A stretch of 64,000 bases of DNA, taken from the NCBI GenBank assembly GCA_030272155.1, contig CP126200.1, positions 2,170,001 through 2,234,000 on the forward strand, given 5' to 3'. A program made the translations under genes and the position numbers. Below, in pieces: positions 1 to 64,000 of the stretch; position 1 is the first letter of the stretch, and every line of letters starts with the position of its first letter. Origin of the DNA: Tetradesmus obliquus. Lineage: Eukaryota > Chlorophyta > Chlorophyceae > Sphaeropleales > Scenedesmaceae. The notes under the pieces are model-generated. The model was not told where the DNA came from. It saw nothing but the letters and a program-made list of their open reading frames with translations, and made no database searches.

Positions 1-3000
1 GGCGGCGTCTGAGGATGGAGCGCACGAGGCGCAGCTGCGCTGTGAGATGACAGAGGTATGCACTGCGACTCACTCTTGCATGGTGCGCTGTGATGTCGCT
101 GAGCCTGGTTCTTCCGCAGGAGCTGCAAGGCTTTGGGGTTGTATTGAAGACAGTTGCTTAAAATATGGTTGGAATTGACGCCTGCTGCTCCTGCTGTCTG
201 CAGGATGTGCGGCTGCTGCTGTCCCGCGGAGTGTCTGAGGTGCACCGCGAGGCGGCGGCGCTGAAGGAGCAGCAGCTGGTGCTAAAGCTGGAGGCTGGCA
301 AGCTCACCAGGGCAGAGCTGCTGATGCGGCAGAAGGTGCGGCTCTTTTCGGCTGCATGACAGCCCTGCAGAGCATACGGCTGCCCATTGTGCTTGAACTT
401 GAAAGAAAGCTGTCATGTGGCTGTTCCACTGCTGTCAGCGTGCCTGACCCTGTTGCAGTGGCAGCGGTACATTGTGCAGTTGCTTGCCGTGTCTGCCACG
501 GCACCAAGGTCAACATCCAACTGCTGGCTGTGCTGTCAGTCCAGTTCGCCATCTGCTGCGTCCTCTTCTCGGCAGCAAATCCCTGTTGCGCATGGATAGT
601 GCTGGCATTAGTCTGCATTGTACCATGCTGCCCCAAGCCTCACACCACAACCTCATGTGCAGGTCGGCTACCTGGAGCGCGTGAATGCCGAGCTGTGTGA
701 GCTGCTGGAGAAGTGTGACGCTGAGGCACTCAGCCAGCAGGGCAGCCTCACGGCAGAGAAGCGGGAGCTCACCAGCCGCATGAGGCAGCTGCAGGAAGAG
801 GTGCGGTCCACTTGACGAAAATGACCGGTTCGATAGAAACACAGCTCTTATACAATGGGTCGACACTGTCTACTGGGCAGGCGTAACTGACGCATTAGTT
901 GCACACCGGATGCTTCCATCACCGTCTAGCTTTCCGCTGCTACAGCACACTCATTTGGTACACTAATAACATGTAACTAACGTTGTTGCGGTGCGTGCAG
1001 TTGGTGCGGCTGCATGACCGCAGCAGTGCCCTGCTGGCTGAGTTAGAAGAGCACAAGGCAGCACGTAGCAGCAGGGGCGCTGCCGCCGGCGCTGCGAGGG
1101 CCATGGATCAAAGTGCAGCGCCATCAGAGGCTGCAGCCCGTGCTGCGGCATGTGCAGCTGACAAGGAGCTCATGCTCAAGCAAATCGACAGCCTGAAGGA
1201 GGTGCGGTGCATTTCTGTTGCGGCAGGCGAGCAAATGCGCGCCTCTAGCAGTATTCCTATGGCAGCCAGTTGAAGGACAGTGATGGCAATGGCTTGTCGT
1301 AGGCTGCTTCCATAAGGCAGAATGCTGTCGTTTGGATTAATATTAGGCTGAGGCGGGACGAGTGTGCTGTGTTTGCAGGCGCGCACTGAGGCTGAGCACA
1401 TGCGGCAGGAGTGCCACAGCCTGCAGGCGCAGCTGGAGCGCAAGCAGGCACAGCTGCAGGAGCTGCAGGTGGGTGTGATTAAGCGCTGAGCTCAAAGTTG
1501 TCAGCAACAGGGCATGCAGCAGACTTTTGCAGACATATCGCACCAAGCCTATATAGTTGTTGCAGGAGAGAGGGGACAGGCATTACACAGGAGTGTGTTG
1601 GCAGAACTCTGCAAGCCATGCTCTGCTGGTGTGCTGTCGCGGTACTGTTGCGCTACCATTCTTATATTCTCGTGTGTTGCAGGCCACCTATGATGACGTG
1701 CTGGAACGGCTCAAGGGGCAGAGCACAGCGCTGCTGCAAGCCCTGGGCAACGGCGGCGGCATGGCTGGCGCAGCGGATGAGACAGCGCTTGCGCAGGTGT
1801 GTGGCAATATTCTGCTGCAGACACAGTGTTGTGCTACAGTGTGTTTACTGCTGCCTCCCCTTGTGGCAGCACTGCCAGCAAGCAGCAGCTTGGCAAGAGC
1901 ATAACGTGACATTGCTGCTAGCCACGTGGCAGCAATTGAGCTTACTGTTCTGCATGTCCTGCTCCTGCTGACTTTGTGCTGCTGCTGCCAGCTGCGGGCC
2001 GTTGCTGAGGCTACCTATCCGTGGTACACACAGTGTTATTGCACTCACTGGTGCACTGACTGCTGCCATCCTACCATGCTCGTGCTGACTCTATTGCAGC
2101 TGCGGGCGGTTGCTGAGGCTGCCATCCGTGAGCTGCAAGCCACACAGCTGCAACTGAGCTGACTGTGCTGCATGTCCTGCCGCTGCTGACTTCGTGCTGC
2201 TGTTGCAGCTGCGGGCGGTTGCTGAGGCTGCCATTCGTAAGCTGCACAGTGTGTTATAGCACTGACTACCGCACTGACTGCTGCTGTCCCATCATGCTGC
2301 TGCTGGCTGTGTGCTGCTGTTGCAGCTGCGGGCGGTTGCTGAGGCTGCCATCCGCGAGCTGCAAGCCAAGGTGAAGGACCGTGAGGAGCAGCTGGAGCAG
2401 GCCACAGCCAAGCTGCAGGAGCACCAAGCAGCGTACCTGGCACAGCATGCCAAGGACAGGTAAGCCTCATGATCACATGCGCAAGGCAGCTGGAGCAGCA
2501 GCTGCACAAGTTACTTGTGAGTGTGGATGCATGTGATATGCCATGGACTGTTTGGTTTGATAATGGAGTGCAGACTGCTGAATGATGCACACCGCACTCA
2601 AGAGCAAAAACCTTTCTTGTTTGTGTTACTGTGCAGGTCTGAGATTGAGGCGCTCAACAACAAGCTCTTTGAAAGCGGCGCTGCCAGCATTGCTGGTCTC
2701 AAGGCCAACCTGGCGCGTGCAACAGCAGTGCTGGCAGCAACAGGCGACGGCAGGGAGGAGGTGAGCCGCCTGCTGCTGTTGCTTATGGCCTTGGGCGTCA
2801 GACCGGACTGGCATGAACATCTAGCTACCCGCTCTTTGCACACGAGCATCTGTTCACATCGCAGCTCACGTGCTGCCTTGGCAGCGCTTTGGGAGGCACA
2901 GGGTCCTTTTCTGACCTGACTCCCAATCACCAGCTTCCAAACTGTTTTGCCTGCTGCTTGGGACTGCATGCTGCAGGTGCCTTATGAGCAGCTGCGGCTG

Positions 3001-5120
3001 CTGCTGGAGGAGCGCAGCGCTGAGGCGGAGGTGCTGCGCACGCGCCTGGAGCAGCGGGAAGCAAGCCTGGAGATCAACCGCAAGCACTACGAGCAGCAGG
3101 TGCGCTGATATGTCTATTGACACATATGTTGGCATGCGGCAACAGCAGGACAGTTAAAAATGTCCTGACTGGTGTGATGCCACATGGTTTGGGTTATCTG
3201 TAGTTGCACGTGTTCGTGTGGCTGCTGTTGCGTACTTCACTAGCAGCTCCAACAGGGGCACATACAGGTTTTATGTTGTGGCTACCTCTTGTTGCAGGCC
3301 CAGCGGCAGGATGCAGAGATCCAGCGCCTGACAGCAGCACTGGCAGCAGCTCCCCGCGAGGATCCTGCTGCTCCCAACACCCGCCAGGCGCTGCAGAAGA
3401 TGGCAGCAGAGGTGAGCCGGCTGCATCAGGGGTAGCGCAATAATTGGCTGCAGCGTGTGCAGCTGCTGGGCGCAGGGAGTGCATTCCTGCACAGCCGATA
3501 AGTCATTCAGCTGCGAACACGGCCTTGCATGAGCCTGGAAGTTGTGTCTTGTGAAATTGTAAAGTACGAGACACATCATGTGCTCTGCAACTGCTAATAT
3601 CACATCATGCCATACAGTGCCATATGGATGCCATGCTATGACATATACATGGCATACAGTGCATTTCAGTTGCAGCTACAGCCTGAATATTGCTGGCTGC
3701 ATCCCACTGTGCCTGGCTGCTGCAACCTACCACCCTGCAGGTGCGGCTGAAGGATGAGCGGCTGCGGCAGCTGCGGGGCGCAATCAAGGCACTTGAGGGC
3801 AAGCTGGCACAACTGCTGAAGGACAAGACTGACCTGTGAGTTGATGGCTGCATGGTGTGTACTAGCAGTGTAAATGGTGCCTGGTATTTGCAGGAGGGGC
3901 CATCAGTTGCTGCTGCAGCGCTTTGCGTATGTGCTGTGAATGGCATGCTCTGGCAAAGTACAAGCGGCTGCACGGTTGCTTACAGCTGAGCATACAGCTG
4001 AAAATACAACCGGCGACTGGTCCAAGGTGTTCAACATGGCGCTGGTGTTTGTAAAGCCCTGACACACTGACCAGCTCCAATGTGGCCTGCCGATTATGCT
4101 GAAAAACAATGCGCAGGGTGATGCAAGCCAGCAGCTGGCTGGAGCAGGTGCAGCTGGATGAGCGCATGGCTGAGCTGGAAGCACAGAAAGCAGCACTTGC
4201 AGCAGACCTGCAGGCAGCACACGCAGAGCTAGCAGCAGTGCGGCAGGCGGCGGCTGTGCAGGATGCCACGCTGCGCAAGCTGAGTGAGCAGCTGCTGAAG
4301 GAAGGCGAGGCTGCTGCAAAGCTCAAGGTGCAGCTGGCAAGGGAGCAGGGGCTGGTGAAGTCACTCAGGGCAAAGATGAACAAGGTAAGAGAGGTGGCAG
4401 TGCCCTGGCATGCAGGCTGTTCTACAAGCATTGGGGGTGGTGAAGGTCAGCAACACAGCACATGCTGTTGGCATGTTGCAATGGAGGATGCACAAACCTT
4501 GGTGGGATCTGAAGTCCTATGCTAGCCAAAGAAAATGGTGGCGTCTCCTCTGCAAGACACAGTTCTGGTCTTTTTGTTGAGCCTAGGTGTATGTCTGTTC
4601 TCTGCTGCGCACGCAGGCCATGACAAACATGCCTGAAGGCAGCCAGCAGCAGCTGCAGCTGCAGGTGGTGCAGCTGCAGCAGCGCATCTCAGAGCTTGAG
4701 CAGGAGCAGCAGCAACTGCAGGTAGACCTGGCACAGCATGCGGCACTGAACGCAGGCCTGCAGGCCAAACTGTCAGACCAGCAGGCAGCTGGCCAGCAGC
4801 AGCAGCAGCACCAGCAGCAGCAGCACCAGCAGCTGTCACCAGTGAAGGAGGAGCAAGAGGTAGCAGCTGGCCCAACAGCAGGAGGCTATGGTATGAAGCC
4901 CATCAAAACACAGCGGTCAGTGGATGCCAACTCCCCAGCACTGCTGCCAAGCACACCAGGATCTGACAAGCTACGGTCAAGAGGGGCCTTCTACAGCAGT
5001 GACGGCGGCAGCAACAACAGCACCGCCACCAGCAGCAGCGGAGGGGCACCAGCAGGACGCAACCAGCATGGCAGCAGCGGCAGCAATCGCAAACCTAGCA
5101 GGTTGAGTAGTGCCAGTGGT

Positions 5121-5156
<36 letters not shown>

Positions 5157-5190
5157 CAGGGCAGCAGACCCAGCAGCACTGAGCCTGCAT

Positions 5191-5229
<39 letters not shown>

Positions 5230-6201
5230 AGCAGCATGAGCCACAGCACAGCCAGGCTGGTGGTCTTGCTGCTGAGAGCAGCGATGGTGCGGCTGCGAGC
5301 AAGTCTGGTGGCGTCTCATACGCCTCTCAGCAATGGGAGGAGTCCAAGCAGCTGCAGGCCCGCATAGACAGCCTTAGGTGCGTGTCGCAGGGCGTGCATC
5401 ATCACAGCTGTCGCAGGGGTGTTGCTGATATTTTCAGTGTCGGATGAGGTACATGCGCAGTGCAGTGCATAGCTGCACTTGCGCACTCACCACTGCTGTT
5501 ACATTTGTGCAGTATTACTGACGCATCATTGATAGCTGGCATGACTTGCGGCTGGTGGCTGGGCCCCCTGGTTATAACAGCCGGGTTCCATAGTTTTTAC
5601 CATCCTCGTGCTCTGCAAGTGCTGAGTGGCGCCTCCTTGATGGTTTCCATGGCCTGCTGCCTGCAGGAAGAAGCTAGCCAAGAGGGGTGAGGAGTTGGAG
5701 TCGCTGCAGAAGGAGTGTGACAGGCGCAGCACACTGCTGGGGTCAATCACCGCAGAGAAAGAGAAGCTGGCAGCAGCGCTCGCAGCAACGCAGGCCAAGC
5801 TGCGGCGAGTTGGCCAGGAGGCTGCAGCAGCTGCTGCGGAGCCTGTGCTCAAGGCTGATGCTGCAAAGGTACCTGGAGCAGATCTGGGCGAATAGCGGCT
5901 TGCTGGATATGCAGGAATAGCAATGGCTTTGGTTGTCGGCATGCTCAGGAGTCAAATGACGTGATCAGGACGCCCTGCGCTGTATTGCTATGAGCGCTTG
6001 TGTGGCTTTGGTCTGCCATGCTGAGCACAGCATCAGCTTGCCGCTCACTGGACAAGTGCTTGCTTTTTTACACGCTGCAGCCTGAACTGCCTTACGTGGT
6101 TTGCTGTGTCGTGCCTGCAGCTGAAGGACTATGTGGAAAAGGTGCTGCAGCTGGAAGCAGAGAAGGATGCACTGCAGCTGCAGCTGGAAGTGCTGAAGCA
6201 C

Positions 6202-6236
<35 letters not shown>

Positions 6237-7627
6237 CACAGCACACAAGGCTAGCAGGCTAGGCGGTGTCACAACAGCAGCAGCCAGCGCCAACGGCAGC
6301 AGTGAAGCAGGCCTGGAGAAGGAACAGGAGCTATTTGAGCTACGGCTGCAGAAAGAGCAAGCTGTCGCTGCTGCTGCCAGGCTAAAGCAGCAGCTGTTCG
6401 ACTTGTTTGGCCCAGATGCAGATCGGGTATCCAGTATCCAGGCCACTTTAGAAGCAGCAGCAGGACTGGCAAGCAGCAGCGGCATCAGGACTCTTGACGT
6501 CGGGGCTGCGGCAGACGTCGGCAGCAGCAACAGCAGCAGCAGGTTGAGTTCAGCTGCTGGTGGAGTAGACGCCGCACCGACACATGGCAGTGCAAGCGGC
6601 GCTTCATTAGGAGGCACTAACAGGATGCGCCGCAGTGCAGCAGGCAGCGCTTCAGGGTCTGGTTCGGGTGCTGCTGCTGCTGCTGGCAAGCTGAGTGGGC
6701 GGGAGGCTGAGCTGCTGACAACAGTTGCAAATCTGAAGGCTGCGCTGGAGCGGGCCATGGCTTGCAGCACACCCAACACGCGGTTCATGCAGGTAGGGGT
6801 CACAGCGCAAAGGTGAACAGCAGGATATGGGCAATGCTGCCAGCCCTTTTGTTAATGGGGAGAGCTGCATGTCTGAGTGAATAGGCTGGTGGCAACAGCG
6901 AGCAGCACTGCACGCAAGAGTGGTGGTCCCTGCTTATTCCTGCATTTAAAGTTATAGTTCAATGCTTTTTGGCTCAGATGTACAGGTTGCTGAGATGTGG
7001 CGCATGCTGTAACGCCGTAATGCTGTGTGCTTGCAGGAGGTGCAGCGGCGCAAGGCAGCGCAGGCTGAGGCTGACCGCGTGAAAGCAGAGCTGGATAAGC
7101 TGCGCCCGCAGCTGGCAGCATCAGCAGGCAAGATATCTGAGCTGCAGGCAGCAAATGCAGAGCTGCGGGTCACCCTGGGGGAGCTGAGGCTGCAGCTGCA
7201 GGATGAGGCAGCTGGAGTGGTGCGACCAGCCAACAGCAGTAGCAGCAGCAGCAGTGCGGCTGCGAATGCGGCGATTGGGCAGCTGCAGCAGCAGCTGGCA
7301 CAGCGGGATGCTGAAGTGGCAGGGCTGCAGCAAGCACTTGGCAATGCAGAGCGGCGGCTAGCTGGCATGCACAGCAGCAGCAGCACCCCAGGCAGCCATG
7401 ACGCAGCAGCGCAGCTGGCAGCATTGCAGCAGCGGGTGGTGCTGTTAGAGCGGGAGAACGGTGACCTGCGGAACGAGCTGAATGCGTTTGACCCTGCTTT
7501 CTTTGATGAGATCGAGGATCTGAAGCACAGCCACCACCAGCTGCAGCAGCGGTGTGCTGAGCAGGCGAGCTTGATCACTAGGCTGCAAGCGCAGCTGCCA
7601 GCAGCAGCTATGGCAGCCACCCGCTAG
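1..7627 (+). CDS. CEP290: CEP290-like centrosomal/ciliary transition-zone coiled-coil protein, C-terminal part (5' end outside window)
   Basis: In the known family CEP290 links the ciliary axoneme to the membrane at the transition zone. Exons read here: 1-55, 204-335, 663-800, 1001-1201, 1379-1468, 1683-1796, 2326-2459, 2637-2760, 2977-3099, 3298-3411, 3741-3835, 4117-4384, 4617-5377, 5667-5868, 6121-6792 and 7037-7627. Joined, they give about 1,270 residues with compatible phases; human CEP290 is about 2,480 residues. Nearly all of it is heptad-rich coiled coil (Leu, Glu, Gln, Lys), broken by poly-Gln, poly-Ala and Ser/Gly linkers in the 4617 and 6121 exons. Identification rests on the C-terminal block FDPAFFDEIEDLK (7488-7526), which matches the conserved end of CEP290. 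The last stop is TAG at 7625-7627. Three decoy copies of the start of the 2326 exon lie in the preceding intron. Another long coiled-coil ciliary protein is the main alternative. Confidence 0.84.
1992..2360 (+). repeat. Four tandem copies of a splice acceptor plus exon start (CEP290-like gene)
   Basis: The block beginning CTGCGGGC-GTTGCTGAGGCT, preceded by a CAG acceptor, occurs at 1992, 2100, 2209 and 2326 (spacings 108, 109 and 117 bp). Only the last copy runs into an open exon that continues the coiled coil. The copies at 2100 and 2209 hit in-frame stops within about 20 codons. Confidence 0.9.
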
Positions 7628-8071
7628 AGTGTGAGCTGTGTGCTGATCGTCGTGGTGAAACGACTGTCTGTGATCTCTGAGATGCACTCAGTGCATTACT
7701 AGTAGTGTTTGGTCTGTTCTAGCCGGCTGTTTGTGTGCATCTGGTGCTGATGAGCTCCTTGCCATGCCTAGAGGAGTGCTGCCACAGTGCGCTGCATTTG
7801 GTTGCGATTGCAAACATTGGCTGATCCTTGGCCGCGAAGTAAGGCTGATGTCAGCACTAGCATGCTGGCTTTCTGCTTGCATGCCTGCCTCTTTGATTGA
7901 TTTAGTGTCTGCTCCAAATCATGTGTGTGAGCCTGTTCACCAGCCGCAGCGGTTGGTGCTAAGGGCGTGTTCCACTGGCAAAGCTGGCAACTAAACAGCC
8001 ATCATGGCAGTATGATACTGCAACGGTAACACGTCAGGCGTAGCAATAGCCAAGCCATCGAGGCGGCAAAT

Positions 8072-8150
8072 ATCCTACTGCTGTGCACGGAGGCGCTGAC
8101 AATCGTACTGCTGTACACGGAGGCGCTGGCAATCGTACTGCTAGCAGCGC
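8072..8150. repeat. 30-bp direct repeat, about 2.6 copies
   Basis: The unit containing ATCGTACTGCTGTACACGG begins at 8072, 8102 and 8132, with a few substitutions. It lies in the presumed 3' flank of MED14 and has no recognised function. Confidence 0.75.
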
Positions 8151-8297
8151 TGTACACTGTCCCAGCTGAATGTATGTTGCATTGTGCTGCGCACGTAATT
8201 GATTTCATGCCAGGGATTCTCCAACCAAAGCGCGCTGGGACAAACGCGTTGCCAACACCAGCCTGTGACACAGCCACAAAATGCAGCGAGGCCAGCA

Positions 8298-8302
8298 TTA
8301 CA
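8298..8302 (-). terminator. Candidate TGTAA polyadenylation signal of MED14
   Basis: TTACA on the + strand reads TGTAA on the MED14 sense strand, about 85 bp past the stop codon. TGTAA is the usual poly(A) signal of chlorophyte green algae. A pentamer occurs often by chance, so this is only a candidate. Confidence 0.35.
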
Positions 8303-8384
8303 CATAGCTGTACATGTACAAAACAAACATGGCAGCAAAGCTTGCGCAGTGTGACACAACGTGCTGCAATCACTGCGCCAGCTA

Positions 8385-10512
8385 TCAGCGGCCACCGACA
8401 ACATGGCCCGCTGCTGCATGCTGCATTGGCTGCTGCAGCATGTGGCTATTCTGCATCACTGGCTGCTGCTGCTGCTGTTCGGACTTGACAGGCACCTGGC
8501 CTAGCTGCTGAAGATGATGCACGGCAGCAGCTGCATGCCCTGGCTGCTGTTGAGCCAGCGCTGCCGGCTGCTGCTGCTGCTGCTGCGCCTGGGGCTGCTG
8601 TGTCTGCTGCTGCTGCTGTGGTACTGGCAGAGCTTCCACTTTCACAACTGACGCCGCACCCTGCTGCTGCTGCTGCTGCTGCTTGCCCACCACGTGCTGC
8701 TGCCAGTACTGCAGCAGCTCCTGCAGCACACTGCCCAAGTGCTGCGTCTGCAGCCAGAAGCCAGCAACAGCATCAGCTGACCTTGAGCCCTGATCCGGCA
8801 AGCGTGTCAGGTAGCGGCCGCTGTCCAACACCGGCAGCAGCGGCTGCTGCACACCCCGCCGCTGCCTGAACTGCTGCACGAAGCCTCGAATCGAATCTGC
8901 AGCGGTGTCACTGGATGACTGCTGCTGCTGCTGCTGTGCTGCTGCTGCAGGGTCCCGTTGCCTGATCAGCAGCATCACATTGCCACGGCAGGCAAACAAC
9001 ATCTCCACCATCAGCGCACTTGCTGGCCCTGCTGATGACTGCTGCTGCTGCTGCTGCTGCAGCAGCCAGTCAACCCTGTAGCGCACATGGTACGGCCCGG
9101 TCAACGCACAGCTGCTGACTGCCCTGCAGGAAACAGACCCTGCAGGAGGGGCTGCTGCAGGGGCTGCCAGCGCAGCAGCAATCTCTGCAAGTGGCCAGGC
9201 CATAACTGATAGCGCATCCAGCATGAGATCTTCGCAGTGTGAGTTTGCCATATCACACAGCTCATTCAGTACATCAGCAGGCACATGCAGCGCATTGCAC
9301 TGCATGCTGCAGGTCATGGCGAGCACGTCTGCTGCTGACACGGCCTGTGCGTGCACCGCGGTGCTGCTGCTGGCTGCTGCTGCGCTGCCAGCAGCACTGG
9401 GCTGGTGCCGCATGCCTACCATTGTAGTGGTCGTGCTGCTGCTGCTGCTGCTACTGCTGCTGCCACTGCCATAGCTGCTGTGAGTGGTGAACTCGAAGCG
9501 AGGCTGCCACTGCACAGCAAACTGTAGCCGTTTCCGGCTGCTGCTGCTGCTGCCTGCAGCAAGCGGCTGCAGTGGCGCGCCGCACTCGAGCACAGCCGTG
9601 CAGCAGCTGTACTGCGCGAGCCGCACCAAGCCTGTGCTTTCCCAGTGGAACAGCAGCCCATGAGGACTGCTGCTGCTGCTGCTGCTGGTGCCGCCTGCTG
9701 CTGCAGTGTGCTCGACATGCAGTGGGCTGTCTGCAAGCTTGCCGTTGCTACTGGGCAGGTGGCCGCTGCCAGCTGCCTCCTCACTGTGTGGCCCCAACCC
9801 ATTGGCCATACCAGCGCCTGTTGCTGCTGCTGCTGCTGCTGCCGAGCCAATGTGCAAGCCATCCTGCTGCTGCTGCTGCTGCTTGACGCGCTTTGCAGGA
9901 GGCACAGCTTCATCTTGAGCCTCACCCCCAGTGCCATCAGCAACAACGCCAGCAGCTGCTGGCGCGCCGGCTGACTGCTGCTGCTGCTGCTGCTGCATAG
10001 CTGCAGGCCATGGCCACATGCTGCTGCTGATGCTGCTGATGCTGCTGCTGCCGACTTGCTGGACCTGCAAGCTCTGCGCTCCCCAAGCCATGTTTTCGAG
10101 CTTGTTCAAAAACAGCTGCATGTGCAGCAGCCGCAACAGCTGCAGGATCGCAGTGCGCACGCTGTGGCCCGACCTGAGGTCGTACTCGTACACAGCTGGC
10201 GGCCCCTGCTGCTGCTGCTGCCTGGCTTCGCCATTGACTGCAGCAGGCAATCCTTCCTCTGCTTTGCTTGCAGCGCCACCAGCAGCACCAGCAGCCGCTG
10301 CTGCTGCTGCTGCTGTTGATTGGTGGTAGAGGCTCCCGCTGATGTGCATGCGCCACTGACCATACTCAGGCCCCGTGCTAAACCACACCTCCTGTAAACC
10401 CAAGCTGCTCGGCACGCAGCCAGGCTTACGCTGCAGCCGCTGAAACAGCTGCACCCCTGGCATCCCCAGCAGCTGGATCCCCGGCTGCTGCCACACCTGC
10501 TGCCGCTGGAAA

Positions 10513-10547
<35 letters not shown>

Positions 10548-13500
10548 AGTGCCTGGTGCCGGTCCCCGGGCAGATGTTGGCAGCTGCAGCAGCTGCACTT
10601 CCTGAAAGTCCAGCTGCAAGGCCTCTAGCTCTAGCCTGATGCGCTCAAAGGTCAACCGAGCCTGGCACCAGCGCACAGCTGCCCCAAGCTCCGCAACATG
10701 CTCCTCGGGCTGCAGCAGCTGCCCACGCACACGCGGCTGCCGCTGCTGCTGCTGCTGCTGCTCCGGCTGCTGCTGCTGCGGAGGATCTTCCTGTGGCGTC
10801 TCCGCGTTGCCAGCGGCAGCAGCAGCAGCAGCAGCAGCTGCATCGTCGCTCCGCTTGCGCTTGCGCGCCTGACCAGCAGCAGCAGCTGCAGCTGCCTCGC
10901 CAGCAGCAGCTGGCAGCGCGCCAACGCCCGCATAGCAACTGACAGGCACGCGCACGCGTTTCAGCACCGGCCCGACTAAACCTTGGCCATCACACAGCAC
11001 AAGCAGCAGGCAGTCGCGCGACTCCCCCACAACGCGCCGCCGCGGAAATGACATGCACAGCGTAGGCCCCAGCGCGGCGGCACACGCCAGTATACCTGCT
11101 GCTGCTGCCGCTGCATGCGTGAGATTCGAGCCACCTGCTGCTGCTGCTGCTGAAGGTGCCTTGCCGCTGCCGCTCCCTGCAGGCATGTTGCCGCACCACG
11201 AGCCGCTCGCCAGCAGCAGCATGTATGGCGGCAGCTGCAGATTCGGCATTGCCAGATACATCGTGTGCTGGCTGGTGCTCTTGATGGGGCTGACACCCCC
11301 CAAGCCGCCCCCGCCGCTGCTGCTGCTGCCGCCGCTGCCGGGTGCTGTTGCTGCTGCTGCAGAGGGCAGGTACAGCAGCTGCGGCGGCTGCGAGAGGCCC
11401 TTGAAAGTGTGATGCGTGTGGTGCAGCGCCAGTGTTCTTGCTGCTGCAAGGAAGCTGCTGAGCTGCATTTTCATCCACAGCTCACTGCAAAGGTCGGTGA
11501 GGCCTGCTGCCAGCTCCTGCAGAGCTGTGATGGCTGCCTGCTGCTCCGTCGCGCCCGGCCGCCGGTGCAGCAGCTGCTGCCGCGCTGCTTCCTGCTTGGC
11601 CTGCAGTGCTTCTTGGTGCTGCGGGTGGCAGCAGCAGCAGCAGCAGCAGCAGCGGTGTGAGGTGGTGCAGCATGTGCTTGGTCAGCAGCAACAGGGTAGA
11701 GCAGCAGGATAATGCATGCTGCAGGTGATGTGATCTTGCTCTCGATGCTTGTGATGGTGTTTCTCACGTCTGCCACCTTCCAAAGCAAAATCAACAGCTT
11801 CCACACTGCCGCACTCCACAAAGCGAAACAGATGACAGCTGAAACCTACACACACGGCCAAGCATAAAGCCGTGCATCATGGAAAAACACCACTTCCAAT
11901 TTGTACGCCACTCACGTGTCTCAGCAGGATGTTCATCTCCATGTTGAGCTCCCCGCCATATGCGCTGCCAGGCCGCAGCACCACCCGCCCCGACCACGCC
12001 TGAAATGATACAGCAACCAGCATGTTGCCATCAAGCACAAGCACCAGCTGCTCAGGCATACGAACCCCAACAGCAGCAGCAGCAGCAGCAGCAGTAGCAG
12101 CGCTGCTGCCATCTGCTGTAGTGCTGCTGCCGGCGCCAGCCACAGCTGCTGCAACGGCGGCAGCAGCAGCCGCTGCTGCTGCTCCGGGGGTGGCTGGCTG
12201 CGGGTCGCCTGGCTCACTAACACGCCCTGCTGCTGCTGCTGTTGAAGGGACCTCTTTCGGCGCCTGTCCAAAGCTGCAGAGCTGCAGCTGGGCGAATGGC
12301 TCCAGCCCCCGCTGCCGCAGCAGCTGCCCCACTGCTCGCCGCAGAACCTGCAGCTGCGTGCTTGCCATGACTGCCACTGCCTGCAGCAGCAGCCCTTCTA
12401 TGTCTACTGTGTGGCTATCTAACACCAGCGGCACCTGCTGCAAGCTCCCAGGAGCTCTCAGCGGCGGCAGGTGCATCACCTGTGCTGTGCCGTCACTACC
12501 CAGCCCCACCTCAACAGCTGGCAGCGTTGCTGCTGCTGGATCTGCCGCTGCTGCTGCTGCTGCGCTGCTGCTGCCGCCGCCGGCCGGCTGCTGCGCCAAC
12601 AGCACCGGCACTTGCTGCCAGTAATGCATGCGGATCCCGGGAGTGAGCACCTCAGCTCGGGTTAGCTTTAGCTGGCCTTCCCATTTGCTGCCTGGGCCGG
12701 CTAGCTTTTCAGCAGCAGCACGCACCTCATGCAGCAAGATCTGAGCCGCCACGTCACGTAACACACCGTGCATAACACGTAACGGGGCGGTGATCTCGTC
12801 TGCTGCATACTTTTCGAGCTGCAGGCCCCTGCCTGCATCCTTTGATGCATCCTTGCCTGCTGCTGATGCGCTGCTGACTCCAGAGAGACTGGAGCCGCCA
12901 GTCATGCCTGACGCAGCTGGCTGTGAGGCGCCTTTCAGGCCGCTGCTGTCGCCCGCCGACTGCTGCTGCTGCTGCTGCTGTGATGCTGTCTTGCCCGACG
13001 CTGCTGCTGCGCTGTCTGCGGCAGGGCCTGCAGCCGCGCGCTTTGCTGCTTCAACTGCTGCCGCATCTGCTGCATACCACATGCGCTCCCGCAGTGCTCG
13101 AAGCAGCTGCTCCAGCTGCACCTGCCGCAGCGGTGGCTTTGCAGCGGCATTCGGCAGCAGCACGGCATGCGTGAGCGTCCACTGCCACCGCACCTGTACC
13201 TCGGGTTCACTGGGGCTGCTGCTGCTGCTGCTGCTGGCATCCTGCTGCGTGGCTGCTGCTGCAGCCGTTCCCGAGGTTCCAGCTTCATTCTGCTGCTGCT
13301 GCTGCTGCTGCTGCTGCCCGCCAGGCTCAGCTGGCTGCTGCTGCTGCTGTCCGTCTATTGCTGCTGCTGCTGCTGCCTCTCGCGCCTCTGAAAGCTGCAC
13401 AGGGTATGGCTGCTGGAAGAGTGACAGCTGCACCTCATACAGCCCCTTGCAGCTCAGCACAGCATAGCCGCCAGTGACCTGCACCAGCTCGAGGCAGTCA

Positions 13501-15282
13501 GGCAGGTGCGCCTGCAGCAGCAGCGGCAGCAGCAGCAGCAGCGGCGGCATGAGAAGCAACTTGATACATGATCTGCTTGAGGATCACGCCGCCTGGCGAC
13601 TGCCGCTGGTCTGGCAACCACAAATACTCGTTGCTGCATCTCATACGGCAGCGCTGCGCTGCGCTGCGTCACAGATGCGGTGTACACTGCTGCACTTGTT
13701 GTGACAGCTCGGTGCAGACACGCATCAGCAGCAACGAGTTCTCATCACTCTGCTCCTGAGAGTCAGTGCTGAGGTCACTGAGCACCTGAGACAGCGCCAG
13801 CTGCATAAGTCGCTTCACTCAGCTGGCATGCTCTGTTGTATCTCTGCTCCGGATCAAGGTGCATTGCGTTCCTGCAAGATCACATCCTGCAAGGTGCCAG
13901 CCCACCTTGAGAAGCTGCGCGTACAGCAGGTGGTTCAAGTGCCGCACCAGCCGCTGCTGCTGCGCCTCCGGAAGCGACCGCGGCCCCCGCATGTCCTGGA
14001 TGCTGGCAGGCAGGCTGCTGTATGTGCCTGCAAGCGATTGACGGCAGTGATGTAGTGTGTATGCAGTTGCTACAGCCTGAGCAGCTGAGTCATGCTGCTG
14101 CGCTGCTGATGCAGTAGTGCGGCTGTACTGCTGCTGTTATGATGCTGCAGCTGGGCTGCCTAATGAAGCCATCGCCTGCCGCATGATGCCTGCTGTGCGA
14201 ACTCCATCACAGCCATGTTGGCGCTGCAGTTGCTGCAGTGTATTGGTGGATACCTTTCCGGCAAGGCTTCGCACTGCACTGTGCAACAAGCTGAGTTGCA
14301 TTGACTGGCCATCCTGCAAACTGGAGTTGATGTGGGGTGAAGCATGATCAGCTGCAGTGGGGTGCAACGTAGCAATGGATCTCATACTCAGCCGTACATG
14401 CATGCAATGTGCATGTTGTCATGCTGCTTCGCGTGTACCGTAATACTTTTTTGCCGCTTTTAAGTGCCTGGCCCTGGTCAAACATCAGCTGCTGCTACTA
14501 CTGCTACTGCTGCTGCTGCTGCCTGCTTGCTGACCTGTTGACAGCACATCCAGGGCACTGGGGATGTTGAATAGCGGCACCCTGCCAGACCGCAGCTCCC
14601 CGTTTGCTTTGAATAGCTCATCTGCTGCTGTCTGCAAGTGCCGTGCGTGCTGCGCTGCAATGTCCAAGACACCGTTGGGGGCTACCAACTGAGCTAGAGG
14701 CCCCAGCTTGCGAGGATCATGCAGGATTGCTGCTGAGCGCAGCAGCTGCTGGCGTGTGCCATGCACAAACTGCAGGAGCTCTTGAGGCCTGCATGGCATT
14801 CAAGCACAGGCACAGCAAACAGCAGCAGTGCATAGATCAGCGGCTGCAGCTGCTTGCTGTAGCACTGCTGCTGGCTTGCAGGATGGCCATGCAAGCCTTG
14901 CAACAGCAGTTTCAAAGAGTATCAGCATTGAAACCGGCCGCAAGTAACCCGAAGTCGCTTGAGAATAAGCACAACCTCGGGCAGCAACTACCTCCAGCCT
15001 TAGTTCTGATTGTAAGCCAGATGCGAGTCCTTGATTGGCAAGCCAGGCTTTCCGAACGCATGATAAACGTCTTGTATGAAGACGTGCAGCTTGCCAACAC
15101 AGTGCGGCAGCCCCAGAGATCACATCAGTCCCTCACCTGCTTTCAACGCTGGCAGTCGTGGTACGGCCGACCAGCTCCGCAAACTCCTGCTGCAACCGGC
15201 TGGCAACTCCTTCCAACACGTCTCCCAAACTGTAGCATGGCAGCGGGCCCCCGAGCACCGAGTTTCCTTGCTGCTCTTGCAT
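8385..15282 (-). CDS. MED14: Mediator complex subunit 14 (MED14/RGR1)
   Basis: MED14 is the scaffold subunit that joins the head, middle and tail of Mediator, the nuclear RNA polymerase II coactivator. Exons (sense order): 15282-15137, 14788-14535, 14027-13906, 13511-11916 and 11618-8385. They total 5,352 nt, giving 1,783 residues with every phase matching. The N-terminal region has the family pattern: LGDVLEGVASRLQQEF, then LLQFVHGTRQQLLR, then PLFNIPSALDVLSTG, which joins across an intron to TYSSLP. The middle carries GLYEVQLSL, VRWQWTLTH and LDSHTVDIEGLLLQAV, matching the plant MED14 middle region. The C-terminal half is unusually rich in Gln, Ala and Ser tracts, as expected of disordered Mediator tails. 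The ATG at 15282 is the first one in frame ahead of the conserved block. Its 5' side faces a gene-poor region; its 3' end converges on the CEP290-like gene. Confidence 0.92.
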
Positions 15283-18200
15283 CGCTCTTGCCCACTCCCA
15301 GCACTGTGAGCCAGAGCCGTAGCTCAATAACCAAATTTCACTTTACATCTTACGTTTCAAGTTCGTGTAGATCATACAGTCGTGCTACAGCACAGCCTGC
15401 TTCAACAGAAGGTCATGATCCTGAGCAGCTTGCCAGCGAACTGATGAATGATACACGCTAACCAATCTAAACCTAGCAAGCCTTACTACGTGCCCTTTGA
15501 TTGATGCAGTTGCCGTGAGCTGTCATTGTCATTGAGGTTGCACTGCTGCAGCCCTGGTGTGATCATCAGCGCACACACCAATGCATGCCGACTGCACCGC
15601 AACCACATACACGAGACATACATGCTGCAGATCCGCTAGGCGTTGTCCCTGAAGCAGCTAGTCCAAGTCAGTCTGCTGGCACACCATGACAGCATTGGAC
15701 CTGGCAGTAATGTGACGTGTCTGGCAGCTCCAGGCTGTACACTGAGCAGATAAAAGGCAATGTTCGCATATCTCAAAAACTGTGATAGAAACGCGCCTCT
15801 GCTGTCAATGGTGTGAGTGCCTGTACAGGCAGACCAGCACAGCATCCACTGCCTTGCCCGTCAGCTGCAGCCTCACTGGCAGCACTTCCACAGTTTGATG
15901 ACTGAACTGCATGTAATGCTTGTGCACTTCGCTTGCACTGAACCTGGTACCAAATCTGAGGGCTTTGTCAACTCAAGAACAGTGTATTCAGGGCGGAAAC
16001 ATTGCTTACATGTGCCAAACGTTCCACGCCTGGAGTGGAGTGGCCGCCACTCAGTGAGAAGCAGCCTCCAGTGCCTTTTGCGCGGGCAGCGCCACCTGCC
16101 ACCAACGTAACAAACGAGAGTACATCACCAAGCACACACCAAGCACACACAGGCAATTCCTGCTGACTCGGCAGTACTAGCAACAGCAGTGCTGGCAGCA
16201 GGTATGGCCACACTGTCACACTGACAGCTGCAGAGATTTGGTGAGTGCAAGACCAGGATCCACAGATCTGCCTAGGGACATCCGCTACCCGCTGACACAG
16301 CTGCATGAAACCACAAGCTGAAACCAAAAAACTGAAGACGAACGTTGCTCTTGCGTTGTGGCAGGAAGCGGCCAGCAAACTTTGCTGTGTTCCTTGAAAA
16401 ACAGTGGGGCAAACCTGTGCCTGCGCCAAAGTCAGCACAGGGACACTCCAAGTGCCGTACAGTTTCAAGTCGACAGATCCACAGCAGCTGAAGCAGCTGC
16501 CAGCAGGCTGCGGAGCCTGCAGCTGAATGTGAAGGCTTCTGACGGAGCAGCATTGAACTGTTGCGGGTCCGCCCTGTGCTCTCTACGAAACAAGCATACG
16601 TGCTCTGCCACACGCACCACTAACATGCAGTGCACAGAAGTGCAGCCATGTACTGGACGACGTGACATCATGCCTAGACAACGCACCACGCCAGGATTTG
16701 TGCCAGAGGTGCACCACACAGATCAGGACCTGCTGCGTCAGACTACGTACAGTGTCGTTGGTACATCATTGGCTGTGCAGCTGCCAGCAACCAGGCAGGC
16801 TGGCCTGCAGCAAAGAGTCAACAAGTGCATGCCTGTTGCAGCATTTGACCACCACAAACAACCGCGTCGCCAGTCGCAAGACAAACAGGTAACAACACGA
16901 CCAAACCAGCATTAAGTTGAACGCCCTGTCTCTCTCCACACATCAATCAATCATAGCAACAATGGCATGCAGCTGTCGCCATGACGTGAAACATGCGTAT
17001 GTGCGCTGCAATGCCTGATGCATTACATTTGGCATGCACTCTCACCAACGGGGTGTTCACTGCCAGCACCTGTTGCACAGCCGACATCTCATCCAACAAC
17101 CATACAGACAACCAACGACGACAACACGACACCAAAGCACCAAGACGTTAAACCGAAATGGTCTCCTCAACCTGGTACTTGGGGGATGCAGGCTGCTGTG
17201 TGTGCTCGTTCAAGGAGCCACAGCTGAGTTTGAACCACAGGACTGGCAAGAGAGCAAGCATGAGCACAGCCGTGGCTGCATGTGTGCATTGACAGGCGGT
17301 TGCAGTAGTGCTGCTATGTGCCCTTGCCTCTTCTGATCTAGCAGGCCCAGGAAGTTCTCTCAACCTCAAGAGATCTGAGCAGTGCACACACACCACCATC
17401 CCAACACCCTTAACACAACACACTGCGCGCCAAGCACATCACATGTCACACACGCGCCTATCCAGCCTTGGGAGGTAGCAGCAGATGCAGTGCGAAAGCC
17501 ACGCATCTGCCAGCAGCATTGCACCTCCCGAGGGGCCGACAACTCCACGCCATAGCCAGCAGCCAACAACGCAGCTCCTGCTAACATGCACCACGCATCC
17601 CACCAGGTCACGTGACGTCTCACACAGCCATGAGCAACGCACAAACACTCAACAAAACGCATTGCACAGGGAGCTGACTGCTGTGTAGCTCCTCTCACAG
17701 GGCCTGTGCAGCCTCTGGGCCGCCTGGCGAATCCGCAGTACAGTGCTGCCAGCTCAGCAGCTGCCAGCTCAGCAGCTGCCAGCTCAGCAGCTGCCAGCTC
17801 AGCAGCTGCCAGCTCAGCAGCTGCCAGCTCAGCAGCTGCCAGCTCAGCAGCTGCCAGCTCAACAGCTCAGCAGCTGCCAGCTCAACAGCTGCCAGCTCAG
17901 CAGCTGCCGCACAATTTCAGCACACAGCTCTCACCCAGCTCTTTTGAAACAGACGTTGTAAAGCGCAGCAACGCATTGCTGGCGTAGCGCACCCTACCCT
18001 GCAGCATACACTGCCCAGTGCTGCCACGCATGAACCCTGTCCGACAGCTGTCAGACCCCATAGCATAATGCACAAGCACGCGCGGCACCTCCCGAGCCAA
18101 CCTGTGCAGCTGCTACCTGGCAAGTCCTAAGCAGTATGCGACACTTCCAGAACAGTTCCTGCGATCATTCACATCTCTCCTGTAAGTACACCTGTATACA

Positions 18201-19501
18201 ACACCTAGCAACACGCACGCAAGCAGCACGCCCCTGCACCCACCGTGTTGCATGCTCAAACCCTAGCAAACAGGCCATGGCACAACAGCAATGTTTCAGC
18301 AACCGACACCACTTTTCCCTGTGAGGAAGCACTGCCAAAGAAGTAACACTGCAGTCAACTCATTCCACACCGCAGCTCTCTCACGCCGCCAGCAAAAGAC
18401 ATCATCACATCCTACACACAGCGCGCGCTGATCGACCAACACAGCCTCTGAGCAGCCTCGGCTGGTACCCTTACACATACATATGGTACTGTGCAACATG
18501 TCCATTGGTATGGCTCTCGACACCTACAACCTATCCATAGACGCAAAGTCGTCCAAACAAAGTAATACCGTTCACATCACAAACATTCATGCGGCTCTTG
18601 AAGCACTCGCTGCGCTGTAGATGAAGTGAATACACGTGTGTATGCGTTGTAATGCAGCGCTTGGTTGTGCCAACCAAACCAGCAGCCGCACCTGACAAGG
18701 CGCCAAACCAGACAGACGGACTCTACGTAACCACGGTACACATACAACAACGCCATAACAAACAAGGCCGCTCATCTCAAACCACAACAAGCAAGCAGAA
18801 GCTGCTCATACCAAGAAATCATGTGAGAAAGAGGACCTCACAACAACACACCAGCACCTGACACCACAACGACCACGTCACTCGAAGCAAAATTAGCATG
18901 TGGTGCAGCTGGTGCTGAAGGCCCAGCCATGCTACATGCAGTCCGCCAACCAGCCTCAACAGTCCACCCGCCTGGCATACATGCATGCGCCCAGAAAGAA
19001 ACGTCGGTTGTGCTAGGTCCATTCCAGCATGCGTTGCTGATGAACAGCTTTGTATCAGGAAGACAGTGTTCCTGTCTTAAGCTCGCTGGCCTGGAATTGC
19101 AGGAACAAGCTACAGCGCAATTCAAGCTACCCTTGTCCAGCACCACAAACAGCAAAGCCATAACGATTGCAAGCGCACCGCAACACGCCAAGTGACCACC
19201 GGCATGCAACAGAAACAGCACAGCCGGTGAGTGTGGCGTGACAAGCCTTCCCTGCAGCGAATTGCACGCACTCAACAGCCTGGTGCTGGCACGCAAACGG
19301 ATCGGATGAACAGTGCTACGCAAGCAGTCGCGCCCAAGCCAACGACAAGCAGGACGGCCCAGCCACCTCACAGCAGCAGCAAAACGCAAAGCAGGCACAA
19401 AGCAGCGGTCCCTGAGCAGCTGCAGACACAACCCCAGCAAGATCTTCACCTGCAACCATATGCTGTGTTTGTGTATCTTTCTTCAGGTGTACACCGCGCA
19501 C
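15283..19501. other. 4.2-kb gene-poor region between MED14 promoter side and PP2C 3' end
   Basis: No reading frame here resembles a known protein or shows a coherent exon chain. The + strand is C/A-rich, so it is G/T-rich in the sense of the upstream - strand PP2C gene. This would fit a long PP2C 3' UTR followed by the MED14 promoter near 15.3-15.5 kb. It holds a 15-bp minisatellite at 17746-17909. Confidence 0.55.
17746..17909. repeat. 15-bp minisatellite, about 11 copies
   Basis: The unit is CTGCCAGCTCAGCAG. It contains the palindrome CAGCTG at unit junctions. Copies are nearly identical, with one partial unit inserted near 17863. It is intergenic, in C/A-rich DNA. Confidence 0.92.
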
Positions 19502-19794
19502 CTACTCAAACACGATCACAATGGCGGAGGTGTTGTCTGCATCCCCGTCAGGGCTGCATTCCGCCAGCATCACTGTGTCCCGCACCAGCTGCCGCGCAGC
19601 TTCCTCCGCAGTGCCGCCGCCCGAGATGACGTCCATCACGCGGTTGGCTGCCTCGCGCGCATCCATCACATCCCACACGCCGTCGCTGGCGATGATCTGC
19701 AGCCAGCAGCAGCAGCAGCAGCAACAAAGGGCAGCAGCATTAACACAGTGGGCATCCTCACATCCCACACGCCGTCGCTGGCAATGATCTGCAG

Positions 19795-19847
<53 letters not shown>

Positions 19848-22800
19848 GATGGCAGCAGCAGCAATCGCACAGTGGACAGACAGCATGCGGTGAAACCAGG
19901 CAGAGGGAGGCAGCTTGGGCACACGCAAAAGCCATGTGCCGGCACAGCACAATAGCATCACCAAAACGTGCACAAACGTGCACAAACGTGCACAAAAAAT
20001 CATGCGGCTTGCCAGCCATCTGCAGTGCCTTATGCCCAGCGCAGTGTCGTGCTACCGGCAGGTGGCAGCTCACAAGGCAGGTGTCCTCCGGCTGCAGCAC
20101 AACAGACTAGCGTTTGCAAAACACGAGCGCAGTGCAGTCGTACCGCAGCATGCGGGCAGCTACCTTTAGCAGATTGTGGCAGCTACAGCTGGGTGCCAGA
20201 GCAAAACTGTGTACTACCACACGAAATACACATGCCAGCCTGTGTGCAGGTGTAGCCCACAGCTACTTCATGCCCACACGCTTGCCGACACCACATCACG
20301 GCACCGCAGCTCACCAGGCAGGTGTCCTCGGGCTGCAGCATCACGCTGCGCACGGTGGGCTCGCACAGCACGCCGTAGGCCTCCAGGTGCTTGTGGCCCA
20401 GCGCCCGCGTCACGCTGAGCTCAAGGCCGGCCCAGATGCCCGCAAACACGCTCAGGTAGCCGCGGTCCTCGGAGATGCTGTGCGTGACAGAGAAAGCATT
20501 GCAGAAACAGGAGTGCGTGAGCAGCAGCCTATCCATGACGCTGCGCAGCAGCAGGCTAATTATTGAAACTGTGTGTGTTGGTGCGTGTACAGGAGATTGC
20601 ACGTTTGTTGCGACAAGCTCAGGTAGTCAGGGCGATGTTGTGAAGCTCTTTCAAAGCCTTGAACTGCAAACAAAAATTCCATTTTGAGTGAAGCTTGTTG
20701 TAGCGCCTCACCGAGCCATTCTGCCGTGGTCTCGCGTGATGCGCTGCGCCTCCTCGTCATTGCGGCCGTTGTGGTCTGTGGTGAGGAAGAGCGCCTCCAC
20801 GTCACCATCGACCAAACTGCTTGCAGGAAAGGCAGCAGGCGGGCAGGCAGTGCGGCACACGTCATACAGGCTGCTTGCAGGAAATGACAGCAATGGGAGG
20901 TTGTGGCAAGGAAGCGCGCCTCCACGTCACCATCGACCAAACTGCTTGCAGGAACAGCAGCAGGCGGGCAGGCAGTGCAGCACACGTCATACAGGCTGCT
21001 TGCAGGAAACGACAACATTGGGAGGTTGTGGTGAGGAAGCGCGCCTCCACGTCACCATCGACCAGGCTGCTTGCAGGAAACGCAGCAGGCGGGCAGGCAG
21101 TGCGGCACATGTCATACAGGCTGCTTGCAGGAAAAGACGGCACTGGGAGGTTGTGGTGAGGAAGCGCGCCTCCGTGTCACCATCAACCAAACTGCTTGCA
21201 GGAAAGGCAGCAGGCGGGCAGGCAGTGCAGCACACGCCATACAGGCTGCTTGCAAATAACGACAGCAGTGAGGCTTGTTGATGAGGAAGCGCCCCTCCAC
21301 GTCACCATCAACCAAACTGCTTGCAGGAAAGGCAGCAGGCGGGCAGGCAGTGCGGCACACGTCATACAGGCTGCTTGCATGAAGAGCAGCAGAAGGGCAG
21401 GGCGTGCAGCAGATGTTATACAGGCTGTTTGCAGGAAAAGACGGCAGTGAGGGTCTGTGGTGAGGAAGCGCCCCTCCACGTCACCATCAACCAAACTGCT
21501 TGCAGGAACAGCAGCAGGTGCGCAGGACGTGCGGCCACGTGATATAGGCTGCTTGCAGGAAGCGACAGCAATGGGAGGTGGTGGTGAGGAAGCGCGCCTC
21601 CATGTCACCATCAACCAGACTGCTTGCAGGAAAGGCAGCAGGCGGGCAGGCAGTGCGGCACACGTCATACAGGCTGTTTGCAGGAAAAGACGGCAGTGAG
21701 GGTCTGTGGTGAGGAAGCGCCCCTCCACGTCACTATAAACCAAACTGCTTGCAGGAACAGCAGCAGGCGGGCAGGCCGTGCAGCACACGTTGTTGAAAGC
21801 CAAGGGTCGGTTTGGCCTTGTGTACTTCAAAACAAGCCATAACTCTTGACACATGTCATACAGGCTGCATGCAGGAAGATATAGCAGTGATGTTCTGTGA
21901 TGGGGAAGTGCGCCTCCACGTCACCATCACACAGGCTGCTCGCAGGAAAAGGCAGCACGCAGTGCAAAGCATGAGGACAACCTCACTTAGAAGGCATGGT
22001 AGGTGCAAACACACTGGATGGCTTGAGAAGAAGGCAAGGTACATGGACAGGAACTAGGGGAGCACCCATTCAACATTAACAACACCGGGAAACATCGTGC
22101 GAGCATGCAGGCGTCAGTGCCATACTTGAAACAAAGCACCAAGTCACAGGAGGACGGTCACCAAGGCTTCCCTTGCGCACGCAACAATGCGAGTTGCCAA
22201 TAACAACCTTGCAGCCCTGCCGAAAAGCATGCGTACCTGACAAGTGCTGCAGCGCTGTCCCCCACATTGGCAATGCACAGCCTGTCGCCCTGCACCACCG
22301 CCATGGTGCAGGTGGTGCCGCACTCCAGCAGCCGGTCGCCACACACCTGCAGGCGCAACAGCGATAGCGGCAGCAACATCTTAGCACAGGCCGTGGCTGG
22401 CCAGGAACCTTCGCTGTGCAGGCGCTGCCATCCCCAGCAGAGGTGGAACAAGTTGATGGTCAATGTGCTGCCGCATGCATACACGTAATCATCTTAGGCA
22501 AACCTTAGACATAACTAATATGCTTGTTGATAGACAAACCACTTTTGAATGCATGTAAGCGGTCAAGCGGCGCAGTTTGCTACTGATTTGCATGACTGCA
22601 CATGCAATGCCGCCCAGCCCTGCTGCGCTGCAGCTCACCCTGTTGTAGGAGCTATCTGGTCGGTACACCGGTAGGCCATTGGGGCGGTACAGCGTGTAGC
22701 GGGCCTTGTTCCTGCAAGCCGCGGCACAGCAAGCACGGGGATACATTTCACGGCAGGAAGTCAAGATCACGCAAAAGGCACTGGCAGCAACGCGAGGAGC

Positions 22801-23954
22801 AATAAACCCAGGAGCACTGACGGAGCATGAATCAAGCTCGTGCAAGGATGTCAGCAGCAACACGGGAAACCACTCAGGGGCATCAACCTAGCTGGTGCAA
22901 GGATACTGGCAGCTCGCATGCTTGCGGCCCTGCTGCTAGCATGCACAGCTTGCTGTTGATGAGCATTGCCTGACTGAACAAGGCAAAGCATGAAGTATGA
23001 AAAAGCACCAAATATATCTGTGCTTGTACTCACGTGCCGTCAATGGGGTAGCTGATACAGCTGGGCGGGTCATCATACACAGCAAGCGACGCCTGGTGGG
23101 CCTTCTCAAACGCAGACTACAGCAGCAGCACAACAAGCATGTGTTGCCATCAAGCAGCAGAGCAAGCTGCATGCAGTGCTGTCAGGTGCAGATGGCGCTT
23201 GCGGAAGACGCAATTCCATAACGTTGTGCCAGCCAACTGGCGCATGGCGGTGTTCATACTTGAGAGCAAGCTGGAAAGGCCCCTGCTGCTGCTTCCCTGT
23301 GCTTGTGAGCAATAAACAGCTGCACCGGCAACTCGCTTCAAGCTGCTGTGCATTGTGCTGATGTTGCAGCAGCTACTGCCGCTGCGCTGCACCACAACTT
23401 ACAGCGAGAGCGCCCTTGAGCTTGTCATGCGGCTGCATCAGCAGGTTGCAGCCGTTTTTCTTAGCTCTTGTGCACGTGTCGTCCACGAGCGCGTGTCCCG
23501 CCTTTTCAGCGATCAACTCTCCTAGCATGCCATGTCCTGCAAGCAAGCAGGAACATGAGGTGGTTATGTATATGTTGCAGACTGTATGTCCTGCAACTGC
23601 TGACAATTCCATTTGCTCTGGGTGTAGGGGGTGCGCCAACACTCACTGGGCCAGGCCAAGCATTGCACAGCTGCATCGGAAAGCTCACCGTCCAGCACAG
23701 CAGCCACATAACACTGCTGCACGCCCTCCTTGTCACACAGCTCATCCTTGCTGAAGGCCTTTTGAACCAGCTGTGAAAGCAGAACACAACAGAGCAGCAG
23801 CACCCAGGTGTTAGCGCTGCCTGCTCAAGACATGTTGCCCAGTGCAACCTGTGCGCCTTGCATGGCCTGATGCACGCACCACATAGTCCTGATTGAGGTC
23901 TCCGTAACGGTTTCCAGCGTCGGTGAAGCTGCCAATGTCTGCCAAGCCAACCAT
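19502..23954 (-). CDS. PP2C-type (PPM family) Ser/Thr protein phosphatase
   Basis: A metal-dependent phosphatase that removes phosphate from Ser/Thr residues; its substrate cannot be told. Nine exons in sense order: 23954-23880, 23770-23689, 23536-23403, 23116-23034, 22711-22639, 22346-22237, 20816-20712, 20477-20315 and 19696-19502. They total 1,020 nt, giving 339 residues in consistent phase. Motifs: GDLNQDYV, DGHG (residues 52-55, split by an intron), CGTT, ANVGDS (around 175-180), LTTDHNGRNDEEAQRI, LSVTRALGH, ASDGVWD (Asp280) and DADNTS (Asp329). The Asp/Gly metal ligands of PP2C (DGH-, -SDG-, -DN-) are all present. Most members have GD where GH follows LSVTRAL. No signal peptide or membrane segment is seen. 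Introns beside exons 7, 8 and 9 carry duplicated exon edges, including a nine-copy array. It shares a divergent promoter with the START gene. Confidence 0.95.
19678..19800 (-). repeat. Duplicated acceptor plus start of the last PP2C exon
   Basis: On the - strand the block CTGCAG|ATCAT-GCCAGCGACGGC occurs at the true exon start (19696) and again 92 bp upstream (19788). Both copies are preceded by a (CTG)n tract. The upstream copy reads DGVWDV and then diverges after GATGTG. Confidence 0.9.
20074..20105 (-). repeat. Extra copy of the PP2C exon 8 end plus donor site
   Basis: The - strand block encoding LQPEDTCLV and the following GTGAGC donor at exon 8 (boundary 20315) recurs with boundary at 20074, 241 bp further downstream, inside intron 8. 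Confidence 0.85.
20708..21950 (-). repeat. Nine-copy tandem array built from the acceptor and start of PP2C exon 7
   Basis: Copies of the sense-strand block with acceptor CCTGCAAGCAG and the codons for LVDGDVEARFLTT are marked on the + strand by the segment starting at 20792 (the real exon), 20917, 21042, 21167, 21292, 21471, 21595, 21720 and 21911. The usual spacing is 124-125 bp, with two longer units of 179 and 191 bp. Only the copy nearest exon 8 continues through DHNGRNDEEAQRI to a donor. The others break after about 13 codons. Confidence 0.93.
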
Positions 23955-24509
23955 AATGTGGCGTTGCTGCTTATTATTGTCCACTGGTCCTTCTCCACAA
24001 CAACAGCACAGCCAACTCCAAGCACTTCTTGATCAAAAGAACTTCCGATGCTCCGGTAAAAGCTTAACTAGCCTGTAAGACAAGGCGCCAAATGACCACT
24101 CGCTTCAGCACAGGCTTCCGAGAGCATGCTGAGAGGGCTCCTCTGCCAGTGACGTCTCAAACGAAGTATGATCCAGCTCAAACATAAGGCGTATAAACGC
24201 TGTGACAGCTGCGATGTGCAGCTTGATGCTGGTAGTAAGGGTTGAGAGCGCTGTGTGATCTGCCTTGTTGCATCAACCCAAACAAGTCTTTAGTATCGGC
24301 AACAGGTTTCGAGGGCGTTTATCTTGTAAGGGTTGGTGGACTGGGGTTGAACAGTGCGGGGCTCGGCCAGGTCAGCTTGGCAGATCCAGCGCAACAATGT
24401 CCAGGGTGCGCTGGATAATGTAGTCTCACTATTTACAAAGTCAGAGGATAGCTCAGCTTGTTCATGCAGATGAAAAGGAGAATGCTAGCACTCTAGGTAG
24501 AGTAGTGCA
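23955..24509. promoter_or_regulatory. Divergent promoter region between PP2C (-) and START-domain gene (+)
   Basis: 555 bp separate the two predicted start codons, which face away from each other. No clear TATA box or known operator was recognised. Shared control is inferred from geometry only. Confidence 0.45.
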
Positions 24510-27500
24510 ATGAGCGCCTTCGCGTATAAGACGCTTATGGGGTGCCTGTCAGGCCCATTTGTAGCTATTGAGAGCTACAGAGGCCTGCTCCTGCTTTCCC
24601 TGGCTGTCAGGTGCGGTGGCAGCTGCATTTGCGTCGACTTCCTAGCCCTGCCAGCCTGGCTTTTGTTTGACGTCCCTGACTAATGTTTGTTTGCCCCTGC
24701 AGTTATGGTTATTCATCCTTTGTACTTGGCTGGCGCCTGCAGCTGGTGAGTCTTGGTGTGGTGCCGCTCACCTGCCCGCGTGGCAGCGTTTAGCTGGGCT
24801 GCCAGCCGTGCCCAATTCTCAATTCGCCTCTCACTACTTGTGTATTGGTGTGCTCTTGCAGTTGGTAACGTCGCAGCCCGCGCAGATTGTGGTGGCACTG
24901 CTTGGCCTGGCTCTTTTCCCCACAGCCAGGGCCAGACTCAGCAGCAACAGCAGCAGTTCCTCAGGTGAGTAGCTCAGTCAGCAAGCCAGCGTACGCTGGT
25001 TGGACGTGATTTTGCGGGTTAGGCTGTTTGTTTAGGGGTGTTGGCAGCATATGGAACTCATGCTGAGGGCATGCACCACACTTCTACAGCTGCAGCTGAC
25101 TCCCACGACAAGGATGCATGCCAGCCAGCTGTTAGTGTGCGGTCAGCTTGCACAGCTCAGAAACAGCTCAGCGGGCTTTTTGAAACTCCCCTTTCTTACA
25201 CCGGCTACACCCTTGCTGCCTGGGAAACACACAGGTTGCGACTGCAGCAAGGGCGATGCAGCAGGGGAGGCAAGCAGCATGGACAGTGCAGCAGCAGATG
25301 GCAGCGCCTTAGCAGCCATGGATGGCAACACAGTCAGCTTGCTGCGCACGCCTTCAATTCGGCTAGCACGGCCGCCGTTCGCAGCAGGCTTATCATGCGG
25401 CACATCACCTAGCTATAGCAGCAGCGGGACGCCCAGCAGCAGCTGCAGTAAGGCCCGCAGGAGGCGGTTCCCGCGGGTGTCTATCGAGGTGAGAACCACA
25501 ACCAGCTGCCAGTGCGATACGCTGTGCAAAAAGTCGAGTGGCCGGATTTGCAGCATATGGTTTCCAGCGGCTTCTGTGCAGCAGATACTGGCATCTGGTG
25601 ATCATCTGCAGATGTGATGAACCTGAGATGCAGCTCTGCTGCCTGCTGTCGCGTCAGCAATGCGTACCAGTGTTGTGCATGCGCAAGCATTTAAGCAGTC
25701 TGTGTTCCTCGTGCGCAGGCAGGACTGTCTTTGCTTCCTGTCATGCACTTACCTGCTTATGCCGACTTCCCTGCTGCCCTGCAGCTGACCCCACTGCCCC
25801 GGCTCTCACTGGAGTTCCAAGTCAAGTCCAACAGCAGGCGCAGCGGCAGCATCCGCGGCAGCAGAGCCTCGCTCGACGACTGCATGCTCTACTCCCCAGG
25901 AAGCAGCAGCGGCGGCGGCAGCAGCAGCAGCAGGTGGCAGCCCAGCATGTCCCGCATCCGCTCAGGGCATGACCTGCAGCTGCTGTCTGCTGATGGCGGG
26001 GATGCAGCAGGGCAGCAGTCGTCCGTGTGGCCTGCAGGAATGAGCTTGCAGGACGCGCCGACAACAGGCGAGGCAACGGAGTCCCTGGGGCATGGCCAGC
26101 TGCTGGATGGCCTGCAGCAGATTGAGCAGGTGAGTCAGGCAGCAGCAACAGCAGCATGCGCAGTTGCAGTCCTGGCTTGATGATGAGGGACAGGCTGTTA
26201 GTGCTGGGTAGGCGCTGGCCTGCAGGAACATACCCATACTTGCAATGAGCACTCTTCCTGCAACCCTTTGCTCGGCTTCCTTTGTGATGTCTGTGTACCG
26301 GTCTTATTTAATGTCCCGCCCTGCAGGACATCACCGAGACGCACCTCCTGCAAGTGGGTGCCATGCTGGGCGAGGCTTCCAGCAGGGCGGCGCTGCTCGC
26401 ACAGGAGGCAGGCGGCCCTGTGGGCCACCCGGGCAGCTTCTACGGCAGCGCAGACAGCGAGGGCTTCCTAGAACCTTGGGAGCTGCTGGTGTGCGAGAGC
26501 AGCAGCAGCAGCGTGCTGTACTGGGCCTGGCGGCGGCCGCTGCGGAAGGGGCTATACATGTACATGACACGCAGCGTGTTCCTGGGCGCGAGCCCTGTTG
26601 AGCTGCGGGCCTTCATGAACGACGACGCGTACCGAGTGGTGTGGGACGGCGCGATGAACGTGCTGAGGCCGATTGCCGGCCCTGCGGCGGCGGCTGCAGC
26701 GGCAGGAAGCAATGAGTCGCTTGAGGCGATGGCGGCGGCAGTGGCAGCTCGGCTGGCAGGGGTGGCTGCACCAGGCACTACAGCAGCAGCGGCAGCAGCA
26801 GCAGAAGAGGAGAGCTGCAGTGGCGCAGACAGCAGCAGCACGCTTGCCTCTGCCAGTTCTCTGCTGTCTCCTTTTGCCGCACTCGCCGGCAGCAGCGGCA
26901 GCAGTGATGCCAGCGCTGCAGACGAGGCCAGCAGCAGCAGCAGCGGCAGCAAGCAGCGGGAGGTGCTGCTGCATGAGTCCGGCATCATGCAGGCGCTGGT
27001 GCACTTCCCCAAGCCAATGGCATCCCGCTCCTACATCTATGCGCGCCGCGTGTGGCACAGGCCGTCTGACGGCGGCTGCTACGTCCTCTCTAAGGCATGT
27101 GGCTTTGAGGCGCCGCCGGCGCTGCCCTGCAGGGCTGTGTCGGTTGAGGATTATGTGGCTGGCTGCGTGGTGCGCGCGCCCGCGGCACAGCTGCTGCCAC
27201 CCGGCTGCGATGGCCCGGCTGCGGAGGTGCTGCTGGTGTACTTTGAGGACAGCCATGTTCGGCCAGGGTAAGTTCTGGATTTGGGTTTGAGGCCTCACCC
27301 TGATTTCAATTATTTGCAGGGCTGCCGCTGGACAGCATAGCAGCTTTGATTGCTAGTGTTGGCTGCTGTGCTTGGGGGATTGCCAGGGTGTGTACATCAG
27401 GCATAGGCGTTGCATTGGTGCTTGCTCTCCGTGTGTGCCCCTAAGCTCATGCCGACCTGTGTTATGCACTCTGCCTGTTGGTCTTCACCATTGCTGCCTC

Positions 27501-28926
27501 ATCCTCCAGGCTCGCCAACCTGGGCATCAAGAAGGGCCTGTGGCCGCTGGTGCAGAAGACAGACAAGGCCCTGCGCGTGTACCAGGCAGGCGCAGCAGCC
27601 AACATGCACCTGCAGCCGCAGCAGCCGCCTGCTGCGAGCCGCCTGCAGAGCAGCAAGTCGACGCCTAGCCCAGGGCTCAGCAGGGCAGCGTCGCTGCAGC
27701 GGAGAGCGTCGCTGCAGGCAGCAAGTGCTGGATGTGGGGCTGGCAGTGCAGCTGATGCTGCAGACAGCAGCAGCCAATGCGAGATACAGGCGGAGGTAGA
27801 GCAGGTAGCTATCAGCACCAGCTGCAGCAAGGCTGCTGCCTCGTGCTGCTCTACTCCTCTGGCTGAGGTGCATACTGTTGAGCAGAGCTGCAAGGCCAGC
27901 AGCAGCAGCAGTGGCAAGGGCAAGGGTGGTGGCGCGTGGGACTGGTGGCACAGGCTTGCGAGTACTGTGGGTGGTGCCATCAAGGGCTCCGGCCAGCTGC
28001 TGGCATCAGCATCTGTCATGCTGTGGCGCTCACACACGCGGCTAGCCCTGATGGTGCCCACACTGGAATGGCGGCTGCTGCACTGGCTGCTGCAGCGCCT
28101 GGCAGCTCCGGGGCGGCTGCTGCTTGGCGCGCCTGCTGCAGCAGGTGCCGGCGGCCGCGGCAATGCTCGGCTGAGCAGCCACCCGATTGGAGACTGCCTG
28201 CATCCAGGGCTGCTGCGGCGGCTGCAGCAGCAGAGCAGCAGCGGGCCGCCATTGTTGCGTGTGTCATCGCATCCGCTGCGGGTGGAGGACCTCATGGCGG
28301 CAGCAGAGCCTGAGACGCCGCGGGCAGCAGGCTGCAGCGGCTGCTGCAGCAGCCACCGGCAGGCGTTTGCGGCGCGTGTGCAGCAGCACTGCGCTGGCAG
28401 CGCCTGCGGCAGCAGCTGCTGTGGCGCAGCCAGCATCAGCAGCCTGGGCAGCACGGAGCAGCAGCAGCAGCAGCAGCAGGTGTTCTGCAGTCACGAGCCG
28501 CTGCTTGGTGCTGACTGGCTGTCAGGAGTAGACGCATATGGCATGCACAGCATCGGCTGCATGCATGCACACCATGCGCCATGCTGCTGCAGCCAGCATG
28601 CGCATCGCTCCAGGCTGGCGGCAGCAGCAGCAGCAGGTGGCGAAGACACACTCAGCGGCTGCGGCAGCAGCAGTGCGCCAGCCAGCAGCTGCGGCTGCGG
28701 CAGGTGCTGCGAGGCAGCTTCTGCAGCAGCGTGCCTGGCTGCATCCGCCAGCTGCTGCAGCGGCCGCAGCAGCAGCCGCTGCAGCAGCGCGGGCGGCAGC
28801 ACGCGTGTGAGCGGTGGCGGCCGGCGGCAGCGGCGCGTGGTGGTGCGGCTGATGCAGGCGGCTGGGGTGCGGCTTGCACACAAGCTGCTGTCAGCACTTG
28901 AGCAGGCTCAGCCGCGGCAGGAGTAA
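24510..28926 (+). CDS. START-domain lipid-binding protein, plant CP5-like, with N-terminal membrane segment
   Basis: The START fold binds a lipid or sterol in a pocket; this subfamily (Arabidopsis CP5-like proteins) is membrane-linked and of unknown ligand. Firm exons: 24510-24610, 24703-24745, 25785-26129, 26327-27267 and 27510-28926. Exons near 24862-24964 and 25048-25488 are supported, but their joining frame is unresolved. The N-terminus has hydrophobic stretches (RGLLLLSLAV; AQIVVALLGLALFP). The START domain starts at WELLVCESS, goes through YWAWRRPLRKGLYMYMTRSVF and ELRAFMNDDAYRVVWD, and resumes at QALVHFPKPMASRSYIYARR and VLLVYFEDSHVRPG, then LANLGIKKGLWPLV after the last intron. A low-complexity insert of roughly 90 residues splits the domain. 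The C-terminal 400 residues are Ser/Ala/Cys-rich and not recognised. The ATG at 24510 was chosen because it opens the membrane-like exon. It diverges from PP2C. Confidence 0.88.
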
Positions 28927-31900
28927 GGCTTGCTGCTGTGTGATGTCGATGATACTGAGGCAGTATCGCGAGGTTTTCGAGCGAGCGGGCTGGTGTGCTG
29001 TGTGAGGTCTGTGTGGTGGTGAGAGTGCGCGCACACCGCGGGTAGCGAGCGCATTGTCGGTGATTCCCTTGCTGTGTGCTGGCGGTGCTTGGAGTGTGTG
29101 CTGCAAAGTGGCGGTGGCTGCAGGAGGAATGAAAGCAGTGCAGAGCTTGCTGAAAGTGTTGGCAGGCAGGCGCATTCGTACGTGGAGTGGTCACTGTTGA
29201 CTGCTGGCTGTGCATCTGGCTGCTCACTGGGGCTGCCTGCACAGCAGCCTGCGAGATGTATCTGCGGACCAAGAGGTGGCTTGACCTGACGTCATTTGAG
29301 GTGTCATAAACAGCGCTTTCGAGGCTTGTTCTGGGGCAGTCTGCTAGCGTCGTCTCTCGCACTGGGGTGCGCCTGTTCAGTGCGGTCTGGCTGTTGCAGG
29401 ACAGGCGGCAGCGGCAGCTAAAGCTGCATATTGTATGAAGTGCCTGGCTTGCATGCTTGCGTGAGGGCTATAAGGTGGCATGGCCTGTGTAGCATGGCCT
29501 GAATTGGGCCTGTGCTCACTGCGCTCAACAAAAGGAGTTGCTGGGTTGTGGGCCTGGGTGGTGGATTTCAGCTGGGTGTCAGCACACTACTGCATGCATG
29601 TGCTGGGCCTGCGCGTTGTGGTGGTACATACAGTGCACACGTGTGCAGTCTGTGCATGTCCTGGGTGATGCAAGAGGCATCTGCAATGCAGCGCTGAGTG
29701 CAGAGTGCTTGCTGCTTCTCAGGTTGGTGAGCGTTGGGGAGCTTTCACTAGCGTATTTCACACAACAGGTGCACTGTTGCTAGCTGAGCTTGGCTTTAAG
29801 CTTGCGCTTAGCATGCGCCGCAGTATACTGTACGTGTGATGCAGCTGTCCGTGTACGGTTTTCCTGCAGCCTGCAATTATACATGTTGAAGTTTTTTGAA
29901 GTTGCGCTTCAGCTGCATTTTCCCTTCCGCAGCGGCGGCTTGTTTGGTGAGGATTGATGCAAGGTGCGATCTTGCAAGGTTCTTCGTTTGCCCTGCAAGC
30001 GCAGCCGTGCGCTTGCAAGCGGCCTGTAAAGCAACGCTGGGTTCAGAAGCGTTGAGTTTGCTTACAACACAATGAACTCTTCAGTGGTGCTGTGGCACAC
30101 GTGTCAGTTCACCTGGGTCGTGTGCAGACCAAGTGGTAGGGGCACAGGGGTGACCTGTGCACATTGTGGTGCTACATTCTCATGTCTCACACCGTGATGA
30201 AGCTTGTTTGGCCTCTTCAAGCTGCATGCATTTCGCAGTGCATTTTGGTTTTAGGCGGCTCGTCGGCGCTGCTGCCGCTGCACGTCTGTTTGCTTGCACA
30301 TTCATGTGCACGGCAGGCGCGTGAGCAGCAGCAGCAGCTACTATGAGTTGCTTGGTGCAGCAGAGGTCACTATAGCTGATGTGCGTTGTGGGCATGTGCT
30401 CGCATGTTGGCACTGGCCCAACAGGACATGAGAAGTTAGTTCTTTCACTGAGTTTTGGTGGTGAAGGCGTGTGTGTGCTTCCTGGCATCACAATGCCTGA
30501 TACATCACACAAGCACATGCACCTGTGTCGCATGTGTATGTTACTGCTGAGCGATAAGCAGCATGAGTGGCAGATCAGATGCGCTGGCTGCATGCGGCGC
30601 AGTGTGTTGGCAGTACAGGTCAGGCGTGTGAGATGCGCTCACAGGATTTGAATCAGGATTTGACAGCAGCAGTCCGAAGTCAGCAAAGAAGAGTGGTGTT
30701 TGCAGCAGCGGCAGAGCAGTTGTGGCAGAGTGTGCCGATTGAAATTTAATGGCACGAGGTAGCTGGCAGTGGTAGCAGCTCAAGAGGCAGCATTGAGTCT
30801 ACTTGGGCAGCTGATTGGCAGTAGACTGCTAGCTGCCAGCGTTCTGCAACACAACAAAGTCATGCAGCATTTGTTTGTCGCCTGCTGCATGGTGCCTCAC
30901 ATCTCGCACCTTGCAGCCAATGGAGTAGTGTTCTGTGTCTTTGCAGATTTGAGGTCCCCTTGCTGTTCAAATAGCGGGTGCGATGCGCGTGGCCAGAGGG
31001 TGTGTGCATTTTGCGTGTGTGCAATCTGCATTCAGGGGTACGTATGTCTGCTTTTCCTTGTGCCTTGTGTTGGGGCAGCGGTGTTTGGCAACCTATGAGC
31101 ATCATCAGCATCATTTTAGAGGCCCAGTCCTTCAATCTGCAGCTGTGGTGGCATGTTTGCTGGCGTTCTGTGCGCCGTCTTCCTGGCAGTGTGGCAGTGC
31201 ACAGCATTGCGCAGTAGGCGATGGCATGGGAGCCATGTGTGCATATGTAATGGCAGCTGTCGAGTCTGCGCTGTACATGTGTACGATACTGAGAGAGGTG
31301 GGTTGCAGCAGGGCTACTAGTGCGTTGTGCGGCTGTGCCGCTCACAATTCGAGCTGGCAGGTGTTTTTCATGTTCCTAATTCCAGGCAGGTTCTGCCAGC
31401 GACTAGGCACAGCTGCTGGTTCGATAGCAGTGGGTTCCTGTCGGTTTAGCGGCGGGCAACCGCACACATTTACACGTCTTCATGTTTGGGTGTGTTGTTT
31501 CTGTGTCATTGGGGTCTGTGTGAGGCTTGCCACCTCCCCAGGGGAAGTCTGCAGGATCACAGTGTCTTGGGGTGGGAGTAAATGAGTGGAAGAGGGTGTG
31601 ATGTCAGCGGCAGTTACAGTGCACTGTGGCACCGTCATGCTTCAATTGCTGGCTTCACCAGAGACCCCATCGCATGCGTTTTCACCATATGCTTTTCCTT
31701 CCAGCTGTTCCAATTTTCCTACAGTGTTTGTGGACCATCATTTGGCACTGGTGCTGTGCTTCTGACAGGGGTGGAAAGTTGGTGATTGCTGTGCGTGCGG
31801 CTGTAGTTCCAGCGGCAATACTTTGTAACTACTTCAATTACCAGCATTGCTTTGAAATCATCCAAGAGTCCATGATGAGGTTGTGTGACCCGTTGACTGC

Positions 31901-32589
31901 AAGTGATACTGCACAACACTCTGGCTCAGCATTGCTTGCAAGTATGGATGACGTTGGATGCTATGCCTACATGCCAGCCGAGCTTCCGACTGCCTGCATG
32001 CGTGCCAGCTGCAGCCCACGCAGATTGTCAGGAGACTTAGAACGAGAGGTCTTCTGGCGCAGCTTTGCTTGCATGTTTCGCATCCAATGCAGCCCGTGAG
32101 GACTCAGCGGATGTGTAAATTCGTTCTTATACAACAGCAGGAGAAGCAGAGCAGAACAAATGAGCTTTGATTCTTGCAGCCATGGTGGCGGGGCCCCCAT
32201 CTAGACATGTGAGTGAGCAATATGTTGCACTGTGCTGTGTTAAAGTTTGCTTTCTGCAACGCCATGCAGTTTGTTTACGCAACCTGAGCGGTGCTGGTGC
32301 CTGCTCAACTGCATCCCCATACGATGGTGGGCTGGTCTGTGACAGCGTGACAGCAATTCGCCACAATATCAAACACACCGGCAGCATGTATGCAGCTGCA
32401 TCAATGCCGGGTATTGTCAGAACATCGCGACGCAGGCCGGCGACGAAGGAAACAGCGAGAATGCAACAACCTTGGACGCGTAGCTGGATGGGCCATGTCG
32501 CCGGGATCCCAAGAAATCAGGCTTGACCTGGTTTATAGCGAAATTCACAGCAAAAAACGTATGTGTATGGTGTATGTAACTAGTGCGAA
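28927..32589. other. 3.7-kb gene-free, G/T-rich region downstream of the START gene
   Basis: I see no exon chain or family motif on either strand. The frames that stay open are Cys/Val/Trp-rich and look like composition artefacts. The + strand is strongly G/T-rich (gtgtg, ttgtg runs) up to about 32.1 kb. TGTAA pentamers occur at about 30,026 and 32,115. A long 3' UTR of the START gene is possible. The cupin promoter must lie at its right end. Confidence 0.5.
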
Positions 32590-33376
32590 ATGTCGGCCCA
32601 TCGCTGCGCACCCTCGGCCCTGGTGCGTCGAGCAGGTCTGCTGCTCGTGGCTGCTGCAGTTCTGCTGGTGTGCTTGCCAACAACAGCGCGAGGAGGCATA
32701 GCCAACATGATTCAATACGGGCTGGAGTTCAACGACGGAGCTGGCAGCACCATAGAGACAGGTATGTATGCAGCATGGCCAAGAGCCCCAAAGCAGCATG
32801 AGCAGGCAGGGCTGTAGTTCCTGCAGAGCTGTTGACTGCAGCATGCCGTGCGAGCACAAAAATTGTTGAAGGCGACATGGTTCGGTTCAAATGCATGAAC
32901 CCTGTCCGCAAGCAGAGCAGTGGCGTCTGCAACGGTTCTGCTGCCGCTGCTGCTCTGGGTGACATACCGTTGTTCTGCATGCACACGCATGCTTGCAGCC
33001 TTGGCACCGCTTGCCAACACGCGCACTGCAACGTTCAACCTCGCCCCCTGCACTGGCATACAAGTGCACTACCACACCAACCATGAGCTGTTCCAGCCCA
33101 TAAAAGGTGAGCGATTGCTGTCGATAGGTAATAGCTGTTTACCAGCCAAATCCTTGGCAGCGCAGGTACCCACATTTGCCCTGCAGTGGAGACGTTTGTG
33201 CTGCAGCTGCCGCAGCGCGGCGCTGCTGCCACAAGCCTAAGCAGCACATTCGTCCAGCATTCTACAACTCACCCTTTACAATGTTGTACTTAGTGATGAT
33301 GCAGTACTGTTGATTACGGCTTTCCAGGCTTTCCGACGGGGCTCAAGTGTTGCTGCTTTGCTGCTGCTTCCTGCTG

Positions 33377-33419
<43 letters not shown>

Positions 33420-33891
33420 AGGCAGCCTGACAGTGGGTGTTGTAAACCAGACCAACTTGTGGCGCGTGTTCAACGTGTCTGCTGGGCAGCTGCTGGAGAT
33501 CCCTGCAGGTGAGCATTACAAGCAGCACACCTGTGTCACTGCTGATTTCACCTCTTCTGATGCGCATTCGTGGAGAGCTCCTGCGCTGCTGCTCGCTAGC
33601 GCTGCTGACTTCCATGCTGTCTCGTGTGCGTGCAATGCCTCCTCCCCTGCAGGCGACATCCACTACATGCTCAACTCCGGCTGCAGTGGAGCCATACTTG
33701 TGGGCACGTGGCCTCTGGAGACCAACACTACCTTCCTGCTGCCTGCACTGGGGGCGTTTCCGCCTGAGGCGCAGCTGATGTTTGGGCAGAGTGCCTTCCC
33801 TGCAGTGCAGGGGACTTTCCCACTGATTAGGGATGCTGCATGCCTGGCTCGATGCGGGGCTGCTGCGCCTGCTGCCGGCACTGCAGGATGA
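32590..33891 (+). CDS. Secreted single-domain cupin, germin-like
   Basis: Four exons: 32590-32761, 32999-33106, 33422-33508 and 33653-33891, totalling 606 nt and 201 residues. The first about 35 residues form a signal peptide (basic start, then LLLVAAAVLLV). Both classical cupin motifs are complete: motif 1 is HYHTNHELFQPIKG (His81, His83, Glu87, Gly94), matching HXHX3EX6G; motif 2 is GQLLEIPAGDIHYMLN (Gly115 to Asn130, His126), matching GX5PXGX2HX3N. The metal ligands of germins (two His, Glu, His) are therefore present. Family knowledge suggests an extracellular or wall Mn-binding protein such as an oxalate oxidase or superoxide dismutase-like enzyme, but activity is not established. Introns fall exactly at the last Gly of motif 1 and inside the PAG of motif 2. 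The intron before 33422 ends in a long (CTG)n tract. Confidence 0.87.
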
Positions 33892-34743
33892 GTGCGTTGA
33901 TGTGTTGACATTGAATGCTTGGCAGGTTGCTGCAGCTGGAGTTGTCGCCACATTGTACAACATGATTCTGCCATGGTGCCCGGTGTTGCATTTGCGGTGC
34001 CACCGCAGCGGCTAGCGGCTAGCTAGCGTGTGTCGCAGCTATGGAACCAATGCATAATGCAGGATGACAGTTGTAGGATTCCTTGGTGGTTGTGAAATGC
34101 ACGTCAGGCTTTGGCTAGTAGGGAGCCAATCAACGTCTGCGGCCTCAGGCGCCAGCCTGATGCTTTGAACTTCACGCTGTTGAATGCTGTGACAGCATCA
34201 GCATGCCCAAGTTGCCTTTTCTGCGTATCAGTACATCGCACGTTCTTGCAGGAGTGTACACACAGTCGGACGGTTGATGTTGTTGATTATCGCTGTTACA
34301 AGTGCATCCAGGGGGTTTGTCGAGCTCACCAACAGGCTGATTGTGTTGGCAGACACAGGTGTAGCGGTTGGCGCGTGCCCTCATAGGGGTGTTGGTATCG
34401 CATGCATTCAAAAACAACAACTTAGTTATTAAGTAATTGCTCGAGTTTGCGAGCATTGCAACCTTGCAATTGGTGGCAGGCGAGGAGGGTAACTGTGTCA
34501 CCAGCTCTGGGTGCAACGGGGTGACTTCGGGAAAATCTCCGCCCACGACGCCCAAGCTGTTCAGTTGAACTTCATGATGATAGTTCAAACAGTTTCATCA
34601 GCAGATCAGGGCAATCCAAAGCTATTGTGAGCCGGCCATAATCCTAGAGCAGGCTGTATCATCCTTCCACATTCACTGCCTGATGCAACTAAATACCGTG
34701 AGATAGCCTACTAACCAAGTGTTCTTGCCAGCCCGCTTGCAAC
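33892..34743. other. Intergenic region between cupin and SGNH hydrolase genes
   Basis: 852 bp between two co-oriented genes; no gene is seen. The left part is G/T-rich and probably cupin 3' UTR. No clear promoter element of the following gene was recognised. Confidence 0.5.
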
Positions 34744-36888
34744 ATGGCGGGCTGGCGCTGGTTGGCGGTCTCTCTGACCCTGCTGCTGCTCGGGCTGCCT
34801 CAACACCTAGCCGCGTCCAAATTCGTAGCCAACCCGTCTGCTAGACTATCGCAACAGCATCGACAGTTTGTGGAAAAGATGTGGGAGTCAAACCTTGCGA
34901 TGTCAGAGAGCCTGATCAGGGCTGGCTACAAGCATGAACTGGAGGTAGGTCACCAACGGTTGCGCATGCAGGTTACAGCAGGCACCATACTATTCAAGGG
35001 ATGCTGTGACAGCAGCTGCAGTCTCTTCAACACACAGCAGTGCAGATGGTCGTAAGAGGGCAGTGCTTGCTAGCAGCAGTTGCTGTCAGCGCACGACATG
35101 CGTCACGTGCACGTCATGCTTGATGGGTTGACAAATGCACCAAAAGCAGGTGCTCAGCCATCCCGCAAAACTACGCAGCACCCTGTTTTGTTGAAACACT
35201 CTTGGCAGCAGCACATACAAAAGCAGTTGTGCACAAAAGCCAGCAGCACTCATCACGCAATGTGCTGATGTGCACAATCAACATACTTCCCCCTAGCCTG
35301 ACACATAGTGACACTATGACGGTTTTGCTGCTGACGCCTAAAGGACACCCAAAGCACTGCTGGACAGAGATTTACAACTGCATGGCAAATTCCTGCTGCG
35401 GCTTGCAGGGCAGGAACTGGGCGCGGCTTGTGCAGAAGCTGAGCACAGAAGGCAGCACAGTCAACATCGTCGCATTCGGAGGCAGCGTGACAGTCGGTTA
35501 CAGGCTGAGTAACACGTCATACCCCGAGGAGTTTGTTGAGTGGCTGGGGGCCACCTTTCCAGGCGTGAAGTTCAACCTGATAAACCTGGCGAGGAGAGCA
35601 ACAGCAGCAACGTTTGCAGCGTTATGCCTGGTGCAGGACTTGCCAGAGGATGCAGGTGAGCTGGCGGCAGCAGCAGCAGCAGCAACAGCAGCGGCTTGAG
35701 CAGTGGCAGCAGCAACAGCAGCGGCAGCAGCAGCAGCAGCGACAGCAGCAGCAGCAGCGGCGGTGGGGAGCAGCGGCGGCGGCGGCGGGGAGCAGCAGCA
35801 CTGGCAGCGGCGGCAGCAACGGCAGGCACAGCAGCAGCGTTTGCAGCTGCAACCTTGCCGTGACGCTGTGCATTGCCACGCCGACTCGGTTGAAATTGCT
35901 ATGCGGCAGCTGCACGCGCTGCCAGCACTGCCCAGGGTCACCTGTGCTAGCATGATGCTGCTGCTTGCAGGAAAGTAGGAATCCCAGCTTGAAAAGCACA
36001 CGGACAGCTGCCTGATTTGACAAGCAGTTGACAGGCTCTGTGGGCAAACAACGACTGCAGCCCTAAGCAAACGCCACACGCAGCGCAAAGCCAACCATCA
36101 GCACCTGCTACACCAGCACGCCTCAAGTTCACTGCACTGCTGCAAATCTGGCGCCACTAGAGTACAGCGTGAATGGCTACGGTGGCCAGCAGTTCAAGCC
36201 TTGTTACAAACAGAATAACAGCCTCTCTAACTTACGTAACATCTTCAACTGCGCTGCTGCAGATCTGGTGCTACTAGAGTACAGCGTGAATGGCTATGGC
36301 GGCCAGTGCCAATGCTTCACAAGCCCACAGACAGCCGGCTACGAGACCCTGCTGCGCAAAATCATCAAAAAGGCGCCGCACACCGCCATGCTGGCTTTTG
36401 CCAGCTTCATGTGGCTGGACAAGGAGAACAAGCCCGGCAAGTATTATGAGACAGGGGAGGATCAGCACGGCGTGGTGGCCAGGCGATACGGTGAGCAGCA
36501 AACATTGAATAATCGGGTGGTTCTGGTAGAAACTGTTTCAGCAGTGCTGCAGCAATCAGGTTTGTGTTGCTGTGGCGCTGAGAGGGTTTCTGCTGCTGGC
36601 TTTGTCATGCAGGATAACCACCTGCTGCTGCTGCTGCCGCTGTTGCTGCTGTGTCCAACATCAATCGTGCATACCACAAAGCATAAAGGTCTTACGCTCA
36701 TTGCAAGTGATGACCGCTGCCGCCGCTGCCGCCGCTGCTGCTTCTGCTGCTGCTGCCTTCAGGCGTGCCCATGATGAGTGTGCGTGACGCGCTGTATGAC
36801 GTCATGTTTGACCCTGACAACGCATATGGTGTCAAGAGGGAGGAGATACTGGTGGACATCGTGCACGTGGGAGACTAGTGAGTAGCAT

Positions 36889-36931
<43 letters not shown>

Positions 36932-38250
36932 GCCGTGAAGCCGCGGCAGCAGTGATGTTTATCTCCTTGCATAGGGCACTGGTGGCGGACTGCCACTGTG
37001 CGCAAGGCATGCATGCATATAGGAGGCAAGGCATGCATGCATATAGGAGGCAAGGCATGCATGCATATAGGAGGCAAGGCATGCATGCATATAGGAGGCA
37101 AGGCATGCATGCATATAGGAGGCAAGGCATGCATGCATATAGGAGGCAAGGCATGCATGCATATGTACCACCCAAGTCCTGCGCCTGCCTTGCCACATCC
37201 TTGTTGCTGCTACTTTTGCTGCTCTGTCTGCAGCGGCGCCAAGGTGTATGCAGCCTTCCTTGCCTGGGCGGTGCGGCATCAGGCCACCCGTGTAGTGCTA
37301 CACCACCGCAGCTTAGCAGCAGCAGCACGCCACACGCCTGCAATGCCGCCGCCCCTCAACCCAGAAGCAGCGCAGGAGGACTGGCCGACGTTTTGTGCAG
37401 AGGGGCTGGGCCTGCAGAAGTATGTGACAGAAAACAAGGGCTGGAAATGGGTGGACGAGGGCACAAACGCATGTGCAGGTGCGTCCTAACAATTATTCTT
37501 TGCAGTTGTTCCTTATTGTGTATCTATTGCGTCATATCATACCCAGCAACGGCAGTAGAGTGGTGTTGTACAATCAGCGATCAGCACTGGAGATGATGCC
37601 AGTGCCTGCTGTGGGGTTGCAAGCACGTGCAAACTGCGCGTCTGTGTGTTCATGTCACCCGCATGCATATATGTCACCTGGATGCATTGATGTCATCCGC
37701 ATGCATTGATTTCACCAGCATGCATTGAGGTCACCCGCTTGCATTGTGTCCAGCCCATGCATTGATGTCACCCGCATGCCTGGCTGCACAAACAGTCATC
37801 GCTCTTGTTGTCGCAGCTGACGTATACATGTCATGTCGACCGTCATACACAGGCTGCCACCGCTACGGCTACCTGACCAAGCAAGTTGGTGACAGCCTCA
37901 CCATAAAGGTCAACTCGGACGTCCTCAGCGAACAGGATAAAAAGGACCAAGCAAAGGTGATGCTTGCGCTCACTTTTTTGAAGTCATATTCTGATGTGGG
38001 GCACGTCAATGTGGAGTGCGTGTCGGGCTGCGAGTGCGAGCCCAAGGTGTTTGATGCGAAGAATTCACGGCCCACGAGCGAACTTCACACTGAGAGGATG
38101 GAGATCGGGCATGGCAAAGAGTGCCTGCTGAAGTTCACGATCCTGGATGCGACCTCAACAAATGGGCACAAGTTCCGACTGGCGTCTGTGGCGGTGCATA
38201 AGGCTGACAAGGTGATGAGCTACGCCTACGGCCCGGTGTATGACAGATGA
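34744..38250 (+). CDS. Secreted SGNH/GDSL-type hydrolase with C-terminal beta-rich domain
   Basis: Six exons: 34744-34944, 35409-35655, 36263-36490, 36763-36877, 37234-37478 and 37853-38250, totalling 1,434 nt and 477 residues. Residues 1-25 form a signal peptide (WLAVSLTLLLLGLP, then LAAS), so the protein should enter the secretory route. SGNH blocks: VAFGGSVTVGY with nucleophile Ser93; LVLLEYSVNGY, where Asn159 aligns with the oxyanion Asn and the usual ND is NG; and DIVHVGDYGAKVYA with Asp257 and His260 as the likely catalytic pair. The last about 130 residues contain ECVSGCECEP and look like a separate ligand-binding or beta-sandwich domain. The substrate is unknown; an esterase or deacetylase acting on wall or capsule glycans is a guess. 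A dead copy of the exon 3 start lies upstream in intron 2, and a 24-bp minisatellite sits in intron 4. Confidence 0.86.
36137..36308 (+). repeat. Duplicated start of SGNH exon 3 in the preceding intron
   Basis: The block around TACAGCGTGAATGGCTA, encoding EYSVNGYGGQ, occurs at the real exon (36263 onward) and again 117 bp upstream (from 36137). In the upstream copy the acceptor CTGCAG has become CTGCAA, which would abolish splicing. Confidence 0.92.
37003..37166 (+). repeat. 24-bp minisatellite, seven copies
   Basis: The unit starts CAAGGCATGCATGCATATAG, with copies at 37003, 37027, 37051, 37075, 37099, 37123 and 37147 (the last partial). It contains self-complementary GCATGC and ATGCAT. It lies inside intron 4 of the SGNH gene. 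Because 24 is divisible by three, it keeps frames open on both strands, which mimics a coding repeat. Confidence 0.95.
37660..37785. repeat. Degenerate array of about 19-bp units (GCATTGATGTCACC-like)
   Basis: Repeated CATGCATTGATGTCACC-like words with many substitutions in intron 5 of the SGNH gene. It resembles the nearby 24-bp array in carrying GCATGC/TGCAT cores. Confidence 0.7.
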
Positions 38251-39319
38251 CATGTTACTTTCACATGTTGCGCCAGCTGAAACAATGCAAAGTGACGCGT
38301 GTGACGCAGCCAGCACATCCAGCAGCACATTGATTTGGCGCTGCAGCAGCTTGCATGCAGGTCTTGGTACAGGTTTGTTGGCTGTCCATTTATATTGCAC
38401 AGTTGCCGCTTGGCAAGCGCTCATGGTGCTGCTACAGCAACACGGCTGCTGCAATAATGCAGCGGCCCTATAGAGTTGCCAGCAGTATTGCGCCTGGCAC
38501 AGGTTGGATGCGTGTGCACATGATGTTATACACAAGAGCATTGCATCAACTGGCGGTGTAGCTGGCGCTACGCATGTGTGCCAATGCTGTGGGCTGATCA
38601 GCTCTGCTGCTGGACAAGGAGCATGCCATACCAGCAGCTGTCATGCGTGTTCCGCCTCTGCCAGCCTTCAGCCCGGCTGCTGCCATTCTATGCGGCAGAG
38701 GGGCGTGCCCTGTGCTTCGGCCTTGTGGTTGAGCCTCTACATCATCATCATGCTGCAAGCACCTGGATTGTGGGCATGCATATGATGCTTTCAGAATTGC
38801 ACACCCTTGCTGTATTGAGGGCTTGCATGTGTGCACATCCTTGTTTCAGTTGCTGCACAAGCACATGGCGTCATCGTTCTTGGTGGTGCGCTGCTCAGCA
38901 CATGAACACATTCAGAATGTAACGCACTCGTAATTGATGCATGCTTGCTGGTGTGGCCAGCAGCAGGTGTCACACAGTTTTGCAGCGCTGTAGCGGCTGA
39001 GGATTGCCTGGCACGTGATTCACCCAATGTTGCAGCGGCACGGTTGTCAGTGGTGGTTTGTGGCCTAGCATTGCAGATGCACTGTGAAGTGCATGTGTGC
39101 TGCGCCATGGCAGCTGCCTGCAGGTCATGGCAGCCTGTATCCTTGGTGCTGCAACCGAAGATTCATCACAATAGCACAGTCGTGATGGGAGTATAACTTT
39201 GTCTCCTGTCACCGCCTTGGCTTCTCACATGCGCATGGAGCGCAACTTAAATCAAGGGTGTAAACGGTCTTCAAGTCAAGCATGTCAGTTCTCACTGCCG
39301 GAATAGCGTTACACGTCCA
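38251..39319. other. Convergent intergenic region between SGNH gene and PEX6
   Basis: No gene is supported. The left part is G/T-rich on the + strand. A TGTAA at 38918-38922 is a candidate poly(A) signal for the SGNH gene. The right end should hold the short PEX6 3' UTR. Confidence 0.5.
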
Positions 39320-45476
<6,157 letters not shown>

Positions 45477-45969
45477 GTCTGCAGCGAGTTTCAGCTGTTG
45501 AGTGAGGTCTCCCAGCTACATGGTGTACGTTGCTGTTGTCTGTGCTGGCAACCCTATGACACAGCCCTGATAGCTTCAGCAGCCTGATGCATCAATACCA
45601 GACGCTAGTGACATATAGAAGCAAAGCAGCTGCCATGATGCACATGCTGCATGCACCACACGGTCGCAGAACAGTTGTATCGGCATGACACTTGGCAGTG
45701 ACAATGAATGCATGAAGCGCAGAATTGGCGATCGACGCAGTACGTCAAATGTAAGATAAAGCATCTGCGATCATTTTGCATGCTAAATGGATGCAGCAGG
45801 ACAACAGCAGCTGTCATCGTGTCGACAAGGACGCCTCTGCCGCAGTCTGATGTTTGCTGCGTCGTTTGCTCTATCATCCAATCCAGTGGCTGAAACATTT
45901 TCCGGGTGCCATCACGACTGAGGCACTACTGATAAGCATAAGTACTCGGCTGAGTGTAGCAGCAGTAGC
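45477..45969. promoter_or_regulatory. Divergent promoter region between PEX6 (-) and the amino-acid transporter (+)
   Basis: 493 bp separate the two start codons. No gene is seen inside, and no specific element was recognised. A shared bidirectional promoter is inferred from orientation. Confidence 0.45.
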
Positions 45970-48900
45970 ATGTCAGGGCATATCCCCATCGCCCTGCCCA
46001 GGGGGTCTCTAGACAGTAGAAGGGAGCAAGATGATGACCTACAAGCAACTAATAGCGGTCATTGGCCTCGTACCTGGCAGGATGCCTCCAGCTGGGCTGC
46101 ACGCGAGCCCCGCGTGGCAGGCAGTTTGCAGGTGAGTAGGGCGCAGTACAGCTACTGCCCGCAGCTATCAGCAGCAACACCCAACCGCCAATGTTGTCTG
46201 GCATTGCTCAAATAGCAGCCAATTCACATGTCAGCCACCCAAGCTTGACTCTGCAGGCAGCTGGTGCCTGTTGTGGGCAGCGCTCCACCCACCAGCCGCC
46301 GTTCCTGCAAGTGATGTGTTACTTTTGCCTGCCTGCAGCACTCGTTCATCCGCACTCGGCACCCAGAGATACTTGACTCGGAGCAGGAAGCACGCTCACC
46401 CCTGATAGGCGCAGCGGCAGCAGCATGGGCTCAGCAGAGGCCCGCAGCAGCCAGAGCAGCAGCAGGCGAGGACGGCAGCATACGAGGTGGGTGTGAGGGG
46501 GCACAGCAACTTCTGTAATGTTTGTGACAGCGGGCTGCCGGTAGGGGACAAGTGCGTTGAGCTCATGAACTAAAGGATTCACCAGGTATTCTTAGCAGCA
46601 GGACGGCATGGCAGGGTCAGCTCAGATTACATCGCAATACCGGTGGCGTCCATAGCCCAGTCAGATCTGAGCACTGGTCAACTTGTGGCACATTGCCAGC
46701 ATGGCGAGCGTGTGAAACCAGCTGCAACTGTATACCACCTGGCAGCATCATGCAAACACCACCGCAGTTGACGATCACCAGCGAAGCACACTCAGTATGC
46801 CATGCTTTGTGTGTTTGCGCAACACTGCCTGGATCCAGCCTCCACATATTTGCATTGCTCTGCTGCTGGCGTCCGCACTGCATTGGAACGCTGATGCTGT
46901 TTGTTTTGATTGATCAGTATGCTGTTGCGGGAGCACCCTTGTTTGACCATCTCACCCGTCTGACCGTCTGACTTCTTTGACGTACAACGCAGATGACTTG
47001 GAGGAGCCGTTGCTGTTTGACTTTGAAGCAGAAGAGGAGCTTGCAGCAGCAGCAGCGGCAGCAGCAGCAGCGTCCGGCTCAACATCAGCCGCCACCATAG
47101 CAGCAGCAGCAGGGCTGGTTGAGACCAGCTCAGTCATTTCTGCGGTGCCATCATCGATAGGCCTGCGCTCCGTGACAAAGGACGCTCTGGGCACTCATGT
47201 GCAGACAGAGCAGTACACAATGCACATAGAAGAGGTGTGTGGCGAGTTGATGATGATGTCTGCTGCTGCTGCCGGTGTGGGCTGGCATCAAGTACTCACG
47301 CTTGCAGTCTGCGTGATTACCTACAGCAGCATGTGATGCAGCCCATGTAGTCAGGGTTGAGACTGGCTAAGCAGCGCAGCAGCAGCAGCTGGTGTTTGGC
47401 TTGCTGTAAGTGCTGATAGTGTTGCTGGGAGCAGCAACATCTCTAGCAGTAGCCATGTTGCGTCATGCGATGCCTTGCATGAAAAGTGGTACGTGGTGCT
47501 GCTGGCTGTACTTCAGGGTGGTCTGTGCATGATGGCAGCAGGAACAGCAGCAGCAGAAGCAGCTGTATCACGCCTGTATTGTCGCGTGCGCTTACAAGCT
47601 TACCGGCGCAAACCTGCTTCTTTCTTTTGTGCCTGCAGGAGCGTGCAACCAGCAGCAGCTGGCAGGCAGCATTCAATGCCATCAACATCCTGTGTGGTGT
47701 GGGGCTGCTCACCACGCCGTATGCAATGGCCATCAGTGGCCTGAGCTCCCTGCTGCTGCTCATCGGCATAGGTGAGGACAGCACGTCTGGTGGTTCTACA
47801 TACACATTGAAACCTATAGTTCCTACATGCACATTGAAGAGGGTTAGCACCTGCCCGGCTGGGGTGGGTGTGCTCTGGATGTGTCAGATTGCGTGAGTGG
47901 AGGAATAAAAGGTGGGACGGCGGCGTTTGGTTGGCCCTGCACTGCACCAGAAGCTGCAACAGGCTGATGTGGGATGGCTTGCCGCCTGTTTTTTGTAACG
48001 TAACCCTGAACTTTGCCGCCACCTGCGTCTGCTGCGGCTGCATCCTGCTGCGTCCTGCTGCTATGCAGGCGGCATTGCCTGCTACACAGGCCGGCTGCTG
48101 GCCAAGTGCAGGGCAGCAGATGATGCCACAGCCTGTTTCAGTGCTGTGATTACCCTGCAAATTGATGTAACATGCTGCCGCTGCTGCTGCGTCCTTCTGC
48201 GATACAGGCGGCATCGCCTGCTACACCGGGCGGCTGCTGGCAAAGTGCATGAACAGCAGCAGGGCCATCCGCACCTACCCAGATATTGGCCAGGCTGCGT
48301 TTGGGCGCTGGGGGCGGCTGCTGGTGTCTGTGCTGCTGTACATGGAGCTCTTCTGCTGCTGCGTGGACTTCCTCATACTGGAAGGTGCGGCGCCAACGAT
48401 GTAATCTGCTGGTGCAGCAGCTGTGAAAGGCGTTTCAACTGGCTGTCAGTGTTGTCTGCAGCTCCCTGCGTGACAGTGTCGGTGATTCTGTGCCCATGCA
48501 TAAATAGTGTGTGTGATTCTGTGCCCATGCACCTTTTGCACAGCAGCTGTTGTAATTGAGTGCCAGCTGGCGCTGAGGCAGCATTGCACGCATAAAGGCC
48601 TACGAGCAAACACTGCAGCTTCAAAACAGCGTCAGACTATCAAACTGTAAATGTCCGGTGCTGCAACAACACCAGCACCAAGTGTGTTTTCAGCCATGTC
48701 AGCGCTCTTATCACGTGCTGCTAATTGTTATTGCAGGAGACAATCTGTCTGCGGTGTTTCCTCAGGCTGCAGTCAGCTTAGGAGGCTTCAGTTTGACCGC
48801 CAAGCAGGTGGGAGGTGCTGCTGCCATCTAGTTCAGTAAACAGTTGTTCCCAAAACAGTTTGTCCTAACTGCTGCACAGATGTGCACTGTTCGCCAGTAT

Positions 48901-50759
48901 CATAGAACAGGTTGGAAGCACTAGCAGAGCACAAGAGTCTTGCCATGTGCCTAATGCGTTGCCCATTGTTCCTGCTCCTGCACAGCACACATGCTGCTCA
49001 TCAGCTCCTACTGTCACAATCGCAGAGTCTGCAATTTGCCACCCGGCTTCTTCTCACCAGCACCTCCCTGCAAACACGACCTTCTGCATCCCTGCAGAGC
49101 CTCATTTTGGCGGCAGCAATTATCGTGCTGCCCACGGTGTGGCTGCGGGACCTCTCGCTGCTGTCTTTCCTGTCTGTGGGAGGTATATTTGCCTCCCTGG
49201 CTCTGCTGGCTCTGGTGGGATGGGAGGGAGTGGCAGTCGCTGGCTTCCCACACGACCGGCCGCCGCTAGTGACGTGGTCCGGCGTGCCTGTCTCAATCGG
49301 GCTCTTCTGCTTCTGCTTCTCAGGTGGGTGCCTGCTAGGTTGGGGTCGGGTGTGTACTGTTGGCTTGAGTTGTGCTCAACCACCACGCCATTGCCGTTTT
49401 TGTTGCTAGTAGAGGCTGTGAGGTAGTGGCACACACAATCACAGAGTCTGATCTGTTGCCCACATCATTCATTGGCAGCACCCGGATGCCTTGTTCAAAG
49501 GTGATCTTTGGGTGGCAAGCGTTGCTGAATGCCGCGTGCGTTTTCTTGCTGGCTGCTTGGTGTGTTTGCTGTGCAGGCCATGCCGTGTTTCCCTCGCTGT
49601 ATGCCTCCATGCGCACTAAGAGCCACTTCCCCTGGCTGCTGCTGGGCTCTTTCAGCGTGGTGGTGGCGGTGTACGGCAGCATGGCAGTCATGGGGTGAGT
49701 GCATGTCAGGCAACATGCCAGTGTAGGGTGACGCAGACAGAGTGCATGTCAGACGGCATGCTAGTTTAGGGCGAGGCAGCATGGCAGTCATGGGGTGGGT
49801 GCATGTCAGCCAACATGCCAGTGTAGGGTGAGCCTCATCTGAGGCAGTGGAGGAGGCCGGTGTGTGACAGCAGCACTTGGGAATTCCATGAATAAGCTTC
49901 TGCACAAACTGTTTGATATTTTGGCACAGGTCAGGCGCCGCCGTCTGGATCAAAGCTGCATCTTCCGCGCCATCTGCTTTGCTGCAGCAATGTGGTGCTT
50001 GTGCTGCTGCTGCTGCTGCTGCTGCTGTGCCTGTGCGTGCAGGGCGTTCATGTTTGGGTCAGAAGTGAGTGAGAACATCACTCTGGACATGCAGGACTAC
50101 GCACCCAACGCAATGCCCACAGTGGTGGCGATGTGGCTGGTCATCGTCAACCCAATCGCAAAGGTGGCGCTGACCCTGGCCCCTGTCGCGATGGCAATGG
50201 AGGTGAGGCATTCAAACAGAACTCCATGCTGCCGTTGCATACTTAATCTTGGGTTGCATGCTTGCATGCCTTGCTTGCCCTGACATGCCGTCCTTGTGCT
50301 CCCATAATAAGAGGCCGCAGCTGTTTTCTGCAAAGCCAGCTGTTGATGATCTGACACGACCTGCCCGGCACTTGCCTTCCTGCAAACCGAAAAACACGAC
50401 ATATGTTTTCTCTGACACCATCTTTTGTTTTGTTTTTGTTATTGCAGGAGCTCATCAGCGTGAAGCATGGCAGCTGGCGCTTCACTGCGGCCTCTGTAGC
50501 GCTGCGTACCGCGCTGCTGGCGGTGTGTGTCGTGGTGGCCATTGTGGTGCCCTTTTTCAGCCTTGTCATGTCGTTTATTGGTGCATTCATGAGCATGTCC
50601 ATTAGCATTGTGCTGCCATGTGTGTTTTACCTAGTGATCTGTGCAAAGGATGTTACAAAGGTGGACAGGGTGGCGGCTGTTTCTGTGGCAGTGTTTGGCT
50701 TGATAGCTGGCACCATGGCTACCTATGAGGCTATCACAGCCATCTACAGCAAGTACTAG
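45970..50759 (+). CDS. Amino acid/auxin permease (AAAP) family transporter, AVT1/vacuolar-type
   Basis: Proton-coupled amino-acid transporters of this branch usually sit in vacuolar or other endomembranes. Ten exons: 45970-46131, 46339-46486, 46993-47234, 47639-47771, 48208-48384, 48737-48807, 49098-49323, 49577-49694, 50043-50202 and 50448-50759. They total 1,749 nt, giving 582 residues with matching phases. A soluble N-terminus of about 185 residues with acidic EEPLLFDFEAEEE is followed by the AAAP signature SWQAAFNAINILCGVGLLTT and PYAMAISG. Roughly ten hydrophobic helices follow, including SLILAAAIIVLPTVW, GHAVFPSLYASM (the conserved segment with HAVFP) and FFSLVMSFIGAFMSMS. The stop TAG is at 50757-50759. 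Exon 5 start, exon 8 end and the gene end are each duplicated nearby. The exact substrate cannot be told. It diverges from PEX6. Confidence 0.93.
48061..48260 (+). repeat. Duplicated acceptor plus start of transporter exon 5
   Basis: GCGGCAT-GCCTGCTACAC followed by GGCTGCTGGC occurs after a CAG at 48069 and again at the exon used, 48208 (period 139 bp). The upstream copy keeps its AG acceptor but leaves the reading frame after LLAKC. Confidence 0.92.
49675..49835 (+). repeat. Duplicated end of transporter exon 8 plus donor, 100-bp period
   Basis: GGCAGCATGGCAGTCATGGG followed by a GTGAGT or GTGGGT donor ends at 49694 and at 49794. Shorter sub-repeats of GTGCATGTCAG lie between. Confidence 0.93.
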
Positions 50760-50865
50760 CTGATATCACTGCTACCTTTCAGTGAAGGGGTGGCAGAGCA
50801 CAGCTGCTGCAGCAGGGTGACATGCGCTAAGCAGGCCTGTCAAAGCCATCTACAGCAAGTACTAG
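50735..50865 (+). repeat. Duplicated gene end including the stop codon (transporter)
   Basis: The last codons and TAG (AGCCATCTACAGCAAGTACT, then AG) occur at the real stop, 50757-50759, and again with TAG at 50863-50865, 106 bp downstream. Confidence 0.92.
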
Positions 50866-51868
50866 GTGGTGAAGGTTGGCAGCGTGAGCGTGGCAGCCTG
50901 CATCATGGTGGCATGCATTGACCAGGTTCAACCTGTGGCTTGCAGGATTTATGGCTTGCAGTGCTCTGAAGTTCATGCAGAACATTGTGCATGCCAAGCT
51001 TTGATGCCGCTGCAGATTGACATGGCTGCAGTGGTGCTGGCGGCGTGCTTGCATGCTTTGCGCACTGCGGCTTTGCTCTGGCAATGAACTGTGCATGGCT
51101 TTTTATCAAGTTGCACTCTGCTGGTGGCAGGCTGCGTGCATTCAGTGTGGGCACAGGCATTTCTTGCTGGTAACTCATTTTGGCATAAGCAGTTGACGAG
51201 TTGTTGCGTTGATTGTGTTTGCGCTGGTTAAGAGGCAGTGCAGGACTGCTGCAAGTGCTGGTGCTGTCGAATCGGGTGGGGGCACCCTTGCTTGCTGCAC
51301 CCGGTGGGCATTATTTGGGCGCTTAGAATGCTGTTCTTGGTGTTTAGGCTTGATGTTGTGATGGCAGTATTGCCGTGATCTTGGGGCATGCGCCGCTTGC
51401 GTGTGTGCTTGCTTCATGCGCGGTTTTTGCACATTGGGCAGAACGTGTTGGGTTTGAGAATTGTGGGTTGGGTTTGTGTTTGTCCTGCTTGTTTGTCTCG
51501 CTGGTTGCTGCGCTGTGTAGAGTGCAGCTTCTGCGCTCTGTTGTGGCCACACCATTTATGTAGCCCAGGTCAGGGGTGATGATGGGTTGAGCTGGGGTCA
51601 GGCTGCTGCTGCATAGCAATTGACAGTGGGTGCCAGGGTGGCTTGTTGCACATGCTCTCGGTAATGTCTGTGCACTGTCGAGTATCGTGGCTGCGTACCG
51701 ACTGTGGCACAAAGAACGCTGCGGCTTAGAACCCAACAGCGTGTCACTGGCAGTCATGTGACAAGTCATGCCAGGGTTCAGCACTGCTGAGCAAGTGCAG
51801 CACTTGTGTCCAGGCCCTCATCAGGCAGAGGGACTGGGCTGCTGCAGGTTCTGCAGCTGCTAGACGAA
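50760..51868. other. Intergenic, G/T-rich region between transporter and cyclin L
   Basis: 1.1 kb without a supported gene. It is G/T-rich on the + strand, as expected for a 3' UTR of the transporter. An acceptor-like CTGCAG just before 51849 suggests that a 5'-UTR intron of cyclin L may end here. Confidence 0.5.
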
Positions 51869-54800
51869 ATGGCCCGATCAGCAAACAGTACAAGGCGCCT
51901 GCTAGACAACTTTTACCTCAGTCCAGAGCAGCTTGAGAACAGCCCTAGCCGCAAGGACGGCATAGACAGGGATACAGAGGCAGAGTTGCGGTCCTATGGC
52001 TGCAGCTTGGTTCAGGAGGCGGGCATCCTGCTCGCCTTCCCGCAGGCCGTCATGGCCACGGGCCAGGTGCTGCTGCATCGCTTCTACTGCAAGCGATCAA
52101 TGAAGGCATTCAATGTGAAGGTGAGCAACATCCTCACGATGCTTTTTGCGCAACTGCTGGCTGTGCTCGCCAGTGTGCACCGAGAGCAGCAGCACTGCTC
52201 GTCTGCGTGTGGCCCTCTCCTGCTCTGACGCTGGCTCTGCCCCGCCTGATCATGCTCGCAGAAACTGGCTGCAACAGCACTTTGGCAGGGGGCAAAGCTA
52301 GAGGAGGTGCCCGAGGTCTCTGGCCATCCGAGGGAGCTGCTGAACAAGGTGATGGTGGCAGTCGACCGAGCGATGCAGCGCCGTGACGCGCCCGATGGCC
52401 GCAAACTCACTGTGCTGGACCTTCACAGCAAGGTGAGCACCCTGATCTGGGCTCTTCGAACCCTGCAGATAAGTTCTGCAGCAAGTCTGCTGCTGTGCTG
52501 TCCTGGTGCTGCTGCTCTCTTTGCACCCTGGCTGCCTCACCTCTCTCAAGACGTGCCCAGCATTCATCCATTCACCTGCGAGCTTGCTTCGCTATATTCC
52601 TCGTTTTCTCGCTTGCAGGAGGCTGAGGAGTTCAGGCGCTCCCTGATACGCTATGAGCTGGAAATGCTGAAGGCCTTTGGCTTTGTTGCGCACGTGGAGC
52701 ACCCACACAAGCTGCTGCTCAACTACTGCCAGGTGCTGGGGCTGGATGCTCCTGCAGCCAGCCTTGAGCCAGAGCAGGCCCCAAGCTGCCCAGAGTTCCT
52801 GCAAGAGGCGTGGAACGTAGCCAATGACAGGTGAGATGGGTTTGATTGGTTCAACAGCAGTAGAGGAGTGCCTGGTAAAAAGACAGAGGCGCATTTTTGG
52901 AACAGTCTGGCAGAGCAGCGTCGAGTTGCGCTGATTGTGTGATGGATGTGCTTCGTTGCTGGGCTGTAAACAGTCTGCTTTGCGATGTTGCTGGTGCCAC
53001 AGGTCGATGTTGCTGGTGCCACAGGTTGAGGCACCTACAGTAGGTTTGTCGCACCCCACTGCGCTATATGCTGCTGGCATGCTGACATCTGCCACTTCCT
53101 GCTGCTGCGCTGCTGCTGTGCTTTTGCAGCCTGCGCACCACGCTGTGTGTGCGCTACAAGGGCTCAGTTGTGGCCTGCGGCATCATCTTCTACACCGCCA
53201 GGAGGCTCAAGGTGCGGTGCGGCATCAGTTGCAGAGCGCATGGCTGCAGCACGCAGCAGCAGCAACAGCAGATGTTATTGAACTGTGCGGATGCTGTCAG
53301 AGCACATATAACATCGACTGCTGTTAAGTGCACACGAGGCAGCGATACCCACTCATCCTTCAGTCGGCTTACCCTTGCACATGCCTGCCCTGCCGCTGCC
53401 CTCGCTGTGTTTCCTGCAAACTCTGCAGGTGCCGCTGCCAGAGACGCCGCCCTGGAACGCGCTCTTCGGCTCGCCGCTGCAGCAGATCTACGAGGTGGCA
53501 GCCACCCTGCACCAGCTGTACCGGGCGCAGAAGCCCCGCTTCATCCCTGTGTGCCACCAGCTGCTACCAAGCAAGCCACCAACGCCAGCGCTGGCTGCAG
53601 CGCAGGGGGAGGCAGCTGGCGAGGCAGGGGCTACACCGCTGCTGGGCAGGCCGGGCCGGCCGCTGGACCCGAGTGTGCGGCGGGTGGTGGGAGATGTCAG
53701 CACGCGGGCTGTGGGAGCGACGCCAGGGCAGGTGGGTGCTGGTGCTGGAGTTGGCTTGGGCTGTGCCTGCTGACTGCACACGTGCATGTGTTGTGGTGGA
53801 GGACCTTGGGCCAGCAGATGTCGATGATGTGTGCGTGCACACATGTGTTGCTTGCATATGATGTGCATGCATGCTGCATGTTCAAAGTGATGCCGGTAGT
53901 GTGGTTGTATTGTGTCAACACGTGTTTGTGTTGTGGCTGTTGAGCTGGCAGCTGGGCGCTGGGTGATGTTACACATTTCCTTATCTACACCGAGCACGCC
54001 AATGAGGTTTATTTGTATTCGTATACTGACAGCTCCAAGCCCAGCTGCCGCTCTCTGCTAGTTGTTGTCGTGATGTCTGCATGGCTGTCGTGCAACTGGC
54101 GGCACATATTGTTGATGTTTGCATTGTTGTTGTGATGGCTTCCTTCCGATCGTTGTCTACTGCCGTCATTGCCTACGTCCATCATAACATACTGCTGAGA
54201 CTGCCTTGCCTGATGCCACCGTCTGCTTGTTACCGTTTCATCATCTGCATGTGCAGGCAGCTGTCCCAAACGGCTCCGCAGCAGCAGCTGCAGCAGCTCC
54301 TGGCGCGGGCGGCAGCACCCCTGCTGCCCCTGCAGCAGCATCAGCCCCTCCCTCAGCTGCGCCATCTCCGCAGCAGCAGCAGCAGCAGCCGGAGGCTCCA
54401 GGCAGCGCCCGCAAGCGCTCACGCTCTCGCTCACCCCGGGGTGAGGAAGATAGCCGGAAGCGGCAGCAGCGGGACGCTGCTGCGCAGCCCGCCTCTCAGC
54501 AGCAGCAGCAGCAGCCTGTTGGCCTCAGCAGAGGCGATGCAGCAGGTGCAGACCGTGACAGGGCACGGGAAAAGGAGTCGCGGGAGAGGGACGGCAGGAG
54601 TGCCGGCCTACGCAGCAGCAGCCACAGATCGCGCTCTCGCTCGCGAGATAGGGATAGGGACAGGGAGAAAGAGAAGCTGCAGCGGGGTGGAGACAGCAGG
54701 AGTGGCAGGCGGCGCAGCAGAAGCCGCAGCAGGAGCCGCAGCAGAGGCGGGCGAGGGCATGGCCACGGCAGCAGCAGGAGCAGCAGGCCTGACAGTGGCA

Positions 54801-55399
54801 GGCAGGATAGGCCAGAGGGCAGGCATGACAGCAGGCATGATAGGGACAGGGAGCGAGGCCGGGGTGATGACAGGGACAGACACCACAAGCACAGGGATAG
54901 GGACAGGAGGGACGGGCGGCAAGGGGATGGCAGCAGCAGAGGTGGCAGGGAGCAGCAGCAGCAGCAGCGGGGGCCGCAGCCGTCAGCCGCTGAGAGGCAG
55001 CATCCTGGGGGCAAGCCTGCAGCTGCCGCAGCGGCAGCGGCAGAGAAGGGTGCAGCAGCAGCTGCTGCTTTCCCTCCGCCACCTGCTTCAAGTAATGCGG
55101 CAGCAGCAGCTGATGCTGGCGCTGCAGCAGATGCAGCAGGCTTTCCTCGGCCACCTGCATCCCCTGGTGCAGCCAAGGAGGGCGCAGGAAAAGCCGGGGG
55201 TGCTGCTGCTGGGCCTGGCAGTGCAGCAGGTGCTGCACGAGCAGCCCAGCAGCAGCAGCAGCAGCGGGATGGCAAGGGGAGCCAGCCTGCAGCAGCGACT
55301 GCTGCAGCAGGAAGCGCTGCTGCCGATGCTGATGCAAGCGCTGCACCAAAGCCCAAGCCTGTTGCTGTCCGCAAGCGGCCGTCTGCAACAGCTGCTGCG

Positions 55400-55442
<43 letters not shown>

Positions 55443-55567
55443 GGGCAGCAGCACCTAGTGCCAAGCCTGGCGCTGCAGCAGGCGGGAGCAGCAGGGACAA
55501 GGATGCAGCTGGCGGCAGCAGCAGGGACAAGGGCAATGGGGCAGCTGACAAGCCAGCTGGGGCGTGA
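51869..55567 (+). CDS. CYCL: Cyclin L (RS-domain cyclin, partner of CDK11-type kinases)
   Basis: In animals and plants cyclin L activates CDK11/CDKG kinases and takes part in pre-mRNA splicing in nuclear speckles. Exons: 51869-52120, 52262-52432, 52619-52830, 53130-53211, 53429-53731 and 54257-55567, totalling 2,331 nt and 776 residues. The cyclin boxes (residues about 10-270) carry the family blocks NFYLSPEQLENSPSRKDGID, AVMATGQVLLHRFYCKRS, FVAHVEHPHKLLLNYC, LQEAWNVANDRSLRTTLCVRY (the last residues across an intron) and VPLPETPPWNALF. The C-terminal 436 residues hold an RS/RD-rich domain (RSRSRSRD, RDRDRD, HHKHRDRDRR), then Ala/Pro/Gln low complexity. The ATG at 51869 is the first in the exon with the conserved block; a longer N-terminus via an upstream exon cannot be excluded. 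TGTAA lies about 300 bp past the stop. Confidence 0.97.
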
Positions 55568-58500
55568 TGTTGCGTGTTGGGCAATGTGGTTCGTCATGTC
55601 ATTGCAGGTAGGTTCATATGGATGGGGTTTATGTTACCTGCTCTGCATGCATGCTTGGAACCATGTTTGTTGCTCGCTTGTACAATGGAATGCATGTGCT
55701 GGCGCCGGCTGCGGCACAGCATCATTCAGACGCTCAAGGACTGCTGCAAGTTGCAGCAGCAGTGGGTGCAACATGCGTTGAGCATGTTGCCACCTCGCCA
55801 CAGGTAACGTCAACTTCAATGCTCTTCGACCTGTTGTTGAAGGCTCGGTATATTTTTGCATGGTGTAAGCGTTTTAAGAACATAATGTGCTCCTTGATTT
55901 GCAGTTGTGCTGCTTTGGTGTGTGAATCCCTCTGCCGCTGCTCCCTCATGGTTGCATATGTGTGTTGTTGCAAGGGCTTGCAGTGATGTTTGTCCTGTTT
56001 GTTTCTGTTGGTCTTGGTCACATTATGCTGCTCAGACGCCACTGTGCGCCCTCGTTGGTGTGGTACAGTGTGCATGCATGGCTGAGAGCGCTCTATGCCT
56101 CGGACCCTGCACTCAGGCTTTCGTGTGCCCTGTTGCTAGGTTGCGGCGCCCACGATGCGCAACCCGTGCTGTGCACGTGGCTCTCCACCCTTGCTGGGGC
56201 AATCTGCGGCGATGTGTTGCTGTGTGTGCCCAGCCACACCAGCCAGCCTGGCCGAGCCAGCAGGGAGCAGTGCAGCAGCCACCAGGGGGAGACACCCAGC
56301 CAGCTGCTGCCACCAACGCCGCCGCCGCCACAACTAGAAGCGTCGTGCCGACTTTCGCCAGTAGGGCCGCAACACACATCATGCAGGAGTGCAAACAACA
56401 GTAGGCAGGCATGCACATGCACAAGCACACATCTAGATAGCATGCATGGCAGCTTGCAGCAGGGCAAAGGGAAGGGAGCGCATTGTGTTTTCATTTTGTT
56501 AACAAAAAGTGTATCGCATCCTTGGATGGCATGTCGCGAGTTCCAGCATTGCCAGCACTGCTTGACACAGCACATGCTGCCACTGTGAGCAGTGGGATGT
56601 GCTGCAGGCGCTGATATGTCAGCGCTGGCTGGTCAGCTGCACGAATGCTGTGGCCGCAGCACTCACAACATCCGTGTGGCTGCAGGCTGCCGCGTCCTGT
56701 AGTGTGAGTAGTTCCAGCAACATGTGACGGGCCCATCGTTGTGGTTCTGCAGTCCAGTACGCCATCCATGCTGTGTCATTGATGAGTGCCTGTGCACACC
56801 TCGATGACAAAGCAAGTCTGGCATACTGGGTGGCATAGTGTGACAGGGTGCTGCAGCTGCTACAACCTGGTCACTGCATGTGGCTTGTAGTGTGATTCGA
56901 CAGCCCTGCTTAATGTTTTGTCATCCGCTTCCAGGAGCTTTGTATGCTGTCAGTGCTTGTCCTGCAGTGGGTGCTGCTGCAAATGGTATGGAGAGTGGTG
57001 AAGTACATACTGATGTGTCTGACAGAGCAGCAGGACAGCAGCTCATGCAGCATCTGGTTGTGCATGCACTGGCCATTGCTGCATGTGGCACCATGTCGGG
57101 CAATTGTAAGCTTATCGAGATGGGCTAGCCAGCTTGGCTTGCCCTGTCGGTAGGTGCACTTTCTGTTGGCATGGTTGCCCATGGAAGCATGGTCAGGAGC
57201 ATGCAGTGATGCTGCTGTGCTTGTATGCTCTTTTGCAACGTTGTGCTGTTTTTGAAGCAGTTTGTTTGGATTAAATGCATGCAGGGGATGGGGCAGGTAG
57301 GGGTTTGGAACCGCTGCATGCACACCGCTTGCAGGGCACAAAGCACACCAGGAGCATAACACAAGCATGCACATACACATGGCGCAGGCTTTTGAGCATG
57401 GCATGACGGCGGCGGCGGCAGCGGTGGTGGCGGCTGGAGGGTCAACCCACTGGTGGCAGGCACATCAGACAACCCCTCTGCTCTGCTCAGGCTGGCTGGC
57501 TGGCTGGCGCGGTGGTGGTGGTGGTAGTGTGAAGGCTCGCTGCGGACTGTTGACGGCTTCTCACTGTTGTGGCCTGTGGTTTTCTCTAGTTGAACGGCGT
57601 GCCAGGCTGTATGCCGGTTGCGCCTGTGTTGAGTGGTTTGCCCTATGATGCCTAACAATATATACGCTATTCTGAACACACATACAGTGTGTTCAATGTG
57701 GACAGCTTCTTGCAAACTGAGGGCTTGTGAAGTCTCGTCTTGCTGTTGGGTGTTTTGTCGGTTCTTGCTTCTCCTGGTTGGCTCAGAGTTGGACCTGAGC
57801 CGATCAATGACTGTGCGCCCACAACCCTGCACTTGTGTCGCACGGATGTACTCATCTGTATGCCGTTGATCTGCGCCGCCTTTTGCCCTTGCAGGTGCTG
57901 CATCTGCATGCAGCCTGCCCTCGCCAACCGCAGGAGCTTCCAGGGCGATGCGCCTGCCAACCCAGCTGCTACACATTTTCACAAACCTGTTCCTGCCAAG
58001 GCGCTCCAGTGCGGAAACTGTCATATGCTCAGGGCATGCGAAGGCACCGCGTGAAGGGGTCGGCACGTGCTTGCAAGGCACAGCGGATCGTTCGCTGTCT
58101 TGCTGCATGACGAAGCATGTGCACAAATGCTGGCCATTGCCCAGGCAGCATTTGTTGGCCACCCAGCGGTGGGGGGTGCCGCTCCCGCTGCTGATTGGCT
58201 GTTTCCATATGTTGGGTTGCCCAATGATCAATCTTGCCATTGAGCTCACCAAGCAGGCTGTGTGACGTGTTGCCTTGCTGCAGAAGCAAGCAGCTCCACA
58301 GCCTGTCGTATTGTATCACGTGTAGTTACTGGTCTTGAGCACCAAGATCCTGTTGCCAAACTCGCTCTATGTGTCTGTATCCATGTGTCCGTCTGGATCT
58401 ATCTGGCTAGACACTGCCTGACTGTTGTTGTCTGTTTGTTGTTGCGTGTTTTGGGGTGGTTGATGACTTCCTTGTGTACATGCTGGGCTCCTGCATAAGG

Positions 58501-59915
58501 AGCAGTGTGCAAAGCACACTTGGCTGGGCTGTCAGCCTGGCCTTGTCTGTAGGTTCGGTACAACCGTATGTAGAGCTTGCATCTCGCACTGTGTGTGGCA
58601 CTTGATGGTGCGTGCTGGATGCTGGCGCGCATACCCTGGTAACACACATAAATCAGAAGCTGGCCTGATGAACTCCTGAGTGATGGAGAGCCTTGTTGAA
58701 GTTTACGCCAACTGGCACGCCAATGGAGCAGGCGAAAACCACAGTGGTTCTTTCGTGACGCTGCATGCATGTGATCCACAGACAGATGTGTGCGCAGTGT
58801 CCAAGACAAGGTACTGTTGCCTCCAAATCTTGGAAGCTAACCTGACATCGCAAATCATCACTGATCAGTTGAACTGACCAGCACTGCTGGACTACTGGCA
58901 GCTGATTGGATTCACAGCATGCTCGTGAATGAAATGCCAGTTTAGTGGCGCTTGCGCAATTAACAGCTCCCTCATCAACAGCACGTGCCGCTACTAACAG
59001 CCGAGCCTGATAGGCTTGAGTCTGATATCACAGCATCCTCCATTTGACCGCTGGCATGCAACTTGCAACTCTCTGTCAACAGCGCGGAGCCTGGCATAGC
59101 TTTGACACTGCTGTATCAAGGATGCATGTTGAAGAGGGGTCAAGGCGCCAGTGCAGGCGCTGACACCCATCCCAACCACCACATGTGTACAGTGCGCCTC
59201 CTTTGACTACGCGAACAACACACACCGCTGATGCTGACCATACACTGCCTGGCTGCCAAAGCTGCGGCTGAGGAAGCAACACACTGCAGGCGGCCTCGCA
59301 TACGTGACACGTTTTTACATGCGCTCAGCAAGAACTTGTGCATACACGTGAACATACACTTAGCAGAGCAAGTTCTGCAGATGCAGGGGTGCTGACAAAC
59401 TACACCATACATTGGACCGAGCAACTTGTGCTTGAAAACCTTGGTGAGGAACACGTGAATAGCACAAAGTTGCATGGTATGACCTGTGCCAGCAACCAGA
59501 CGCTGTTTCAACAAGCCTCATAGAGCAACACTTGATGTACACAGTCTCATAACAACACCGCTTACATGTACAATTGAAATCTTTTGTCATAAACACTGCA
59601 CATCACTCTCCTATGCTGACAAGCCTTCCATGCTGCGTAACACCTAAGGTCTGTTGCACAACCTGTGCACTGCAGGGCTGGCAGCTGTACCAACCACACA
59701 GCAAAACACACACCCCGGGGTTGGTCTGCACACGCGGCTGCACGGCTGCACAGCTTACGCTGTGACCTGGCAGCGTAAGTGTGCAGCTTACAGCGTGAGG
59801 CGCCTGTCACGCAACAGCCGGTGCTCCAGTCTGGCATCAAGCGCCACATGTATATTGACGCTACGTGTGTTGCATGGCTGTACATCCCACTCTCTCGTAA
59901 AAAGCGACCAACAGC
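55568..59915. other. 4.3-kb region without a confirmed gene between convergent cyclin L and an unrecognised gene
   Basis: The + strand is G/T-rich to about 58.6 kb, then turns C/A-rich from about 58.9 kb to 59.9 kb, mirroring the genes on each side. A few exon-like frames exist (for example - strand 56,620-56,780, + strand 56,930-57,128 and + strand 58,683-58,877), but none could be joined or matched to a family. Confidence 0.45.
55864..55868 (+). terminator. Candidate TGTAA polyadenylation signal of cyclin L
   Basis: TGTAA lies about 300 bp after the cyclin L stop in G/T-rich sequence, a typical distance for a chlorophyte 3' UTR. It is a pentamer only, so weak by itself. Confidence 0.35.
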
Positions 59916-59975
59916 TCACAGCTCAATGCGCCTGTCACGATGCAGCCGGTCCTCCAGCATTGCATCATGTGCTAC
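59788..59975 (-). repeat. Duplicated gene end with stop codon (unrecognised gene)
   Basis: The last exon end, encoding an H-x-RL-RDRR-like tail and a stop, occurs with TGA at 59918-59916 and again with TAA at 59790-59788, 128 bp further on. The second copy reads ARLEHRLLRDRRLTL. Confidence 0.88.
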
Positions 59976-61002
59976 ATGCGCTGCATGGCTGTCCTTGAAC
60001 TCTGCAGCATCCTGCAGCAGCACGCATGCAGCAGAGCAGCAGCCGCATGGACGCATGCGAAACATGGCATGCTGTGCATTCACGGCATGCACCATGTTTA
60101 TGTGTACGGCTGTGCATTCACGGCATGCACCATGTTTATGTGTACGGCTGTGCATTCACGGCATGCACCATGTTTATGTGTACGGCGGCAGGCACAGGAG
60201 GATACTGCCAGCTGGCCGATGCTCACCCTGCATAATTTCTTTGCAGCTCATGGCACAGAGCACGGCTACATGTGGAAATGCCGGCCACAGCTGCAACACC
60301 AGCTCCACGTGTAACCTGCTGCTGCTTCTGCTGCCAGCCTTGAGCGGCAGTGTAACACCAGCTGCAGCGGCAGCAGCCCTATTTAATATAATTGAAGCGT
60401 ACGCCTCACCTGCAGCACCTGGTCCACCTTGTGGCCGATGCTGTGCAGGCCTGGCACTTTGCTGGGGCTGTGAGGCCGGGGTGAGCCATCCTGCACCACA
60501 CAACGAAAACATTGTGGAATGCAACAGGATTGTAATCCTATCCTGGATGCTGCTGTGTGCCTTGTTCCTGTGGTTATGTGCAGCAAACAAATGCACAGCC
60601 AACAGCATTGAAAACATTCGCCACCAAATGCATCAACATGCCAACACCACCATGCGATCCCGCAAGTTCTCGCGCTATGCTGCATTTTACTGAAAGTCAC
60701 ACACATACACACATACACAACGACCTGATGACAGACGCTGCTGCCTCCCACCTTCTGCCCTGGCTCCTTGATCTTGTCCTCTAGCGGCACCAGGCTGTCA
60801 TCAGCTGTGTTCCCTGCCAGCCCCACGCAGACATGTCATAAAACATGTTACAAACAACTGCCCCCACCTGCTGCCCTGGCTCCTTGATCTTGTCCTCTAG
60901 CGGCACCAGGCTGTCGTCAACTGTGGTCACTGCCAGCCCCACGCGCCGCAGCGCGGAGCGCAGCGCGCCGAGCACGATGGACACCTTCTCTGCCACATAG
61001 CC
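59916..61002 (-). CDS. Unrecognised protein gene, C-terminal exons
   Basis: I do not recognise the family. Exon-like blocks in sense order: 61002-60868, 45 codons starting GYVAEKVSIVLGALRSALRR and ending EDKIKEPGQQ before a donor; a short block near 60,430-60,390 reading LHSIGHKVDQVLQ; and a last exon ending at 59916 reading DAAEFKDSHAAHVAHD and RLHRDRRIEL, then TGA. The junction between the first two is not resolved in phase. The product looks alpha-helical and amphipathic, possibly a coiled coil. Both the donor of the first block and the terminal exon with its stop are duplicated nearby, the same pattern as in the firmly identified genes, which supports these being real exon edges. A membrane-type first exon may be at 61523-61819. 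Confidence 0.5.
60072..60185. repeat. 38-bp tandem repeat, three copies
   Basis: The unit starting CTGTGCATTCACGGCATGCA begins at 60072, 60110 and 60148. Copies are almost identical. It is placed in an intron of the unrecognised - strand gene. Confidence 0.95.
60752..60910 (-). repeat. Duplicated exon end plus donor (unrecognised gene)
   Basis: The segment encoding DDSLVPLEDKIKEPGQ and a GTGGG donor ends at 60868 and again at 60752 (period 116 bp). Residues are conserved in both copies. Confidence 0.92.
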
Positions 61003-61522
61003 CTGAAGTTTCGCAGCAGCAGTAGCAGATACTTGGTGAGCATGGTTGTTATTGGAATGTAAGATGGATGCAGATATGTTGTGGAGTGAGTTGGGGTTGT
61101 CTTTTGTGTGCATGCGCACTCGTGCAATGGACAGCTGTCATAGCTGCACAGCAGGATGCACTGCTGAAGCATCCGCTGAATCCATGATATAATTTCACCC
61201 CACTGCCATCAAACTGTGTTGGCTGTCATACTCAGCAGTGCATGTGCGCGAGAATACAGCCAGACTTGCTGGCTGGACTGCTCTCTCACTCCAATTCCCC
61301 TGCTGCTGCTACTGCTACTGCTGCTGCTGCTGCTGCTCAGTAAAGTGGTCCGCGGGTTAGCAAGCTGATGAAAGCAATTTAATCTATTGGCTGGGTGCTG
61401 ACAGCACTACATTCAGAACTGCTATGTGTGCAGCACCTGCGGAGGTGGCAGTGACGGGGTTGAGCTGCCCGACATCGCAACGCTGTTGCTCAACCCTTGC
61501 TGGAAACAGGAATTCAACGATG
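61003..61522. other. Probable intron or intergenic gap
   Basis: No coding segment was recognised. It contains a (CTG)n run near 61,300-61,336. If the 61523-61819 frame is the first exon of the neighbouring - strand gene, this is its first intron; otherwise it is intergenic. Confidence 0.4.
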
Positions 61523-61819
61523 TTATTCGCTAGTTATAGGACCCTGGTGGATCTGGGTATTCGGGATGTCTGCTTCAGCGTCTCGGAATGATGGTGTAGC
61601 TTCTGCAGCAGTGGCTAGTGTCGCGAAGGGACGCAAACCGTTAAGCAATTGATCGCGGTCGCAGCAAGTTTTACTTCCATATCCACAGCGAACACGGCCG
61701 CTACCAGTGGACGCTGTTGTCAGGGCATCTGTCAGGCCTGCACCAGTGTTGAGGGCTGAGGAACGCCATCCGAGTGCCACGTAGGCACCCATTGGCAGAA
61801 AGCCCAACAGCAGAAGCAT
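61523..61819 (-). CDS. Candidate small membrane-anchored protein or first exon of the neighbouring - strand gene
   Basis: An ATG at 61819 opens a 98-codon frame on the - strand with an N-terminal hydrophobic segment (LLLLGFLPMGAYVALGW) followed by a polar Ala/Thr-rich part. It has no recognised family. It ends at a TAA, and no convincing donor precedes the stop, so it may be a complete small gene. It starts 298 bp from the oppositely oriented POC5-like gene, which places it where a promoter-proximal exon is expected. Confidence 0.35.
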   Translation of the reverse strand: MLLLLGFLPMGAYVALGWRSSALNTGAGLTDALTTASTGSGRVRCGYGSKTCCDRDQLLNGLRPFATLATAAEATPSFRDAEADIPNTQIHQGPITSE

Positions 61820-62117
61820 ATGATGAAAAAGAAAAAGATCACGTTTCTAACAGCGTCACAGCCATGAAAGTCTGTCGGAGCGAGACTGCGTAAACCTGAA
61901 GGACCTGAAGTTTGACTGCCGCGACATCTCGCACAAAGGATTGTTGTGCAGAGTCGGGATGATGTCACATCGGCTTCAGGTGTAACTTCTTTTAAATAAT
62001 CGAAGTGCCAGATGATGACGTACTGAGGACGATCAAGACGCCAGTGCGCAAAGTACAGTAAAGCTTTCCAGAGCTTTTAGCAAGCTGTCTCGTTTGGAAA
62101 GAGCGTAAAACACAAAT
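61820..62117. promoter_or_regulatory. Divergent promoter region upstream of the POC5-like gene
   Basis: 298 bp between the - strand ATG at 61819 and the + strand ATG at 62118. It is slightly more A/T-rich than its surroundings (for example cttttaaataat near 61,990). No defined element was recognised. Confidence 0.35.
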
Positions 62118-64000
62118 ATGGAAGAAGAATCGTGCGTAGACGTGGCAGCGGCAGCAGTACCAACATCAGATGCCATAGCTTCTGCTGATGGTGCAACAGC
62201 AACGGCCTTGCACAGCAGGTGTGAGCAGGTGGCATGACAGCCGCTTTACTAGCTACCAGCTGCATCAACCACATGTTTACACCAAATTTGATGTTGTTTA
62301 CCCGCAGCAACAGCGTGGCAGTGGCAAAACACACAGGAGCACCGCAACATGGAAGCTGCAGCTATGCCAGCATGCCTGCGTTCCAGGTAATCGTAGCACC
62401 CTCAAGCTCTCAACAGTCAACGAGAGCACTGGCTTCTGAGCAGTTGCAACTGCAAGCAGTGCAGTTCCACTACAAACCTCAAATTTGTGCTCTATGCTGC
62501 AGCATCACGCCTGTGGTTCAAGACCGAGCCTGCCCCAGACCTGCCATGCACTGCTGACAGCTGTGCCCTAGCTCTGTGCTTGTAGCAGCCAAATTAATGT
62601 AATTTTGTGTCCTGTGTCAAGCAGGCACCTGCAGTGGCGCGCACAGGGCGCGTAGCAACCGATGCAGACGCTGATGGACTTGTGCAGCTGTTGGAGCAGC
62701 ACAAGCAGTCCCTCACACAGGATGCAGTGGTGAGCTCAGCAAGCGCCCTCAAGCAATGCGGTAGCTGAAGTGTTGTGAAGCATTGCGAACAGTTTTATCA
62801 AAGAGAGCTCTGCAGCTGCAGCTAGCAGCATGCAATAGAGTGGTTCAGGCTTGCAAGTTCAAAACGCCCACTGTGTGCCCTAAAGTGAAAGCAGGTAAGG
62901 TGTTGCTTCCCTTGCAGGATGCAGCTGTAGTGGTTGCGGAGGTATGCCTGCAGCTGTACGCCTGTAAACTACAAAGGATATCAAATGTACACAATCGTCA
63001 CCGCTGTCCTGCAGGGCCACTTGCTGTCGGTCAAGGGGCACATGCTCGCATCCCTGGATGCAGCAGTTGCCAGTGAGCAGGATGCTGGTGCCAGCAGACT
63101 GGCAGCCAAGCAGGTGCGCGGGTTGTCAGCGCTGCAGCTCAGCAGCATGGCAGCACTTGTGGTGGAACTAGCAGTTGATGAGTGTCTTCAGAGGGCGTAG
63201 GTTACCAGCCAGCCAGCAGCTGTCGTGCTATGGCGGTGGCAGGACAATTGGTGGCGTGCAAGACGTTGAGGGAGCTATGGGTGTGGCTGTAGAATGGTTA
63301 GAGGTTTGCTCAAGCAGCAGCCATGGCAGATGTAAGTGATGTGCTGCTGTCAACCTCGTGGCAGCGCACCCTCGCTACTGTGACAACGGCTGCCCTGCAA
63401 CGGGACTGTGCACAACATCACTGCTGCTGCTGCTGTTGCTGCATTGGCAGGCTGAAGTAGACATCCTGAAGGATGAGCTGCATGCTACACAGAAGCAGCT
63501 GGCACGGACAGACACACACCTGGACAGGTGAAAAGCAGCAGTGCCGCCTGCAGCGGGATTGTGGCAGAGGGCCGCAACAGCAAGCTTTACATAGCTTCAA
63601 TTCCTTTTGTCTTGACCATGCACATGAGGCTGCGCTCAGCTACTGCATGCGTATGGCAGCAGACTGAAAGGTTCTGCTGCTTCAGTCTGATGATGTATCG
63701 TACGACAGCGCTTCTTACATGCCCTCTCCTTGCATGTCGCCGCAGGCTGTGTGATGCCTACGCACAGAAGCAGGAGGAAGTGCTGGACACACGTGCGCAG
63801 CTGCGTGCCTGGTTTGTGTGGCGCTGCCACATTGCACGGCAGCGGCGCTTGGCCCGGCAGGCCATGCAGGCGGAGCAGTACTATGTGAAGTGCTGGCTGC
63901 TGGGGAGGGCCTGGGATAGGTGGGCTGGCAGTGCGCGCAGCCGCTACAGGCAACTGGTGACGCAGCGGGCGGAGCAGGAGCGTGAGGCAGCAGCAGCAGC
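62118..64000 (+). CDS. POC5: POC5-like centriolar protein (runs off the window end)
   Basis: POC5 is a centrin-binding protein of the centriole inner scaffold, needed for centriole elongation. Supported exons: 62118-62218 (start MEEESCVDV), 62625-62729, a 24-nt exon 62918-62941, 63015-63113, 63451-63527 and 63746 onward. The strongest evidence is the last exon: AYAQKQEEVLDTRAQLRAWF, VWRCHIARQRR, then AEQYYVKCWLLGRAWDRW, then QLVTQRAEQERE. This follows human POC5 in order and spacing (paired W-containing centrin-binding motifs and the QYY motif between them). The preceding exon ILKDELHATQKQLARTDTHL is coiled coil. The link between the first exon and 62625 is out of phase, so at least one exon between 62,219 and 62,624 is missing from this model. 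The 3' part lies beyond the window. Confidence 0.78.

What the first reader, a model, noticed from the sequence alone, without database searches (positions are those of the whole stretch)
1992..60910. Recurrent tandem duplication of exon edges: acceptor side, donor side and stop side
In five genes (CEP290-like, PP2C, SGNH hydrolase, PEX6, AAAP transporter) and one unrecognised gene, 20-60 bp of exon edge together with its splice signal or stop codon are repeated inside the adjoining intron or 3' flank. The period is roughly 90-140 bp. I count about seven acceptor-side, four donor-side and two stop-side cases in 64 kb. The copies straddle a functional boundary, keep or lose the splice signal, and drift. 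I know of no described process that would target exon boundaries this way. Candidates are slippage between CAG/CTG-rich intron ends, splicing-linked breaks, or selection for decoy sites that tune splicing. Simple unbiased tandem duplication of about 100 bp, seen only where one half is constrained, is the null model.
Basis: partly seen in the sequence, partly recalled or inferred. Interest (0 to 1): 0.85.

Follow-up and report, generated by a model that had tools for sequence, protein, structure and literature searches.

The report
Tandem duplications at gene coding edges
In this algal-type genome small stretches of about 100 to 140 letters are often copied next to themselves, and the copies that survive and stay visible are mostly those lying across the edge of a coding segment; this is real and frequent, but ordinary small duplication plus selection probably explains most of it.

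Summary
Confirmed: in 344 kb (window plus 28 other 10-kb stretches of the same genome) exon edges recur in the adjoining intron or 3' flank at offsets of about 100-140 bp.

Splicing-linked targeting is not supported. Stop codons are hit as often as splice sites (2 of 49 versus 28 of 705). Exonic duplications of the same size occur too, 9 of 10 exonic offsets being multiples of 3, while boundary-crossing offsets are 10/9/10 modulo 3. The extra copies drift like non-coding DNA. A Rubisco-activase paralog lacks the copies of its sister and has its own elsewhere.

Best reading: ordinary tandem duplication (in rice the process falls off above 125 bp, PMC7971508), sorted by harmlessness and visibility. 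Against full closure: 35 of 40 informative events of 100-140 bp cross an edge, where simulations of this null give 0.40-0.72, and at 12 of 17 loci with exon parts at least 90% alike the rest of the unit looks unrelated.

Interest moderate. A whole-genome count of young duplications, or a sister genome, would settle it.

The parts
1914..2368 (+). CEP290-like gene, acceptor side: real exon start 2326; intronic copies of its first ~40 bp near 1992, 2100 and 2209 (spacings 108, 109, 117)
20777..21960 (-). PP2C gene: exon-edge copy amplified to a 125-bp array inside an intron (real edge taken as 20816 from the gene model, uncertain)
36131..36189 (+). SGNH hydrolase: intronic copy of acceptor plus 44 bp of exon (AG changed to AA), offset 117 to the real site 36262/36263
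36248..36306 (+). SGNH hydrolase: real acceptor and exon edge
41008..41190 (-). PEX6 donor side: two intronic copies (41008-41070, 41128-41190) of the exon end plus donor, period 120
41248..41310 (-). PEX6 real exon end and donor (intron starts at 41266; placed by hand, the gene finder put it at 41223); no gap at the junction in the CDC48 alignment
40923..40955 (-). PEX6: intronic copy of exon bases from about +20 of the next exon (real 40798-40830), offset 125; exon start placed by hand
48033..48119 (+). AAAP transporter acceptor-side copy, offset about 140 to the real site 48207/48208
48173..48259 (+). AAAP transporter real acceptor and exon edge
49675..49731 (+). AAAP transporter real donor (after 49694) with 20 bp of exon
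49775..49831 (+). AAAP transporter donor-side copy, offset 100
50731..50762 (+). AAAP transporter terminal exon end with stop TAG 50757-50759 (read by hand; missed by the gene finder)
50837..50868 (+). copy of the AAAP stop-side segment in the 3' flank, TAG kept (50863-50865)
59784..59850 (-). unrecognised gene: copy of the stop-side exon end in the 3' flank (TAA where the real stop is TGA)
59912..59978 (-). unrecognised gene: real last-exon end with its stop codon
60741..60828 (-). unrecognised gene: intronic donor-side copy, offset 117, 93% identical
60858..60944 (-). unrecognised gene: real donor (60867) and exon end

Best explanation
The repeats are the surviving, still visible fraction of ordinary small tandem duplications of about 100-140 bp. 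A segment is duplicated head to tail, probably by repair of paired nicks or a staggered break (inferred). If the unit lies wholly in an exon it survives only when its length is a multiple of three. If it crosses a coding edge it is nearly harmless whatever its length, because splicing keeps the outermost sites (or translation stops at the first stop) and the extra copy becomes non-coding; it then drifts. Wholly intronic or intergenic duplications are harmless too but fade sooner, because both halves drift and intron sequence turns over faster than exon-derived sequence (inferred). So coding edges of three kinds, donor, acceptor and stop, look like the target. Some pairs are later amplified into arrays by unequal exchange (inferred). 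Shown here: periods, the frame filter, equal rates at stops and splice sites, neutral-like drift of the copies, and presence/absence between two paralogs.
For: Exonic pairs: 9 of 10 have offsets divisible by 3; the tenth (window 40798) I read as an intronic copy miscalled as exon. Boundary-crossing pairs: 10/9/10 for remainders 0/1/2, n=29. Rate per edge at offsets 80-165: acceptor 15 of 357, donor 13 of 348, stop 2 of 49, start 0 of 45. Copies against the real exon at codon positions 1, 2, 3: 10.0, 9.0, 15.9% over 78 pairs (these include short predicted exons and the PP2C array), and 8.1, 8.8, 17.5% with one copy per boundary, n=29: what a neutral copy beside an exon changing at silent sites would give. 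Introns with copies: median 349.5 bp (n=48) against 240 (n=374), and 207.5 after subtracting the farthest offset. Exonic events of the same size: 108, 114, 96, 105 bp. Offset is the constrained length: its sd is 14.2, against 16.8 for the exon part and 16.5 for the rest, which are anticorrelated (r -0.63, n=29). Protein checks: with the copies left out, Rubisco activase aligns to 4w5w with no gap at the junctions concerned (small gaps elsewhere), and PEX6 to CDC48 with no gap at the junction (one one-residue gap five residues before it). The rca paralog L032 shares four consecutive exon lengths, shows no pair at the boundaries duplicated in L031, and has its own donor-side pair at offset 107. 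In rice, tandem duplications are the commonest source of insertions and fall off above 125 bp (PMC7971508, passages).
Against: In the 100-140 bp band 35 events straddle, 4 are intronic, 1 intergenic (3 exonic and 4 mixed not counted). The null with detection loss gives a straddling fraction of 0.40, 0.58 or 0.72 for an intron rate 1, 2.3 or 4 times that of the copies; observed 0.875. Control bands fit rate 1 rather than 4: 5 of 19 (25-85 bp) and 9 of 14 (160-450 bp) observed, 0.23 and 0.65 expected at rate 1, 0.41 and 0.84 at rate 4 (the simulated bands were 40-85 and 160-350). At 12 of 17 loci with exon parts >=90% alike the distal part is at or below 0.70 similarity, against 13, 35 or 55% simulated (22 rows collapsed to 17 loci by hand). 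In three arrays (L019, L025, rca donor) exon edges 87-100% alike carry unrelated spacers. The exon part of acceptor-side units is narrower than uniform (KS p 0.013; 0.057 if the unit must hold the branch-point region); the donor side is not (p 0.40). Full-length pairs: >=90% identical 1 straddling and 2 intergenic of 3, but >=80% 9 straddling of 14.
Confidence: 0.6

Rival explanations
1. Partial copying: repair of a break inside an intron about 70 bp from the edge captures a nearby template, the exon edge with its splice signal, together with unrelated filler, so that only part of the ~117-bp period is homologous (repair-mediated duplication by capture of proximal DNA).
For: At 12 of 17 loci the distal part is near chance while the exon part is >=90% alike; the rca donor copy matches 33 of 33 exon bases with a spacer at 0.62; spacers alternate a-b-a-c in L025. 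Local repair-mediated duplications, including of splice sites, are reported in vertebrates (PMC2671141, abstract).
Against: The offset varies less than its two parts and these are anticorrelated (r -0.63), which fits a duplicated unit of fixed size. Some arrays have spacers about as conserved as the exon part: PP2C (apart from one copy with a longer spacer) and the two inner rca KTFQ copies, 0.95 and 0.93, though the real rca KTFQ site has a diverged spacer (0.69-0.71); in PEX6 the spacer is better conserved than the exon part (0.84 against 0.72). The remainder test was shown not to discriminate.
Confidence: 0.21
2. A splicing-linked or chromatin-linked process with a ruler of about 117 bp targets exon-intron boundaries.
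For: Strong excess at boundaries in the 100-140 bp class only; exon part of acceptor units centred near 51 bp with no significant correlation to exon length (Spearman 0.26, p 0.30, n=18).
Against: Stop codons are affected at the same rate as splice sites; exonic in-frame units of the same size exist; no significant link to codon bias as a proxy of expression (Spearman 0.10, p 0.42), although copies are clustered in some genes (chi-square 138, 65 df).
Confidence: 0.09
3. The copies are kept by selection as decoy splice sites that tune splicing.
For: 67 of 78 copies keep both splice bases; several arrays have better conserved exon parts than spacers.
Against: Codon-position pattern as for neutral copies; offsets uniform modulo 3; the stop-side cases have no splice site; some copies lost the signal (SGNH, L027 306).
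Confidence: 0.07
4. Assembly artefact.
For: None found; one pair is 100% identical (L005 2627-2959).
Against: Most pairs of 85-160 bp differ by 5-30%; copies at exons >=100 bp occur in the window and 15 of the 28 stretches.
Confidence: 0.02

Closest known systems
Tandem duplication crossing an intron-exon boundary in the potato RdRp gene (PMC4974935; abstract and Results section read)
   Same: [quoted passage not shown] the copies differ at ten sites.
   Different: There the copy created a new spliced intron in one event; here the copies appear to lie within existing introns and recur across the genome.
Patch-repair tandem duplications in rice (PMC7971508, passages; Vaughn and Bennetzen 2014 and Schiml 2016 seen only as references there)
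   Same: Commonest source of insertions, enriched at 50-200 bp, falling off above 125 bp.
   Different: No outgroup here to call recent events; exon edges dominate what is still visible.
[quoted passage not shown] PMC3443670, passages)
   Same: Tandem duplication tolerated through splicing.
   Different: No new splice sites seen: in the case checked (rca) the paralog has the same exon structure without the duplication.
Repair-mediated duplications of proximal DNA in vertebrates (PMC2671141, abstract and outline)
   Same: Local duplication that includes splice sites.
   Different: Adjacency and origin of the spacer are not settled here.
Human introns from tandem arrays (Zhuo 2007, title seen only in the reference list of PMC3488318; content recalled)
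   Same: Tandem copies containing splice sites.
   Different: Not compared in detail.

Membership tests
Small tandem duplications (patch-repair type) | direct repeats of limited size, local | tested here: met
   Period peak 100-139 bp (52 of 115 clusters); four DNA queries match only their own locus, apart from the rca paralog. The DNA search is not exhaustive.
Small tandem duplications (patch-repair type) | whole unit duplicated head to tail | tested here: inconclusive
   Seen in L027, L018, one L019 copy pair and most of PP2C; not recognisable at 12 of 17 loci with conserved exon parts.
Small tandem duplications (patch-repair type) | occur in all sequence classes, purged in exons unless in frame | tested here: met
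   Exonic, intronic and intergenic cases, the last two fewer than expected; 9 of 10 exonic offsets divisible by 3.
Small tandem duplications (patch-repair type) | derived state shown against an outgroup | tested here: inconclusive
   Only one gene and a paralog, not an outgroup: L032 lacks the L031 copies and has its own; gain is the simplest reading.
Small tandem duplications (patch-repair type) | junction marks of nick repair or microhomology | not tested
   No scan of junctions was made.
Intron gain by AGGT tandem duplication | new intron bounded by the two duplicated AGGT sites | tested here: not met
   Tested in two genes only: outermost sites give proteins that align in rca and PEX6, and the rca paralog has the exon structure without the duplication.
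Introner-like mobile introns | dispersed family of similar elements | tested here: not met
   Four queries match only locally or a paralog.
Functional decoy splice sites | copies conserved beyond neutral and used | tested here: inconclusive
   Codon-position pattern as for neutral copies; use in RNA not testable here.

The most novel reading that the evidence does not exclude
A duplication process anchored on coding edges with a ruler of about 117 bp copies roughly 50 bp of exon plus the splice signal into the adjoining intron again and again, often with a fresh unrelated spacer, so that introns in this lineage grow by taking in copies of exon edges.
Probability: 0.14. Interest if true: 0.8.

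Novelty: new member of a known kind. Interest (0 to 1): 0.38.

Why it matters
About 7% of the boundaries of longer exons in the sample (37 of 542) carry such a copy, so this genome is a natural record of small tandem duplications, of their frame filter in exons and of how introns lengthen. It also warns that exon-edge copies can mislead gene finders: mine called false mini-exons in the rca copies. If young events prove to be boundary-enriched, the long-open question of where introns get new sequence would be directly testable here.

Tried and rejected
First gene-finder training ran away to tiny exons and was discarded; the second, seeded from 15 introns read by hand in the CEP290-like gene, was used. 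One search crashed and was rerun. Extension tests (trivial diagonal; noisy) were not used. The remainder test seemed to reject simple tandem duplication, but simulation showed that it does not discriminate; one search replaced it. Copying between diverged homologs as a general source was considered because of the L025 array (differences almost only at third codon positions) and dropped as general, since over all pairs the pattern is as for neutral copies. Source of the spacers: no match confined to the rca paralog's introns at E 1e-4; one array query found no other place in the genome. Expression link by codon bias: none significant. An early estimate of detection bias is superseded. Literature searches listed no paper on genome-wide exon-edge duplication in algae; apart (6 of 6) only the top of each listing was seen.

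Rows dropped: the random-placement tests and the class counts by period band use clusters with <=3 hits (100 of 115). (one copy per boundary) use exons >=100 bp and leave out the PP2C array; one search leaves out the PP2C array. Low-complexity pairs (3-base periodicity above about 0.42-0.45) are left out of the counts. The 12 of 17 loci come from 22 rows collapsed by hand; counting the row at exactly 0.70 would make it 13. Gene models are my own, without RNA evidence.

Full report
What was looked at. The window is a stretch of contig 10 of a 104.7-Mb genome in 17 contigs. I added 20 stretches of 10 kb, then 2 and 6 more, 344 kb in all, and later one 6.5-kb stretch with a paralog. A gene finder was written and trained on this sequence; it reproduces closely a gene that I read by hand and gives 991 predicted edges in 344 kb (446 donors, 434 acceptors, 61 starts, 50 stops). 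The classes below depend on these models, which have no RNA support.

Pairs closer than 400 bp number 251, against 0-4 per 400-bp band beyond 1.6 kb except one band with 16. Periods peak at 100-139 bp (52 of 115 clusters). Among low-copy pairs of 85-160 bp, 39 of 59 cross a predicted boundary, against 22.8 +- 3.4 for random placement of the same shapes; 4 of 59 are intergenic against 12.7; other periods show no excess, 14 of 41 against 13.4. Edge windows match a copy 85-160 bp away in 40 of 397 acceptors and 28 of 413 donors; controls are 25 of 900 inside exons, 56 of 900 inside introns (these include the copies themselves) and 14 of 900 intergenic.

What the copies are. In the arrays read, the real site is the last acceptor or the first donor. 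For Rubisco activase (L031) and PEX6 (window) the proteins with the copies left out align to known structures with no gap at these junctions. Copies differ from the exon by 10.0, 9.0 and 15.9% at codon positions 1, 2, 3 (131 of 1316, 119 of 1324, 208 of 1309), or 8.1, 8.8 and 17.5% with one copy per boundary, as a drifting copy beside a constrained exon should. Introns with copies are longer. Four DNA queries found only their own locus, or in one case a paralog. That paralog (L032) has four exons of the same lengths, no pair at the boundaries duplicated in L031, and a donor-side pair of its own at offset 107. Copies therefore differ between paralogs; repeated local gain is the simplest reading.

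Why boundaries. Three facts speak for ordinary duplication sorted by selection. First, exonic pairs are in frame in 9 of 10 cases, the tenth being in my reading a miscalled intronic copy, while boundary pairs are uniform modulo 3 (10/9/10). Second, stop codons, which have no splice site, are hit at 2 of 49, next to 15 of 357 acceptors and 13 of 348 donors; starts 0 of 45. A further stop-side case in the AAAP gene was missed by the gene model. Third, a size limit near 125 bp is known for tandem duplications in rice (PMC7971508). A duplication that crosses an intron-exon boundary is on record in potato (PMC4974935). The offset itself is the constrained length (sd 14.2; exon part 16.8, remainder 16.5, r -0.63, n=29), as expected of a unit of given size.

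What remains odd. Simulated duplications placed at random, aged and passed through a similar detection give a straddling fraction of 0.40, 0.58 and 0.72 for intron rates 1, 2.3 and 4 times the copy rate. Observed in the 100-140 bp band: 35 straddling, 4 intronic, 1 intergenic, with 3 exonic and 4 mixed aside. The neighbouring bands fit rate 1 (5 of 19 and 9 of 14). Exon parts >=90% alike go with a remainder at or below 0.70 at 12 of 17 loci, against 13, 35 and 55% simulated. Both numbers ask for introns that turn over about fourfold faster than exon-derived sequence. The rca paralogs, with exon matches of 80 to 94% (one short match of 100%) and no match confined to introns at E 1e-4, make this plausible, but copy-to-copy comparisons inside arrays range from equal (PP2C, inner rca KTFQ copies) to strongly unequal (L019, L025). 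Partial copying by repair is therefore the main rival. Full-length pairs >=90% identical show no boundary excess, 1 straddling and 2 intergenic of 3, while at >=80% it is 9 straddling of 14, with 2 exonic, 2 intergenic and 1 intronic; too few to decide.

Verdict. A real, frequent feature; a known kind of mutation with an unusually clear footprint; boundary targeting neither needed nor excluded.

Noticed in passing
L025:525-1111: Array of exon-edge copies with spacers in the order a-b-a-c; the two a spacers are 46 of 46 identical, a and b are unrelated, and copy-exon differences are almost only at third codon positions (19 of 21 over three copies).
   Followed up: partly
L031:6700-9940: Rubisco activase gene with copies at several of its exon edges, including two arrays of four copies.
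   Followed up: partly
window 39877-40500: PEX6 C-terminal predicted exon carries a 159-bp tandem repeat of about 3.8 copies, period divisible by 3.
   Followed up: no
window 37002-37164 and 60071-60186: Perfect minisatellites of 24 bp (6.8 copies) and 38 bp (3.1 copies) inside predicted introns.
   Followed up: no
L021:558-2201: Array of about 218-bp units in which the gene finder calls repeated exons.
   Followed up: no
344-kb sample, predicted start codons: No edge copy at 45 start codons examined, against about 4% at other edges; too few to be significant.
   Followed up: no
window 45970-55807: The gene model seems to fuse the AAAP transporter with a downstream gene (cyclin-like by eye, not tested); I read the AAAP stop at 50757-50759.
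   Followed up: partly
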